Shown here piece after piece: positions 1-50,889 of a DNA stretch of 50,889 bases. The translations under genes were made by a program, and so were the position numbers. The notes under the pieces were generated by a model. It did no database searches. It was not told the DNA's origin and saw nothing but the letters and a program-made list of their open reading frames with translations. The stretch is from a virus, in the IMG/VR virus record IMGVR_UViG_3300006128_000017, positions 1 through 50,889 of that record, one strand, 5' to 3'. Position 1 is the stretch's first letter. Each line of letters opens with the position of its first letter.

Positions 1-1597
1 TAACGCCTTGTGCAAATGAACCAAAGCCGCTTGCATATGTCATCCAACCTAAAGCAACGGCACCAGAACCGGGCGCTGAAGTAGAGATACCCTGCGCAAA
101 GGATTGATCACCGAGTGCACTAACACCAACACCTAATGCCGCAGCATATGCACCGTTTACTACCGAGCCATAACCCGCAACAAAACCACCGCTGTTATTA
201 GCAACGTTTGAAACACCGAGTACAGTATTATAACTACCGAATGATGATGTTAGATAACCGTTTGTATAACTCGCACTGCCTGAAGCGTATGTAGAAATGC
301 CCCAAGCTTGTGCTGCTGGTCCATTTGCTACTGTACTAACACCACCGGCATGAGAAGCAGAACAGAGTGACTGTGTTAGGGTACCTTGTGCATGACTATG
401 TCTACCGGAAGCAAACGTATAAGATCCTTCAGCATGTGAATTGAAATTAAATGCCGATGTTTGATGGCCTTGTGTGTGATTTGATTGACCACTTGCAACT
501 GTTTGATTGCCTTCGGCATGGCTATAATTGCCAAGTGCTACAGTAGCATTGCCTTCAGCATGACTATAACTACCAGTTGAAGTTGTGCCTTGCCCTTCGG
601 CGTGAGAACCGGTTCCAAAGGCACTGACTGCAAAACCTTCTGTATGCGCGTAATCTGCTCTATTTACTGTTAAGCTACCTTCAGCGTGTGCATTATTACC
701 GGTGACGTAGTTATTGCTACCTTCAGTATGACTGTAATTACCGTTAATGGTATTGTTACTGCCTTCAGCGTGTGCAGCTGAACTTGTAACTGTATTAGAT
801 ACACCTTCAACGTGACTGTATTGACCGGTTATTGTATTGCTTGTACCTTCGGCATGAGCGAGTACGGTGTTAATGTAGTTATTTGAACCTTCTGAGAAAG
901 AACCATAACCATTAACGGTATTAAAAGTACCTGCTGCAAAAGCACCAGGACCGGTTACATTATTACCTGAACCAACTGCGAAAGATGTTGCGCCAGAAGC
1001 TTTATTATTTGTACCGAAGACGGCACTATCTACACCGTAAGCTACAGATGAATTTGCAGCAAATGAGCGTAAGCCGTTTGCTGAACCGCCTTGAAATTCT
1101 GTATTACCGCTAGCTGAGACGTTTCCATATATGGATAAAACTCGCCCTGCTACAGGTGTATTACCATTAATAACAACCTGACCGTTATTTTCAATAAAGA
1201 ACGCATCTTTACCGCCGCCGGGATTTGCAGGATTCGGACCATCGCCGTCGATAAAACGTACGATAGGTTGAGCACCGTACTGTACAACGGATAGTGCAGG
1301 ACCGGTACCAGCATTAATAACAGAAACTGCACTAGTTACAGTTACGAAATTTTGAAAATAGTTAAAAGGTCCGAAAACCGAAAGGTTGCCGTGAATTGTT
1401 GTATCACCGCCAAAATAAGCGCTTGTATTGACATTTATAGTCTGCGCACTGAGAGCAGCATTAAGAACAAAATCACCCTGGAATGGCTCTTCGTGACTAG
1501 CTATAGGATCTGTAGCCGCATCAGGATACCCAGGTGTTGAGTTTGTGTGGTGATTTTTTCTATGAAGCTTATTGTGAAACCTTGCATTATCAGCCAT
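1..1597 (-). CDS. YadA-head-type repeat tail fibre (C-terminus cut by window edge)
   Basis: The reading frame opens at the ATG at 1597-1595 (MADNARFHNK) and stays open to base 1, so the C-terminus is missing. Residues about 45-150 form a non-repetitive stalk module. From about residue 185 to the edge there are roughly 24 tandem repeats of exactly 14 residues with cores such as SHAEG, AHAEG, SHTEG and SFAQG. This is the left-handed beta-roll head repeat of trimeric autotransporter adhesins (Hep_Hag/YadA head), which also occurs in phage fibres. The likely role is a trimeric receptor-binding fibre; the family match is clear, the receptor is unknown. The stalk module resembles part of the S74 fibre at 34760-36715. 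A late-type promoter box lies just upstream, and the gene is divergent from the membrane protein at 1675. Confidence 0.9.
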   Translation of the reverse strand, partial: MADNARFHNKLHRKNHHTNSTPGYPDAATDPIASHEEPFQGDFVLNAALSAQTINVNTSAYFGGDTTIHGNLSVFGPFNYFQNFVTVTSAVSVINAGTGPALSVVQYGAQPIVRFIDGDGPNPANPGGGKDAFFIENNGQVVINGNTPVAGRVLSIYGNVSASGNTEFQGGSANGLRSFAANSSVAYGVDSAVFGTNNKASGATSFAVGSGNNVTGPGAFAAGTFNTVNGYGSFSEGSNNYINTVLAHAEGTSNTITGQYSHVEGVSNTVTSSAAHAEGSNNTINGNYSHTEGSNNYVTGNNAHAEGSLTVNRADYAHTEGFAVSAFGTGSHAEGQGTTSTGSYSHAEGNATVALGNYSHAEGNQTVASGQSNHTQGHQTSAFNFNSHAEGSYTFASGRHSHAQGTLTQSLCSASHAGGVSTVANGPAAQAWGISTYASGSASYTNGYLTSSFGSYNTVLGVSNVANNSGGFVAGYGSVVNGAYAAALGVGVSALGDQSFAQGISTSAPGSGAVALGWMTYASGFGSFAQGV

Positions 1598-1605
1598 ATA
1601 TTGAA

Positions 1606-1613
1606 TATTTATG
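1606..1613 (-). promoter_or_regulatory. T4-late-type promoter box for the YadA-like fibre
   Basis: On the minus strand the box reads CATAAATA. Its last base lies 9 nt before the ATG at 1597. By T4 spacing the transcript would start about 3 nt before the start codon. Confidence 0.55.
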
Positions 1614-1659
1614 GTTAACTTACTGTTTATCCTCTATTCAACGAAGGATTAAAAAATAT

Positions 1660-1667
1660 ATTAAATA
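1660..1667 (+). promoter_or_regulatory. Late-type promoter box (ATTAAATA)
   Basis: ATTAAATA ends 8 nt before the ATG at 1675. This supports that start over an upstream in-frame ATG at 1534, which would overlap the divergent fibre gene. Confidence 0.4.
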
Positions 1668-1674
1668 TTTACTA

Positions 1675-2793
1675 ATGAATATTTTTGAAATGGTTAAAAC
1701 GCCGCGTCTTTTTAATGAAAAGAAAGAAAGCTACTATACAATATTCGGTTTCGATACAACGAGTAAAGTTGCCGCGCAGGCAATTGACATTGTTTATTGG
1801 TTTATCATATTTGTTGCATATTGCTTTGCATTTCACGCTCTTAATAATATTCTTATTACTTGGAATTGGTTTTTAGTAGGTCTTGCATGTTTTGCCGTCG
1901 TAGGGTTACCTTATTGTGTAAAAATCATTCTTTTTGGTAGAAATCAATTCCCTATAAAGGCAGCACTTCTTTGTTTATTTCTTAGCCTTTTACCGACAAT
2001 CTTTGATTTCACCGGCCTTTATTCAGAAACTGGTCTGCAAGATAGCTTAAAACAAAGTAAAACACAAATTACCGATTCTTTATCCTTTTTTGAAGCTGAG
2101 AGTAAAAAAGCTGTACAAAATCAAGAATTAGATATTAAAAATCAAGGTCGTGAAAAGAAAAACGAAATTGAAGCTAGTTTAGGACAAAAGGTTACAACAT
2201 TAAAAAAACAAATTGAAGATGCAAATCAGGAAGTTATAGATGAGAGACAGGGCGTAAGGGGGAAGGCGGGTGATGGGCCGAGAACTAAAGAGCTTCAGGC
2301 TGATTTAAGAAGACTTCAAGCACAATCAGACATTGAAGTCAAAAACTCAAAAGCCGAAATAGACAGGCAGGAGGCCGCCGTAGATCAGGAAGTAGCAGAT
2401 CAACTTAAAGCCTTAGATCAATCAAACAAGTTACTAGGTGATAAGCTTCTGGCGTGTAAAAAGGAAATTAATGAAGTTAATAATTTCCGTGAACTTGAAA
2501 ATGCTACATTAAATGCAAATAGTCTTATTTCATCAATAGCATCTACTCTTAATACCAAATTCACACCTGTAAAAATTATAGGATCTGATAATATTATCAA
2601 AGTCTCGTTTAACTCGCTTTTTTCACTTGATACTACAGCTCTTGTTTGTTTTCTTCTCGCCTTTCTTATGGAAATCGGTGATATCATCATTACGTTTGTA
2701 ATGAGATATGAACCTGTAGCAAAAGCACCAAAAATTAAACAGGACGAAACATTAAGAAATATCCGCTATACTAAAACGTATGATGGGTACTAG
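1675..2793 (+). CDS. Membrane protein with central coiled coil (DUF4407-like architecture)
   Basis: A 372-residue protein. It has three hydrophobic segments in the first third (about residues 36-58, 61-82 and 90-110). These are followed by about 150 highly charged residues rich in K, E, Q and D that look like a coiled coil (about 125-275), and then one more hydrophobic segment near residue 335 (LVCFLLAFLMEIGDIIITFV). Three membrane helices, a coiled coil and a final helix resemble DUF4407 proteins, but no diagnostic motif was identified and the function is unknown. The frame is open upstream to 1534. The start at 1675 was chosen because it follows a late-type box and avoids overlap with the divergent fibre gene. 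Its stop overlaps the end of the convergent gene at 2790. Confidence 0.75.
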   Translation: MNIFEMVKTPRLFNEKKESYYTIFGFDTTSKVAAQAIDIVYWFIIFVAYCFAFHALNNILITWNWFLVGLACFAVVGLPYCVKIILFGRNQFPIKAALLCLFLSLLPTIFDFTGLYSETGLQDSLKQSKTQITDSLSFFEAESKKAVQNQELDIKNQGREKKNEIEASLGQKVTTLKKQIEDANQEVIDERQGVRGKAGDGPRTKELQADLRRLQAQSDIEVKNSKAEIDRQEAAVDQEVADQLKALDQSNKLLGDKLLACKKEINEVNNFRELENATLNANSLISSIASTLNTKFTPVKIIGSDNIIKVSFNSLFSLDTTALVCFLLAFLMEIGDIIITFVMRYEPVAKAPKIKQDETLRNIRYTKTYDGY

Positions 2794-3377
2794 CCTTTAT
2801 ACTTTTTAGAAAATTGCTTAGCTGTTGACTGACACCATTGCTTGTAAGGGCAATTATCACATACCCTATCTGAGTCTAGATAGAGTTTCGGTGCAATACA
2901 GCTTCCATTTTTTGTATTATCCAATACAAACTCAGCAGTAGTGGTGTAAAAACGTCTTTCAGCAGGTTTCCATGCCTTGACTGCTGCTGTAGCTTCCTGT
3001 TCGGAGAGACGCTTATGTCTAGGTTTCTTAAGAAGCTTGAGGCGTGCTAACACCTTGTGATCAATTTCAAACGGCTTAAGATGACTAGGACGTAATTGCT
3101 TCTGTACTTCCTCTGGAGATACACGTTGTTTGAGCAAGCGTTTAGCTTCATTGCTAACATAGTTATCACAAAAACTACCCAGAGAGCCAAATTTCTTAAT
3201 ACCCTTTACAATACCGGCTTTTGAAACTCTACGTTCAATACCTGTAACAATACATGTCATAATCTTTGACTTTACAGTACCATCATCAGGTTTAGATGCT
3301 TGTATGCTCGTCTTTTGTACAGGTGTCTTCTTAAGAGGTGCCTTTTTCTTTGACTTGGAAGTGCGCTTAACTTTCAT
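2790..3377 (-). CDS. TCIVTG-motif protein with C-terminal Cys4 cluster
   Basis: About 195 residues from the ATG at 3377 (MKVKRTSKSKKK); an in-frame ATG at 3428 would add 17 residues. The N-terminus is very basic. A core of about 60 residues begins TCIVTGIERR and continues with GS-x2-F, Y-V-x3-A and LL-K; it aligns by eye with the protein at 4234-4542. The C-terminus carries four cysteines (C-x12-C-x2-C-x4-C) suited to a zinc ion or Fe-S cluster. The basic N-terminus and metal site suggest nucleic-acid binding, but this is inference. No named family was recognised. It is convergent with the membrane protein and divergent from 3452. Confidence 0.75.
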   Translation of the reverse strand: MKVKRTSKSKKKAPLKKTPVQKTSIQASKPDDGTVKSKIMTCIVTGIERRVSKAGIVKGIKKFGSLGSFCDNYVSNEAKRLLKQRVSPEEVQKQLRPSHLKPFEIDHKVLARLKLLKKPRHKRLSEQEATAAVKAWKPAERRFYTTTAEFVLDNTKNGSCIAPKLYLDSDRVCDNCPYKQWCQSTAKQFSKKYKG

Positions 3378-3415
3378 TGCTGTTATATTATGGAAGCTAT
3401 TTATAAATTCAACAG

Positions 3416-3444
3416 TTGATTTTTTCAAGCTTTACTTTTATATT
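3416..3444 (+). promoter_or_regulatory. Sigma70-like promoter TTGATT-N17-TATATT
   Basis: A -35-like TTGATT at 3416-3421 and -10-like TATATT at 3439-3444 are 17 nt apart. The predicted transcript start, near 3451, is one base before the ATG at 3452. The promoter overlaps the alternative upstream start of the minus-strand gene. Confidence 0.5.
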
Positions 3445-3451
3445 GAGAAAT

Positions 3452-3712
3452 ATGCCGTACATTAAACAAATAAACCGCAGTATGCTGAAGTCGACGACAG
3501 ATGCAATTGCAAACAATGCTCCTATAACAGTGGGCGATCTCAATTATCTGCTTACAAAGGTCTGTCATGCATTTTTAGATAAACAAATTCATAGGAATTA
3601 TCAATCTTATAATGATGTCATTGGTGCTCTTGAATGCTGTAAGCTAGAATTTTACCGCCATGTTGTTGCACCTTACGAGGAAGAGAAAATAAAGGAGAAC
3701 GGCGATGTCTAA
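3452..3712 (+). CDS. DUF6899-like small phage protein (MPYIKQ)
   Basis: 86 residues beginning MPYIKQINRS. The ending (LECCKLEFYRHVVAPYEEEK, then KIKENGDV) matches a widespread small phage protein that I recognise as DUF6899-like. It is probably helical and soluble; its role is unknown. The ATG at 3416 in the same frame was rejected because it overlaps the promoter and adds 12 residues absent from the family. It overlaps the next gene by 8 bases, so the two are likely translationally coupled. Confidence 0.8.
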   Translation: MPYIKQINRSMLKSTTDAIANNAPITVGDLNYLLTKVCHAFLDKQIHRNYQSYNDVIGALECCKLEFYRHVVAPYEEEKIKENGDV

Positions 3713-3896
3713 TAGAATGTCAGCAAGCAGTATTCGTAAGCTCGCTCTTAAGGGCAGACTCGTTCCTATTATTCAGGAAAAAGACGGTAAGCACTATCTT
3801 GTAGGCTACAGGCGCAAGGCCGAAAGCCGCAAGAAGGATAGCTTCCTGCTGCCGGAGCCAGAGCTCATCAACGTTTTACCACAAAAGAATAGTTGA
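3705..3896 (+). CDS. Small basic hypothetical protein
   Basis: 63 residues, rich in Lys and Arg, beginning MSNRMSASSIRKLALKGRLV. The ATG lies inside the end of the previous gene, preceded by the purine-rich sequence AAAGGAGAACGGCG, which is a good ribosome-binding site. No family recognised. The central HYLVGYRRK could be a beta strand followed by a basic tail. Confidence 0.7.
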   Translation: MSNRMSASSIRKLALKGRLVPIIQEKDGKHYLVGYRRKAESRKKDSFLLPEPELINVLPQKNS

Positions 3897-3953
3897 TATT
3901 GATTTTTGAACAGTTAATATCAGATTCAAACCACGAAAGGAGGTGAAATAATA

Positions 3954-4145
3954 ATGAACTACGATAGCACAAACATCCGTCCTAAGACGTTCTACGTCCA
4001 GATTGAGCGGAACCGTAACGGTGAGTTTACCGTCAAGCGCGCGAACATGCTCGAGAAGACTAATCAGTTTTCTCGTACACTCCGTCGCGTCGATGCACGT
4101 GACTTCACTCGCGCACTTCGCAACAACACGATCAACGTCGCCTAA
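3954..4145 (+). CDS. Small basic protein with strong Shine-Dalgarno and C/G-ending codons
   Basis: 63 residues (MNYDSTNIRPKTFYVQIERN...), about one fifth Arg/Lys. It is preceded by AAAGGAGGTGAAATAATA, the best Shine-Dalgarno in the window. Its codons favour C or G at the third position, unlike most neighbours, as expected for a highly translated gene. A 12-bp hairpin follows the stop. A highly expressed nucleic-acid-binding or structural small protein is plausible, but no family is recognised. Confidence 0.75.
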   Translation: MNYDSTNIRPKTFYVQIERNRNGEFTVKRANMLEKTNQFSRTLRRVDARDFTRALRNNTINVA

Positions 4146-4160
4146 GACAGTCGTATAAAT

Positions 4161-4200
4161 GAGGTGCCATACTTAAAAGATTTCACGGGTATGGCACCTC
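4161..4200 (+). terminator. 12-bp hairpin, probable terminator
   Basis: GAGGTGCCATAC at 4161-4172 pairs perfectly with 4189-4200 around a 16-nt loop, just after the gene at 3954-4145. The following U-run is short (CTATTT), so termination could be partial, or the hairpin could serve as an mRNA 3' end. Confidence 0.6.
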
Positions 4201-4233
4201 TATTTACGCACCATATAATAACAATCAACCCTT

Positions 4234-4542
4234 ATGAATGCAGAATTAGCAGCAGAAATAAATAACAGATTAAAAAAATCACTCGGAAGAGATCCATCCG
4301 CTCTTACTTGTATTGTTACAGGTAAATCGCGTCCTACGAATTCACAATACCTAGAAGAAAAAGCAAAGAAGGCAGGGTCAAAGGAAGAATTCTTAGCACA
4401 TTATATTTGCAGAGATGCACTAACACTTTTAAAAGCAGGAAAAACAATTGATGAGGTGAGAGCGGAATTAAATGTCAATCCTCTTTGGGACAAACCAACA
4501 CCACAGCGTTTGGAAAAGGCCATGCAAATCAATGGCAGATAA
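4234..4542 (+). CDS. TCIVTG-motif small protein, paralogue of the 2790-3377 product
   Basis: 102 residues. The core LTCIVTGKSR followed by YLEEKAKKAGSKEEFLAHYI and DALTLLKAGKTIDEVRAEL aligns by eye along its length with the middle of the product of 2790-3377, but it lacks that protein's basic N-terminus and Cys4 tail. The two therefore share a domain from an old duplication. Function unknown. A TATAAT at 4214-4219 lies 14 nt upstream of the ATG, with no clear -35. Confidence 0.75.
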   Translation: MNAELAAEINNRLKKSLGRDPSALTCIVTGKSRPTNSQYLEEKAKKAGSKEEFLAHYICRDALTLLKAGKTIDEVRAELNVNPLWDKPTPQRLEKAMQINGR

Positions 4543-4545
4543 GGC

Positions 4546-4574
4546 TTGCACAAATAGCATAATTCCTATACACT
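4546..4574 (+). promoter_or_regulatory. Sigma70-like promoter TTGCAC-N17-TACACT
   Basis: TTGCAC at 4546-4551 and TACACT at 4569-4574, spacing 17. The predicted start is near 4581, four bases before the ATG at 4585. A purine-rich AAAAGG also lies here. Confidence 0.4.
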
Positions 4575-4584
4575 AAAAGGAACA

Positions 4585-4857
4585 ATGAAAATACTACCTA
4601 AAATTATTCAAAATAAAGGATTTACCTATAAGCAACTTAAGCGTGTAGGCGATAAGGCGATCTACGAGCAAACGAAGAAGGGACAGAAGGACAAATCGTT
4701 TGAAGTCATTAAGATCGGCAGCCATAATGGGTATGAGCTTGGTGGTCAAAAGATTGCTCCGGCAGAAACCTATCCTGGTGCAAGTTCTTGGGGAACAAAT
4801 GGTTGGACTTTTACATCCCTTGAGTCGGCCGAAAAAAAGTTTAAGTCCCTGAAATAA
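4585..4857 (+). CDS. Conserved phage hypothetical protein (YEQTKKG / HNGYELGGQ type)
   Basis: 90 residues. Segments GFTYKQLKRVGDKAIYEQTK, FEVIKIGSHNGYELGG and WGTNGWTFTSLESAEKKF are typical of a small protein seen widely in phages. It looks like a single compact beta-rich domain with conserved aromatic residues and no obvious catalytic motif. Function unknown. It sits between two sigma70-like promoters, so it may form its own transcription unit. Confidence 0.8.
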   Translation: MKILPKIIQNKGFTYKQLKRVGDKAIYEQTKKGQKDKSFEVIKIGSHNGYELGGQKIAPAETYPGASSWGTNGWTFTSLESAEKKFKSLK

Positions 4858-4860
4858 AGC

Positions 4861-4889
4861 TTGTAATTCATTCCCGATTCCCACATAAT
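4861..4889 (+). promoter_or_regulatory. Sigma70-like promoter TTGTAA-N17-CATAAT
   Basis: TTGTAA at 4861-4866 and CATAAT at 4884-4889 are 17 nt apart. The predicted start near 4896 is three bases before the ATG at 4899. Confidence 0.55.
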
Positions 4890-4898
4890 AGATAAATC

Positions 4899-5831
4899 AT
4901 GAAACTTAACTTCTCTTCTACTGAGTTCGTTGCTGTCAAAGATATCGCTATTCCTGATATCTATTATCGTCGTCTTAAAACCGGTGTTGAAGTCATCGAT
5001 AATATGTTTGGTGACGGTATTCTCCCTGGTACTGTTATGACGATTTCGTCCCGAGCTGGCCTCGGTAAGTCTACGTTTGTTCTGCAAATGCTCAATCATT
5101 TGACTAAGTTCGGCCACAAGATTGGATACTGCTCTTCTGAGGAATCCGTCTATCAGGTAGCGTTTGCCTGCAAACGACTCGGGATTACCGAAGTAGGTAT
5201 TTGCAATGAGAACAAGCTCGGAAGTATTCTCCGTAATATGGAAAATATGAGCGTTGTTGTCGTTGATTCTTTCCAGGGTATTGAATATGGCGGTGTTGAT
5301 GAAAAGGCTGCCATTGAGATGCTCATTCAGAAGGCAAAAGAGACGGAGTGTGTCCTCGTTCTTATCTGTCATATGACCAAGGGCGGTGAGATGCGTGGTA
5401 ACAACCTTCTTACGTACGCTGTTGACGTGAATATGTTCATTGATACGGTCAAGGATGCTCCAGCTGGTACCAGGCATATTTTCTTTAGTAAGAATCGTTT
5501 CGGTCCCGGTGCTGAGTTTGACATTATTCTTGAGAAGACGGGTTTTGACTTCAGTGCTATTCTCGATCACGGAGGTAAAGAGAAGAAGACTTCGAAGAAG
5601 GAAGAAGAGCGTAAGAAGATTCTCGACATTAACGGTAAGATCACTGTTCAGGCTGCTTGCAAAGCAGCTGGTGTTGATGCTACTCGTGCCGGGTACCTAC
5701 TCAGGGAGCTTACTAACGAGGGTAAGCTCAAGCGCAAGGGTAAGGGCATGAAGGGTGTATGGACGAAGACTACAAATACGGTTGTAGAGATTGAACATCT
5801 CCCTACCGCTAATAATTATCTACACGCATGA
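4899..5831 (+). CDS. RadA/Sms-like RecA-fold ATPase with C-terminal winged-helix-like tail
   Basis: 310 residues. Walker A SRAGLGKST at 51-59, Walker B VVVVD at 119-123 and the RadA-specific motif KNRFG at 198-202 place it with RadA/Sms ATPases, which drive branch migration and strand exchange in recombination. It lacks both the N-terminal C4 zinc finger and the C-terminal Lon-like domain of bacterial RadA (about 450 residues). Instead it has a basic linker (about 226-235) and a region resembling a winged helix (about 238-290; ITVQAACKAAGVDATRAGYL). A recombination, replication or helicase-loading role is likely; UvsX or DnaB identity is less likely because of KNRFG. Many codons end in C, suggesting good expression. 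The stop overlaps the next ATG (ATGA). Confidence 0.85.
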   Translation: MKLNFSSTEFVAVKDIAIPDIYYRRLKTGVEVIDNMFGDGILPGTVMTISSRAGLGKSTFVLQMLNHLTKFGHKIGYCSSEESVYQVAFACKRLGITEVGICNENKLGSILRNMENMSVVVVDSFQGIEYGGVDEKAAIEMLIQKAKETECVLVLICHMTKGGEMRGNNLLTYAVDVNMFIDTVKDAPAGTRHIFFSKNRFGPGAEFDIILEKTGFDFSAILDHGGKEKKTSKKEEERKKILDINGKITVQAACKAAGVDATRAGYLLRELTNEGKLKRKGKGMKGVWTKTTNTVVEIEHLPTANNYLHA

Positions 5832-5962
5832 GTGCAGGAAAAGGACCACGGCAAAGGCCAACAGATTTTAAAAAGCTAAGGGCAAACTACCCTAAACCAA
5901 CAGGTAAGGTTGAAGGGTTTGTACAAGGCAAAAAAGGCAAGATTACTAAAACGTATAAGTGA
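5828..5962 (+). CDS. Small basic protein (44 aa)
   Basis: Begins at the ATGA overlap with the RadA-like stop (MSAGKGPRQRPTDFKKLRAN) and ends in a GTGA overlap with the next gene. The overlap at both ends is the main evidence that it is real. It is rich in Lys, Arg and Gly and probably unstructured or nucleic-acid binding; no family recognised. Confidence 0.65.
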   Translation: MSAGKGPRQRPTDFKKLRANYPKPTGKVEGFVQGKKGKITKTYK

Positions 5963-6708
5963 AAGCAATAGGCATTCTCGGCTACGGTGAAATCGGATCA
6001 TCGATTGAAAAATTATATCGCAGTCGTGGGTATGATATCCGGATTATTGACCCAGCTAAGAATTTTGATGATAGTTTTGAAGGTGTAGATATTATTAATA
6101 TCTGTATACCATATAGTAAGATATTTAAAGTTATTGTTGAGGATATTATTAACCATGCTTCACCAAAGCTAACAATTATACATTCATCTATACCTGTAGG
6201 AACAACAAAGTCAATACAAGACAAATACGTTAAAGATGCAGCATATAGTACGTACGTTGTTCATAGCCCGGTAAGAGGTAATCATCCTGATTTATTTTAT
6301 AGTCTTAAGACATTTGTAAAATACATAGGAACAGATACACTAATTGGAGCCAAGCTCTGTGCCGAGCACTTTGGTGAGATTGGCATTGAGTACAAGTATA
6401 TTGGTAGCTCGAAGACAACAGAATTAGCCAAGCTTATGTGCACAACCTACTACGGTCTATGCATAGCATGGCATGATGAAATGGATAAGCTTTGTAAGGA
6501 GCATGGTGTTGAATTTGAAAGCGCTGTAGAACACTGGAACAAGACATACAATGAAGGTTATACCAAAATGGGTATGTCTAATGTTGTCAGACCTGTTCTC
6601 TATCCACCGAAAGGCAAAATAGGCGGGCATTGTGTTATTCCAAATGCGAAACTACTTAGAGATGTTATTGATAGCAATTTATTGAATGCTATTATTGATC
6701 TTGAGTAG
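5959..6708 (+). CDS. Compact UDP-glucose/GDP-mannose dehydrogenase-like enzyme
   Basis: 249 residues from a GTG start overlapping the previous stop. It has the N-terminal NAD-binding GYGEIG (8-13), HSSIPVGTT and SPVRGNHP, equivalent to the family's PPGTT and SPE motifs, a central helical region with ELAKLMCTTYYGLC, and GKIGGHCVIPN with the catalytic cysteine at residue 225. Family members of 400-450 residues oxidise a nucleotide sugar to the uronic acid. This protein stops just after the catalytic loop and lacks the C-terminal nucleotide-binding domain, so its substrate is uncertain. It is a likely member of the sugar pathway spread across this window. Confidence 0.8.
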   Translation: MKAIGILGYGEIGSSIEKLYRSRGYDIRIIDPAKNFDDSFEGVDIINICIPYSKIFKVIVEDIINHASPKLTIIHSSIPVGTTKSIQDKYVKDAAYSTYVVHSPVRGNHPDLFYSLKTFVKYIGTDTLIGAKLCAEHFGEIGIEYKYIGSSKTTELAKLMCTTYYGLCIAWHDEMDKLCKEHGVEFESAVEHWNKTYNEGYTKMGMSNVVRPVLYPPKGKIGGHCVIPNAKLLRDVIDSNLLNAIIDLE

Positions 6709-6710
6709 AC

Positions 6711-6738
6711 TTGCATATTAAAAACGCTATTTTATTAT
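6711..6738 (+). promoter_or_regulatory. Sigma70-like promoter TTGCAT-N16-TATTAT
   Basis: TTGCAT at 6711-6716 and TATTAT at 6733-6738, spacing 16. The predicted start near 6745 is one base before the ATG at 6746. A TATAAATG also overlaps the start codon. Confidence 0.5.
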
Positions 6739-6745
6739 TGTATAA

Positions 6746-7582
6746 ATGATTAGTAACTTGCTTAATTATACAATAAACGGTAAACCGTTTGGTTATGATG
6801 TTACGGCAGAGGCATTTACAAGAGGTAAAGACGAATGCTCATTTAGACACAATAAAGTTTTTACAAATAGTGAGCTTTTAAAAAATGGATATATTATTCG
6901 TCAGTTTCCGCAATTGTGGCATGATAATATAACAGCGGCTATTACAGAATTCGTTAGATCGAAGATTGAACAAGCTTCGGCTCCTACTTCAGGTTTTACA
7001 CTAGAAAAATACCACGAATTCGTAAGCAACGATGTACATAAGCAGGTTGTATCCAGCTTTCGCGGAGGGTTATTTGGTCTCGGTGGAATTCACTTAAAGC
7101 ATTTGGGTATAGATTATAGAGACTTTGATAAATTTATTAATGCTTCTATAGGTAGTAATTTATCTAGCAATTGTAAGCGTTATTTCTTTTCAGTAAAGCA
7201 CTTCTGGATTCGTATAATACGACCAAGAACCAACGATAATAATCCACCACATAAAGATACACATATTAAGCGCATTCAAAGAAATGTTAATGTCTATCTT
7301 CCTCTCGCTGGTAGTAATAGCAATTCATCACTACCTTTAATCCCTTGTTCTCATTTAGATAAAGAGTCTGATTATATAAAATCTACATCACCGTGCTGGG
7401 TCGGTGATAAAAAGTTTAATGTACCAGCTATTATTGAGCGTAGAGGTGGGCTTGATATGATAACACCTGATCCAAAGCGAAATGAAATTATGATCTTTAC
7501 CCCTTGTATTGTTCACGGAGGTGGTGTGAATAGCAATGCAGATACTACACGTGTTTCGCTCGAAATGCGCTTCTTTAAGTAA
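6746..7582 (+). CDS. Fe(II)/2-oxoglutarate-dependent dioxygenase (phytanoyl-CoA dioxygenase-like)
   Basis: 278 residues. The iron-binding facial triad can be placed at H169-x-D171 (PPHKDTH) and H257 (CIVHGGG), and R269 (TTRVSLEMRFF) would bind the 2-oxoglutarate carboxylate. The jelly-roll strands NVYLPLAG and IMIFTPC fit the fold. Such enzymes hydroxylate small molecules, sugars, nucleobases or proteins; oxygenases of this class are frequent in marine T4-like phages. The substrate cannot be told from sequence. No Shine-Dalgarno precedes the start. Confidence 0.8.
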   Translation: MISNLLNYTINGKPFGYDVTAEAFTRGKDECSFRHNKVFTNSELLKNGYIIRQFPQLWHDNITAAITEFVRSKIEQASAPTSGFTLEKYHEFVSNDVHKQVVSSFRGGLFGLGGIHLKHLGIDYRDFDKFINASIGSNLSSNCKRYFFSVKHFWIRIIRPRTNDNNPPHKDTHIKRIQRNVNVYLPLAGSNSNSSLPLIPCSHLDKESDYIKSTSPCWVGDKKFNVPAIIERRGGLDMITPDPKRNEIMIFTPCIVHGGGVNSNADTTRVSLEMRFFK

Positions 7583-7662
7583 CGTTATTTATTCAAATAA
7601 CAAATTGATTTTCGGTATAGAAAACTTTTGTAAAAATACCGAAATTACGGTAGGTGTATCGC

Positions 7663-7690
7663 TTGTAAAAGTGATAAATTATATTACAAT
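7663..7690 (+). promoter_or_regulatory. Sigma70-like promoter TTGTAA-N16-TACAAT upstream of nrdB
   Basis: TTGTAA at 7663-7668 and TACAAT at 7685-7690, spacing 16. The predicted start is near 7697, giving a leader of about 9 nt. The rest of the 7583-7705 gap shows no gene. Confidence 0.5.
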
Positions 7691-7705
7691 TCTAATATAA
7701 CTACT

Positions 7706-8677
7706 ATGATCTTCGACGAACAAATCTCACGCAAACCGAATCACTACAAATGGACTGATGAATTCATCGAATCAATGCATAATGGATTCTGGACTGATAA
7801 GGAATTCAGTTTTAAATCCGATGTCCAACAGTTTAAAGTTAATTTGACCGATCAGGAGAGGGAGATCATTATCCGCTGCCTCTCGGCGATCGGTCAGATC
7901 GAAGTAGCTGTTAAAACATTTTGGGCAAAGCTCGGTGAGAACTTACCACATCCTTCTTTACAGGATCTCGGCTATGTTATGGCTAATACAGAAGTTATTC
8001 ATAATAATGCCTACGAAAGACTTTTGACCGTTCTAGGTCTCGAAGATATCTTCGAGCAGAATCTTAAGCTTGATTGGATTCAAGGTCGAGTAAAGTATCT
8101 TAAGAAGTACACCCATCGTTTCTATAAGGATTCAAAGAAGCAGTATCTTTACGCTCTTATTCTTTTTACTCTCTTTGTTGAGAACGTGTCATTAATGTCT
8201 CAATTCTATGTTATCAATTGGTTTGCACGTAATAAGAACGTTCTCAAGGATACTGATCAGCAGGTAAAGTATACTCGCAATGAGGAGAACATTCACGGAC
8301 TTGTCGGTACAAAGATCATTAATACAATTAAGGAAGAGTATCCAGAGCTTATTGATCAAGAACTTATCGACCGTATTATTGACGAAGCTAAGGAAGCATA
8401 TGAATCTGAAGCCAAGATTGTTGATTGGATGGTCAATGGAATTAAAGAAGAGGGTCTCTCAGCTCCTATTCTCAAGGAGTTCATCAAAGACCGTCTTAAT
8501 GAGTCACTTCGTGGAATTGGATTTCCTGATGCATTTGAAACCGATAAGGAGCTTATAAGCAAAACAATGTGGTTCAATGAAGAGCTCCTCGGTAACAATA
8601 TGACCGATTTCTTTCACTCAAGACCTGTTGAGTATTCAAAGAAATCGCAGTCCTTCTCTGAAGACGATCTATTCTAA
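7706..8677 (+). CDS. nrdB: Class I ribonucleotide reductase, beta (radical-generating) subunit
   Basis: 323 residues. Metal ligands can be placed at E66, E96-x-x-H99, E159 and E194-x-x-H197, with the radical tyrosine at Y103 in the E-x-x-H-x-x-x-Y pattern of E. coli NrdB. The subunit makes the di-iron tyrosyl radical passed to NrdA. The first ligand is Glu rather than the Asp of E. coli NrdB, as in several phage and Bacteroidetes-type enzymes. The C-terminal tail (SFSEDDLF) is the kind of acidic peptide that docks to NrdA. It is separated from nrdA by one small gene and a terminator-like hairpin. Confidence 0.95.
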   Translation: MIFDEQISRKPNHYKWTDEFIESMHNGFWTDKEFSFKSDVQQFKVNLTDQEREIIIRCLSAIGQIEVAVKTFWAKLGENLPHPSLQDLGYVMANTEVIHNNAYERLLTVLGLEDIFEQNLKLDWIQGRVKYLKKYTHRFYKDSKKQYLYALILFTLFVENVSLMSQFYVINWFARNKNVLKDTDQQVKYTRNEENIHGLVGTKIINTIKEEYPELIDQELIDRIIDEAKEAYESEAKIVDWMVNGIKEEGLSAPILKEFIKDRLNESLRGIGFPDAFETDKELISKTMWFNEELLGNNMTDFFHSRPVEYSKKSQSFSEDDLF

Positions 8678-8679
8678 AC

Positions 8680-8687
8680 AATAAATA
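8680..8687 (+). promoter_or_regulatory. Late-type promoter box (AATAAATA)
   Basis: Ends 9 nt before the ATG at 8696, between nrdB and the small gene, allowing the latter separate late transcription. Confidence 0.45.
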
Positions 8688-8695
8688 CTAATATT

Positions 8696-9028
8696 ATGAA
8701 ATTTGATAGACTCGCTGCTGCTTATTTAAGGGTATTAACAGAAAGCCATGACGAATATCTTCCCGGTCAATCGATTGGTGACAATTATATCATTCTCGGT
8801 AGAGAGGGTGATAGCTATAATGTCGCTGAGATTGGCGAACAAGATGTATACCCAGCTTCTGAACTTAAAGACACTGGTACAACCATCGGTGGTATGCAAG
8901 TTATGACTTGGTCCCATACCGGAGAAGATATTATAGTTTCTAATGATAAGACTGAAGAAGGGGATTATGTAGGCTTTCCTATTGAAGGCGGCTTCTTAAT
9001 GACAGCTGAAGAGATTGCTGATCTATAA
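8696..9028 (+). CDS. Hypothetical protein between nrdB and nrdA
   Basis: 110 residues. It starts MKFDRLAAAYLRVLTE, a short amphipathic helix resembling the N-termini (MKFD/MNFKE...) of several phage proteins here. The rest is acidic and beta-rich (GDNYIILGREGDSYNVAEIG). No catalytic motif or family is recognised. Its own late-type box and a following hairpin suggest independent expression despite its place inside the nrd region. Confidence 0.75.
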   Translation: MKFDRLAAAYLRVLTESHDEYLPGQSIGDNYIILGREGDSYNVAEIGEQDVYPASELKDTGTTIGGMQVMTWSHTGEDIIVSNDKTEEGDYVGFPIEGGFLMTAEEIADL

Positions 9029-9042
9029 AAAGAATAGATAAC

Positions 9043-9070
9043 AAAAAGAGATACTAGTATTCTCTCTTTT
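9043..9070 (+). terminator. Hairpin with A/U-rich arms between small gene and nrdA
   Basis: AAAAGAGA at 9044-9051 can pair with TCTCTTTT at 9063-9070, with the palindrome TACTAGTA inside and a short bulge. A U-run closes the 3' arm. Probably a modest intrinsic terminator, possibly bidirectional. Confidence 0.5.
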
Positions 9071-9090
9071 ATCAATTAAAATACTCTGTA

Positions 9091-10740
9091 ATGAATAAGG
9101 ATATCTATTGGCTTAATAAAGACTCGAGAAAGTTTCTCAGTCGTGGTTACCTTCTTGAGGGTGAAACTGCCGAGCAACGTATTAGAGATATTGCCGAGAA
9201 GGCAGAGCATTATCTCAACTTACCGAGCTTTGCTGATAAATTTGAAGACTATATGCATAGGGGGTTCTACTCTCTTGCATCTCCTATTTGGTCTAACTTC
9301 GGTCGTGTAAGAGGCCTTCCTATCTCCTGCTTCGGTTCATATGTCAATGACGATATGGATGATATCCTTTATAAAATGTCAGAGGTCGGTGTTATGTCGA
9401 AGGTCGGTGGCGGTACATCTGGATACTTCGGTGCTATTCGCCCGAGAGGTACGCCAATTTCCTCAGGTGGTGAAGCGACAGGCGTTCATCATCAGCTAAC
9501 TGTATTTGAGTCTCTTACGAACTATATTTCCCAAGGCAATGTCCGCCGCGGTTCATTTGCAGCTTATCTTCCTATTGATCATCCTGATATTGAAGAGTTC
9601 TTAAAGATTAGAGGTGAAGGTGATGATATTCAAAACCTTTCAATTGGTGTCTGTGTCTCAGATAAATGGATGAAGTCAATGATTGACGGTGATAAGGAAA
9701 AGAGAGCTCTTTGGGGACAAGTTATTAAGAAACGCTTTGAATCCGGTTATCCTTATATCTTCTTTACTGATAACGCTAATAAACAGGCTCCTAAGGTCTA
9801 TAAAGACAAGGGCATGAAGATTAATCATAGTAATCTTTGTACAGAGATCATGCTTTCTAACGGTATTGATGAATCGTTTGTTTGTGATTTATCTTCACTT
9901 AATCTCGAGCGCTGGGATGAATGGAAGGAAACAGATGCTGTTGAGACACTCGTTTATTTCCTCGATGCAGTCATGACAGAGTTCATCAATAAGACAGAGG
10001 GTATGAAGTTCATGGAGCATCCTAGAAACTTTGCTATCAATCAACGAGCCCTTGGCGTTGGTGTTCTTGGATGGCACTCACTTCTTCAGCTTAAGATGAT
10101 TGGATTTGAGTCAATGGGTGCTAAGATGCTTAACGGTCAGATCTGGAAGTTTATTCGTGAAAAAGCAGATCATGCTTCAGAGAACTTAGCTAAGGAATAT
10201 GGTGAACCACCTCTTCTCAAGGGATATGGTCGTCGTAATTCCACTACGCTTGCTATCGCACCTACAACATCGAGTTCATTTATTCTTGGTCAGGTATCAC
10301 CGAGTATTGAACCGCTTAATTCTAACTACTTTGTCAAAGATTTAGCTAAAGGTAAGTTTACTTTTAGAAACCCGTACTTAAAGAGGCTTCTTAAAGAGAA
10401 GGGTAAGGATGATGATGAGACCTGGAAGGCAGTCCTTATTAAGGGCGGTTCAGTTCAGCATCTCGACTTCCTTACGCAGGAAGAGAAGGATGTCTTTAAA
10501 ACATTCGGTGAGATTTCACAGAAAGAGATTATTATTCAAGCTGCTACCCGTCAGAAATATATTGACCAGGGTCAGTCGCTGAACGTAATGATCCCACCCA
10601 ATACAAAACCCAAGGATGTCAATGAACTCTTGATTTTTGCTTGGGAGCAGGGTATTAAGAGCTTATACTATCAGCGTTCAGCTAACCCTGCGCAAGAATT
10701 GGCACGTTCTATTCTTACTTGTGCAAGTTGCGAAGCATAA
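9091..10740 (+). CDS. nrdA: Class I ribonucleotide reductase, alpha (catalytic) subunit, lacking the ATP cone
   Basis: 549 residues, against about 750 in E. coli. Active-site residues visible: C80 (PISCFGS) and C265 (FVCDLSS) as the reducing pair, N248-x-C250-x-E252 (SNLCTEI) with the thiyl cysteine C250, paired tyrosines Y526-Y527 (SLYYQRS) for radical transfer, and a C-terminal C544-x-x-C547 for thioredoxin/glutaredoxin re-reduction. The N-terminal ATP-cone domain is absent, so dATP overall-activity inhibition should be missing, which suits a phage needing continuous dNTP supply. It works with NrdB at 7706. The next late-type box overlaps its stop codon. Confidence 0.95.
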   Translation: MNKDIYWLNKDSRKFLSRGYLLEGETAEQRIRDIAEKAEHYLNLPSFADKFEDYMHRGFYSLASPIWSNFGRVRGLPISCFGSYVNDDMDDILYKMSEVGVMSKVGGGTSGYFGAIRPRGTPISSGGEATGVHHQLTVFESLTNYISQGNVRRGSFAAYLPIDHPDIEEFLKIRGEGDDIQNLSIGVCVSDKWMKSMIDGDKEKRALWGQVIKKRFESGYPYIFFTDNANKQAPKVYKDKGMKINHSNLCTEIMLSNGIDESFVCDLSSLNLERWDEWKETDAVETLVYFLDAVMTEFINKTEGMKFMEHPRNFAINQRALGVGVLGWHSLLQLKMIGFESMGAKMLNGQIWKFIREKADHASENLAKEYGEPPLLKGYGRRNSTTLAIAPTTSSSFILGQVSPSIEPLNSNYFVKDLAKGKFTFRNPYLKRLLKEKGKDDDETWKAVLIKGGSVQHLDFLTQEEKDVFKTFGEISQKEIIIQAATRQKYIDQGQSLNVMIPPNTKPKDVNELLIFAWEQGIKSLYYQRSANPAQELARSILTCASCEA

Positions 10741-10743
10741 ATA
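10736..10743 (+). promoter_or_regulatory. Late-type promoter box (CATAAATA)
   Basis: Overlaps the nrdA stop codon. Its last base is 6 nt before the ATG at 10749, so a T4-type start would fall on the A of that ATG. Confidence 0.55.
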
Positions 10744-10748
10744 CTTTT

Positions 10749-11114
10749 ATGAGTAAATTTGAAGCAATTTGCGAGGCTTTAAAAGAAAGAATGACAGATG
10801 AAGAGAGCTTAAAAGAGTTTCTTCATAAGCGTCTTGCTGGTGCTAAGAAAATACAAGCACAAGCTGAAAAAAAAGGTGGCTACTCAACACTAACTGCTAT
10901 TCACTTTAAAGCTAAATTTAAGCCGTATAGTGAGTGCATGAAGCATGTAGACGGGGCTGATTTTGCTAAGAAAGCAGCAGATGAATGTTTTGAGAAGCTT
11001 AAAAATTGGGATAAGATGTCGCAAAGAGAATTTCAGGCAGTTATGGGTGAGCTTGAAGCTTATGGTGAGGTCTACATAAGAGAGACAAAACCAAATAGCA
11101 TAAAGCTGAACTAA
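10749..11114 (+). CDS. Hypothetical alpha-helical protein
   Basis: 121 residues (MSKFEAICEALKERMTDEES...), mostly charged helices with conserved-looking FKPYSECMKHVDG in the middle. No family recognised. The ATG at 10749 is preferred to an in-frame ATG at 10719 because it sits 6 nt after a late-type box and the earlier one lies inside nrdA. The lipoprotein gene follows 3 nt after the stop, so the two are probably co-transcribed. Confidence 0.75.
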   Translation: MSKFEAICEALKERMTDEESLKEFLHKRLAGAKKIQAQAEKKGGYSTLTAIHFKAKFKPYSECMKHVDGADFAKKAADECFEKLKNWDKMSQREFQAVMGELEAYGEVYIRETKPNSIKLN

Positions 11115-11116
11115 TC

Positions 11117-11335
11117 ATGCCCTTCATCAGCGTTGTGCTTACGTGCTTGTTGTTAACAGCATGTTCGACACTTAACGAATACCCGTGCCCTGATGATACG
11201 GTAACTCAGGTACATAATTTTCATCAAAATACCTACTACAAGGTAATGAAGTACTTTACCGTTACAGGTGATGTAGAGCAGGATAGAGTAACACACATGT
11301 ATAGTACATATCCGGTTCTAAAAAAAGATTTCTAA
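11117..11335 (+). CDS. Small secreted lipoprotein
   Basis: 72 residues. A hydrophobic N-terminus (PFISVVLTCLLLTAC) ends in a lipobox L-T-A-C with the lipidated cysteine at residue 16. The mature part of about 57 residues is polar and Tyr-rich. It should be lipid-anchored in the host envelope. Small phage lipoproteins are often outer-membrane spanins or superinfection-exclusion factors; no inner-membrane spanin partner was found beside it. It lies 2 nt from the stop of the convergent radical SAM gene, with no terminator seen. Confidence 0.8.
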   Translation: MPFISVVLTCLLLTACSTLNEYPCPDDTVTQVHNFHQNTYYKVMKYFTVTGDVEQDRVTHMYSTYPVLKKDF

Positions 11336-11336
11336 A

Positions 11337-12668
11337 TCACGGCTTGTGATTCATAATAAAATTAATACAACCATCAAGCCCGTCCTGATACTGCTTAGGG
11401 TAGGTTTTCTGCGATAGGAATGTTTTTATTTTCTCTCTCTCTTCTAATGGTAATGTCCAAAGACGGAATTCCGGTATCTGCTCTTCTTCAGGTAATGATG
11501 TATGGTGTTTAGCAACACCGTTTTTATGTATACCTTCTATCATCTCACCGAGAGGTCCTTCACAGCTATTAAACCATAACGGTATATTTCTCTCCATACA
11601 ATATTCAATTATTTCTGGTATTTCATAAATATTTTGTATAATAGGTACAATAGAGAGAGCACCAAACTTGCCGAGTTTATGTAATGCATTAATATTGGAA
11701 AGAACGTTTTCTAAATTACCGTTCTTACGCATAAACGCATACGTTTTTGGATTTATAGAATCAATCGATACATTAACCCATACATTCAATAAACCTTTTA
11801 ATGCCTTTTCTACTTTATCGTTATAAACAGAGCCATTAGATACAATGCTAACCATAACATTAGGGTTTACCCTAGCTATTACATCCCACATTTTGTAGTA
11901 GGTACTCATAACAAACGGCTCTCCGCCGAGAAACTCGATTACTTTTGCATGTTTTAGAAACGGTTCAATTTCAGTAATAAACCGATCATCGTACATATTT
12001 GCTTGTAAAGGTAATTTCTCTCTATTCTTTCGTATCGAAGAAGAAAACTCCCCACCACACATGATACACTCATAGTTACATGTGTTGTGAATTTGAAACA
12101 CGAGATGAGCTGGGTATTCCGTACCTATCTCTTGCTCTATGTTCGGTACAAACGCTTCACGTACAGCTAGTGCAGAATTATGGCCGTTGCCTGCTAAAAT
12201 ATATCTCGCACAGCGCTGACACCCAAAGGAGAAATCGTAATTTGCCAAAGCATTACGTATATTCTTTATTCGTTCGCCGGTCCAAGCTTCATACGGCGAG
12301 ACTTCTGGGTAAAACCCCAAATTATAATCAACATTATAACAGCATACAGTCATTCTACCACCGAAGTCGAATCGAAGAGAGGTAAGAGGTGCAGCACATA
12401 CATAACTTCTGTTTTTAAAGAAATCATGACTACGTAATATCTCTTGCTGAATTTTGACATAAGGGTTGGGTATGTTTTTTTCAGTACAATATTTCTGTAG
12501 CGTGAGTTCGACAATACCCTCTTCTGATATTATGGATTTTAATTCTTCGAAAACCGGATAACGCTCCTTATATTCATCATATAAAGCACTTAAAGCCGTC
12601 TTAAAATCACTCTCAGGAATATCAAACTGCTTATCTTTGAAGCAAGATATGATTGAATCAACGAACAT
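11337..12668 (-). CDS. Radical SAM protein with N-terminal twitch/SPASM-type Cys region (copy 1)
   Basis: 443 residues. The radical SAM cluster motif C-x3-C-x2-C is in NTCNYECIMCGG, followed by FLGGEPF (GGEP SAM-binding motif) and IVSNGS. About 100 residues before it lies a cysteine-rich region (TVCCYN and FGCQRCARY) like the auxiliary-cluster twitch/SPASM domains, but at the N-terminus, as in the family annotated as twitch-domain radical SAM proteins. Substrate unknown; relatives modify peptides or sugars. A paralogue lies at 45256-46506. Preceded by a late-type box, so probably a late gene. Confidence 0.85.
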   Translation of the reverse strand: MFVDSIISCFKDKQFDIPESDFKTALSALYDEYKERYPVFEELKSIISEEGIVELTLQKYCTEKNIPNPYVKIQQEILRSHDFFKNRSYVCAAPLTSLRFDFGGRMTVCCYNVDYNLGFYPEVSPYEAWTGERIKNIRNALANYDFSFGCQRCARYILAGNGHNSALAVREAFVPNIEQEIGTEYPAHLVFQIHNTCNYECIMCGGEFSSSIRKNREKLPLQANMYDDRFITEIEPFLKHAKVIEFLGGEPFVMSTYYKMWDVIARVNPNVMVSIVSNGSVYNDKVEKALKGLLNVWVNVSIDSINPKTYAFMRKNGNLENVLSNINALHKLGKFGALSIVPIIQNIYEIPEIIEYCMERNIPLWFNSCEGPLGEMIEGIHKNGVAKHHTSLPEEEQIPEFRLWTLPLEEREKIKTFLSQKTYPKQYQDGLDGCINFIMNHKP

Positions 12669-12673
12669 AAAGC

Positions 12674-12681
12674 TATTTACA
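12674..12681 (-). promoter_or_regulatory. Late-type promoter box (TGTAAATA) for radical SAM copy 1
   Basis: Minus-strand box whose last base is 6 nt before the ATG at 12668, so the predicted transcript is leaderless. It shares the short divergent region with the sigma70-like promoter of the gene at 12760. Confidence 0.5.
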
Positions 12682-12719
12682 ATTAAACAACACCAAACGC
12701 CAGTGCATGTAAATAAAGC

Positions 12720-12748
12720 TTGATTAATTCATCTCTACTATATACTAT
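12720..12748 (+). promoter_or_regulatory. Sigma70-like promoter TTGATT-N17-TACTAT
   Basis: TTGATT at 12720-12725 and TACTAT at 12743-12748, spacing 17. Predicted start near 12755, five bases before the ATG at 12760. Confidence 0.45.
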
Positions 12749-12759
12749 TATATCTATCA

Positions 12760-12975
12760 ATGAAGACAGCACGTAAATATAAAGCACGGCCTAAAAACGA
12801 AAAGGTATATAGCAGACTGATAGTCTTTAAATTTAATGTCGACTATGATGAGAGGGAGGCAATCATACGTAGAGCTATCTACAATGAACAAAATCTCTAC
12901 AAAAATAAATCGCTTAGATGGATTGTTACTGAAAAAGACATGGAGAAGGCGAAAATAAAATTCTTTCTCAAGTAA
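12760..12975 (+). CDS. Small basic hypothetical protein
   Basis: 71 residues, strongly basic (MKTARKYKARPKNEKVYSRL...), with KSLRWIVTEKDMEKAKIKFF at the end. No family recognised. It starts a plus-strand unit that includes a small open frame and the 5' nuclease, so an early replication-related role is possible (inference). Confidence 0.65.
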   Translation: MKTARKYKARPKNEKVYSRLIVFKFNVDYDEREAIIRRAIYNEQNLYKNKSLRWIVTEKDMEKAKIKFFLK

Positions 12976-12977
12976 TA

Positions 12978-13139
12978 ATGAATAGAGAAGGTAGTGATAT
13001 AATGACAAAAGAAGAAAGAGCTTATTATAATGAGCTAAGAAAGAAATATTGCTATAACCCTGTTCCAAACCACAATAAACCCTTTTACAAACACAAAAAT
13101 GCAGCACCTTATCATAGACGGAAACAATCTAGTACATAG
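12978..13139 (+). CDS. Possible small protein overlapping the 5' nuclease start
   Basis: 53 residues from the ATG at 12978 (or 45 from an in-frame ATG at 13002), ending at 13139, 41 bases into the next gene. It fills the only sizeable gap in this unit and is lysine- and tyrosine-rich like its neighbour. The long overlap makes it uncertain; the C-terminal 13 residues are read in a second frame of the nuclease gene. Confidence 0.4.
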   Translation: MNREGSDIMTKEERAYYNELRKKYCYNPVPNHNKPFYKHKNAAPYHRRKQSST

Positions 13140-13953
13140 GGTTTTTTGGGTCGCAAAGAATCAACCCGTCTTTAACGAGTATTTTCACATTTATTTGTTC
13201 CTTGTTAGTGTAAAAAATCTCGCTTTACAATATAAACCTGATCATATCGTCTGCGCCTGGGATGAAAAGAAGGATTATACTGTCAATAAACGAAAAGAAC
13301 TATTAGCTGATTATAAGGGTACGAGAGATAAAGAGCGCAATAAAGAGGTTCATTCAAAAAACGAGATTATTAAGCAGATGCTTGAGCATCTGGGTATAAA
13401 AAGCATCTTTCCAAGAGACTACGAAGCTGATGATGTCATGGCCATTTACTGTGATATCTTTAAAGATGAAACCAAGGCGGTTGTCACAGTAGATCGTGAT
13501 TTATGTCAGTTGATTGACAAAAAAACCGTTGTATACGAGCCGCTAAAGAAGAAAGAATTTAAACTATCTAGTTTCTTTGAAGATCATAAATGCAATAAAG
13601 AAGATTTTGTAAAAATTAAAGCGCTTGCAGGTGATAAATCTGATAATATTCCAGGACTAAAGGGCTTTGGTAAGGTAAAGATTGCTAAAACCCTTTCCGG
13701 GGAGTATATCTTAACTGAGGAGGAACAGCAGCAATATGAGAATAACATCAAGCTGGTGGATTTGACGTATTCTATAAATTCAGCTGATGAATATAACTAC
13801 GTAAAGGACCAATTAAGCACTTCCCCGGAGAAATCTTTTGAGGAATTTAAAACCAAGTGCAAAGATCTTAGCTTTTACAAGATATTAAACGATATTAATG
13901 TTTGGTATGATACCTTCTTCTTAAGAAGCAGACTTGCAGAATTAGTAGGGTAA
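13099..13953 (+). CDS. 5'-3' exonuclease / flap nuclease (T4 RNase H type)
   Basis: 284 residues. The order of acidic metal-binding motifs fits the FEN/5'-nuclease family: D7 in LIIDGNN, DEKKDYTVNKRKELLADYKG, YEADDVMA, TVDRDL, and the helix-3-turn-helix segment AGDKSDNIPGLKGFG that binds DNA. In T4 the RNase H homologue removes RNA primers and flaps during lagging-strand synthesis. The length matches T4 RNase H (about 305) better than a fused polymerase I. No Shine-Dalgarno is visible. Confidence 0.9.
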   Translation: MQHLIIDGNNLVHRVFWVAKNQPVFNEYFHIYLFLVSVKNLALQYKPDHIVCAWDEKKDYTVNKRKELLADYKGTRDKERNKEVHSKNEIIKQMLEHLGIKSIFPRDYEADDVMAIYCDIFKDETKAVVTVDRDLCQLIDKKTVVYEPLKKKEFKLSSFFEDHKCNKEDFVKIKALAGDKSDNIPGLKGFGKVKIAKTLSGEYILTEEEQQQYENNIKLVDLTYSINSADEYNYVKDQLSTSPEKSFEEFKTKCKDLSFYKILNDINVWYDTFFLRSRLAELVG

Positions 13954-14077
13954 ATGTCATACAGAGCAAATGAATACTAAATAATAGTACATTTAACTTA
14001 CTGTATATAAAGCATTTACAAATTTGCTACTTTAGACTGTTAGATTAATTACTATCGATATTAAGAGTGGATAAATG

Positions 14078-14085
14078 AATAAATA
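14078..14085 (+). promoter_or_regulatory. Late-type promoter box (AATAAATA)
   Basis: Ends 6 nt before the ATG at 14091, predicting a leaderless transcript. The preceding gap (13954-14077) holds no convincing gene. Confidence 0.5.
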
Positions 14086-14090
14086 TTGAT

Positions 14091-14300
14091 ATGGAGATTT
14101 TAAATCTTGACAGTAATATTATTAAATGGAGTGGTTATTTCAATGATACAAAGCAGGCGGAAGAACATTTACAAGAAAAGCTCGCAGTATTAAGTAAAAC
14201 CAAATTAATCGTGAGCGCGAAAAAGGTACTCGTAAATCGCAGATGTCATGGTTTATTTCTCTATAGATTCACTGTTTATACCGCGCCAAAGTCTGAATAA
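14091..14300 (+). CDS. Small hypothetical protein
   Basis: 69 residues. The pattern (IIKWSGYFNDTKQAEEHLQEKLAVL, split here as a helix after a strand, then a basic stretch VNRRCHGLFLYRF) suggests a small alpha/beta fold. No family recognised. The position 6 nt after a late-type box supports the start. Confidence 0.6.
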   Translation: MEILNLDSNIIKWSGYFNDTKQAEEHLQEKLAVLSKTKLIVSAKKVLVNRRCHGLFLYRFTVYTAPKSE

Positions 14301-14311
14301 CTTTTAATTTT

Positions 14312-14947
14312 ATGATGGTATTTCTTGATATGGATGGTCTTTTGGCAGATTTGTTCAATACTGTCAGTTATGATATATTCGGTCAAGATTATAAATCTGT
14401 TACATCACCATCTAATCCTAAAGCTAAGGAAAACAAAGAAAAAATTAGAGAATATTGGACAAATAAAAATAAATTTGTCGAAAGATTCGGGCCTGTAGAG
14501 CCGTTTTTTGAGCATTTGCTTCCGTTCGGTAAGGATGGTAGCATAACAAATGCAGTAGTAAAGGCAGCTGTTGATTTTGCCGGTGAATATAATATTTGCT
14601 CTCACCCGGCTTCAATTAACCCTATAGAATGCAGAAAAGGTAAAGAGGTTTGGATTAAACGTCATTTAAATCCTCAACCAAAAGAAGCGTTCTTTCCGCA
14701 AGACAAATCAATTTACGCAGTAACAGACGGTAAGCCGAATATTCTTGTTGATGACTTCCCACCGTATATACAAGCATGGAGAAACAAAGGCGGCTACGCT
14801 ATTGAAATGAGAACAGAGAATTTCAGTACACCAAACCAGGCATATGCCTTTTTGACAAAAGAGTTAGAGAAAGCAAAAAAAGAGCTCTCTACCATCAAAG
14901 AGTCGAAATTTAATTTTCTAGTTGATTCCATTCTTAGTAGTATATAA
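14312..14947 (+). CDS. HAD-fold 5'(3')-deoxyribonucleotidase-like protein
   Basis: 211 residues. HAD motif I is FLDMDGLLADLFN (nucleophile and acid Asp residues, consensus DxDG), and motif IV is ILVDDFPPYI; KGKEVWIKRH in between supplies the motif III lysine. The layout matches the C-type 5'-nucleotidases, which remove phosphate from (d)NMPs and tune dNTP pools. This fits the RNR, dCMP deaminase and GMP reductase-like genes in the window. There are two adjacent ATGs; the second would shorten the protein by one residue. Confidence 0.75.
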   Translation: MMVFLDMDGLLADLFNTVSYDIFGQDYKSVTSPSNPKAKENKEKIREYWTNKNKFVERFGPVEPFFEHLLPFGKDGSITNAVVKAAVDFAGEYNICSHPASINPIECRKGKEVWIKRHLNPQPKEAFFPQDKSIYAVTDGKPNILVDDFPPYIQAWRNKGGYAIEMRTENFSTPNQAYAFLTKELEKAKKELSTIKESKFNFLVDSILSSI

Positions 14948-14948
14948 T
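14922..14948 (+). promoter_or_regulatory. Sigma70-like promoter TTGATT-N15-TATAAT
   Basis: TTGATT at 14922-14927 and a perfect TATAAT at 14943-14948, with a short spacing of 15. The predicted start near 14955 is four bases before the ATG at 14959. Confidence 0.4.
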
Positions 14949-14958
14949 ATATCAACAA

Positions 14959-15591
14959 ATGGGAATGTTTGATTATATTAAAAGTGAGGCACTTCTTCCT
15001 GTCTCTAGAAAAACAAAGACTGTACTCGATGAGAATTGGTACAAAGATCTAGAATTTCAAACTAAGGATCTAGATAATACACTTACCTACTACAAGATTG
15101 GTAAAACAGGTAAGCTCTATTATGAAAAGGTTGAAGGAGAGCACGTCAGAACGATGACCGAAGCTGAAGAAAAAAAGGCAAGACGGTCGCGTTGTTTTGT
15201 ATGGCCGTATAAGTTCAATGAAATATCCCGTAAATGGATTAAAGCTGATCATACCGGTATTGTTAATTTCTACGGATCACCGCTTGATAAAAACGGCAAT
15301 GAATGGTGGATTGAGTATCAAGCAAAATTCGTCGATGGCCAATTAAAGGGCAAATTAAAAATTGTAAAAGAAGAGATCTTTGCAACAAAAGAAGAATTAG
15401 AGACACGTAGACTTGAAATAGAACAATTAATGAACACCTACGCTAGTGCACCTAAAGCGAAAGTTAGGCGTTTTCTTCGAGAAAATACCTGCGGTGTTTA
15501 TAATAATATTGTCTATCTCGCTAGTGACTTCTTTTTAGATATTTCCAAGGGCCTAACAAAGGTAGGCTATTGGGTTAGACGTACATTTTAA
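14959..15591 (+). CDS. Conserved phage hypothetical protein (MGMFDYI type)
   Basis: 210 residues beginning MGMFDYIKSEALLP, a start shared by many phage proteins of unknown function. The first two thirds are beta-rich (YYKIGKTGKLYYEKVEG, VNFYGSPLDKNGNEWW); residues about 135-150 form a charged helix, then a Cys-containing tail. The last base of the stop overlaps the ATG of the next gene. Confidence 0.75.
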   Translation: MGMFDYIKSEALLPVSRKTKTVLDENWYKDLEFQTKDLDNTLTYYKIGKTGKLYYEKVEGEHVRTMTEAEEKKARRSRCFVWPYKFNEISRKWIKADHTGIVNFYGSPLDKNGNEWWIEYQAKFVDGQLKGKLKIVKEEIFATKEELETRRLEIEQLMNTYASAPKAKVRRFLRENTCGVYNNIVYLASDFFLDISKGLTKVGYWVRRTF

Positions 15592-16274
15592 TGAAACAGC
15601 AACCAATGCCCGTTACCGTAGAACAGGTAACAGATGGAATCTATCACGTCATTGTAGAGAATACATATGACCTTGCGATGACATTTTGTCGAGCTCAAGA
15701 GTTTTATGAATCTTCCTTAACTGGTATTCGTGGTAAGAAATTTGATATGACGGATTTCATGCGTCTGTATACACAGAGTAGAGGTGATACTGTCTTCTCT
15801 TATCCGGCTGATTGGTCAGGCTTTAACGTACCAGGACCAGTATTGAATAAGCTTTATAATGAAATTGGAATAGATGATTTTAATACGTACGATAAGCTTC
15901 TTTTAGATATATTTGAACATGTAAGCAATGAGGTAGGCAGTACGAATTTCTATATAATTGGTTCACAGAACAATGATGCCAGTACTCTCAATCATGAAAT
16001 CAGTCACGGATTATATTTTCTTAATAAAAAATATAAAAAAGATGTTAATGCTGTTCTAGAGAAATTGCCAAAATCTATACAAAATAAAATCTTTAAGCAT
16101 TTGTTAGAAACGGGCTATTGCAAGGCTGTTTTAATAGACGAACTCAATGCATATCTAGCGCACAACCTTGCAGATATATCAAAAATGTTGAAATTCTCAA
16201 AAAAGGATCTAAAATCATTAAAGAAAATTTCAGCACAATTGCAAGAGATTTATACTTCGTTCATTGATAAGTAA
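15591..16274 (+). CDS. Putative zinc metallopeptidase-like protein (HEISH)
   Basis: 227 residues. H135-E-I-S-H139 in LNHEISHGLYFLN is an HExxH zinc-binding motif on a helix, and E184 in LIDELNAYLAH is placed to be a third ligand as in gluzincins. The first half is unlike known peptidases. A hydrolytic role is inferred from the motif only; such phage proteins may process virion or host proteins. It lies directly upstream of tmRNA (3 nt), so the RNA may be cut from the same transcript. Confidence 0.7.
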   Translation: MKQQPMPVTVEQVTDGIYHVIVENTYDLAMTFCRAQEFYESSLTGIRGKKFDMTDFMRLYTQSRGDTVFSYPADWSGFNVPGPVLNKLYNEIGIDDFNTYDKLLLDIFEHVSNEVGSTNFYIIGSQNNDASTLNHEISHGLYFLNKKYKKDVNAVLEKLPKSIQNKIFKHLLETGYCKAVLIDELNAYLAHNLADISKMLKFSKKDLKSLKKISAQLQEIYTSFIDK

Positions 16275-16277
16275 TTT

Positions 16278-16734
16278 GGGGGTGTACTTGGTACTCGATT
16301 TAATTATTGAAAACTATAGTGCATGCAGTAGACGATTGTATCTACTTTAAAATCAATCAAAAAAATCAAACGCCGAAGATAATACTGACGCGCTCTTAGC
16401 AGAGGCTAGCTACATCTTTAACCACGCAGACGAGTTCTGCATGGAAGAAGAGTATCTTCTCGCTGCATAAAAACAGTATCGGATCCTATTAAAGGTACTG
16501 GGAGCTTAACAATAGGTTAAGGAAGGTCTTACGATTCTAAGAAAACTAAGAGTAAGCGGTCGTAGTAAAGCCGGTTCTTGCTACAGGTAGAGAAAAATAT
16601 AGGCTGGCAACCATTAGCAACCTCTCTCTCCGGCGCCGTATGGCGTTCTTGAAATGCTAGAATATGCTAAAGCATGTAGAGTCGATAGATAGTCAAGATT
16701 AAGGACAGGGGTTCGAATCCCCTCACCTCCACCA
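16278..16734 (+). ncRNA. ssrA: tmRNA, one-piece, with an unusually long tag frame
   Basis: 457 nt. The acceptor stem GGGGGUG (16278-16284) pairs with CACCUCC before the A and encoded CCA at 16732-16734, with the third pair G-U, the alanine identity element. A T-arm with loop TTCGAAT, the conserved GTGCATGC, and CTAAAGCATGTAG near the 3' end fit tmRNA. Pseudoknot 1 is visible (GTAGA/TCTAC with GATTG/CAATC around 16328-16360). The tag frame ends GCT GCA TAA at 16468-16470 and reads open from at least 16366, about 32-34 codons ending EEEYLLAA, a ClpXP-type LAA end. E. coli's tag is about 10-11 residues. The resume codon is uncertain (UCA, AAC or GCC). No smpB gene was recognised in the window. 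Confidence 0.95.
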
Positions 16735-16741
16735 TTTTAAC

Positions 16742-16769
16742 TTGCTTTTATTAAGCAATTCATTATTAT
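16742..16769 (+). promoter_or_regulatory. Sigma70-like promoter TTGCTT-N16-TATTAT, overlapping a small hairpin
   Basis: TTGCTT at 16742-16747 and TATTAT at 16764-16769. The predicted start near 16776 is one base before the ATG at 16777. TTGCTT also pairs with AAGCAA 5 nt later, a weak hairpin just after the tmRNA CCA end. Confidence 0.45.
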
Positions 16770-16776
16770 AAGCGAT

Positions 16777-16926
16777 ATGGTATATTTCGTACAACGCTGG
16801 ACAGGTAAGGGATGGAACACGTCAATGTGCTCACCTTACAATTCAAAACAAGAAGCTCTTAAGCATATAAAGCAATATTGGTGGCACTATACTGATTCCA
16901 ATCCATATAGGATTATAGAACAATGA
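16777..16926 (+). CDS. Small hypothetical protein (49 aa)
   Basis: Begins MVYFVQRWTGKGWNTSMCSP and contains aromatic-rich IKQYWWHYTD. Its TGA overlaps the ATG of the next gene (CAATGA), and a promoter precedes it, which together support a real gene. It resembles small phage proteins that read as one beta-hairpin plus helix; no function known. Confidence 0.7.
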   Translation: MVYFVQRWTGKGWNTSMCSPYNSKQEALKHIKQYWWHYTDSNPYRIIEQ

Positions 16927-17153
16927 AAAGGATTATTACTCCAAACCAAGATGAAGAAGCTCTCTTCTTTTCTGATTTTACAGGTAAGCCGGTTGGCGGT
17001 GATTACGGTCCTCAAGCAGAACTAACAATAGATTTTAATTATGGTTCTAAATATGATACAAGGCAAATAACACTCCATTTAAGTGATGATGATGTAGACG
17101 TGCTGATTAATTTTCTCAATACAAAAACTTTAAAAAAACTTGATATCTCGTAA
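16923..17153 (+). CDS. Conserved small phage protein (MKRIITPNQDEEALFFSDFTG)
   Basis: 76 residues, acidic. The N-terminal block (ITPNQDEEALFFSDFTGKP) and ITLHLSDDDVDVLINFL are typical of a protein common in phages, of unknown function. Translation is probably coupled to the preceding small gene through the 4-base overlap. Confidence 0.75.
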   Translation: MKRIITPNQDEEALFFSDFTGKPVGGDYGPQAELTIDFNYGSKYDTRQITLHLSDDDVDVLINFLNTKTLKKLDIS

Positions 17154-17161
17154 TTTGTGTA

Positions 17162-17169
17162 TATAAATA
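17162..17169 (+). promoter_or_regulatory. Late-type promoter box (TATAAATA) of hsp20
   Basis: Exact T4 late consensus. The predicted start near 17175 gives a leader of about 63 nt, one of the few long leaders here. The left arm of the inverted repeat begins at its first bases. Confidence 0.6.
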
Positions 17170-17175
17170 GTTATA

Positions 17176-17191
17176 GCTCAGGCGCTCAACC
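17176..17191 (+). repeat. Left arm of inverted repeat flanking hsp20
   Basis: GCTCAGGCGCTCAACC. The 10-mer at 17180-17189 is the exact reverse complement of 17737-17746, and pairing extends with a one-base bulge through GCTC. It lies at the predicted 5' end of the hsp20 mRNA. Confidence 0.6.
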
Positions 17192-17237
17192 GAGGCTAGA
17201 GAGAACATATTAACTCGCTTAACAAAGGAGAACACAT

Positions 17238-17717
17238 ATGACAACACACACATACACACTAGGTCGGGTAATTCCGGCATCAGGGACTGGCTATAGCCGA
17301 CTACCAGCTCTGTTTAATGAAAGTTGGCTAAGTGATGTCTTTAAGGACATCGATAAGGCATTTGATATTCCAAATGCTACATACCCATATAATATCGTAG
17401 CAGATATAGACCCGGAAGGGAACCCTGTTGCATATTATATCGAAGTTGCACTCGCCGGAGTCGGCAGAGACAACATCAAAGTACACGTGAAAGAGGGACA
17501 TCTCTTCATTAGCGTGGAGAAGGAAGACGCAGAACCCGATGAGCATATCGTCTACCACCGTAAAGGAATCAGTAGGAGGAAGGGACAATTGTCCTTCACC
17601 CTGAAAGACAATACGGACGTTAAGTCTATCTCATCAACATACACAGACGGCCTATTACGAGTTAAGGTCCCTGTTGTAAAACCGGAGGTACAAAATATTA
17701 GTATCGAGGTTAAATAG
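17238..17717 (+). CDS. Small heat-shock protein (Hsp20/alpha-crystallin)
   Basis: 159 residues with a good Shine-Dalgarno (AAAGGAGAACACAT before the ATG). The alpha-crystallin domain covers about residues 50-150 (YYIEVALAGVGRDNIKVHVK, LFISVEKED, then LSFTLKDNTDVKSIS and GLLRVKVPV), and the tail contains an I-x-I-type motif (NISIEV) that docks in oligomers. Hsp20 is a holdase chaperone and is frequent in marine T4-like phages, where assembly support is assumed. Late promoter, structured leader and a complementary 3' sequence suggest special mRNA control. Confidence 0.95.
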   Translation: MTTHTYTLGRVIPASGTGYSRLPALFNESWLSDVFKDIDKAFDIPNATYPYNIVADIDPEGNPVAYYIEVALAGVGRDNIKVHVKEGHLFISVEKEDAEPDEHIVYHRKGISRRKGQLSFTLKDNTDVKSISSTYTDGLLRVKVPVVKPEVQNISIEVK

Positions 17718-17733
17718 AGTTTAATTTAGCCCT

Positions 17734-17751
17734 GGATTGAGCGCCTGGAGC
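17734..17751 (+). repeat. Right arm of inverted repeat flanking hsp20
   Basis: GGATTGAGCGCCTGGAGC, complementary to the arm at 17176-17191. It lies just after the hsp20 stop and could close the mRNA into a 5'-3' stem of about 14 pairs. No U-run follows, so it is not a plain terminator. Confidence 0.6.
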
Positions 17752-17768
17752 ACTTACAATTAAACTCA

Positions 17769-18251
17769 ATGAAGATAGGATTTAACTGCAGTTCATTTGA
17801 TTTACTTCATGCCGGGCATGTTACCATGCTCAAGCAAGAAAAAGAAATGTGCGACTACCTTAAGGTCGCACTCCAAGTCGATCCAACAATAGATAGACCG
17901 GGTGTCAAAAATAAGCCTGTTCAGTCTATTTACGAAAGATATGTACAGCTTCAGGGCTGTAAGTACGTTGATGAGATTTTAGTATACAGTACAGAGTATG
18001 ATTTACTTCAGCTTATTATGACTCAAACTATGCACATTCGCTTCCTATCCGAAGAGTATAAAGACAGAGACTTTACCGGTAAGCAGTACTGTATCGATCA
18101 CGGTATTGAGATCTTTTATCATACCCGTAAGCATGATTTCTCTTCTAGTGACTTAAGAAAGAGAACAGCTGAACAGGAAGCAAGAAAAGGACAACCAGAA
18201 CCTTCTTCTTTAATTCCTCAATATTCACCAGAACTTATTAAACACCCATGA
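17769..18251 (+). CDS. Glycerol-3-phosphate cytidylyltransferase-like nucleotidyltransferase
   Basis: 160 residues. The N-terminal H14-A-G-H17 in FDLLHAGHV is the CTP-binding HxGH motif; ERYVQLQGCKYVDEI and the SSSDLRKR segment (equivalent to the family's ISSSxxR) complete the pattern of TagD/RibF-type cytidylyltransferases. It would activate a sugar phosphate or polyol phosphate with CTP. It opens a tight chain of four genes with 4-base ATGA overlaps or near, suggesting a common pathway. Confidence 0.85.
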   Translation: MKIGFNCSSFDLLHAGHVTMLKQEKEMCDYLKVALQVDPTIDRPGVKNKPVQSIYERYVQLQGCKYVDEILVYSTEYDLLQLIMTQTMHIRFLSEEYKDRDFTGKQYCIDHGIEIFYHTRKHDFSSSDLRKRTAEQEARKGQPEPSSLIPQYSPELIKHP

Positions 18252-19234
18252 AAAGAATACTAGTAACAGGCAGTGCAGGGTTTGTCGGTGCAAACTTTGT
18301 TGAATATCTCTTAGAAACAGATCCAACAGTAGAGGTCATTGGTTTAGACTCTCTCAGACATATGGGAGATTCTCAGCGCATTTCAAAGAGCGAGAGATTC
18401 TTTCACTACACACATGATCTCAATACCCCTATCTCACCGGTCCTTTCTTCTAAGATTGGTAATGTAGATATTATTGTTAACATTGCAAGTGAATCAGCTA
18501 TTGATCGTTCTATTAAGGAGCCTGAAGCTGTAATTCTGAACAATGTTAATCTGATCATTAACATTCTTGACTTTGCAAAGAGAAAATCTGTAGAGAAGTT
18601 CATTCATCTCTCTACTGATGAAGTCTATGGTCAGTACTATGATGTACCTCATAAGGAATGGGCTAAGATTGTACCGTCGAATCCTTATTCAGCTTCAAAG
18701 GCCTGTCAGGAAGCTATTGCTATCTCTTACTGGAGAACGTATGGAACACCTTTAGCTATTATTAATTGTCAGAATATGTTCGGCAAGATGCAGAATGTAG
18801 AGAAGATGATTCCAAAGACAATCAAATATATTTACGAAGGTAAGACTATTCCTATCTATTCGAGTAATGGGAAGTCTGGAGCTAGAAAGTATATTCATGT
18901 TCGTAATCTCTGTTCAGCTATTAACTTTGTAATGCAGAGATGGATAGCGCCTTATACAAGTGCTGAGTTTGAGGAACTACCTGATCGTTATCATGTAGGT
19001 GGTCATGATGAAATTAGTAATGTCGATCTTGTTGATAAAATCTCACATATTATGAACATGCCAGCCAAGATGGAGCTTGTTGAAGATACAGTAATTAGAC
19101 CGGGATATGATAAAAAATATGCTTTAGATGATTCAAAGCTTAAGTCACTTGGATGGAAGCCTGAAATGGATTTTGATGATTCATTAAGAGATGTAGTTGC
19201 ATGGACACTTAAGAACAGGGCTTGGATGCAATGA
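18248..19234 (+). CDS. NAD-dependent nucleotide-sugar epimerase/dehydratase (RmlB-like)
   Basis: 328 residues of the extended short-chain dehydrogenase family. The glycine motif GSAGFVG (8-14) binds NAD; LSTDEVYG supplies the TDE triplet typical of dTDP-glucose 4,6-dehydratases, and NPYSASKA the catalytic Y-x3-K. The substrate is probably an NDP-hexose. Overlaps with the genes on both sides point to coupled expression with the cytidylyltransferase and the RmlC-like epimerase. Confidence 0.9.
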   Translation: MKRILVTGSAGFVGANFVEYLLETDPTVEVIGLDSLRHMGDSQRISKSERFFHYTHDLNTPISPVLSSKIGNVDIIVNIASESAIDRSIKEPEAVILNNVNLIINILDFAKRKSVEKFIHLSTDEVYGQYYDVPHKEWAKIVPSNPYSASKACQEAIAISYWRTYGTPLAIINCQNMFGKMQNVEKMIPKTIKYIYEGKTIPIYSSNGKSGARKYIHVRNLCSAINFVMQRWIAPYTSAEFEELPDRYHVGGHDEISNVDLVDKISHIMNMPAKMELVEDTVIRPGYDKKYALDDSKLKSLGWKPEMDFDDSLRDVVAWTLKNRAWMQ

Positions 19235-19758
19235 AGGTTACAAAAACAAGAATAGAAGGCGCTTATATTATTGAGCCAACGAAGTACAATGATAGTAGAG
19301 GTTCGTTTGCAGAGACGTGGAATCAAAGACAGTTTGAAGAGATTTTAAATATTAAGCACGGGTTTGTGCAAATGAATCATAGTAAGTCTTATTCTTGTGT
19401 GCTTAGAGGGTTGCATTATCAATCCGAGCACCCGCAAGCAAAACTTGTTTGGGTTACAAGCGGGGCAGTGAGAGATGTTTTTGTCGATTTAAGAAAAGAC
19501 TCGCCTACATTTGGTCTCTGGGATGCTGTCACACTCATGGGATCAACAAGAGTTTATATACCAGCGGGATGCGCTCATGGATTTATTGTGGCATCAGAGC
19601 AAGCAGACTTTCATTATTTTGTTTCAGATTATAGATATCCAGAGTATGAGAGAACTTTAATGTGGAACGATCCGGATTTGAATATACACTGGGGTGCAAC
19701 AAACCCAATACTATCAGAAAAAGATAAACAGGGGCATTATTTTAAAGACTTACAATGA
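19231..19758 (+). CDS. dTDP-4-dehydrorhamnose 3,5-epimerase-like protein (RmlC family)
   Basis: About 175 residues in a cupin fold. GLHYQSEHPQAKLVWVTSG contains the catalytic His region, with VRDVFVDLRKDSPTFG and IPAGCAHGFIV matching RmlC. It would epimerise, or isomerise, the 4-keto sugar made by the preceding dehydratase. The ATG at 19231 overlaps the upstream TGA; a TTG 9 bases earlier is possible. The order dehydratase then epimerase matches deoxysugar operons. Confidence 0.9.
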   Translation: MKVTKTRIEGAYIIEPTKYNDSRGSFAETWNQRQFEEILNIKHGFVQMNHSKSYSCVLRGLHYQSEHPQAKLVWVTSGAVRDVFVDLRKDSPTFGLWDAVTLMGSTRVYIPAGCAHGFIVASEQADFHYFVSDYRYPEYERTLMWNDPDLNIHWGATNPILSEKDKQGHYFKDLQ

Positions 19759-20327
19759 GCACAAAGCAAACAATAACCCGAAAAGGATCGTTCGATGTTA
19801 TGCATCGAGTAATGAACGAGCGTATGAAGTGTTTTCACGTACACGGTCATACATATCTTTATGAACTTACATTCGGTTTTGAAACAATGGAAGAGATTGG
19901 CTATGCAATTGACTTTAAGGAAATTAAGAGAGTAGGGTGTCAGTGGATTGATGATAAGCTCGATCACGGTGCTATTTTAAACTGTCACGATAGAACTCTT
20001 ATTAAAGCTGTCAATGATCTCGGTACAAAACTCTGGATCATGACATTAAATGGACCTGGAAACTACTGTAATCCATCGGTTGAGAATATCGCTAAGGAAG
20101 TGTTTTTAGCAATGGACATCTTATTCAACAAATACCATAATCTCTGGATTGAGAATGTACGGTTATATGAAACACCAAATTGCTTTACTGACTGTAATAG
20201 AGATTCTATCTCACAGGATGAGCGATCAAATTTTTACATCGGTAACAAATATCTAATTGAACAATACAGGGATGAAATGGGTGTTGTTGAATACGATGAT
20301 AGAAAAATTAAATGGAGCGATGCCTGA
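19755..20327 (+). CDS. queD: 6-pyruvoyl-tetrahydropterin synthase / QueD-like protein
   Basis: 190 residues. Zinc ligands fit H17, H30 and H32 (C26-x3-H30-G-H32), with C26 as the catalytic cysteine; AIDFKEIKR, DHGAILN and NPSVENIA (the PTxEN motif) complete the family pattern. QueD makes 6-carboxytetrahydropterin for preQ0 and queuosine; some phages use this route for 7-deazaguanine DNA modification. The other genes of the route (queC, queE, folE) are not in this window. The last codons overlap the 5' end of the tRNA-Ser gene. Confidence 0.85.
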   Translation: MSTKQTITRKGSFDVMHRVMNERMKCFHVHGHTYLYELTFGFETMEEIGYAIDFKEIKRVGCQWIDDKLDHGAILNCHDRTLIKAVNDLGTKLWIMTLNGPGNYCNPSVENIAKEVFLAMDILFNKYHNLWIENVRLYETPNCFTDCNRDSISQDERSNFYIGNKYLIEQYRDEMGVVEYDDRKIKWSDA

Positions 20328-20404
20328 GCGGTTTAAAGGAGAATTCTACTAAAATTCCGAGGTCTAATACACCTCCGTGGGTTCGAATCCCACTCGCTCT
20401 TCCA
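20314..20404 (+). tRNA. tRNA-Ser, anticodon ACU (reads AGU)
   Basis: Class II cloverleaf: acceptor GGAGCGA/TCGCTCT, D-stem CCT/AGG, anticodon stem GAATT/AATTC with loop CTACTAA (U33, anticodon ACU), long variable arm GAGGT/ACCTC, T-arm GTGGG-TTCGAAT-CCCAC, and encoded CCA. The long arm and anticodon make it serine. Oddities: A at position 34 instead of the usual GCU anticodon, a G1-U72 closing pair, U at the discriminator, and 14 bases shared with the end of the queD coding sequence. Confidence 0.9.
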
Positions 20405-20433
20405 TTTTCGAATCCTTCCGCTTCCTAATTTAC

Positions 20434-20461
20434 TTGCAAGGGAGATAATACTTTATATAAT
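20434..20461 (+). promoter_or_regulatory. Sigma70-like promoter TTGCAA-N16-TATAAT
   Basis: TTGCAA at 20434-20439 and a perfect TATAAT at 20456-20461. Predicted start near 20468, three bases before the ATG at 20471. Confidence 0.6.
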
Positions 20462-20470
20462 CAACTTACT

Positions 20471-21424
20471 ATGCAAGCTTATCACTATAAAGACGTTGTT
20501 TTAATTCCGAAATATTCAACACTTGATTCACGGTCTTCAGCTGATACTTCTGTAACGTTAGCAGGTCATACATTTAAAGGACCTGTCATGCCTTCAAATA
20601 TGAAGTGCACTATCAACATTAATATAGCGAGGATGTTATCTAATAACGGTTACTTCTATATTATGCATAGATTTGATACAGACACTGTAGAATTTGTAAG
20701 AATAGCAAATTATGAAGATTGGAAGCTAGTTTCTATCAGTGTAGGTGTTAATGACAGTGATATTACAATCTTAGAGAATTTATATACAGCAAATCACCGT
20801 GTGGACTTTATAACTGTTGATATTGCCCACGGTCATCACAAGAAAATGATGGATATGCTCTCTTATCTACAAAAATTCCGTGATAGAGGAACGAAGATCA
20901 TTGCTGGTAATATCGTAACAAAGGAAGCTGCCTATGACTTAATAAAATGGGGTGCTGATATCGTGAAAGTAGGGATTGGTCAGGGGTATGTTTGTACAAC
21001 GAAGGATAAAACCGGTTTTACGATGCCGATGTTTACAGCTGTTAATACAATGCCTGTTCATATACCTGTAATTGCTGATGGCGGTATCCGGTGTAACGGT
21101 GATATTGCTAAAGCGCTTGTCGCTGGTGCTACCATGGTTATGGCTGGTAGTATGTTCGCTAAGCTTTCCGATAGTCCGTCGGCTACCTTTAAGGATCCAC
21201 ATACTGGCGAGACGCTTAAGGAGTATTACGGCTCGGCAAGCTTCTATAATAAGGGTAACAACAAGAACATTGAAGGGAAGCGTGAACTCATCGAGGCTGA
21301 TCAAATGACATACCTTCAGAAAATGCAAGAAATACAGGAAGATCTGCAGAGTGCCATAAGTTACGCCGGTGGTAATAAATTGTCAGATCTTGTACATACA
21401 AGCTATAAAATACAGGCTGTTTAA
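20471..21424 (+). CDS. IMP dehydrogenase/GMP reductase family enzyme (GMP reductase-like)
   Basis: 317 residues as a single TIM barrel with no CBS insert. The catalytic cysteine is C175 in KVGIGQGYVCTT; IADGGIRCNGDIAKALVAGA and MAGSMFA bind the phosphate, and the EYYGSASFYNKG flap is followed by EGKR. Size and missing CBS domains favour GMP reductase (GMP to IMP, NADPH-dependent) over IMP dehydrogenase. It could redirect host guanine nucleotides for phage DNA or for the QueD-type pathway. Its stop overlaps a late-type box. Confidence 0.85.
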   Translation: MQAYHYKDVVLIPKYSTLDSRSSADTSVTLAGHTFKGPVMPSNMKCTININIARMLSNNGYFYIMHRFDTDTVEFVRIANYEDWKLVSISVGVNDSDITILENLYTANHRVDFITVDIAHGHHKKMMDMLSYLQKFRDRGTKIIAGNIVTKEAAYDLIKWGADIVKVGIGQGYVCTTKDKTGFTMPMFTAVNTMPVHIPVIADGGIRCNGDIAKALVAGATMVMAGSMFAKLSDSPSATFKDPHTGETLKEYYGSASFYNKGNNKNIEGKRELIEADQMTYLQKMQEIQEDLQSAISYAGGNKLSDLVHTSYKIQAV

Positions 21425-21431
21425 ATAAATA
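21424..21431 (+). promoter_or_regulatory. Late-type promoter box in front of a structured RNA
   Basis: AATAAATA. T4 spacing predicts a start at about 21437, one base into the 7-bp closing stem of the RNA element at 21436-21520. Confidence 0.5.
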
Positions 21432-21435
21432 TTTC

Positions 21436-21520
21436 TGCTAGACCCGAGTAGGCAGGGGGTAACTAGTCTTCTTCGACCAGCGGGTTTAATACCCGGTAGC
21501 CAATGAAGATCTATCTAGCA
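21436..21520 (+). ncRNA. Unassigned structured RNA, about 85 nt
   Basis: The ends pair perfectly: TGCTAGA (21436-21442) with TCTAGCA (21514-21520). Inside, CGGGT-TTAAT-ACCCG (21481-21495) forms a hairpin, and GTCTTC (about 21466-21471) can pair with GAAGAT (21505-21510). A second ACCCG at 21442-21446 could compete for CGGGT, so two folds are possible. It does not fold as a tRNA: no T-loop and no CCA. It lies between two late-type boxes, so it may be a small late RNA or a leader. No known family was recognised. Confidence 0.55.
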
Positions 21521-21526
21521 TAAATA
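21519..21526 (+). promoter_or_regulatory. Late-type promoter box (CATAAATA)
   Basis: Ends 7 nt before the ATG at 21533 and overlaps the last bases of the structured RNA. Confidence 0.5.
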
Positions 21527-21532
21527 TTTCAT

Positions 21533-22444
21533 ATGAATTTTAAGGAGCATTTTCATCTTTACGAGGCACTAGATAAAACAAATATCTACACTAGAACTAT
21601 TGCAAAATATTTGTTTGGTGATGAAAAGCGCGTCGATGATATACCCCTACCGCATGGTAAATACCAAGTAGGTGTTGATTTTCAGGTTGATCCGAAAGAT
21701 TTAGATACTTTTACTAAATTATTCCCTATTACACCGCCTAAAGAAGGCGAAGAACTTGATAGTGCTGGTACTAAAGGATCTGGTAACGGTGAAATTGCTC
21801 TATATTGGTTATTTTCAAAGGATCATACAGTTCAAGACATGAGAGGTGGCGATAATCCCGATCTTTTAATTGACAATACAAAGATAGAGGTCAAGGCTTA
21901 TGATTCAAGAAGATTTGGTTTAGGTAGATTCGGTAATCAAGCATCAAATCGCCAGCTACTCTCAGTAGTATTTGGATTAAAGGCACTTTTAAACTCTATT
22001 CGTCCGTCAGATGTTGCTGAACGTCAACCATCTCTTGATGATTTTAATAAACAAGAGGTAATTGACTCTTTCAAGGTATTACAAGATTTTGATAATAACC
22101 AGGAACTCAGAAAAGTAGCATCTGCATATCCGTTAATCGATATGATTTACAAGCAAATTGACAGTGTATTAGCCGGTCTTGGTTTAGTTACAGGAAAATT
22201 TACAGCAGAAGATGGTGCAGCTGCGATGCTTAGAATGTTACTCATCACAAAATTAGATAAGAAGCCTGGTGATAACGGTTATATCATTAATATAGCCTAT
22301 AAAAAGAAATTAAAGAACTTCCAAGGTACTTTCTTTAAGGTATCGATAAAGAATATTAAAAAGCTGAACACCGAAAACATACTAAATGGTGTACAAGCAA
22401 GTGGTGCAGCTCTCAAGATTGATCCTTATCTGCTTTTTAAATGA
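21533..22444 (+). CDS. Putative PD-(D/E)XK nuclease-fold protein
   Basis: 303 residues. E87 in GSGNGEIAL, D110 in GGDNPDLLI and E119-V-K121 in IEVKAYD line up as the acidic and lysine residues of a PD-(D/E)XK active site (D-x8-E-x-K). The C-terminal half is unassigned. It could be an endonuclease for host DNA, repair or resolution; the motif is persuasive but the family is not identified. It starts MNFKEHFHLYEA, and overlaps the next gene by 4 bases. Confidence 0.6.
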   Translation: MNFKEHFHLYEALDKTNIYTRTIAKYLFGDEKRVDDIPLPHGKYQVGVDFQVDPKDLDTFTKLFPITPPKEGEELDSAGTKGSGNGEIALYWLFSKDHTVQDMRGGDNPDLLIDNTKIEVKAYDSRRFGLGRFGNQASNRQLLSVVFGLKALLNSIRPSDVAERQPSLDDFNKQEVIDSFKVLQDFDNNQELRKVASAYPLIDMIYKQIDSVLAGLGLVTGKFTAEDGAAAMLRMLLITKLDKKPGDNGYIINIAYKKKLKNFQGTFFKVSIKNIKKLNTENILNGVQASGAALKIDPYLLFK

Positions 22445-22803
22445 CATTTAAAGAATACATACAGGAGAAAAACAAGCACAGCAAGGCTGAAGCAGGTTAT
22501 GTAGCTCATCCTGTTAATGGCCAGGTATGTAAACATTGCACTATGTGGAGAGAGCCTGATGTTTGTACAGCCGTTGCTGGGACCATAAATCCTAATGGTT
22601 GGTGTAAGTGGTATAAGCGTTCACACCGTGAAAATTTAGCTGAAAAGTCTATTCATGATCCTGTACGCCCGGGCATTTTAAAAAGACAAGTAAAAGGAAA
22701 AATGACTTGCAGTAAAGCACGTGCATTAAAGTCCAAACAAAAAAATAAAGGTAACCATACAGCAAAAGCAGCTCAAAGATTTCTAAATTACCACTGTCAG
22801 TAG
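22441..22803 (+). CDS. HiPIP-like small iron-sulfur protein with basic tail
   Basis: 120 residues. Four cysteines, C30-x2-C33-x8-C42-x12-C55, end in GWCKWY, which fits the high-potential iron-sulfur protein signature (Cys, then G-[YW]-C-x2-[FYW]). After residue 60 the protein is very basic (KRQVKGKMTCSKARALKSKQ), unlike electron-carrier HiPIPs, and has additional Cys residues. A nucleic-acid-binding or structural Fe-S protein is possible. No signal peptide is seen, so it should stay cytoplasmic. Confidence 0.65.
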   Translation: MTFKEYIQEKNKHSKAEAGYVAHPVNGQVCKHCTMWREPDVCTAVAGTINPNGWCKWYKRSHRENLAEKSIHDPVRPGILKRQVKGKMTCSKARALKSKQKNKGNHTAKAAQRFLNYHCQ

Positions 22804-22816
22804 GCTAAATAATTAT

Positions 22817-23254
22817 GTGGAAAAGAGAGATAGAATTGTTCTTGTAATAGCTGCTTTCTTTTTTATATTTTTATACTGTGCGCTTAAAAACCCGACGCCT
22901 ATAGCAGTACCAGACATAAATGCATATCCTCTACCTCAGGGGTGTATGATTTACTCCATGGCATTTGAAAGTGCATTAAGAGCAAGAGCACTTTTAGACG
23001 ATCGTTGTTATTGGTCAGACATAGTTGGCATAAAATTCAAAGATGCAGATATGTATCATGCCGTTCTTGTCTATGAATACAACAATGGAACGTGGATTTA
23101 TGACTGTAACATGGGTTCTTTTGAAATTTCTCCAAAGAGACTTATTACTCTTAATGAAATTGTGTATGCCGCATACCCTGATAAAGAGGTTGAAGATGCA
23201 ATTTGGCTAAGATCCAATTTGGATCACCATGATCATTACGGATTTCCAGAATAA
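22817..23254 (+). CDS. Membrane-anchored transglutaminase-like (papain-fold) protein
   Basis: 145 residues from a GTG start. Residues about 7-22 are a hydrophobic anchor, placing the rest outside the cytoplasmic membrane. C43 (QGCMIYSMAFESALRA), H81 (YHAVLVYEY) and D96 (WIYDCN) have the order and spacing of the Cys-His-Asp triad in bacterial transglutaminase-like cysteine proteinases. The assignment is by motif only. A periplasmic peptidase or amidase role, for example in lysis or exclusion, is possible. An ATG two bases upstream leads to an immediate stop, so GTG was chosen. Confidence 0.65.
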   Translation: MEKRDRIVLVIAAFFFIFLYCALKNPTPIAVPDINAYPLPQGCMIYSMAFESALRARALLDDRCYWSDIVGIKFKDADMYHAVLVYEYNNGTWIYDCNMGSFEISPKRLITLNEIVYAAYPDKEVEDAIWLRSNLDHHDHYGFPE

Positions 23255-23314
23255 TTCCGGAATTTAAAAGAAAATGCTGGATTCCTCTCTGCGATCCGCC
23301 ATAATAAGGGGGTC

Positions 23315-24412
23315 ATGAGCACAACCACACTAGATAAGTTCGTAGCAAATCGCAGGACCGTTCAGGATCAGGTTAATCAATATAGCCTGGTTCCGATGAA
23401 CCTGAATCAAATCCACAAGTCCGGAAATCGCTTTTATAATGCGAATTCCGAGCTCAACGCAACCTCTTTGAATTCCCTTCTCGGTGTTCTTGGAGTCAAA
23501 CCATCACTCGTCGATGATATCGAAGACGATCAGAAGCAGTGGGAGCCTCTTCATTCGGCTCTCGCTAACATCCGTTCTAACCGTGTTGTTACTGCAGTTC
23601 GTAACAACGAAACCAATACTGTTGTCAATATTTACAACAACGCTATCAAGGATGAGAAGCCGGTTGACTTAACTAACGGTCTTCGTTATACGGAAGAGTT
23701 CCTTCGTACCACGGAGAACAACCTTCAGTTGAAGAACTTTAGCTTTAATCCTTCTAACCTTTCGATCAATATCGACTTCCTTAATCCGGATACTGATATT
23801 GATGTCTTCGGTGACGGGAAGGATTTCTGGAAAACCGGATTCGGTATTACATTCTCACCGAATAAGACTCAGACCTATCCCTTCTTCCTCCGACTTGTAT
23901 GCTCCAACGGAATGCACGCAATTCATCGGATGAAACAGCGTTTTGTTGAGTCTGATTCGCTTACACAGAAGACCTTCATGCACCAGATTCAGCGCTATCT
24001 GACTAACGAAGACCGTAACTCTGAGGTTCAGCTCTCCTGCAACCGTCTTCGTAATAATAACGCTTCACTCCGTGAGTTCTATAGCGCACGTACAATTGTT
24101 GAAAAGATTGACAAGAACCTCGCCGGCGATATGTTCAACGACGAGGATCTGACCAAGCGCTATGCTTCAGTTGGTGTTGATCTTAAGAAGCAGAACAAGC
24201 GCTGGATGGCTACAGCAAATTCCGGTATCAATAGTTATGATTTCTTTAATAACTTGACCCACGCTGCAACCCATACCCTCTCCGATACGGAGATCGCGAC
24301 CAGGATGGAGATCAACCGACTTGCCTCGGATATGTTCTTCACCGGCCCTGACTTCTCAGCAATGGCTCCGGATCCGTTCCGTGAAGTTGCTTCTTATACG
24401 ACAGAGAAGTAA
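23315..24412 (+). CDS. DUF932-like protein, probably highly expressed
   Basis: 365 residues. The stretch FFLRLVCSNGMHAIHRM resembles the CTNGM signature of DUF932, a family of phage and plasmid proteins of unknown function. The gene has a strong ribosome-binding site (AAGGGGGTC before the ATG), mostly C- or G-ending codons, and is closed by the strongest terminator in the window, all signs of high expression. An abundant DNA-associated or virion-linked protein is possible, though not shown. Confidence 0.8.
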   Translation: MSTTTLDKFVANRRTVQDQVNQYSLVPMNLNQIHKSGNRFYNANSELNATSLNSLLGVLGVKPSLVDDIEDDQKQWEPLHSALANIRSNRVVTAVRNNETNTVVNIYNNAIKDEKPVDLTNGLRYTEEFLRTTENNLQLKNFSFNPSNLSINIDFLNPDTDIDVFGDGKDFWKTGFGITFSPNKTQTYPFFLRLVCSNGMHAIHRMKQRFVESDSLTQKTFMHQIQRYLTNEDRNSEVQLSCNRLRNNNASLREFYSARTIVEKIDKNLAGDMFNDEDLTKRYASVGVDLKKQNKRWMATANSGINSYDFFNNLTHAATHTLSDTEIATRMEINRLASDMFFTGPDFSAMAPDPFREVASYTTEK

Positions 24413-24431
24413 ACTCTGTAAGAGTATCACC

Positions 24432-24461
24432 AAAAAAGCCCTGCCTAGGCAGGGCTTTTTT
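24432..24461 (+). terminator. Strong intrinsic terminator after the DUF932-like gene
   Basis: A perfect palindrome GCCCTGCCTAGGCAGGGC (24438-24455; 7-bp stem plus CTAG loop) is flanked by AAAAAA and TTTTTT, so it can stop transcription from both strands. It insulates the fibre cluster that starts 35 bases later. Confidence 0.9.
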
Positions 24462-24482
24462 ATTTTATAGATAATGTTTTTC

Positions 24483-24490
24483 TATAAATA
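24483..24490 (+). promoter_or_regulatory. Late-type promoter box (TATAAATA)
   Basis: Exact consensus ending 6 nt before the ATG at 24496, predicting a leaderless transcript starting the fibre cluster. Confidence 0.65.
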
Positions 24491-24495
24491 TTTGT

Positions 24496-24969
24496 ATGTC
24501 AAATATCCGTATATATCAATTGCCTGAAAATAATCCTAGTACGGGGGATTTTCTTGTTTCCGATGTTCAGACCAGTCAAGGTGTCTACACTACATCAAGA
24601 TGTCACTTATCATCTGTAGCAGGTACTATTGGGCAGTTTTGGCAAAGTGCTTCCTCTACCCTAAGTACAGTGAGTGCAACATGGGTTAACACCACATTGA
24701 TTGTCAATGCTAGTGCTGTACCTATTTGGAACAGTGTGTACACCACAGTGAGTGCAAATAGTGCGCGGTGGAGTAGTGCTTATAATACGATTCTCTCTTA
24801 TAAGTCTAATTGGGATTCCGCTTATAACGCTCAATTCTTCCCATTTGCATCCATAACACCTGCAACTAACAACGAGCTTGTCTTTGAAAAGACAAGTAAC
24901 ACTGTTGTAACAATTAAATTAAAGGGATCTGACGGTGTTGTTCGTTCTGCGACAATAAACTTAACATAG
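24496..24969 (+). CDS. Short fibre-type protein with WxSxYxTV repeats
   Basis: 157 residues. It starts MSNIRIYQLPENNPSTGDFLV, a common N-terminus of phage fibre-like proteins, followed by repeats such as WNSVYTTVSANSARW, WSSAYNTI and WDSAYN, and a C-terminal beta region. The same repeat is expanded in 26007-27341. It is probably a trimeric fibre component or connector. Rich in serine, many as AGT codons. Confidence 0.75.
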   Translation: MSNIRIYQLPENNPSTGDFLVSDVQTSQGVYTTSRCHLSSVAGTIGQFWQSASSTLSTVSATWVNTTLIVNASAVPIWNSVYTTVSANSARWSSAYNTILSYKSNWDSAYNAQFFPFASITPATNNELVFEKTSNTVVTIKLKGSDGVVRSATINLT

Positions 24970-25015
24970 TTGGCTCTTACCATTTGGATTCCATAAGTAT
25001 TAGAAGGAATATACT

Positions 25016-25948
25016 ATGGATAATTATGTTTTACCTACAACAGCGATAGCAGGGTCAATTTATCTATCAAAAAATATAGATACAACAAAAGATATAGTTG
25101 TAACATTTGATTTTGCCTGTTATGGACCTAATGTTTCTGGTAGTGAAGGTTTTTGTGTTTATTTTTATAACTCTTTCGCTGGTTTCCTTTCAGGCGGCGG
25201 AGCCGGGCCTGGTCTTTGTTATGCACCGGTGTATAACCTCACAGCATACGATGCATATAGTACTCCTGTTACAGGATTTGTCGGTGTCAACTACGCAGTA
25301 CTAGGTGTAGGATTTGATTTAACAGGTAATTTTGCAACTTCTGCGTATTGCCCTAACGGTTACGCGGATAATATTACAAATAGTGTTGTAATAAGAGACG
25401 CACAGGAACGTGGGTTTAACGTCTTATATAGAAGTCAGGATTTATCTACTCTAACAGCAAATCCAATTTCATTTTATCAACAAATTACAGGTAGTGATGT
25501 ACCGATTGAATTTTATCGCTCAAGAATTAGATTAACAGATTTTTGTAGTAGAATAGTTGTTGATATTCTGCCACCAGGTGCTTCCGATTTCATTAATTAT
25601 ATCGACACAACAGTCCCGCGAGTCGTTTGGCCAAATAATGTAAATTGCTGTCTTGGTTTTTCAACAGGTCTTGATGTTTTCACTAATCTAACTATTAAGA
25701 ATTTTAATGTCAATGGTGTATTTACATCTGTTAGTGCTAATGACGTGTCAACAACTTGGACATATTCGGCAGCTAATTACCTCGGACAAATACCTAACCC
25801 AGCTACACTTACTGTAAGAGATACGATAAAGATTGTCAATGCACCGCCTTGGAATTATTATCCGTCTCTTATTAATATTTCCCAGATTGGTTCAGCTCCA
25901 TTCATTAATACCGATGGATACATTAACATCGTATATCAAACACAGTAA
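25016..25948 (+). CDS. Virion protein with L-type lectin-like domain
   Basis: 310 residues. Residues about 25-230 have the pattern of legume-lectin/concanavalin-like sandwiches: DIVVTFDFACYG, EGFCVYFYNS, GVNYAVLGVGFDLTGNFATS and CCLGFSTG near the end, where FCVYF and GVGFDL correspond to the metal- and sugar-binding strands. A sugar-binding adhesin role is inferred. The Shine-Dalgarno-like GAAGGA is visible. The C-terminal YYPSLINISQIG segment is unassigned. Confidence 0.7.
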   Translation: MDNYVLPTTAIAGSIYLSKNIDTTKDIVVTFDFACYGPNVSGSEGFCVYFYNSFAGFLSGGGAGPGLCYAPVYNLTAYDAYSTPVTGFVGVNYAVLGVGFDLTGNFATSAYCPNGYADNITNSVVIRDAQERGFNVLYRSQDLSTLTANPISFYQQITGSDVPIEFYRSRIRLTDFCSRIVVDILPPGASDFINYIDTTVPRVVWPNNVNCCLGFSTGLDVFTNLTIKNFNVNGVFTSVSANDVSTTWTYSAANYLGQIPNPATLTVRDTIKIVNAPPWNYYPSLINISQIGSAPFINTDGYINIVYQTQ

Positions 25949-25953
25949 TCTAC

Positions 25954-25961
25954 TATAAATA
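25954..25961 (+). promoter_or_regulatory. Late-type promoter box (TATAAATA) with long leader
   Basis: Exact consensus. The predicted start near 25967 gives a leader of about 40 nt to the ATG at 26007, with an AGAAAA/TTTTCT hairpin (25970-25989) near the 5' end. Confidence 0.6.
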
Positions 25962-26006
25962 TTTACCGTAGAAAACATCTATATTTTCTCTAAATAAAAT
26001 AAAAAT

Positions 26007-27341
26007 ATGTCTAACATTGCAGCGACACTCTCATTAAACGTACCAGCGATTACAGCATTGTGCCAAGGCCCTCAGGGTTATTCGCTTCTTAACGGTGCAG
26101 GTGCACCAACTGGTACTGTGGGTCGCGATGGTGATTTTTATCTTGATACAACTGTTTATTACATTTACGGTCCAAAAACCCTCGGATCATGGGGTCCAGG
26201 TACAGCTTTAAATAATAGTCTTAATGCACCGAAGTGGGACAGTACTCACGATACTGTTTATGCTCTAAGTGGTACATGGAATGAGATAATTCCTGTTTAT
26301 ACAATAGTTAATAGCCAGTCAGCTATTATTGCTAATAATAGCGATAAATGGATAAGTGTTTATTCCACGGTATCAGCTAATTCAGGTGTTGCCTGGAATT
26401 ACCAAGGTACGGATTTACGTGCACTCACAAGTAATTACCAGAGTGCCTATAGTACGGTAAGTGCAAATAGCGGTACATGGGGTACCGGAGGCGGCGGTGG
26501 CTCGGGTGATCCAGCAGTAAACGCTCTCGTTCATAGTAATAGTGCTGGTTGGAATAGTTCTTCTACAAAAGTTAATGCAAGTAGTGCTAACTGGGATTCA
26601 GTATATAGCACAATATATGGAACAAGCGGTACCTGGCAAAACAATTTTACTGTTCTTAATACAATCTCTTCCAGTATTATACAGGCATATTCTGGTAACT
26701 GGCAAGCTGTCTATTCAACAGTGTTTAGTACAAGTGGAAGCTGGAATACTGCAGCACTAGCTGGTAATGTTTATGCTACAGTTAATAGACTTAGCGGTGA
26801 TTGGCAGTATACAACTAACCTATCCATGGCACAGGCGACAGCTTGGGGGAATGCATCATATGCGTTTATTGCGGTCAGTGGTAGATATGATAATACGTAT
26901 TTAACAGTGAACGTACTAAGCGGTGATTTTTACGATTTTCTTAATAGTTATAATGGCTTAGCTCCAAATTGGCAGTCAACATTTAATACAGTTTCCTCAT
27001 TAAGTAGTAACTGGCAGTCAACATACAGTACCGTGACAGCAATTTCCGCGGTAGGGGTTACAGATGTAACAACATCGCCCACCATGTATACTGTTGCACT
27101 CTCTGATACCAATAGAACGCTTCATTTTGATACCACAAGCAATCAACTAACAGCAGTTTTAAATACTAATAATTTAACTGAAGGATTTAGTGTTTCATTC
27201 AATAATATTGGTACAAATAAATTAGTGTTATCAGCATATCCGAACGCAATTAGAGGTATAGGTTCTATTATTACTACCCAATACGGTACAGCATTTGCTT
27301 ACGTCCATAATTCTTACGTTTATGTTACTGGTAGATTCTAA
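26007..27341 (+). CDS. Tail fibre with collagen-like tip segment and about ten WxSxYxTV repeats
   Basis: 444 residues. The N-terminal region holds GRDGDFYLDTTVYYIYGPK and GSWGPG, a segment common in phage fibres. The centre (about 75-345) has around ten repeats of 15-25 residues (WISVYSTVSANSG, YQSAYSTVSANSGTW, WDSVYSTIYGTSGTW, WQAVYSTVFSTSGSW, WQSTYSTVTAIS) interrupted by a GGGGSG hinge. The C-terminal 85 residues (YTVALSDTNRTLHFDT..., AFAYVHNSYVYVTGRF) are a beta-rich tip. A trimeric fibre is likely. Serine and AGT codon content is very high. Confidence 0.8.
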   Translation: MSNIAATLSLNVPAITALCQGPQGYSLLNGAGAPTGTVGRDGDFYLDTTVYYIYGPKTLGSWGPGTALNNSLNAPKWDSTHDTVYALSGTWNEIIPVYTIVNSQSAIIANNSDKWISVYSTVSANSGVAWNYQGTDLRALTSNYQSAYSTVSANSGTWGTGGGGGSGDPAVNALVHSNSAGWNSSSTKVNASSANWDSVYSTIYGTSGTWQNNFTVLNTISSSIIQAYSGNWQAVYSTVFSTSGSWNTAALAGNVYATVNRLSGDWQYTTNLSMAQATAWGNASYAFIAVSGRYDNTYLTVNVLSGDFYDFLNSYNGLAPNWQSTFNTVSSLSSNWQSTYSTVTAISAVGVTDVTTSPTMYTVALSDTNRTLHFDTTSNQLTAVLNTNNLTEGFSVSFNNIGTNKLVLSAYPNAIRGIGSIITTQYGTAFAYVHNSYVYVTGRF

Positions 27342-27382
27342 GATCTATCTATCAGTAATGTCATTGAATTGAATATTCAATA

Positions 27383-27390
27383 AGTAAATA
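27383..27390 (+). promoter_or_regulatory. Late-type promoter box (AGTAAATA)
   Basis: Ends 6 nt before the GTG start at 27396. It follows a 14-bp palindrome ATTGAATATTCAAT at 27368-27381. Confidence 0.45.
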
Positions 27391-27395
27391 TTATT

Positions 27396-28823
27396 GTGAG
27401 GTCGTACACTTTTACGTTATCAACAGTTCAGCAGCTTGGCTTTCCAGAACAACTCAACAACTATCTTTTTGTTGACCCAGTTTACGGTCTAGGGTTTGTC
27501 TTTCCCTTAACAGCTGATGGTGGACTCTATACAAATGGTGGTGCTGACTACACGCAGATTGAAGATGGTGAACTTTACTTTCCTTGGGGTTATCTTATTA
27601 CCACAAGCATAACAAGCATAACAGCTGATACTTTTAAAGGTCCATATGAAATAACTTTTTCTCCGGCTAACGTCGATACAAGCTATTACGCTATATTAAA
27701 AATATTATATGATTTTGGTGACGGTGAGACGCGTGATGTAGAGCATGGTATTGTTACAGGTGCTACAACTAACGAAGGTATTCAAGACCCTGCACAAGTT
27801 AATGTAACGCACACATACTGGCCATCTGCAGGGCTTACGACGTTTACACCAACTATCACGGTATTGAATGGCAATCTCGGTGTTAATATTATACGATATA
27901 ACTTATCATTTGTACCATCTTCTGTTTATGACTTCAAAGATTTTCATCTTTTAAATACCGCACAGCATACCTATGCTGGTGAAGAGACGTTTGGTGTTTT
28001 TGAAATTGATAATTCCAGACATTTAACTAATGCAAGATTCTTTAGTGGCGGTACTACTCAATATAATCTAAGTGCTGACTCTTTATATTCAATTTTCTAT
28101 ACAACCCCGGGTCTTCTCTTAAACCTCGACGCTTCAGATACATTTAGCGTTGTATTTGATAGTTTGAATAAAGTAAGTAAATGGAAAGATAAAAGCGGTT
28201 TAGGAAATGATTTTATTCAGACAAATAACGCTCACAAGCCGTCATTAATCTTCCCGCTACAGACTGAAGCTGCTCGCAAAGCGATAAAGTTTATTAGTAA
28301 TACAACATCTGAATACCTACAATGTGTAAACAATAGTTTGTTTAATAGTATTACAGGTCAATATACTGCGTTCTTTATAGTACATACAGCAGATGTTAAC
28401 GGTACGATTTTTTACGGTGGCAGTGCACACAACGGAGCCAACTGCGCGTTTAGTTTTGGTAATACAAATGCTAGTAATGTAGTTCAAGGTATTTCTGGTG
28501 TTTCATTCCAGAACCTTTCACTTGTATTACCAACTTATAGTTTATATGCAATCAGAGCGTATGATAACACTGTTCTTCAATTTACAGCAGATGAGCTTAC
28601 TATAACACAAAATCGACTTAACTTATCGTATGGATCGTCTCTAACTAATGCTACTATAAGTATGGCAGCATCTGCTCATATAAACGGGTTTGATCTAGTG
28701 CCTGCCACAAATAGTGAAGTATCGCAAATACTTCTTTACAACAGAGCGTTGTCGGATGATGAAATGGCAAATATATCTCAGACGCTTTATAGTAAATGGG
28801 GTATTACACCTCAAAACGACTAG
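27396..28823 (+). CDS. Virion adhesion protein with PKD-like and LamG/concanavalin-like domains
   Basis: 475 residues from a GTG start. KILYDFGDGETRDVEHG (about 105-120) is the YxFGDG signature of a PKD domain. From about 245 on, LLNLDASDTFSV, VSKWKDKSGLGNDF, FIVHTADVNG and the ending ILLYNRALSDDEMANISQTL fit a LamG/concanavalin-like sandwich. These domains bind sugars or proteins, so a host-surface adhesin is likely. The GTG start is supported by the late-type box 6 nt upstream. Confidence 0.75.
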   Translation: MRSYTFTLSTVQQLGFPEQLNNYLFVDPVYGLGFVFPLTADGGLYTNGGADYTQIEDGELYFPWGYLITTSITSITADTFKGPYEITFSPANVDTSYYAILKILYDFGDGETRDVEHGIVTGATTNEGIQDPAQVNVTHTYWPSAGLTTFTPTITVLNGNLGVNIIRYNLSFVPSSVYDFKDFHLLNTAQHTYAGEETFGVFEIDNSRHLTNARFFSGGTTQYNLSADSLYSIFYTTPGLLLNLDASDTFSVVFDSLNKVSKWKDKSGLGNDFIQTNNAHKPSLIFPLQTEAARKAIKFISNTTSEYLQCVNNSLFNSITGQYTAFFIVHTADVNGTIFYGGSAHNGANCAFSFGNTNASNVVQGISGVSFQNLSLVLPTYSLYAIRAYDNTVLQFTADELTITQNRLNLSYGSSLTNATISMAASAHINGFDLVPATNSEVSQILLYNRALSDDEMANISQTLYSKWGITPQND

Positions 28824-28841
28824 CGTGTAGGTATTTTTACC

Positions 28842-28849
28842 TATAAATA
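28842..28849 (+). promoter_or_regulatory. Late-type promoter box (TATAAATA)
   Basis: Exact consensus ending 6 nt before the ATG at 28855; a T4-type start would fall on the A of the start codon. Confidence 0.65.
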
Positions 28850-28854
28850 CTTCT

Positions 28855-31800
28855 ATGGAGATTGTATCTCTCAGTTCAACAAATTATATTGGCTTAACAT
28901 CTAATTACCCAGATGATAAGAGACTTATTGTTGATCAAAATGTATTATATACTGAGAACGGTGTTGATATACCTCTTGTTGCAGGGTTCAATAATGTTAA
29001 CGACAACACAATTAACAATTATTCAAATCTCTTTTTAACAAATAAAATTGTTTTATCCTCTTTTGCTTATATTGAGGATTTAGCACCTATTCAAGATTTT
29101 GGATTTTCAACATTCCTTGCTGTAAATGGATATCCTGAAATTACCGAAACAACAATCTTTTTAACTGTTACAGAGCCTGATGTAACTCAGAATACCGCTA
29201 AAATAGCGTTAACCGGTTCGCTTGAAAATATCGATAATACATATATGTTCGATATTAATTTCTTAAATGATCGACTCTGTAAAGTCAGTCATAGTAACAA
29301 AGAAATAACCAGATATATGACAGTAGATTATACTGGTAATATAATTTTTGCAAAAGACTGTAACTGCGACCCTCTTCAGGATTTAAGTCCACAGATTTTT
29401 TACTACGTTTTTGATAGAGCAAGTGAATACATTTTATTACTCAAAAACATTAATGATATCGTGAAGTATGTTGGTTTTGATCCAATAGTTTCTTCAACAC
29501 CTACGCTCACTTTAATTGATCCAATCACAGCAGCGGATATTCCTTATACATCAAGATGTATTTTACGTTGTGTACCACGTAATCAAGACCCGAATAATAC
29601 AATTCTTACTGATTCATGGGTTTCGTATAATAAAGATTTTAAAATTAATTCACAAGGTATTAACCCTAACAGAAGCTACTCGAGCGTACCAGGTAATCTT
29701 CTTATTAATAGTCAGTATTACAACACCACAGGTACTAATATGGATGTTAATATCCTGTCGCTTAAGAATACTAGTACCCCGGAAAACTATCAGTATAGAG
29801 CAAATCCGTTTAGATCAAATAATTCCCCTCTATTCACTGAAAAAGAAGTTGAAAATCGTGAATATAAAAAATTACTAACCGGTTCTAATCAGAAGTATGG
29901 TAATGACAATATTGTTATCAACTATGAAGCATATACAACAGATATTATTCTTAAATCTGATAAAATTACATACTTCCATATACCGCAGTTAATCGACCCA
30001 TACGTTCAACTTAATATCAGTGAATCCGGTCTTATTGAATCCGGTGCAATAGCCGGTGATCATCCATTAAAATCTGATAAAATCTTTAAGAAAGAAAGCA
30101 TTAATAAATACTCTTCACCTTTCGGTGCAGTAAAAGATGAAGCTACAGGATCGTTTTTATGTAGTTGGCTTTCAGGTAACCACGATGTCAATACAAAGCC
30201 TATTTGGGTTGATAGATACTATAACCCACTCACTACATCGTTCTTTGCGGCGTTAACGACAACAGATTTTCAATCAATCAAATATGAATCGGTAAATGAA
30301 TGTTTATTCAATGTTGTTGATTTAATACGACAGGTAGATGTTTTCGATAAACCCTCGGATTTAATTTTTGAGCCAGGTGCGTATTATGCGTATTACAGAT
30401 ATGGATTGAGCGGTGTTAATAATTTTATTAACTCATTATCGATTTATAGAGAGCAAAAAGACCTTAGCAGTTACTTAACTATTTACGATCAGCCTGTAGT
30501 ACGTAACAACGCAGTTCCGGATGAATATATTTTTAATGGTAAAAATTACGGTCTTACAAACGGTCTGTCCGCAATTCAAGAAACCGGTCAGATGACATTA
30601 AGCTTTTGGGCAAATAATGCTGATTGGACGAAACCATTTGGTAATCAGATTGTCGGTAATTACGTAAATGACGGTGTAGGTATCTTTAATGAAAATACTG
30701 TAACACCTACAGTCTTTATACCGGGTAGTGGCACGGCTTTATCTCTCAATAGCAATCTTCTACAGCTTAAGAGTCTAAATTACAACGGTGATGAAATAAC
30801 AGCTAGTATTAGATATGATGGTGTTTCTAATTATTATCTAATCTTTAAGAGCGGACAGATATTCGAATACAATAACAGCGATACTTCAATTCGTAAGGTT
30901 ACAGATAGCAAGTTACTAAACCTAATCAATTACGATTATACAACTTCGTCAATTTATCTGCTATGCTCAGCAGCGCCGGGTGCTAATAGCATAATACAAA
31001 TCAATACTCCGACATTAGCGATTTCAGATATAACAAATATTTCACTCAACGCTGAAAATAATAATATCGGTACACCGCTCATGTTTGCAAATGATCCGGA
31101 TGCAGGTTGGCTCTTTGAAAATAGTCAGCAAGATCTATTATTATCTGCTACTACTATCAATTTTTATAACAACAAATTATTCTTTACACCTGGCACTAAA
31201 TCAAGACTTTTAAATGATACTATCTATTATCTTTCAAATAATCAAAAATTGATGCTATGGAAGAATTTAAATCATTCGACATCTTTACCTGTTATAACGG
31301 CATTTCAATCACGCAGTCAGATACAAGACTTTAATATTGACTTCGATAACAATATTTGGATTCTTTCAAATAATAACGAATATTACAAATATACTTCAGA
31401 TAGACAATTTGTACTATCTGGTACACTTGACGGTACTTCATTTATTAATCATAAAATTGACTTCTTAGCTAATTTCGAAAACGGCGCATATACCAAGCAG
31501 GCGATAATTGCACAGACCGGTCAGATACCTATACCAAAGGATGACCATATTAACACTGTATATGACTTTATTACGGATGATGGTAGTAAGGTTCTGCAGG
31601 ACGGTTATTCCGATACTTTAGTATTTAACACATATCAAGAGCTATCAGCGGCTGGTCTGTTTTTAACAACAATTGACTTATATAATGGCATTGCTAATAG
31701 CACTGCTACACTACCGTCGGAAACCGCAGTTAATATAGATTTCACTTCTTGTGATTATCAGAGAAAAATTACAAGTACAGTATATAACGGACCTACAATT

Positions 31801-32418
31801 AATGCAAAATGCACACTTGTTAACGTATTCAATCCATATGATACCGATACGTTCAATATTATCAGCAGCTTATCTGGTCTAGACCCTGGATACCATCACT
31901 TTGCATTGCGCGTTGATACTTACGCAGGTCAGGCCCATTTCTTCATCAATGGTCAAATCGTTGGTTCAGAGAAATTCCCTCAAAGAAAATATCAGTTTAA
32001 TAATTTTAGTAGAAGACCGTTCCTCGTTGGTTCTACAAGTTACGGTAATTCTTCACCATTATTTAAATACCTAAACAACAACGAAGAACTTGTTGAAAAT
32101 TTAAAGATCAAACACTTCAACGTATATAGTGCAGCATTAATGGATGCTGATATTATGATGCTTGCTAAGCAGGATTTAGTTATTCAAGATTTACACTTCA
32201 ATGTACCTTGCGGCAGACGCAATTACCTTGAAGAAATAGAACGTTATTTCAAGAACCGTACCCCTAATTCCAAGTCAACTTTCTATAATATTATTATTCA
32301 AAATTCAGGTATTACAGACTCCGGCCTACGTACCGGTCTTGAGGCAAGAATTGTTGATAAATTAAAGCAACTTGCACCTGCTTATACAAAATTAAATACC
32401 ATAAAGTGGATTAACTAA
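28855..32418 (+). CDS. Large virion protein with C-terminal LamG-like domain
   Basis: 1187 residues, the largest protein here, beta-rich and Asn/Ser-rich. Its C-terminal part (about 990-1100; PGYHHFALRVDTYAGQAHFF, INGQIVGSEK, KIKHFNVYSAALMDADI) has a LamG/concanavalin-like pattern. The last 60 residues may mediate attachment to another tail part. Its middle contains repeated short strands like those of bead-on-a-string fibres but no recognisable domain. Shares one base with the start of the next gene. Confidence 0.75.
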   Translation: MEIVSLSSTNYIGLTSNYPDDKRLIVDQNVLYTENGVDIPLVAGFNNVNDNTINNYSNLFLTNKIVLSSFAYIEDLAPIQDFGFSTFLAVNGYPEITETTIFLTVTEPDVTQNTAKIALTGSLENIDNTYMFDINFLNDRLCKVSHSNKEITRYMTVDYTGNIIFAKDCNCDPLQDLSPQIFYYVFDRASEYILLLKNINDIVKYVGFDPIVSSTPTLTLIDPITAADIPYTSRCILRCVPRNQDPNNTILTDSWVSYNKDFKINSQGINPNRSYSSVPGNLLINSQYYNTTGTNMDVNILSLKNTSTPENYQYRANPFRSNNSPLFTEKEVENREYKKLLTGSNQKYGNDNIVINYEAYTTDIILKSDKITYFHIPQLIDPYVQLNISESGLIESGAIAGDHPLKSDKIFKKESINKYSSPFGAVKDEATGSFLCSWLSGNHDVNTKPIWVDRYYNPLTTSFFAALTTTDFQSIKYESVNECLFNVVDLIRQVDVFDKPSDLIFEPGAYYAYYRYGLSGVNNFINSLSIYREQKDLSSYLTIYDQPVVRNNAVPDEYIFNGKNYGLTNGLSAIQETGQMTLSFWANNADWTKPFGNQIVGNYVNDGVGIFNENTVTPTVFIPGSGTALSLNSNLLQLKSLNYNGDEITASIRYDGVSNYYLIFKSGQIFEYNNSDTSIRKVTDSKLLNLINYDYTTSSIYLLCSAAPGANSIIQINTPTLAISDITNISLNAENNNIGTPLMFANDPDAGWLFENSQQDLLLSATTINFYNNKLFFTPGTKSRLLNDTIYYLSNNQKLMLWKNLNHSTSLPVITAFQSRSQIQDFNIDFDNNIWILSNNNEYYKYTSDRQFVLSGTLDGTSFINHKIDFLANFENGAYTKQAIIAQTGQIPIPKDDHINTVYDFITDDGSKVLQDGYSDTLVFNTYQELSAAGLFLTTIDLYNGIANSTATLPSETAVNIDFTSCDYQRKITSTVYNGPTINAKCTLVNVFNPYDTDTFNIISSLSGLDPGYHHFALRVDTYAGQAHFFINGQIVGSEKFPQRKYQFNNFSRRPFLVGSTSYGNSSPLFKYLNNNEELVENLKIKHFNVYSAALMDADIMMLAKQDLVIQDLHFNVPCGRRNYLEEIERYFKNRTPNSKSTFYNIIIQNSGITDSGLRTGLEARIVDKLKQLAPAYTKLNTIKWIN

Positions 32419-34061
32419 TGAATATCGTAAACGCACTTTCAGCTGAAGGATTAATTTTTGACCGTTTTTTAGGCAGCACATACGCTTTACCGTACCCGGA
32501 TTTTGAAAGTATACGCATACAGCCTAACGATCTTGCTATAGCCTCGGTTATTAATTTAGCTTTAGAAAAATTATATAAAAATTTTCTCTATCTTTATAAA
32601 TCGTCAAGAATAGCGTCTAACGTTATACCGATTTCTTCTACAGCGGTTGCTGGTGTGAGTACAGGGTCTACAAATTTTAGATGGTTTTTAAGTAATGAAG
32701 GTCTATCGGCTAGTCAATTCATTCCTCTCTCTTCTGCATCATTATATAATCAAGATAATATTACAACAATTGCTGCTATACAAAATACTGAAAATTCAAA
32801 TTTCTATATTACTGCATCTACCGGTGACGATCTTGTAATCTACAAAACCGACGACAGACTTCTTAACAATACGCTTGATTATAACACTTCAATCAATGTC
32901 GTTTTAAGTACAAAGCAAACATTTCCGGGTTCGAATATTAACTGGCAGCAAATTAATTCGTTTGCACTTGGCAACAATTATAGTTTTTACGTTCTTGATT
33001 CTATCGGTAATCGACTTGTAAAATACGATGCCGGTGGTCTTTACACATCTGATATCGTATTACGAGATAAAATTCTATTCATAAATAGCATTGGCGGTGA
33101 GGGTAGTTTTAGTGATAATACATTCTTTAATAGACCGAGCGCTATCGATATCTACAATACTGATGTTTATGTTCTTGATTCTGGTAATTCATGTGTTAAG
33201 CGTTATGATCAAGATTTAAATTGGATTAGTACATTTAGATTATTCAGAGATTTTGCTGTAGTTAACCCTGTGCATCTCACACACGACTATTATGGTAATA
33301 GATACATACTCACTGATAATGACATATTATACAAATATGATGTAAATTTTCAAAATAGATCAACAATTCAGCTTGACCCCCTTACAGCGAGTGATGAGTA
33401 CTATAAGAAAGTAGTATTTTCTGCTTTTGATCCGAATATCTTCTATCTTGTAACAAGTCAAAACGTTTATAAGCGTTTAGTGGATCAACCGTCTGATGAA
33501 ATCGGTAAATATCTCTTTCATCTTTATAATTTCAATACAGAAGAAACTATAGCTGACTTTTTCTCACTAGCAGGTAATGACGGGGATAATAATATTATAT
33601 TCTCTAATTCCAATGGAGCAGGAAAATTCTCTATTTGGTATGACAATATTAATTTGTTTAATGTACTAGCTACGGGTGAGTTCGATATCTACGATTTAAA
33701 TGATATTGCTATACAAAATAACGAATATTTGCAAAACTGGGTAATCAATAAATCACTCGCAAAATTGTTGATTAACCATATGAGACTACGTGATCTAATG
33801 ACAGGTAAATTCATTGCGACGTATAACGAGTATAAGGATATTGTATTATCAAATACACGTTATTTCCTACCCGATGAAATTGCATCAATAAACTTTGAAC
33901 AGAGTGTTGACAATTTTATTGGAATGAATGAACCTGTTCATAATAACATTGTTAACAGGTGCTTACAACAAATATACCAGATTCAAGTAAATATCTTTAA
34001 TGCATTGTCAACGGACTTCCAGCTCGGTGCTGGTCCAGATGAAACAATCCTTATAAATTAA
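32418..34061 (+). CDS. Virion protein with NHL-like beta-propeller
   Basis: 547 residues. Repeated YVLDSxGNxxVKRYD/YDxxG units (YSFYVLDSIGNRLVKYDAG, VYVLDSGNSCVKRYDQDL, RYILTDNDILYKYD) between about 190 and 330 are typical of NHL propeller blades, which bind proteins or sugars. The C-terminal 110 residues are helical. It follows the large LamG protein with a one-base overlap, so the two probably form a complex or are made together. Confidence 0.7.
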   Translation: MNIVNALSAEGLIFDRFLGSTYALPYPDFESIRIQPNDLAIASVINLALEKLYKNFLYLYKSSRIASNVIPISSTAVAGVSTGSTNFRWFLSNEGLSASQFIPLSSASLYNQDNITTIAAIQNTENSNFYITASTGDDLVIYKTDDRLLNNTLDYNTSINVVLSTKQTFPGSNINWQQINSFALGNNYSFYVLDSIGNRLVKYDAGGLYTSDIVLRDKILFINSIGGEGSFSDNTFFNRPSAIDIYNTDVYVLDSGNSCVKRYDQDLNWISTFRLFRDFAVVNPVHLTHDYYGNRYILTDNDILYKYDVNFQNRSTIQLDPLTASDEYYKKVVFSAFDPNIFYLVTSQNVYKRLVDQPSDEIGKYLFHLYNFNTEETIADFFSLAGNDGDNNIIFSNSNGAGKFSIWYDNINLFNVLATGEFDIYDLNDIAIQNNEYLQNWVINKSLAKLLINHMRLRDLMTGKFIATYNEYKDIVLSNTRYFLPDEIASINFEQSVDNFIGMNEPVHNNIVNRCLQQIYQIQVNIFNALSTDFQLGAGPDETILIN

Positions 34062-34080
34062 TTGATAATTGTATTTTCTT

Positions 34081-34088
34081 AATAAATA
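34081..34088 (+). promoter_or_regulatory. Late-type promoter box (AATAAATA)
   Basis: Ends 7 nt before the ATG at 34095, starting the fibre gene pair. Confidence 0.5.
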
Positions 34089-34094
34089 TTCTTA

Positions 34095-34757
34095 ATGGCT
34101 ACAGTATCTATAGTAAAAATTAAAGTACGCAGAGGTTCGGACGCAGAAAGAAAGACTGTAACGTTCGATGTAGGTGAATTGGGATTTGTAACCGATGCCG
34201 ATGCTCGTCGTCTTTATATTGGTGATGGTGTAACCCTCGGTGGTGTGCCGACTTCGATGTATTTTTACTCTGGTAGTATTACTCAAGCTGCAGCTGGAAC
34301 ATCGGTTGCGTTAGCTAAAGCACAGATCGGTGATTTAATCTTTAACACTGACAATAGTCAGCTTTTTATTCTTTCAGGTATTAATGTTGGTTCTGGTTTT
34401 CCAGACTATACCAATCCAAATGCATATCAATCTATAGCGCCTGCAACGGATAATACTACCGTAGTATATAACGGTGCTGGTGCGCTTTCGGTTAATACGA
34501 ATGGTGTGTCTGCAGTGCATATAGCACAGGATGTTCTTGATACCATATCTGGTGGATTTAGAAGACCTTCACCAACAGGTTCATTTAAAATATCAACAGA
34601 TAATACAAGTATTAAAATCAATCTATCAAATCAGTTGTATGTAGATCCATATAGTACTGACTGGGCGTCTAACGCAGGTATACATAAAACAAGACCAGGA
34701 ACACCGGGTATTCTCTGGATCGATCCTTCTGCTGATAACGCACTAAAAATTTCATAA
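34095..34757 (+). CDS. Fibre protein with KVRRG...GELGF...LYIGDG N-terminal domain (short copy)
   Basis: 220 residues. The N-terminal motif IKVRRGSDAERKTVTFDVGELGF, split as VRRG then GELGF, and DADARRLYIGDG, is a common phage-fibre attachment domain. The same domain begins the following protein, so the two arose by duplication. The C-terminal half (TDNTSIKINLSNQLYVDP) is beta-rich. Probably trimeric, perhaps a co-fibre of the next product; the 2-nt gap to the next gene supports co-translation. Confidence 0.8.
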   Translation: MATVSIVKIKVRRGSDAERKTVTFDVGELGFVTDADARRLYIGDGVTLGGVPTSMYFYSGSITQAAAGTSVALAKAQIGDLIFNTDNSQLFILSGINVGSGFPDYTNPNAYQSIAPATDNTTVVYNGAGALSVNTNGVSAVHIAQDVLDTISGGFRRPSPTGSFKISTDNTSIKINLSNQLYVDPYSTDWASNAGIHKTRPGTPGILWIDPSADNALKIS

Positions 34758-34759
34758 TT

Positions 34760-36715
34760 ATGGCCATTCAAATTACATCCGATACATTAGTAAAAATTCT
34801 TGTAAGGCGTGGCCAGGAATATGACAGAAAGCTTACTCTCTTATCCAATGGTGAGCTTGGTTATTCCCAGGATATAAGTCGCTTGTTTATTGGCGATGGT
34901 GTATCACTCGGTGGTGTACCGGTAAGTAACATCTTTCACGGATTTGTAGCAAACCGCTCGGCGTATAATTCTGTTGCCCAGCCTGGAGACATGCTCTACC
35001 AGACATCGAACAACATTCTCTACGCGCTTAATAGTGAGACAGGTAATTGGACATCTGTGCACCCATTATTAGGTAGTTCCTTGCAATACGATGCAAATGG
35101 TGCGGTTGATATTAATCAGGCTATTTTTCCTCCACCATTCTCTTATGTACCGTACGGCTCTGGACCGAACCCTAATACACTTACGCATACACCGGGGTTA
35201 ATTGATTTAAATTCAAATTACCTCTCACTAAGTGCTCCTTATACAAGTTTTTATTTTGGTAATATAAATGCTAAGACGGTAACAAATAACTTAAGTGCTA
35301 CTGTTAACGTCGATAAGAATATCTTTATTAACGATAGTGGTGCAAATCCAAACCAATTACAACTCTGGGCTAATGACGCAAACGGCAATACATCCATTGT
35401 TGCAACAAGAGGTAATTTTGTTATAAAGAATATTAGCTCTTCAGGTAGCTTTTCAATAAGCACACAAAATACGTCTTCAACCGTTTGGAGTTATAACAAT
35501 ACAACAGGTAGTAAGTTTACATTCTCAACACCAGTTACTGGTACATACAGCGTACCTAATTTTGATGTCGATGGTTTAGCAAGATTTAGAGCACCTGTAT
35601 ATTTCAATAATGATGCAACAATATACGGCAGTCTTTCTGTTTTAGGTAACCTCTCATATATTGAAACAAATGTCACAACAACAAGTGCATTAAGTGTTAT
35701 CACATCTAATAACAGCGTCCCTGCGTTAATTGTAGGTCAGTTATATAATTCACCAGATCAGATTATTGCAGAGTTTAACGGCTTAACAACACAGACACAA
35801 GGTCGACCAGCTCTCATTGTCCGTGACGGTCCATTTGTAGGCATTAACGTTAGTACCGATACCCTCGGTTCAACAACTAATGCAAGGTTTATGGTTTCAG
35901 GCACTGCAATCTTTGGTGATGCCTGGCCGAATGAAACAAATGATGCTTTTGTAGTTAATACAGGTTCAGGCGGTATTGCGTTAAACGCTACCGGTAATAT
36001 TACAAGTATTATCAACACTGCAACGATTGCTTCAAGAAATAATAACAGTATTGGTAGATTTGTTACCATTAATGGTACTGCAAGAAGTAGTTCAGCTATT
36101 GGATTAGCTGTTAACTCTAATGGTGATCAGGCAGGTCTTTCCCTCGTACCAGAAGCTGTTGCTGGGTCTTATAACCCTCTTGTACAGACAAGCGATCAAG
36201 CAATAATATTCTACAACGGTGGTGGCGCCGATACTGCTGGTGGTCTTGTCATCGGGCAGTGGAGTAATAACGCAGCTAAAGGCATGCGTATGGATAGCTC
36301 CGGTAACCTCGGTTTAGGTATCTATAACCCGTCTTATAAATTACACGTACAAGGCACTTGCGGTATCGGTGGTGCATTATATGCATCAAGTGATATATCT
36401 ACCGGTGGTAACATTTATGCTATTGGCGACGTCGTTGCGTTCTCATCATCTGATAGAGCATTAAAGAAAGACATAACACCTATTGCTACAGCATTAGATA
36501 AGATTGAAAAAATTAACGGTGTTGAGTTCGATTGGGATACAGAAAAGCAATCTGTTTATAGCGGACACGACATCGGTGTTATTGCACAAGAAATTGAAGC
36601 AATCTTACCAGAAGCTGTTACAACCCGTGAAGATGGCTACAAGGCTGTTAAATATGAGAAGATTATTCCCCTGTTAATTGAGGCAATTAAAGAACTAAAA
36701 GCTCAAATCAAATAA
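34760..36715 (+). CDS. Tail fibre with C-terminal S74 intramolecular chaperone domain
   Basis: 651 residues. The N-terminal fibre domain (KILVRRGQEYD, GELGYSQDIS, RLFIGDG) is shared with the previous protein. A long beta-rich shaft follows, and residues about 560-651 (SSDRALKKDI, HDIGVIAQEIEAILPEAV, YEKIIPLLIEAIKELK) match the S74 peptidase/endosialidase chaperone, which trimerises the fibre then cuts itself off at the Ser-Asp of the SSDRALKKDI segment. A shaft section (about 285-345) resembles the stalk of the YadA-type fibre at 1-1597. Confidence 0.9.
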   Translation: MAIQITSDTLVKILVRRGQEYDRKLTLLSNGELGYSQDISRLFIGDGVSLGGVPVSNIFHGFVANRSAYNSVAQPGDMLYQTSNNILYALNSETGNWTSVHPLLGSSLQYDANGAVDINQAIFPPPFSYVPYGSGPNPNTLTHTPGLIDLNSNYLSLSAPYTSFYFGNINAKTVTNNLSATVNVDKNIFINDSGANPNQLQLWANDANGNTSIVATRGNFVIKNISSSGSFSISTQNTSSTVWSYNNTTGSKFTFSTPVTGTYSVPNFDVDGLARFRAPVYFNNDATIYGSLSVLGNLSYIETNVTTTSALSVITSNNSVPALIVGQLYNSPDQIIAEFNGLTTQTQGRPALIVRDGPFVGINVSTDTLGSTTNARFMVSGTAIFGDAWPNETNDAFVVNTGSGGIALNATGNITSIINTATIASRNNNSIGRFVTINGTARSSSAIGLAVNSNGDQAGLSLVPEAVAGSYNPLVQTSDQAIIFYNGGGADTAGGLVIGQWSNNAAKGMRMDSSGNLGLGIYNPSYKLHVQGTCGIGGALYASSDISTGGNIYAIGDVVAFSSSDRALKKDITPIATALDKIEKINGVEFDWDTEKQSVYSGHDIGVIAQEIEAILPEAVTTREDGYKAVKYEKIIPLLIEAIKELKAQIK

Positions 36716-36721
36716 TATCAT

Positions 36722-37300
36722 ATGGCACTCCCTACAGATAGAATTAGTATCGGTAACGTTAATAGTTTAGGTAGTCCTCTCTTTTCAGGTGCTTCATCTT
36801 TAGCAAACAGAGAGCAACAGGCTATGGGCGGTAGTCCTGCAAACGTTGCTGCTAGTAGAGTATGTATGCCTAATGAAATTCTTAATGAAACTACTGGCTT
36901 GCTTGCAAAAAACTCACCCGGACAAGGTTCGTCAACAAGAAATAGTACAGCTTGGTCATATACCGGGCCTGGTCCACATAACTGGGCCCCTCACCGTTTA
37001 TCAGAATTTAAAGGCGCTTATAATAACTTACCGTATGCTAATGTTGTATCTGTCGGTACAGGTGTACATGGTTCAGGTCTATTCAATATTTCTATCGGTG
37101 GCGAATATGCTGGTTCTCAACAATCATTCTTTATGATAGCCGCGGTCGGATCGTCACCTGGTGGAAGCTGGGTAGGCATCGGACCCGGTGGATCAATCAA
37201 TCAACCCGTAGATGTTGGTACATATAATATATATGTCAAAGATTATTATAACTGCGGAACAGCAGAAGATTTAATAACACAACACGCCTACCCGTACTAG
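36722..37300 (+). CDS. Fibre-associated virion protein
   Basis: 192 residues, rich in Gly and Ser, with segments such as STAWSYTGPGPHNWAPHRLS and YNIYVKDYYNCGTAEDL. It follows the S74 fibre by 6 nt and has no own promoter, so it is likely co-made. No family recognised; size and place suggest a fibre tip or chaperone-like accessory. Confidence 0.65.
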   Translation: MALPTDRISIGNVNSLGSPLFSGASSLANREQQAMGGSPANVAASRVCMPNEILNETTGLLAKNSPGQGSSTRNSTAWSYTGPGPHNWAPHRLSEFKGAYNNLPYANVVSVGTGVHGSGLFNISIGGEYAGSQQSFFMIAAVGSSPGGSWVGIGPGGSINQPVDVGTYNIYVKDYYNCGTAEDLITQHAYPY

Positions 37301-37337
37301 CATTATCCGTTGTAGGTAGATAAGTTATTCATGTATT

Positions 37338-38657
37338 ATGATAGAAAATTTTTACAATGATATAAAGATTGCTCTTGAGAAGATTGCAATTTTTGTTAGT
37401 GTTAAAACTGACAACGGTAAAGATTATTTCCTTGTAACAAGAAATCCTCAAGTTATATCATTTTTTAACGATGGGTTTTCACAGGTTCCTTATTCTGTAA
37501 ATAAGGAACAATTATTAATAGAAGCGTTTGAAATTCGTTATGATAAGATTGTTACACTCGATGTTAGAAATGTCAGTGAAATATATTATTACGGTATACC
37601 GCAAGAAATATCTCCACCCATGTATCTTAATCCTGCTTTTAAAGGTTTTTTAAATGAGGATATGGTTCGTGAGTTTCAAAAAGAAAATTTTCTTGAACGT
37701 GTAAAGCGAGAGAAAAATAACGGAGAATATCAAGGCAACGAAAAACTGAAACAACATAACGTTGATTTTTTCAATCTTAAATACTTTTTTAAAACAGAAT
37801 ATAATATTGTAGCAGGTGATGATCCGCTATTTAGCTTTTTTGATGATTACTATATGTTTAATTTCGATAGTAATGTCTACAAAGGTGAGAAGATACTTGA
37901 ATTACATAAAACAATGTATTTCTTGCCTGCCATCTTAAAATGCGCTGGTAAAACAAAAGATGAAATAAAGTCTATCTTACCACAACTTATCGATAAAACT
38001 ATTTTCTCAAAAGAAAAATGGATAGAGGTTTTAAAGCAAAGACAGCAAGAATTGCTTGTCTCTTATACACAGGAAAGAGATAGTTTAGATACTGTTGAAG
38101 AAGGTGAAGATATGCGCCAGTTATTAACAGCACAATACGATCAATTAATCGAAAAGCTTGCAAATATTTCTTTTGAGAGTGAATTGTCATTATATAACGA
38201 TTACAGATTATATCTGCGTTTTTGGCCAGAGTTATTTGCTGTAGAAGAATTTCATGCTTATATAAGACCATTCACGGAACTTGAAAATAATGTTATTAAA
38301 CAATTTATTAAAAATAATGTTACGTTTGATCTCGATGAAATATATCGTAGAGAATATGATTTCTTTAATTCAATTATTTACACACTTGAGAAGTACGCAG
38401 ATGCATGGCGTGAGCTAATGATTAAGAAGATTGAAAGTAAAGCTAAGGAGAGATACGAGACGCTATTACAAGAATTCGAAAGTATGAGTTCAGCTCTCTC
38501 TGACGAAGAGAAATCACAACTAATGTCAACTATTGAGGAAGTAAAAAATATTGAGAAGTATCGTGATAGATTAAACAGTCTAGATAGATTAGTTGATATT
38601 ATGTCTTTCTGGCCGCTTGAACTATACCCAAAACCTGACGATATATTAATTTTATGA
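37338..38657 (+). CDS. Hypothetical protein with long C-terminal helices
   Basis: 439 residues. The first 150 residues are mixed; from about 225 on the protein is charged and helical (LKQRQQELLVSYTQERDSLD, KAKERYETLLQEFESMSSAL), probably a coiled coil. No catalytic motif or family recognised. It follows the fibre cluster and overlaps the start of the glycosyltransferase by 4 bases, so it may be a virion protein or a partner of that enzyme. Confidence 0.6.
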   Translation: MIENFYNDIKIALEKIAIFVSVKTDNGKDYFLVTRNPQVISFFNDGFSQVPYSVNKEQLLIEAFEIRYDKIVTLDVRNVSEIYYYGIPQEISPPMYLNPAFKGFLNEDMVREFQKENFLERVKREKNNGEYQGNEKLKQHNVDFFNLKYFFKTEYNIVAGDDPLFSFFDDYYMFNFDSNVYKGEKILELHKTMYFLPAILKCAGKTKDEIKSILPQLIDKTIFSKEKWIEVLKQRQQELLVSYTQERDSLDTVEEGEDMRQLLTAQYDQLIEKLANISFESELSLYNDYRLYLRFWPELFAVEEFHAYIRPFTELENNVIKQFIKNNVTFDLDEIYRREYDFFNSIIYTLEKYADAWRELMIKKIESKAKERYETLLQEFESMSSALSDEEKSQLMSTIEEVKNIEKYRDRLNSLDRLVDIMSFWPLELYPKPDDILIL

Positions 38658-39415
38658 CAATAGAGTATTGGAACAACCAAATACAATGCTTTTGGCACGG
38701 TAATAAATTATCCCTTGTTGAGTTACTCACACTTAAGAGTTTTATTAATAACGGATACAAGGTCAATCTCTGGAGATATGATAATAGGATAGATATTGAT
38801 AGACCTCATGGTGTAGAGATACGCGATGCTAACGAAGTTATTCCGCAGGATAAGATATTCTTCTATACTGGCAAAGGTGATTGTAGGGCTGGTAGTCTCG
38901 GTGGGTTTTCAGATATTTTTAGATATCATTTGTTGTACAAATTCGGTGGTACATATATAGATATGGATTCGGTAAGCTTAACACCGTTTAATTTTGACGA
39001 GTTTGACTATATCATCAAACCACATATCGGATGTAAGACTGTTGGTAATCTATTGAAAGCCCCTGCTGGATGCGACTTTCTTAAGTCCTGTATCGATGAA
39101 ACAGAAAAGCAGATTGATAAAGATAATAATTCATGGGTCTTACCTGTAAAGATATTCAATACGATGGTTGAAAAGCATAATTTACAGCAGTATATTGTAC
39201 CTGTAAATTATTTTGGACAGGATGATCCTGATGTAATGTATAAAGCTAAAAACGGTAGATGGTTGACAGACAAACAGGTATTACCAAAATACGTACATCA
39301 CTGGTGCAAGGAAGCTTCTTATGGAAGATGGCAGTATAGAGAGTTATATGATTGGGATAAGCCAAAGCCTCTCTCGATCTATTACAATCTTTTAGCTATT
39401 AATGGCTTAATTTAA
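38654..39415 (+). CDS. Glycosyltransferase of GT32/DXD type
   Basis: 253 residues. CFWHGNKLSLVELLTLKSF, GGFSDIFRYHLLYKFGG and YIDMDSV (D103-x-D105) match the Gly_transf_sug/DXD family, which transfers sugars from nucleotide donors (for example capsule or glycan caps). The serine-aspartate before the R-Y pair and the DxD bind the metal-nucleotide. It is followed on the opposite strand by the aminotransferase; the two stop codons overlap slightly. Confidence 0.85.
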   Translation: MTIEYWNNQIQCFWHGNKLSLVELLTLKSFINNGYKVNLWRYDNRIDIDRPHGVEIRDANEVIPQDKIFFYTGKGDCRAGSLGGFSDIFRYHLLYKFGGTYIDMDSVSLTPFNFDEFDYIIKPHIGCKTVGNLLKAPAGCDFLKSCIDETEKQIDKDNNSWVLPVKIFNTMVEKHNLQQYIVPVNYFGQDDPDVMYKAKNGRWLTDKQVLPKYVHHWCKEASYGRWQYRELYDWDKPKPLSIYYNLLAINGLI

Positions 39416-40021
39416 AATAGTAGCCATTTGCTTTTCTAAATCACCATAAAATTCATATGGTAGATCATCATTATATGCAGGTAATGATTTCAATAGATCT
39501 ATACCCTTTAATGCTAGGTCTGGATGAAAAAGCATATTGTATCCTCTGACTGTAAACAGTTGTTCGGTTAACGTTTGATCGATATGTCTGCCGCTGTTGC
39601 GTACTAACTTGAACCAATCTGCTGCTTCTTTGCTATCTGTCAATATAGCGCCACCTCTACCTATCTTGAGATGTTTTTTATAGTGAAATGACAGACACAT
39701 ATGCGCGCCAGGCACGTACATATCAGCAGTAAATCGTTTTGCTGCATCATAGATATTTGTCGGTGCAATATTATATTGTCCAGTCCAATCTATATCTTTA
39801 AAGATTATTTCTTTACCAGCGTGCAACGCTGACATTGCTACACCGACATATGTATTCTTCGGTAGAATTATCTTCTTTTCAGATGAATATAAAAAACAAA
39901 GCAATAGAGCATTAGTACAACAGTCGACACTGATTGCGTAAGGTGCACCGGTATAAAGAGATAGCAACTGTTCGAAATTTTCGACTTTTTTATACTCATT
40001 AAGTAGATTTTCTTCTATCAC
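39407..40021 (-). CDS. Minimal DegT/DnrJ/EryC1-type aminotransferase-like protein
   Basis: 204 residues from a GTG at 40021 (224 if the ATG at 40081 is used, which would overlap the divergent gene at 40050). The N-terminal part (GAPYAISVDCCTNALLLCF) and DAAKRF, with SFHYKKHLKIGRGG holding the PLP lysine, follow DegT aminotransferases. It lacks the usual C-terminal third (family about 370 residues) and part of the middle. It could amino-transfer a keto sugar, or be a degenerate or binding-only relative. Confidence 0.6.
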   Translation of the reverse strand: MIEENLLNEYKKVENFEQLLSLYTGAPYAISVDCCTNALLLCFLYSSEKKIILPKNTYVGVAMSALHAGKEIIFKDIDWTGQYNIAPTNIYDAAKRFTADMYVPGAHMCLSFHYKKHLKIGRGGAILTDSKEAADWFKLVRNSGRHIDQTLTEQLFTVRGYNMLFHPDLALKGIDLLKSLPAYNDDLPYEFYGDLEKQMATILN

Positions 40022-40049
40022 AATCTTATAATAACGGAAATTATTTTTT

Positions 40050-40547
40050 ATGCAACTTATACCCTTAGATGTTAACAACAAAGAGCATATTGATATTACT
40101 TACGAAATACTTCTACAGAGATTTAAAAATGATCATATTAATATATACGATATACAAGTACCGACTGTAGAGCAACACGTTGCAACGCTGAGTGGCGATA
40201 CGTTTAAGCATTTTTATTTTATTGAACATGACAATATGCTTTTGGGGTACATTTATATAAAAAATAAAGATAATGAATATGGTTATTTTGTTAATTACAA
40301 AAAAGCAGCAAGAGTCTACAAGTCTAATAGGCATACGTTCAGCGAGGAGGATACAGCCGGGCATAGCGGTGCAATGAAGATGTGGATATTTTACGCTAAG
40401 ATATCGTTACGTCTTTTGCTTGAAAGGCATCCGGAAATTAAAAAGATAACTGCAAAAATTAATTCTAATAATCGAAAGAGCATGCTCTGTGCCGAACACG
40501 GTGTCAATTTTAAGCCTATATACACTTATTATGAGTTTAATAGATGA
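40050..40547 (+). CDS. GNAT-type N-acetyltransferase-like protein
   Basis: 165 residues. The order of elements (MLLGYIYIKNKDNEYGYFV strands, then a helix ISLRLLLERHP, then ITAKINSNNRKSMLCAEHGV and GVNFKPIYTYYEF) fits the GNAT fold, with the NxxNxxS-like step seen in sugar and ribosomal acetyltransferases. Next to the aminotransferase it may N-acetylate an amino sugar (inference). A TATAAT at 40027-40032 lies upstream. Overlaps the GT8-like gene by 17 bases. Confidence 0.7.
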   Translation: MQLIPLDVNNKEHIDITYEILLQRFKNDHINIYDIQVPTVEQHVATLSGDTFKHFYFIEHDNMLLGYIYIKNKDNEYGYFVNYKKAARVYKSNRHTFSEEDTAGHSGAMKMWIFYAKISLRLLLERHPEIKKITAKINSNNRKSMLCAEHGVNFKPIYTYYEFNR

Positions 40548-41376
40548 TGCAATTCCTATATGCTATAGAGCAGATAGTAAATATCAGAAATTTCTAATAA
40601 ACTCTATCCATTCTGTTCTTAAGTTCTATAAAGGTAAACGAAATATTATTTTTTATATTCTTACCAATGATAGTTTATTAGATCTTTCAGAGCTCGACAA
40701 CCTTAAATCTGTATATACCAATTTCACATATGAAGTAATGTTTATTACAAAGCAATTTTTAATGCAGAACGGCATTGATAATGAACTAGCGGCTCTATTG
40801 ACGAGGAGGTTTTATAAATTTAATATATATGATGATTTAAAGGTAGTAGGTGAAGGTCGAAAGAATAATCCTTTTGCAAGAAGTAAGCTTATAATTTCAT
40901 ACCCTATGCTTTTTTTGATGTTTACAAAACACAAGAAAATAATCCTCCTAGATACAGATACTATAATTGTTGATGATATAGATTCCCTCTTTAATGTCGA
41001 TGTATCGAATGTTGTTGTTGCAGCTTGTGACGATTGGGATGATACTGAAACACATACAGCCTTCAACCCATCTGTATCTGTATTCAACGTAAAAGAGTTT
41101 CAAAAAACAGTAACACCGTTTATTAAAGAAAAACTGACAACCTATTTAGCTGACAATGATGATGATATGCTGCCGTTTGCTGAACTTATACAGAGTGCAA
41201 TTTGTCTAGCTATACAAAACAGAGATCAACTAGATAGAAGCTGGAATGTACCTATTACTCATTTATATTTGTGCGACTCACCGAAAATATATCATTTTTC
41301 TGAATCATGGTCAGAGAATGAATTGGTTATTAACAAGTACAAGGAAATAGTTGACAAATATTTGCTAATGCCGTAA
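40531..41376 (+). CDS. Glycosyltransferase family 8-like protein
   Basis: 281 residues from the ATG at 40531 (MSLIDDAIPICYRADSKYQK); an in-frame ATG at 40489 lies inside the previous gene. The start resembles GT8 enzymes (IPICYRADSKY), and KKIILLDTDTIIVDDID holds the DxD motif (D141-x-D143) that binds metal and UDP-sugar. It would transfer glucose or galactose onto a lipid, protein or glycan acceptor. It completes the sugar cluster. Confidence 0.85.
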   Translation: MSLIDDAIPICYRADSKYQKFLINSIHSVLKFYKGKRNIIFYILTNDSLLDLSELDNLKSVYTNFTYEVMFITKQFLMQNGIDNELAALLTRRFYKFNIYDDLKVVGEGRKNNPFARSKLIISYPMLFLMFTKHKKIILLDTDTIIVDDIDSLFNVDVSNVVVAACDDWDDTETHTAFNPSVSVFNVKEFQKTVTPFIKEKLTTYLADNDDDMLPFAELIQSAICLAIQNRDQLDRSWNVPITHLYLCDSPKIYHFSESWSENELVINKYKEIVDKYLLMP

Positions 41377-41379
41377 GTA
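41372..41379 (+). promoter_or_regulatory. Late-type-like box (CGTAAGTA)
   Basis: A degenerate version of the late box, exactly 6 nt before the ATG at 41385. Weak by sequence, supported by the repeated spacing. Confidence 0.3.
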
Positions 41380-41384
41380 TTATT

Positions 41385-41630
41385 ATGATCAACGAAATTA
41401 TCGCAGAATTTTTTGATTTTAGTAAGCCATGTCCGGAAAGTGTACCGTTTTGTGAGCAACTGCGTAGTAAGTATAATGAAGAATTAAAAAAGCTCGGGAG
41501 CGGATGTAAGTCCTGTCAGACCAATAATATAAAGGTCAAATATATGAATCAGGTATGGGAGAGTCATATAAAAAGCACTATAGATAAAAACGTTGATGAG
41601 GAATTAAGGAGGCTAAACAGAAATGCTTAA
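41385..41630 (+). CDS. Small Cys-containing phage protein
   Basis: 81 residues with PFCEQLRSKY and SGCKSCQTNN, giving C-x2-C plus another Cys that may bind zinc. Its C-terminus overlaps the membrane protein that follows by 8 bases. Similar small proteins are common beside phage membrane proteins; function unknown. Confidence 0.65.
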   Translation: MINEIIAEFFDFSKPCPESVPFCEQLRSKYNEELKKLGSGCKSCQTNNIKVKYMNQVWESHIKSTIDKNVDEELRRLNRNA

Positions 41631-41958
41631 ATTATTAGCTGATTACATATTCTGCATTCTTTTTGTCTTTAATACTAGTGTTATTTGGTTCTTTAGCCCG
41701 TTAAGAACAACTCTCGGGCAGATCTTCTTTGATAAGAATATGTGTACTAACGAAGAATTTGAAATCCAATTACTTTTTTTAAATAAAACACTCGGCAAAT
41801 TACTAGCTTGTTGGATTTGTTTTACATTCTGGCTCTCTCTTTGCTGTGGCATTAGTCTTTTTCTTTTTAATTGTGAGACATTAATGTTCCCTCTGCTATG
41901 TTGCTCGACAATACCTGGTATTTGCTACATTCTTAAGAGCTTCGTTGACCGATCTTAA
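41623..41958 (+). CDS. Small membrane protein with CWIC motif
   Basis: 111 residues with three hydrophobic segments (about 8-26, 60-83 and 86-106). The second contains C63-W-I-C66 before FTFWLS, like the C-x-x-C-x-x-FW motif of DUF1360-type membrane proteins. The role is unknown. Its 3' end overlaps the convergent metallopeptidase-like gene by 26 bases. Confidence 0.7.
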   Translation: MLKLLADYIFCILFVFNTSVIWFFSPLRTTLGQIFFDKNMCTNEEFEIQLLFLNKTLGKLLACWICFTFWLSLCCGISLFLFNCETLMFPLLCCSTIPGICYILKSFVDRS

Positions 41959-42421
41959 CAAAAGTTTTGTAATATTTGGTAAATTTTGTTAAATATGCAC
42001 GCACAAACTGTCGTGCATCGATTTCTAGCTTATTTCTATAATAGTTATTTGTATTGTTAATGACATCGTCATCGTCGTAGCTGATCTCTCTCACACCAAT
42101 ATTATAGAACTGTGATTGCATCCAATGTCTGAATTCATGTAAAAAGTGATCGAAGATATCCTTCTGTTTTTTTGCTAAGCTGTCATATTTTCTATCGTAT
42201 GGCTCATCGCATAGAGAAATTTTATTAGTCTTAAAAGCATAATGACTAGCATCGCTATTCGGTACTACCCTAAGTGTTATATTCTTAGGTATAACCTTTA
42301 CAGTTGGATGTATTTCGGTAACAAGGAGTGAGAGAGCAGAGCTTAACGCACAGAGATCGATCTTATGCTCTTCAAGCCATGCTTTTGAACCATCGGTTGC
42401 TGAAATATTAAAAATATACAT
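41933..42421 (-). CDS. Putative zinc metallopeptidase-like protein (HEFRH)
   Basis: 162 residues. H95-E-F-R-H99 in FLHEFRHWMQ is an HExxH motif on a helix, and E133 in KLEIDARQF is placed as a third ligand. The size resembles small phage and plasmid SprT-like or other HExxH proteins, but no family is recognised. It is the second HExxH protein in this window and is unrelated in sequence to the one at 15591. Divergent from 42469. Confidence 0.65.
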   Translation of the reverse strand: MYIFNISATDGSKAWLEEHKIDLCALSSALSLLVTEIHPTVKVIPKNITLRVVPNSDASHYAFKTNKISLCDEPYDRKYDSLAKKQKDIFDHFLHEFRHWMQSQFYNIGVREISYDDDDVINNTNNYYRNKLEIDARQFVRAYLTKFTKYYKTFVKIGQRSS

Positions 42422-42430
42422 AGATTAGAG

Positions 42431-42459
42431 TTGATTAGTTTGAAACACGAGCGTATTAT
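42431..42459 (+). promoter_or_regulatory. Sigma70-like promoter TTGATT-N17-TATTAT
   Basis: TTGATT at 42431-42436 and TATTAT at 42454-42459, spacing 17. Predicted start near 42466, three bases before the ATG at 42469. Confidence 0.5.
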
Positions 42460-42468
42460 TACGGTGTT

Positions 42469-42678
42469 ATGTATATCGAACATTATAACGCCTACGTCGT
42501 AAATTGCACTACTAAAAAGGTGCGCAAGATTAATGTCAACGCCGATACGGCGCATGACGCACATAAAAAGGCTATGGTCAAAACCCATGCCATCAACGAG
42601 GAGATTACAAAAATCGTTGATAGTCAAGGTATGCCGGTGTATACCTTAAAGGATGGCTTTCTCGCGGAAGCCATATAA
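42469..42678 (+). CDS. Small hypothetical protein
   Basis: 69 residues (MYIEHYNAYVVNCTTKKVRK...), with a strand-rich first half and a helix DTAHDAHKKAMVKTH. No family recognised. It is the first gene of a plus-strand run of small genes behind a clear promoter. Confidence 0.6.
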   Translation: MYIEHYNAYVVNCTTKKVRKINVNADTAHDAHKKAMVKTHAINEEITKIVDSQGMPVYTLKDGFLAEAI

Positions 42679-42691
42679 AATATACTAAACA

Positions 42692-42868
42692 ATGAACAAC
42701 GAAGAAGAACTCTCTACTAATCTTACGCTTGGTGATCTCAAGGTACTTGCTACTCTCATCGATGCGTGCTCACAACGCGGTGTTTTCAAAGCAGCAGAAC
42801 TAACAGCTGTTGGTTTGATTTACGATAAGCTTATAAAGGTATTACAAAGCTCAGAAGAAAAGAAATAA
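42692..42868 (+). CDS. Small conserved phage protein (LTLGDLKVL)
   Basis: 58 residues. The pattern LTLGDLKVLATLIDACSQRG and ELTAVGLIYDKLIKVL is characteristic of a short helical protein I recognise from many phages. Function unknown. Confidence 0.75.
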   Translation: MNNEEELSTNLTLGDLKVLATLIDACSQRGVFKAAELTAVGLIYDKLIKVLQSSEEKK

Positions 42869-42874
42869 ACATTT

Positions 42875-43114
42875 ATGCACAATATTAGTCTTACTAAGAC
42901 TTATACCACTGGTAGTGGTTCAGTACACGTACAGGTGAGTATCGATAATAAAGACGTCGGTATTCTCTACCTCTCACTTCAAGAAGCAGGTACACTCGTT
43001 GATACCTTAAAGAAAGGTACTGCGGAATCTGGTACAACTCTTACATATAACATTTTTGAAGATGAATTTGTTGATGATGAAGATCTTTACTATGATGAAG
43101 ATGGGGTGAGTTAA
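42875..43114 (+). CDS. Small acidic hypothetical protein
   Basis: 79 residues. The N-terminal beta region (SVHVQVSIDNKDVGILYLSL) is followed by a helix and an acidic tail (FEDEFVDDEDLYYDEDG). It is one base from the nuclease that follows, so an inhibitor or partner of that enzyme is conceivable (inference). Confidence 0.65.
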   Translation: MHNISLTKTYTTGSGSVHVQVSIDNKDVGILYLSLQEAGTLVDTLKKGTAESGTTLTYNIFEDEFVDDEDLYYDEDGVS

Positions 43115-43115
43115 T

Positions 43116-43805
43116 ATGATCATCTTTGATCCAGTAAGACATCAGTATAAAAATCAGTTTACTGGTGAGGAGTATATATCTGCTACTACCCTTCTTGGTA
43201 AATACAAGAAGCCGTTTGATTCAGCTACTGCGGCTGAACGCGTAGCAAAAAGAGAGGGTAAAACCGTTGAGCAGGTTCTCGGTGAGTGGAAGAAACTCAA
43301 TACAGATAGTCAAATATATGGCACTCAGATACATAAAGCTATAGAAGACTTCAATAATACCGGTGTTCTACCTGATGAACATACTGATATTGTTCAGTCA
43401 TACATAGAGCTCGGTATTATTAATAGAGATAAGGACGAGCTGTTAAATGAACAGCGGCTTTGGCTTCATCAATGCAAGATCGCAGGTACCGCTGATATCA
43501 TCAGACATGAGGAAAGAGGAGGGTTTAGTGTATTTGACATTAAAACAAATAAGAAGTTCAATTACTTTAGCGCGTATAATGAGCAAATGCTGTACCCGCT
43601 CAATCATCTCTCAGTTTGTGAATATTCTACATACAGCTTACAACTTTCATTGTATGCATATATGTATCAAACACTAACCGGTAGACGTCTTAATCAGTTA
43701 GGTGTTCTCTATTACGACAGAGAACTTAAGAAGTTCAAGTATATACCAGCTATTTACATGAAAACCGACGTTGTAGCAATGCTCGAACACTATGCAAAGG
43801 GTTAA
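43116..43805 (+). CDS. PD-(D/E)XK exonuclease, Cas4/RecB-like
   Basis: 229 residues. E77 in GTQIHKAIED, D127 in AGTADIIR and D141-x-K143 in VFDIKTNKKF form the metal site, and the downstream QLSLYAYM supplies the Q-x3-Y motif of RecB/Cas4-type nucleases. Such phage enzymes process DNA ends in recombination and replication. No Fe-S cysteines typical of Cas4 are seen. Its end overlaps dCMP deaminase by 14 bases. Confidence 0.85.
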   Translation: MIIFDPVRHQYKNQFTGEEYISATTLLGKYKKPFDSATAAERVAKREGKTVEQVLGEWKKLNTDSQIYGTQIHKAIEDFNNTGVLPDEHTDIVQSYIELGIINRDKDELLNEQRLWLHQCKIAGTADIIRHEERGGFSVFDIKTNKKFNYFSAYNEQMLYPLNHLSVCEYSTYSLQLSLYAYMYQTLTGRRLNQLGVLYYDRELKKFKYIPAIYMKTDVVAMLEHYAKG

Positions 43806-44238
43806 TTGGGATGAGCATGCATTAATTCTTGCATTCGCTGCTACACTTCGTAGCGAAGATCCGTATAAAAAGGTCGGAGCATGTGCTTTAGGTCATGATA
43901 ATAGGGTATTAGGCGTTGCATATAATGGGCTAGCACCAGGTAAATCTGTAGATAGTGAGTTTTGGTCTGATAGAGATAAAAGAAGACCTTATATGATACA
44001 TGCTGAAACCAATCTTCTTGCAAGATTCGGTATCGGCGATGCAAAAACCATCGCCGTAACACTGCAACCTTGCTCTTCCTGTGCGCAGCAAATTGTCGCT
44101 TACAATATAAAGAGAGTTGTCTTTAGTGAAGACTATTCAACCGATACTGCAGGACTCGATATATTAAAATTTTATGGTGTTGAGGTAGTGCAAATACCAA
44201 AACCGCAGCTAATTAATCTTATAAATGAAATTCGTTGA
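43792..44238 (+). CDS. dCMP deaminase
   Basis: 148 residues. H70-A-E72 (zinc ligand and proton donor) and P-C94-S-S-C97 bind the catalytic zinc as in cytidine/deoxycytidylate deaminases. The enzyme converts dCMP to dUMP for dTMP synthesis and fits with NrdA/NrdB. T4 dCMP deaminase is longer (about 190) with an extra zinc site; this version is compact. Overlaps both neighbours by 14 bases. Confidence 0.92.
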   Translation: MQRVNWDEHALILAFAATLRSEDPYKKVGACALGHDNRVLGVAYNGLAPGKSVDSEFWSDRDKRRPYMIHAETNLLARFGIGDAKTIAVTLQPCSSCAQQIVAYNIKRVVFSEDYSTDTAGLDILKFYGVEVVQIPKPQLINLINEIR

Positions 44239-44704
44239 TATAATCGTCGCTAATAGCCAGATTAAAGAGGCTAAACTGTATGGACCGTCAAAAAAAGCGA
44301 GTGAAAAGCCGGAGACAGGCATTGTAATACAAAATGCAGCTGCATTTCATGTAATTAAAGATTGTGCTACATTAGCTAATCAATACCTCCCGCACTTTAT
44401 TTTCGGTCATTATGCTAATCCCTTTGAAGTTCTTAAGTCAAAGTTTACTAAAGCAGATATATCTGAGTTTATTAATGGCGCTAACTCTGATATTGTGTTA
44501 AATCAGCTACTTGTTCTTATTTTAGAAAAAGCACGTAAGGTAATTAACACTAATAATACCACTCAACCTAGTGTAACACCTGCGATAAACGTCAATGCTA
44601 ATGATCCTTACGGAGAATATGAGATATATAGTGAGCAACCACAAGTTAGCACACAGTTAGATACATATACCATTTTGTGCACTGTATTTAACGCATTAGA
44701 ATAA
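44225..44704 (+). CDS. Hypothetical protein
   Basis: 159 residues. A helical first half (AAAFHVIKDCATLANQYLPH, ISEFINGANSDIVLNQLLVL) and a low-complexity Asn/Thr/Pro-rich C-terminus (TNNTTQPSVTPAINVNAN). No family recognised. The ATG lies inside the dCMP deaminase end, which suggests translational coupling. Confidence 0.6.
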   Translation: MKFVDIIVANSQIKEAKLYGPSKKASEKPETGIVIQNAAAFHVIKDCATLANQYLPHFIFGHYANPFEVLKSKFTKADISEFINGANSDIVLNQLLVLILEKARKVINTNNTTQPSVTPAINVNANDPYGEYEIYSEQPQVSTQLDTYTILCTVFNALE

Positions 44705-44707
44705 GTA
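44700..44707 (+). promoter_or_regulatory. Late-type-like box (AATAAGTA)
   Basis: Degenerate box ending 8 nt before the ATG at 44715. Confidence 0.3.
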
Positions 44708-44714
44708 TTTAGAC

Positions 44715-45065
44715 ATGCAATTAATCACACCATTTCTTAAAATTCAAAACCAACTGCGTGTGTTTCATTGGCAGTCTGATACTTACGCACAACATAAAGC
44801 GTTCGGCAAGGCCTATGAACAGCTAGATGAGTTAGTTGATGAATTTGTTGAAGTGTTCTTCGGTAAGCACGGTAAGTCACGTACTAAAGCAGTTTATCAG
44901 ATAGAGATTGGTAACCTTGAAGGTAATTATATGGATGTTATTGATTCATATATTGAGTTCCTCATCAATATTAATGACCTTCTCGATGATACTGATCTCT
45001 TAAACATAAGAGATGAGATGTTGGCTGTATTAAATCGACTAAAATATTTACTTTCTTTAAAATAA
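44715..45065 (+). CDS. DUF5856-like helical protein
   Basis: 116 residues. LRVFHWQSDTYAQHKAFGKAYEQLDELVDEF, given here as LRVFHWQSDTYAQHK then YEQLDELVDEFVEVFFGKHG, is typical of DUF5856, a small helical-bundle phage family related in pattern to Dps/ferritin-like proteins. The two His residues near the start recall metal ligands, but a ferritin role is unproven. Confidence 0.75.
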   Translation: MQLITPFLKIQNQLRVFHWQSDTYAQHKAFGKAYEQLDELVDEFVEVFFGKHGKSRTKAVYQIEIGNLEGNYMDVIDSYIEFLININDLLDDTDLLNIRDEMLAVLNRLKYLLSLK

Positions 45066-45072
45066 GTCGAAA

Positions 45073-45099
45073 AAATAATTAGCGGTAGACTAATTATTT
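45073..45099 (+). terminator. 10-bp hairpin before a small gene
   Basis: AAATAATTAG at 45073-45082 pairs with 45090-45099 around a 7-nt loop. No strong U-run follows, so it may be a weak terminator or a stem in front of the gene at 45106. Confidence 0.35.
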
Positions 45100-45105
45100 A
45101 AACAT

Positions 45106-45279
45106 ATGGTTAGCTTCATACGAAATATCTCTAAGCTCTTCGGGTATAAGTCATCAAAGAGCAAAAAAATTGAAGCACCTTACATTATCATGAATGATAA
45201 TACCCCGGTTCTTAAAACACGGGCTCAGCTTATAGAGGAAGGTAAAGGAGCTTATTTACCTAAACGGATTAAACGATAA
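45106..45279 (+). CDS. Small basic protein (57 aa)
   Basis: Begins MVSFIRNISKLFGYKSSKSK, a possible amphipathic membrane-binding helix followed by lysines. It is convergent with radical SAM copy 2 and their 3' ends overlap by 24 bases. No family recognised; a substrate relationship to the radical SAM protein is only a guess from position. Confidence 0.6.
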   Translation: MVSFIRNISKLFGYKSSKSKKIEAPYIIMNDNTPVLKTRAQLIEEGKGAYLPKRIKR

Positions 45280-46506
45280 TAATCTGATAATAGAATTGCT
45301 TAATCCTCTATGGATCTTAGCTAATACAGTTGAATCTTCAGCGTTCTTCTCCTCAAAATTCATAAGAGCATCAATTAAACTCTGAACCCGTACACCATAC
45401 TCAGGTATAGTATGTAACTTTTGTGCCTTAAGTGTATTACAAATACGTATTCTCTCTTTTTTCGGTAAAGTAAACAAGCTGACTTCTGGTAGTTTATCTT
45501 TTAAATTTACATTTATAGTTGTCTTTGAAATATTGTCGTATTTTATCCAATCACCATTTGCATGAATCCCTTTTATTCTTCCACCGAGCGGGTCATGTAC
45601 GTTGTTAAATGTTAATCTTAAGTTATTAGTTTGGCAGTACCGTATAATATCTTGTATTTCATGCCAGTTTTGAATCATGGGATTGAAAGTAATGACGCTC
45701 AGCGCACCTAGTTCTTTATATTTTGCAAGATTATCTAGTACTTTACTTAAAGTGCCATTTTTACGTATGAAACTATATGTTTCGGGATTTAAAGAATCTA
45801 AAGAACATACTAATTTAATATTTTTATGCCGTTGTATAAGGTTCTTTATCCTTTCGTTGTATATCGATCCGTTTGTGGTAATACCGACGAGGATATTAGG
45901 ATTGAGTTCTATTACTTTCTCCCAAATCTCGTAATATAAAGGAACTGCAAACGGTTCACCGCCGAGAAAATTCATTTTATATAGATGAGGTATAAATTGT
46001 TCCAGCTGCTTAACGAAGTTTTTGTCGTATACAAACGGAATAGCGGGTAATTTCTCTCTATTAGCTCTTATCTGCGAAGACCAATGCCCGCCGCACATAA
46101 TACATTCGTAATTACAAACATTAGTTATCTCAAATTCCATTACTTTCGGAAACCACGTATCGCCTTTGTAAGGACTGTGTAGAGCGTTTTTCTGTCTATG
46201 CTCTTCGTCGAATTTTGCTAATATTGTGTTGTTATAATCTCCAGAGGCAAGATGTTTATAACAGACATTACATCCATTGCTAAAATCCAAATTATTGAGT
46301 TGTTGCTTTAATTTAACAAGCTCAGGTGATTTGAGCGCATCCATAATTGTGTTTTTTGGATACGTTCCAAGAATAACTTTCCTGTTAGCACAGCATACAG
46401 TCATATTACCGAGAATATCGAAATTTATCGACATACCAGGTGCATAGCATGTGTGTTCCTTCTTTGTTAAAATATTAACAATATGCTCCGGTAATTGACT
46501 GCTCAT
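45256..46506 (-). CDS. Radical SAM protein with N-terminal twitch/SPASM-type Cys region (copy 2)
   Basis: 416 residues. The radical SAM motif C-x3-C-x2-C is in NVCNYECIMCGGHW, followed by FLGGEPF and ITTNGS. The N-terminal half has NMTVCCANRK and NGCNVCYK, like copy 1 at 11337-12668; the two proteins align along most of their length and are clear paralogues. Substrate unknown. It shares the minus strand with two virion genes just upstream, which hints at action on virion proteins, though this is inference. Confidence 0.85.
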   Translation of the reverse strand: MSSQLPEHIVNILTKKEHTCYAPGMSINFDILGNMTVCCANRKVILGTYPKNTIMDALKSPELVKLKQQLNNLDFSNGCNVCYKHLASGDYNNTILAKFDEEHRQKNALHSPYKGDTWFPKVMEFEITNVCNYECIMCGGHWSSQIRANREKLPAIPFVYDKNFVKQLEQFIPHLYKMNFLGGEPFAVPLYYEIWEKVIELNPNILVGITTNGSIYNERIKNLIQRHKNIKLVCSLDSLNPETYSFIRKNGTLSKVLDNLAKYKELGALSVITFNPMIQNWHEIQDIIRYCQTNNLRLTFNNVHDPLGGRIKGIHANGDWIKYDNISKTTINVNLKDKLPEVSLFTLPKKERIRICNTLKAQKLHTIPEYGVRVQSLIDALMNFEEKNAEDSTVLAKIHRGLSNSIIRLLSFNPFR

Positions 46507-46512
46507 TAACCT

Positions 46513-46520
46513 TATTTAAC
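46513..46520 (-). promoter_or_regulatory. Late-type promoter box (GTTAAATA) for radical SAM copy 2
   Basis: Ends 7 nt before the ATG at 46506. The AGGTTA in between could double as a weak ribosome-binding site. Confidence 0.4.
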
Positions 46521-46533
46521 TCGTGTTTTTCGG

Positions 46534-49500
46534 TTAAGCAACTGTTCCGAACGTAAACGAATTATCAACAACACTGCCAACAGATGTATTTAAGATAGGA
46601 TATGTCTGTAGATATTTGCTTGTACCAGGGTTAGCAAAATTAATATCATATACGTCAGAGCCTAGTTTATACATTGTATGTGAGACATCGGTATAGATAT
46701 TGTCTATATATTGGAACTGTGAATTAAAGACATAAAATGCATTTGATGCATCTTTACCGAGATATGTAATAGTATAGCGATTTGTTTCATCGTTATACGT
46801 CATAATCGGTTTATCGATTTTAATAATATTCAATTCAATATCCTTACCAGAAAGTGAGTACTGACTCAAATAATTATATGTTAAAGTCTCATCACGGACA
46901 GTCGGGTAAATTTGCTTAATGCTTAAAGCGTTAAGATTAAATGCATAGATTTTTGGGTAAATTATCTTATAGTTAGAAGCACTTAACTCATTGAACACGT
47001 TCATCTGGCAGAACAATAATTCCTTTTCACGCTCATTAAACCATACTGTTGAAATTTGCTGTAAATCATTATTACTATCCTTATAGATATAATTTGTACC
47101 AGGGCCACCTTCATATATTGTATTGGTATTATAATCAAACGTAAGTTTTTCTAATACAAGATAATTTGGTGTCTCTAGCTGTAAAACATCGTAGTATAAA
47201 TCAAAATTAATAATGCTGTTATTAAGTTCTTCTTGAATGTCTTGTGGATATTTTAAGAAGATTGCACTAAGTGCTGTTGAAACAGGTACAATAACAGTGC
47301 TATTAGAGTTACGGTAATACAGATCACCTAGAACGGTATTCTTAGAATCGTAAAGACTTGCAGTTGTGTTTAATTCTGATTGCGTTTCATTTACCAGTGT
47401 TGTGAAGCCAGGTAATCTTATGTCGAAGAAATTCGATTTTTCAGCATAAACAGTTGTTGAGAAGCTTTGCGCTGCACATGGATCAACGCCATTAACAGTA
47501 AATCTAAAACCATCGACAACATAATATGATGATGTAGGTATGGTATATAGGAAGTTACCGGGATACGGGAATGTCGCTCTATAATCTGCAAGTCTTTGTG
47601 GTGTACCGGCAGTAAAGAACGCTGAGACTGCTATATATTCAGATATAGGTGAATTAGGTATAGCAGAAACGGGAATAGTTGTAAGTGTTGTAAAGATTGT
47701 ATTGTTAACAATATACGGATGCCCTTGACCGGCATCAAACAACTCCATATAATAAAGTTTAGAGTTAAGTGGATCGTAATTAGTAGAATCGGTTAATGGT
47801 GTGGCAGGATACGGTTCACCTCCCGGTAACATGAACCCTACACCGTCGACAATTGAACAAACATATCCAACAGTAGAATAATCAGAGCAAAATATCTCCG
47901 GCTGGAAAGTATAAGAGTATATAGGCGATGTTGAACCTGTTAATCTAAATGATGCGGTTTCATTAGAGATGATCTTACCTTCGTTATTGTAGATAGGTAA
48001 GTTTGTATCCTCATAAGTAACGGTTTTTAAAATAACACCAGACCAGTTAAGTGCTTTATTCTCCTGAGTAAAATCAAAATTATAACCAGATATCGGATCT
48101 TTAAACGTATAATTGTCGAGCGCTAAGCATGTAACAATATTATCAGACTGTGTGGCATTATAATTAAATGTGTTTGCCTTATTAGGAGATATTTGCTTGT
48201 ACAGACCAAACTCGTTACCGTAAATGTCGTTTTTATATTGTACGAGAGTCTTATTAAGAGATAGAAGATTTTTTGTTCTTAAATCAATTGGAAATATATT
48301 CGACGGAATGACAGGGTATATATCACTATTAGACCATATTGTCTTTTGATCGCCGGCAAAGAAATCCTGTGCATCGGTATATTTTGATAGACCGAAATCT
48401 TGTGTATCTAATGTCTGCTCTCTTGATTGATAAGCTCTAAAGGTCTGATAGTATGGATCTGTTGTTGAATCACCAAAACGATAACTATTAGAGAAATCTA
48501 CCGTGTCTCTTGTATTATCCTCAATAAAATCAAAAGGCGTCTTAAAGGATGTCTTGGTATTACTTGAAATATTTCCGTACTTGCTAGGATCAGGAAAGAA
48601 GTATAAAGTATTTGGTTCAAGCTTAGTATAATCTATTTCTGGCTTAAATTTAAAATTCGTAAAGGTACTAATACCTAGTTTATCTGGTTTAAAAAATAAA
48701 CCGAGTTCTTTTTCAGATAAAAGATACTCTGTTGACGGTACACCTATGACAGTTGGAAAGCGTTTGTTTAGATAATTAGCAAAATCATTATCTGCTTTAC
48801 ATAAAATACCAGATGTATAACTTGTTGTTGTGCTACCAACCTTAACGTAATAGATATCAGCACCGATATACTTCTTAATTAAGTCTGCTTGTAAATAGAG
48901 ATTTAAATCTGTATATGCGGTACTAGAAATAAGTGTTTGAAAGTCGCTGTCTTTTAAATAGTTTAAATTAGTGCTATTAATGAGCGGATCAACGTACAGA
49001 TTTGAACCGAGTTCAATTAGGTAAAACGGATAGGATGCAATAGCACGTAGAATCGAGAATGAAATGTTTTTAAATAAATCCGGATCTATGCTGTATTGGT
49101 TTAGTGTAAAATACTGTGCTCTTAAATCATTAAAAGAATTATAAGCAGATGCTGATTTAACAGAACTTACATCATAATAATCTGCATAATTGTCATATAA
49201 ATCTTCTGTTTCAAATGTAAGATTATTCTTAATACCAGATACAGACACAACATAGTTTTGCTGCGTAGGTGTAACGTCACCTGTCTGCAATGTATTAATG
49301 AATAAATTATAAAGTGTACGTTCAGTACCGAAATTAGATCCTTTTAAATTATATTGTACTGTAGCTGTTTCAGCTCTGTCACGTAATGTACTATAATAAA
49401 GACATATTTCTTTTATTTTTTGAGTAAAGAATGGTACAGATAGCGCTAAATCACCGGGATCTGATAAATCAAGATTCTTTAAATAACGCTGCTCGTCAAT

Positions 49501-49782
49501 TGTAGAATAATTTAAAACAATTTCATTAATGAGCTGGGTATAGTATTGTTGTACTATTTTTTCACTCTGCTCTTGCGAGGTTTTTGTAGTATTAAACCAG
49601 TTATTTAAATATGACTGATAGCGTAGTAAGAAATCAGACGAGTTAGTGTATAAGAAATCGTTATATTTTAACCAATCAGTAAAAGACAGCGGTTGATAAC
49701 TATCAACTGGATGGGCAGAAGGGGTGCGCGAAGTAATTGAATTATCCAACCGTTCGTCAACATATCTGATAAAATCTGCCAT
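46534..49782 (-). CDS. Large tail or baseplate structural protein
   Basis: 1082 residues (MADFIRYVDERLDNSITSRT...). The N-terminal 200 residues are helical (YRYQ-type tail-assembly look; FFTQKIKEICLYYSTLRDRAE), and the rest is beta-rich and high in Tyr, Asn, Ser and Thr like the other virion proteins here. No family could be named; a baseplate-wedge or tail-tube-associated protein is likely from size, composition and neighbours. It is expressed from a late-type box right at its start. Confidence 0.65.
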   Translation of the reverse strand: MADFIRYVDERLDNSITSRTPSAHPVDSYQPLSFTDWLKYNDFLYTNSSDFLLRYQSYLNNWFNTTKTSQEQSEKIVQQYYTQLINEIVLNYSTIDEQRYLKNLDLSDPGDLALSVPFFTQKIKEICLYYSTLRDRAETATVQYNLKGSNFGTERTLYNLFINTLQTGDVTPTQQNYVVSVSGIKNNLTFETEDLYDNYADYYDVSSVKSASAYNSFNDLRAQYFTLNQYSIDPDLFKNISFSILRAIASYPFYLIELGSNLYVDPLINSTNLNYLKDSDFQTLISSTAYTDLNLYLQADLIKKYIGADIYYVKVGSTTTSYTSGILCKADNDFANYLNKRFPTVIGVPSTEYLLSEKELGLFFKPDKLGISTFTNFKFKPEIDYTKLEPNTLYFFPDPSKYGNISSNTKTSFKTPFDFIEDNTRDTVDFSNSYRFGDSTTDPYYQTFRAYQSREQTLDTQDFGLSKYTDAQDFFAGDQKTIWSNSDIYPVIPSNIFPIDLRTKNLLSLNKTLVQYKNDIYGNEFGLYKQISPNKANTFNYNATQSDNIVTCLALDNYTFKDPISGYNFDFTQENKALNWSGVILKTVTYEDTNLPIYNNEGKIISNETASFRLTGSTSPIYSYTFQPEIFCSDYSTVGYVCSIVDGVGFMLPGGEPYPATPLTDSTNYDPLNSKLYYMELFDAGQGHPYIVNNTIFTTLTTIPVSAIPNSPISEYIAVSAFFTAGTPQRLADYRATFPYPGNFLYTIPTSSYYVVDGFRFTVNGVDPCAAQSFSTTVYAEKSNFFDIRLPGFTTLVNETQSELNTTASLYDSKNTVLGDLYYRNSNSTVIVPVSTALSAIFLKYPQDIQEELNNSIINFDLYYDVLQLETPNYLVLEKLTFDYNTNTIYEGGPGTNYIYKDSNNDLQQISTVWFNEREKELLFCQMNVFNELSASNYKIIYPKIYAFNLNALSIKQIYPTVRDETLTYNYLSQYSLSGKDIELNIIKIDKPIMTYNDETNRYTITYLGKDASNAFYVFNSQFQYIDNIYTDVSHTMYKLGSDVYDINFANPGTSKYLQTYPILNTSVGSVVDNSFTFGTVA

Positions 49783-49787
49783 GAAAA

Positions 49788-49795
49788 TATTTAAT
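49788..49795 (-). promoter_or_regulatory. Late-type promoter box (ATTAAATA) for the large structural gene
   Basis: Minus-strand box whose last base is 6 nt before the ATG at 49782. It overlaps the end of the upstream gene. Confidence 0.5.
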
Positions 49796-50889
49796 TGTTA
49801 TATGTTATATCAGCGGCAGATGTAAACAGTCTAAGACCTTTTGTTAGCTCGTAACTAATTAAATTTGCCATAATACCGCTATCACTAGACCAATTATCAA
49901 AAGAACTACCTGAAAACGTTAAAGTCGTAGCTGGATTAGACCAATCGATAATGTTATTATATATTTGTCCCGATACCGATGGATTAAAGGTATAGAAATT
50001 ATAATAATTTTTAATATCAATGCCAGAAACAGACATCGGTGCTACTAAATTCCAGCCCCAATTGTAACTAAATGTTGAAAGCGGTAGAATATCATTATAG
50101 CTTGTATCAGGTATTATAAGATTGTTAATTAAAGTATAGGCGTTTGAAAATAACTCATATGCTACAACAGGTACACCTGAACGTATAATACCAGTAATAG
50201 GATCTATCATGGTTCCGAGGTTTGTACCGTAGAGCTGATGCGGAGGTAGTGTACCTCTAAAGTCAAAATTCTCAGAAAATGTATTGGCATCACCCCAAAG
50301 GTTTTTCTGCTTAATAGATAAAATATTTAACAGACGTTTTAATTGCGGTGGGTATGGGTAATTGTATTGCTCAAATTGAATTGATAATTCAGAGCAAAAA
50401 TCAACTAATTCATCAATATTACATGTCGTAATATTTGCTTTATTATCGACGAAGTTAGCTATTTTTTCATATATTGTTTTACCAAGCTCGTATGATTGTG
50501 CCTTAGCGTCGCCAACTATGCTACCTAAGAATTGATCAAAGAAAACTTGTTTGTCTAATAATATCTCTTGATACCGTAACGAATCATAAAATTCTTTTGC
50601 TGCAAAATTTTCGTTTATTTTAGCAAGACCATACTGACCACCGGTTGGATAGAGATTAAACGTCGAAGAAGAACCTGTAATAGTTCTTATAACAGACGTC
50701 GGAATCATATATTTGTTAATCCATCTTGATCCAAACCAGTCACCGTATGCTTGGAACTCAAGTATCTCCATTCCTGATATTGGATAAAGAGGATTAGGTT
50801 GCTGAAATACAAGATCAATACCATTAACAGCATTAAGTGTGTTTGTTGGTGGTATAAGGGTATCTATAATATATGCTCTTTGATCAAAG
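49791..50889 (-). CDS. Tail or baseplate structural protein (N-terminus cut by window edge)
   Basis: The frame is open from the stop at 49791 to the right edge of the window, so the true start lies outside; an internal Met at 50771 is preceded by a coding-like stretch (IIDTLIPPTNTLNAVNGIDL). At least 365 residues. Composition (Tyr, Asn, Ser, Thr-rich, ending in SGSSFDNWSSDSGIMANLIS) is like the large neighbour at 46534. Residues after the internal Met are helical, then beta-rich. Likely a virion part of the same assembly; family not identified. Confidence 0.7.
   Translation of the reverse strand, partial: FDQRAYIIDTLIPPTNTLNAVNGIDLVFQQPNPLYPISGMEILEFQAYGDWFGSRWINKYMIPTSVIRTITGSSSTFNLYPTGGQYGLAKINENFAAKEFYDSLRYQEILLDKQVFFDQFLGSIVGDAKAQSYELGKTIYEKIANFVDNKANITTCNIDELVDFCSELSIQFEQYNYPYPPQLKRLLNILSIKQKNLWGDANTFSENFDFRGTLPPHQLYGTNLGTMIDPITGIIRSGVPVVAYELFSNAYTLINNLIIPDTSYNDILPLSTFSYNWGWNLVAPMSVSGIDIKNYYNFYTFNPSVSGQIYNNIIDWSNPATTLTFSGSSFDNWSSDSGIMANLISYELTKGLRLFTSAADITYNN

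Follow-up and report, generated by a model that had tools for sequence, protein, structure and literature searches.

The window, that is, the whole stretch of DNA analysed here, is the 50,889-base IMG/VR record IMGVR_UViG_3300006128_000017, a partial genome that on sequence grounds is assigned to an uncultivated freshwater (lake) Far-T4 phage related to T4. The genome has an A+T content of 63%, and the window codes for a ribonucleotide reductase pair, a 5'-3' exonuclease, a DnaB-like protein, tail-fibre and baseplate-like proteins, two radical SAM proteins and a tmRNA, together with many proteins without a family match. No relatives of its main structural proteins were found in the annotated phage collection, and a sequence scan with the 1082-aa protein as a single query gave no match. 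A two-sequence alignment of this protein and one IMG/VR relative recovered 39 loci, and 17 further loci were also recovered; IMGVR_UViG_3300013006_000024 was among the related contigs. KJ802832 turned out to come from a Salmonella phage that is not related to these and was used as an outgroup.

Several structural proteins are common to the window and four long relatives of 131-193 kb (G002-G005). These relatives carry the T4 core replication genes for DNA polymerase, gp44, gp46, gp47, gp41 and UvsW, as well as a RecA homologue, a single-strand binding protein and gp55, and their late T4 core comprises gp6, gp13, gp15, gp17-gp21, gp23 and gp25. The criterion for Far-T4 membership, namely T4 core genes (gp23, gp20, gp17 and replication genes) that are distant from those of T4 and the cyanophages, was fulfilled. 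In the description of the Far-T4 phages of Lake Pavin (Roux 2015; PMC4360716), transcription-regulation core genes were undetected and promoters were not reported.

Distances are given in nucleotides from the last base of a box to the first base of the start codon. The first-pass annotation of the window had counted at least fifteen genes with a TAAATA-like box close to the start codon; 16 were found, with distances of 6-9. At distance 6, CATAAATA (10736..10743, plus strand) precedes the ATG at 10749 of a 121-aa ORF (10749-11114), a spacing kept by orthologues in two relatives, including G002 (82%). On the minus strand, TGTAAATA (12674..12681) stands equally far from the ATG at 12668 of a radical SAM protein (11337-12668); the box is absent in the sole relative found (41% identity). 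Plus-strand boxes at distance 6 both here and in G002 precede the ATG at 14091 of a 69-aa ORF (AATAAATA, 14078..14085) and the ATG at 24496 of a 157-aa ORF (TATAAATA, 24483..24490). Two starts at this distance are GTG, both on the plus strand: that at 22817 (145-aa ORF; GCTAAATA, 22804..22811), for which no orthologue was found among the relatives, and that at 27396 (475-aa virion-protein-like ORF; AGTAAATA, 27383..27390), where GTG and distance 6 recur in 7 of 11 relatives and distance 6 also in G002. The ATG at 28855 of a 1187-aa ORF follows a further TATAAATA (28842..28849, plus strand), and 9 of 9 relatives, at identities down to 25%, have distances of 6-8 (6 in G002). For the 1082-aa structural protein encoded on the minus strand (46534-49782), the ATG at 49782 lies 6 nt from ATTAAATA (49788..49795); ATG and distance 6 were observed in 29 of 30 relatives of 41-54% identity, G002 included, and across this structural family ATG stands at distance 6 in 32 of 32 contigs.

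CGTAAGTA (41372..41379, plus strand) also lies 6 nt before an ATG, at 41385, and is a doubtful late box. Its core reads TAAGTA, TTGACA is found 17 nt upstream, and TAAATA is missing at that site in 9 of 10 orthologues. TAAGTA was ruled out as a working variant of the box because its distances in the relatives do not peak at 6, which, together with the upstream TTGACA, makes 41385 an unsafe example. All eight starts that the first-pass annotation had placed at exactly 6 were correctly positioned, with 41385 as the doubtful member, and the GTG at 22817 had been missed.

The remaining boxes lie slightly further away. Distance 7 separates CATAAATA (21519..21526, plus strand) from the ATG at 21533 (303-aa ORF), AATAAATA (34081..34088, plus strand) from the ATG at 34095 (220-aa ORF; likewise 7 in 5 of 9 relatives and also in G002) and GTTAAATA (46513..46520, minus strand) from the ATG at 46506 of a radical SAM protein (45256-46506). 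At distance 8, both on the plus strand, are ATTAAATA (1660..1667) before the ATG at 1675, an internal start of ORF 1534-2793 whose G002 counterpart has GTG and distance 10, and AATAAGTA (44700..44707; core TAAGTA) before the ATG at 44715 of a 116-aa ORF, relatives of which have TAAATA at distances 6-10. Distance 9 was found for AATAAATA (8680..8687, plus strand) before the ATG at 8696 (110-aa ORF; likewise 9 in G002) and for CATAAATA (1606..1613, minus strand) before the ATG at 1597 of an ORF of at least 531 aa, where the distance is 6 in G001 and one other relative. Most of the long relatives also have a gene for ribosomal protein bS21, which in G002 has a late box at distance 7; a search for the host through bS21 similarity gave no match among genome contigs.

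The number of such boxes was compared with that in shuffled sequence, as the first-pass annotation had proposed, using the 60-mers upstream of 60 gene starts (dinucleotides preserved, 2000 rounds, first-ATG rule). TAAATA occurs at distance 6 before 7 of the 60 genes, against a shuffled mean of 0.11 and maximum of 3, and at distances 6-9 before 13 of 60, against a mean of 0.47 and maximum of 4. The full octamer TATAAATA is not over-represented in the window (5 observed versus ∼10 expected). It is the position of the box, not the number of boxes, that is non-random. A peak at distance 1 (GGTAAATAATG) was discarded, as it stems from the end of a single gene.

The same preference was observed throughout the clade. 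Among 39 non-redundant loci (837 kb, 677 genes), first-ATG distances of TAAATA numbered 109 at 6, 49 at 7, 19 at 8 and 7 at 9, with only 0-3 at distances 2-5 and mostly 0-4 past 11. Counting from the box, without recourse to a start caller, gave the same peak at 6 in 38 related contigs (1.35 Mb), so that the sharp peak which the first-pass annotation had held would support its reading was obtained, together with a floor at 6. A hard floor is what would follow if +1 lay there, since the start codon cannot cross +1. The 448 starts at distances 6-11 fall into 151 families, and 86 families have a member at exactly 6, so the peak does not come from a single gene counted repeatedly. In the gp25 family, distance 6 was found in 32 of 32 members, 31 of them with GTG.

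The T4 late box spans -13 to -6 (PMC2988020), which places +1 6 nt past its last base, the geometry that the first-pass annotation had used. In keeping with this, boxes with longer leaders show a purine peak at +6 (69% in the clade, 79% in T4 and 86% in cyanophages and pelagiphages). We consider it very probable, in the absence of any mapped RNA 5' end, that in these phages T4-type late promoters have moved onto start codons and that leaderless late mRNAs result. The host RNA polymerase with the phage gp55 sigma factor would read the boxes, and the inferred messages would be translated leaderless from AUG or GUG. At distance 6, the start codon's own A or G would be the mRNA 5' base; at distances 7-9, the 5' end would lie 1-3 nt ahead of it. 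The earlier proposal of leaderless mRNAs is thus a strong inference at distance 6, and for distances 7-9 it has to be relaxed to leaders of 1-3 nt. Downstream operon genes without a box would presumably use the same message, some of them via a Shine-Dalgarno sequence.

The start codons themselves bear on this proposal. In the box-anchored clade count, distance 6 was observed with 135 ATG, 73 GTG, 3 TTG and 1 CTG, and distance 7 with 91 ATG and 3 GTG. GTG:ATG was 77:155 at distance 6 versus 8:194 at 7-11 (P = 6e-16); these counts are of sequences, not independent events, but GTG at distance 6 was seen in 22 families. For leaderless translation in mycobacteria, a 5'-terminal ATG or GTG is both required and enough, and neither TTG nor CTG works (PMC4633059). 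As far as codon counts can tell, the clade's start codons at distance 6 follow this "RTG" rule of leaderless translation. A competing explanation is that compaction has pressed late promoters against the genes, that protein is made chiefly from read-through or processed messages starting upstream and that any leaderless RNA is a by-product. The genomes are indeed compact, with many late operons, and box-less downstream genes must be translated somehow. Compaction cannot, however, explain a GTG/ATG rule tied to a codon exactly at +6, nor the retention of distance 6 in all 32 contigs of the 1082-aa protein family at 41-54% identity, and several boxes head divergent units that have no upstream message, such as the pair starting at 1597 (minus strand) and 1675. 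We therefore regard this explanation as unlikely.

Leaderless translation from relocated late promoters further presupposes that the boxes are late promoters. The core TAAATA is preceded by two A/T-rich bases (A 48-78%), closer to the cyanophage NATAAATA than to the TA of T4, and positions +1 to +5 after the box are mostly A/T. The -35 match of late-box genes equals that of shuffled sequence (0.02 versus 0.018), so there is no -35 excess. A gp55 homologue was observed in 11 of 12 long contigs, with E ∼1e-26 against the PHROG late sigma family; the window, a partial genome, has none. A gp55 gene is thus present in Far-T4 phages, although the earlier description had not detected one. A profile search of the relatives, for which there was no positive control, gave no match to gp33 and none to gp45; a single weak gp45 match was obtained in G003 (E 7e-5).

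In the four long contigs, 18 of 48 homologues of late T4 genes have a box at distances 6-9, against 0 of 41 homologues of early or middle genes (P = 5e-6), as expected from the late character that the first-pass annotation had given the boxes. The remaining late genes mostly sit close behind another gene, in an operon-like arrangement. The major capsid and portal genes, which are among the most expressed late genes of T4-like phages, are different: the former lacks a box at 6-9, and 3 of 4 long contigs share a conserved stretch, CCTGAATAG ... AAGGTCGACA, upstream of it; the latter has boxes at 12-25 and none at 6-9. Both genes seem, from these upstream regions, to have leaders, and some late messages would then not be leaderless. 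A stable hairpin in the capsid-gene leader was unsupported.

TAAATA might instead be a translation signal, an A/U-rich site for the ribosome or S1 in the place of the Shine-Dalgarno sequence, rather than a promoter. The box would indeed occupy the Shine-Dalgarno place, at -11 to -6, and such genes have no Shine-Dalgarno sequence. That most of them lack one had been offered in the first-pass annotation; the lack is real and, at distance 6, partly automatic, since the box fills that site, and it was set aside as strong evidence for that reason. Shine-Dalgarno use is low clade-wide (∼12% of other genes). A translation signal would not be expected to mark late but not early genes, which share the same ribosomes; moreover, HTVC008M and Mosig also have the box 19-28 nt upstream along with a separate Shine-Dalgarno sequence, and the box matches the consensus of a sigma factor, gp55, that is encoded. 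This reading is accordingly very unlikely.

It is scarcely credible that the start codons have been miscalled and that the real starts lie downstream, behind Shine-Dalgarno sequences and ordinary leaders. Calling was mechanical (first ATG after a stop), which leaves room for such errors, but residues 2-14 after the called start are conserved across families (MSEELNEMVGDLL, VATIK, FIDERL), and conservation directly past the start codon indicates that the calls are correct; the box-anchored count, moreover, gives the same peak. That A+T-rich composition, or the stop codons of upstream genes (TAA within TAAATA), produces the pattern could draw on the 63% A+T of the genome and on the chance peak at distance 1 from one gene's end, but is already refuted by the distance distribution, by the shuffles (0.11 versus 7 observed), by T4 and P-SSM4, which are equally A+T-rich and have none at 6, and by the TAA being out of frame with the start at distance 6.

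The preferred reading, promoters placed on start codons, extends beyond the late boxes. In clade genes without a late box, sigma70-type -10 hexamers (TATAAT) peak at distance 7, in 56 families versus ∼7 per position; together with a -35 element (match of at least 5/6), they occur at distance 7 in 19 families versus no more than 3 elsewhere. The peak is not visible within the window alone. The sigma70 -10 element covers -12 to -7, so that distance 7 puts +1 on the start codon. It is inferred from these spacings that both promoter classes, whose internal geometry differs, place +1 at the start codon. The form of the second class (-35 TTGATT/TTGACA with TATAAT) speaks for a sigma70-type host promoter. 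The restriction of leaderless starts to late genes in the first-pass annotation was consequently dropped, while its association of close boxes with late genes stands. The arrangement would be a property of the whole uncultivated Far-T4 clade, sigma70-type promoters included.

T4 late transcription is a textbook system of leadered, Shine-Dalgarno-led messages, and in one whole branch of the T4 superfamily, common worldwide, the late promoter appears to be fused with the start codon. If the inference holds, this is a naturally occurring example of a lytic virus whose gene expression is leaderless on a large scale, and start-codon calls could be corrected for thousands of metagenomic phage genes. 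E. coli translates leaderless messages only weakly and uses GUG poorly in them (PMC4633059), and the host of these phages must therefore differ; it is predicted to have ribosomes that accept leaderless GUG. A more speculative possibility, which we hold only tentatively and rather doubt, is that Far-T4 gene expression is largely leaderless, both early (sigma70) and late (gp55), and that the bS21 and tmRNA genes, which are directed at the ribosome, may shift that of the host towards such messages. The phenomenon reaches further than first thought, taking in early-type promoters and, besides the Far-T4 clade, SAR11 phages and possibly RM378.

The Far-T4 boxes resemble those of T4 in having TAAATA after A/T, no -35 element, an A+T-rich stretch just downstream and an association with late structural genes, and in the gp55 homologue of the relatives. 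They differ in position: in T4 most boxes are 22-30 nt upstream, and the genes have a leader and a Shine-Dalgarno sequence (15 of 16 with the box at 15-35); none of 125 T4 genes has a box at 6. Syn9, P-SSM4, Ochrobactrum phage OC and Sinorhizobium phiM12 have no box at 6 either, their boxes lying mostly past 20. In the open-access literature searched, no paper was found that joins leaderless mRNAs with T4-type late promoters.

In the pelagimyophages HTVC008M and Mosig (SAR11) and Melnitz (OM43), by contrast, TAAATA at exactly 6 without a Shine-Dalgarno sequence was found before 10, 3 and 2 genes, respectively, in the regions read, so that the pattern is only weak in Melnitz; no report of these boxes was found in the literature searched. 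Distances in the three phages are bimodal, with 15 at 6 without a Shine-Dalgarno sequence, 4 at 7-14 and 21 at 15-35 (16 with one), which is the informative comparison on Shine-Dalgarno absence. These phages differ from the window's clade in having many leadered late genes with a Shine-Dalgarno sequence, whereas nearly all starts in the clade would be short-leadered or leaderless. The Rhodothermus phage RM378, a cultured phage that formerly served as the Far-T4 reference, differs in its box: this reads TATTTAA, and both floor and peak lie at 7 (11 genes). This box would occupy -13 to -7 if the ATG were +1; the annotated sigma factor of RM378 aligns poorly with gp55.

There are precedents in other phages. 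Late transcript starts of phiKZ have a T(-3)ATG(+1) motif that overlaps the transcription start (PMC7598289). Middle and late mRNAs of P23-45 are reportedly leaderless (Berdygulova 2011). Both differ from the Far-T4 case in relying on other polymerase and sigma systems, not on gp55 promoters. The leaderless mRNAs of mycobacteria are alike in that the first transcribed base begins ATG or GTG, not TTG or CTG (PMC4633059), and differ in being products of cellular genes and cellular sigma factors, as against a phage-sigma promoter in Far-T4.

Promoter sequences resembling the sigma70 type (TTGATT-17-TATAAT) were found exactly 7 nt 5' of start codons in 56 gene families from 38 Far-T4 contigs, for example at position 6027 of contig G001 and position 2090 of contig L008. 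At this spacing, transcription is inferred to start on the start codon itself, and leaderless starts are therefore not confined to late genes.

The late sigma factor gp55, undetected in the 2015 description of Far-T4 phages (Roux 2015, PMC4360716), is encoded by long Far-T4 relatives, as exemplified by contig L099 (13729-14340, minus strand). In three of these relatives, gp23, the major capsid gene, lacks a close late box (TAAATA) and is preceded by a conserved stretch, CCTGAATAG ... AAGGTCGACA (G003, 130776; G004, 40330, minus strand; G005, 34513, minus strand), folding of which revealed no clear hairpin.

Inspection of the window also revealed two radical SAM proteins sharing 38% identity (11337-12668 and 45256-46506, both minus strand), the gene for each being preceded by a close late box. 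A full-length tmRNA gene is present at 16278-16734 on the plus strand (Rfam RF00023, 91 bits) and was not detected by ARAGORN; the cultured relative Melnitz also carries tmRNA. Homologues of ribosomal protein bS21 occur in 9 of the 12 long Far-T4 contigs (8 exceeding the Pfam cut-off), namely in G002 (15868-16029), where the gene is preceded by TAAATA at distance 7, and in eight further long relatives (e.g. L122-L128), as well as in the cultured phages HTVC008M and Melnitz. The 193-kb G002 contains 22 tRNA genes (16690-48944), compared with one to four in three other relatives.

In the cultured Rhodothermus phage RM378 (L118, L129 and L130), TTATTTAA stands at a fixed distance of 7 from 11 start codons, and is perhaps that phage's own late promoter of like geometry.

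Follow-up and report, generated by a model that had tools for sequence, protein, structure and literature searches.

A new family of small structured RNAs was identified in phage genomes, and on the sequence comparisons described below its existence is near certain. The member studied here lies in a 50,889-base IMG/VR virus record, which was analysed over its whole length (hereafter the window) and belongs to a large tailed phage with genes for ribonucleotide reductase, a QueD-like protein, GMP reductase/IMPDH, Hsp20 and a tmRNA, together with tail genes. We propose, with a probability of about 0.6, that the region between the GMP reductase gene (ending at 21424) and an ORF of 303 amino acids (starting at 21533) harbors a gene for a discrete structured RNA of ~84 nt (roughly 21437-21520), which would be made late in infection and act in trans through two invariant loops. 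A first-pass annotation of the same DNA had described an RNA of ~85 nt between two coding genes, with a perfect 7-bp closing stem and an inner hairpin, and had read it as either a new late small RNA or a switch-like element. The structural elements it named are all present (Table 1), and its observation holds more strongly than first stated, but the proposed switch is not supported.

Fold of the RNA and comparative evidence

The RNA forms a three-way junction in which, across the family, a closing stem P1 encloses P2 (NCCC-GAKYAGGCA-GGGN) and a two-part stem P3a/P3b, followed by an internal loop (CCAG / GUAGCCAA) and the hairpin P4 (CGGGU/ACCCG). P1 to P3 vary with compensation among the members; the P2 loop and the internal loop are fixed. 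Not every member has a perfect P1: in L211 it has two end mismatches, and in L243 the stem is weak. No variation was seen in P4 or the internal loop, an invariance to be read with the fact that the last search pattern required most of both, although L084 and L211, found by scans without a P4 requirement, carry P4 too. The loop of P4 comprises either 7 nt or, in half of the members, a small extension with a GNRA-like cap.

Table 1. Features of the structured RNA and its surroundings, with their positions in the window
Feature	Position	Strand	Basis or remark
Late-type promoter box 1, AATAAATA	21424..21431	+	1 base from TATAAATA; predicted start 21437
Structured RNA, whole, three-way junction	21436..21520	+	window-blind covariance model R2, 68.2 bits, E 1.8e-20; covariation
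P1, 5' strand TGCTAGA	21436..21442	+	partner 21514-21520; arm permutation test 1/40320
P2, 5' strand CCC	21443..21445	+	partner 21455-21457; all 4 family P2 pairs vary on both sides, 100% of cells paired
P2 loop GAGTAGGCA	21446..21454	+	near-invariant, GAKYAGGCA in the family; member comparison
P2, 3' strand GGG	21455..21457	+	covariation
P3a, 5' strand TAG	21464..21466	+	partner CTA 21511-21513; P3 arm permutation test 1/40320
P3b, 5' strand TCTTCG	21470..21475	+	partner 21504-21509; permutation test and covariation
Internal loop, 5' side CCAG	21477..21480	+	invariant; invariance partly imposed by the search pattern
P4 hairpin CGGGT-TTAAT-ACCCG	21481..21495	+	stem invariant in 12 members, loop varies
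Internal loop, 3' side GTAGCCAA	21496..21503	+	invariant; final CAA outside the search pattern
P3b, 3' strand TGAAGA	21504..21509	+	permutation test and covariation
P3a, 3' strand CTA	21511..21513	+	permutation test
P1, 3' strand TCTAGCA	21514..21520	+	permutation test
Late-type promoter box 2, CATAAATA, candidate for the next gene	21519..21526	+	kept in G001, L211 and L234; 5-6 nt to ATG
303-aa ORF of no recognised family, 3' of the RNA	21533..22444	+	not kept beside the RNA in relatives

The arms of the stems were tested by permutation, re-pairing the 5' and 3' arms of eight independent representatives in all 40,320 ways. For both P1 and P3 the true pairing was the best (1/40320) and beat all 40,319 re-pairings; for P2, 96 of the 40,320 permutations reached the true pairing. 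Covariation was then scored on the eight members outside the window's own group, where 13 of 21 pairs vary on both sides. The score of 0.361 compares with 0.167 +/- 0.034 in shuffles, none of 500 being as high, and it lies far above the controls with slid partners, in which the signal is destroyed. The compensatory changes whose lack in homologues was to speak against the RNA were thus found. A covariance model (R2) built without the window and its near relatives recovered the RNA as its only match in the record; it scored the window, G001, L211 and L234 at 64-70 bits, compared with 20.5 bits for the best other match, and by this model the window belongs to a family with a P1-P2-P3-P4 architecture, compensatory change and the loops GAKYAGGCA and CCAG/GUAGCCAA.

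Folding energy behaves differently. The 83-nt core is ordinary (z -0.7 vs shuffles), whereas the 108-nt span is stabler than 200 of 200 shuffles (z -2.7), because the two AT-rich boxes (AAATATTT) pair with each other; this box-box pairing was discarded as a part of the fold, as it is not kept in relatives. The evidence beyond chance is comparative and not energetic. A chance structure or an artefact would agree with the ordinary energy of the core, but it is contradicted by the permutation tests, the covariation score and the window-blind model, and is scarcely credible.

Homologues and their genomic contexts

The family comprises 12 distinct sequences from IMG/VR phage contigs, representing eight independent lineages, and these share neither neighbouring genes nor base composition, so that the element itself is what is conserved. 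The nearest relative recovered by protein comparison is the 193-kb record G001 (L006), whose GMP reductase is 84% identical. The RNA is not found beside that gene in G001; a DNA search of the whole record located it elsewhere, at 88% identity and with different genes on both sides, within a tRNA cluster, where a tRNA-Ser directly precedes it and a 57-aa ORF follows. The other members were recovered by scanning the viral collection for three distinct sub-patterns. The RNA lies behind tRNA-Ser in L211, behind tRNA-Cys in L234/L239/L244, and directly before the tmRNA gene in L237/L245 and L248 (tmRNA at 7589-8045 in L237 and 12319-12774 in L248). L246 is situated on a 163-kb contig with UvsX, L243 on a contig with terminase and resolvase, and L247 on one with terminase and portal; L242, L240 and L084 are further members, a head protease gene being recorded for L084. 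Terminase, portal, UvsX and head protease genes thus occur on the contigs that carry the RNA. A tRNA neighbour, or a tmRNA directly after the RNA, was seen in 5 of the 12 members, and half of them (6/12) have no tRNA or tmRNA within the retrieved flanks. The last viral scan, which was based on P4, matched only members with exact P4; the family is therefore probably larger than the members found.

The window encodes a tRNA-Ser (20314-20404) with the predicted anticodon ACT, i.e., with A at the wobble position; the same tRNA occurs in G001, L211 and L234, and it is this tRNA-Ser that directly precedes the structured RNA in G001 and L211. The tmRNA of the window (16278-16734, ~457 nt) was detected by Rfam and missed by ARAGORN.

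Whole-record searches revealed a single intact copy of the RNA per phage. The contig of L211 carries in addition a decayed copy (L264; G032:C1:15382-15463), from which most of the middle is deleted and which lies between two exact TATAAATA boxes. This copy is again followed by an ORF starting MMTFKDYI..., an arrangement which suggests duplication of a box-RNA-box-gene cassette. Movement between genomic contexts and the existence of a decayed copy might be expected of a DNA-level element (e.g., for packaging or recombination, or a mobile element) that merely resembles an RNA structure. However, among the compensatory changes is pairing that tolerates G-U on one strand, the strand of the element is always the same with respect to promoters and mostly so with respect to adjacent genes, and neither common terminal repeats nor target duplications accompany the single intact copy in each genome, which makes a DNA-level element very improbable.

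Searches of databases and other genomes

None of the 4227 families of Rfam 15 matched the window: at the gathering threshold and with E up to 10, nothing or only chance matches far below the cut-off appeared, and the same was true of L084, L242 and L246 at relaxed thresholds. Eight members used as single queries, and in addition the 2.1-kb flank, gave no clear member among 50,697 named phage records. Model R1 had no match in T4, S-PM2, P-SSM2, KVP40, HTVC008M, S-TIM5, Cr30, phiM12, G, RB49 and MW202701, while the positive control was detected. The 793 bacterial genomes sampled from two phyla yielded no member; the only matches there were two of 25 bits, both inside coding genes, and these set the noise level. 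The upstream and downstream genes were used as well: fetched loci with relatives of the GMP reductase lacked the RNA beside that gene, 27 whole records searched with R1 contained it in G001 alone and at another place, and no relatives were found of the downstream protein, a route to the same intergenic region.

Several candidates were not counted as members. The Xanthomonas phage XAJ24 has a 24-nt match, CCAGCGGGTTAGAGACCCGGTAGC, just upstream of a tRNA-Trp (L232:305-327), which lacks P2 and scores 19-24 bits, i.e., at noise level, and is either a reduced relative or due to chance. Phage record MW202701 has only GCTAGACC(T)GAGTAGGCAGG in common with the family. An exact P4 pattern gave four matches in viral contigs, all by chance; a narrow-pattern scan of genome contigs likewise gave chance matches only, as did a loose viral pattern scan among the matches listed. 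The open-access literature searched gave no description of the RNA; one may exist elsewhere, most subscription papers and all preprints lying outside the scope of that search.

Predicted promoters and transcript ends

The RNA is flanked by two late-type boxes, as the first-pass annotation had noted, and each differs by one base from TATAAATA. For a T4-like cyanophage, NATAAATA has been reported as the late promoter (PMC2984593). The second box does overlap the 3' end of the RNA. The upstream box had been thought to start transcription exactly at the first base of the closing stem; with the T4 spacing applied, the predicted start is 21437, where the conserved GCTAG begins, at the second position of the 7-bp stem. 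In T4, transcription starts 5 nt after the octamer, and this distance was carried over to the boxes analysed here. The spacing of 5 nt between the box and the first G of GCTAG occurs in the window, G001, L211 and L234, the octamer being ACTAAATA or ATTAAATA in G001 and L234, and the decayed copy retains TATAAATA-ATTTT-GTTAG, an exact box at 5 nt from GTTAG. L237, a distant member, has a sigma-70 promoter close to consensus (TTGACT-18-TATAAT, 11 of 12 matches), with 8 nt separating it from the start of P1. It is thus strongly suggested by the sequences that the 5' end of the RNA lies at about the first base of P1 and is set by a promoter of its own, T4-type late in the window and sigma-70 in L237; the approximate agreement of two promoter types on this 5' end favours a discrete RNA. 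The compensatory changes, together with a box-to-stem spacing kept in the four nearest relatives, support the earlier suggestion of a new late small RNA. In L240, L246 and L243 only a few nt separate the start of the RNA from the stop codon before it, and there it could be part of an operon mRNA.

Allowing one mismatch, TATAAATA occurs 178 times in the window and 180 times in shuffles, i.e., without excess. In the window's phage group, HATAAATA is placed exactly 5 nt before ATG in 9 of 58 boxes, compared with 0.95 expected (P 4e-7; some of the genes are homologous between contigs, and the cases are not fully independent), and such boxes are therefore real promoter candidates. This distance is 5 nt at positions 10736, 14078, 24483 and 28842 of the window and 6 nt at 21519 and 34081; further cases occur in L076, L006, L211 and L239. 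If the T4 distance from box to start holds, late mRNAs behind the 5-nt boxes would be leaderless and start at AUG. Genes behind late boxes frequently begin with M-T/N-F-K-E/T-Y/F (21533-22444 and 22441-22803 in the window; downstream ORFs in L074, L211 and L234), a start which resembles the capsid-targeting start of T4 internal head proteins, and proteins with this start may possibly be packaged in the head. The Hsp20 gene of the window is preceded (17162-17240) by a box that matches TATAAATA exactly and by a conserved ~62-nt leader, GCTCAGGYGCTCAA..CCGAG.CTA...CTCGCTTAAYAAAGGAG, with 86-89% identity in G001, G032 and G037; this is possibly a regulatory leader or an RNA thermometer.

The position of box 2 bears on the switch-like element of the first-pass annotation, i.e., on a cis-acting mRNA element, either a riboswitch or a structured leader, that would control the next gene. 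Such a role agrees with the location of the RNA ~2-30 nt from the next start codon, in the same direction, in the window, L246, L240 and L084. However, within the window's group a separate late box precedes the next gene and would start that gene's transcript at or next to the ATG and after the RNA, so that the RNA is not needed as a leader of that gene. The downstream genes differ by lineage and are unrelated (a nuclease-like ORF, an NYN domain, a resolvase, tmRNA and short ORFs of no known family), contrary to the conserved class of regulated genes that marks riboswitches. The competing match on which the switch was based, ACCCG (21442-21446) with CGGGT (21481-21485), is present in the window, where it needs a P2 strand ACCC, but P2 reads TTCC in L246 and L243 and CAAG in L240, and the alternative pairing is consequently not a trait of the family. 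Unrelated downstream genes and the lost alternative pairing together make a riboswitch unlikely, although binding of a ligand is conceivable.

A catalytic RNA of a new class, self-cleaving or otherwise, which might, e.g., separate tRNA/tmRNA or mRNA units in a long transcript, appears comparably unlikely: the RNA is small, with a junction in which invariant unpaired loops are combined with freely varying stems, it is present once per genome and sits between transcript units and beside tRNAs, but no Rfam ribozyme matches it, no cleavage site can be indicated, and candidate promoters in two lineages already place the 5' end at P1, so that no 5' cleavage is needed. The predicted start exactly at P1 and the tight packing between genes would also suit a passive role as an end protector or as a landmark for processing, in which a stable structure at the 5' or 3' end keeps nucleases away from late transcripts. 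Protection, however, requires a stable stem and not invariant loops, the core is no stabler than shuffles, and only one such element exists per genome, so that a passive protector is distinctly improbable.

Proposed function and significance

A discrete RNA acting in trans is the reading we prefer, since the element has no fixed gene neighbour, has promoter signals of its own in two lineages, keeps two unpaired loops invariant and in 5 of the 12 members has a tRNA or tmRNA nearby. The RNA would be made from its own promoter with the 5' end at P1, and its 3' end would arise by trimming back to P1; in L246 and L240 it might instead form at the T-run that follows P1. The invariant loops would form one compact surface, possibly by a contact between GGC in the P2 loop and GCC in the internal loop, both of which are invariant in the members. 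Late in infection the RNA would then act in trans, its binding partner being a component shared by many hosts and most probably belonging to the translation or RNA-processing machinery, a target proposed because of the tRNA and tmRNA genes beside it. More tentatively, the family might represent a new class of trans-acting phage RNAs, spread by horizontal transfer among T4-like and unrelated tailed phages, in which the two loops would serve as a binding or catalytic site directed at conserved translation or RNA machinery of the host; if true, it would be a general-purpose late RNA effector of phages.

Judged by the sequence searches, the family is new, since it has no match in Rfam or among the known phage RNAs with which it was compared. 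Small structured phage RNAs without a known role are a kind already known, and newness is claimed for the family, not for the mechanism. It is nevertheless unusual for a structured RNA without an Rfam counterpart to be common to unrelated phages. The family is a candidate for a small RNA that is widespread among phages. Its fold is defined, a covariance model is available and the invariant nucleotides can be mutated, so that the role of phage small RNAs made beside tRNAs becomes directly testable.

Comparison with known RNAs

The RNA resembles several known systems in part, and the known phage RNAs tested, as well as tmRNA, gave no match to it. The phi29-type pRNA is also phage-encoded and forms a three-way junction. 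In comparison with it, the new RNA is shorter, has other loops, is not located beside packaging genes in the window and has no Rfam match. GOLLD, which is carried by some phages near tRNA genes, and ROOL are several hundred nt long and included in Rfam. Both are described as large ornate RNAs (PMC12286853). Like them, the new RNA is structured and without a known function, but it differs in having no Rfam match.

A likeness to tRNA is evident in the size, the 7-bp closing stem, the P2 loop (AGTAGGCA) resembling a D loop, and the tRNA neighbourhood in relatives. The new RNA, however, lacks an anticodon arm, a CCA and a T arm before the 3' strand, the position of the latter before the 3' strand of P1 being occupied by P3. 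The first-pass annotation was right in stating that it is not a tRNA: ARAGORN was negative at the locus, as was the Rfam tRNA model. A tRNA-like or T-loop reading of the inner hairpin was also rejected, because other members have a GNRA-capped extension in place of the 7-nt loop and the resemblance to a T loop is thus not conserved.

A parallel may be sought in T4, whose RNA C and RNA D (species 1 and 2 stable RNAs; annotated in NC_000866) are small RNAs in the tRNA cluster with unknown roles (PMC3014915). They share with the new RNA the small size and the location in a tRNA cluster of a T4-type phage, but they are 139 and 119 nt long and, unlike the new RNA, have neither the GAKYAGGCA nor the CCAG/GUAGCCAA loop; neither R1 nor R2 matched in the T4 tRNA region, nor did R1 in the whole T4 genome. 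According to a review of post-transcriptional control in T4, no small trans-acting RNA of T4 had been functionally characterised, and T4-related genomes might suggest candidates (PMC3014915).
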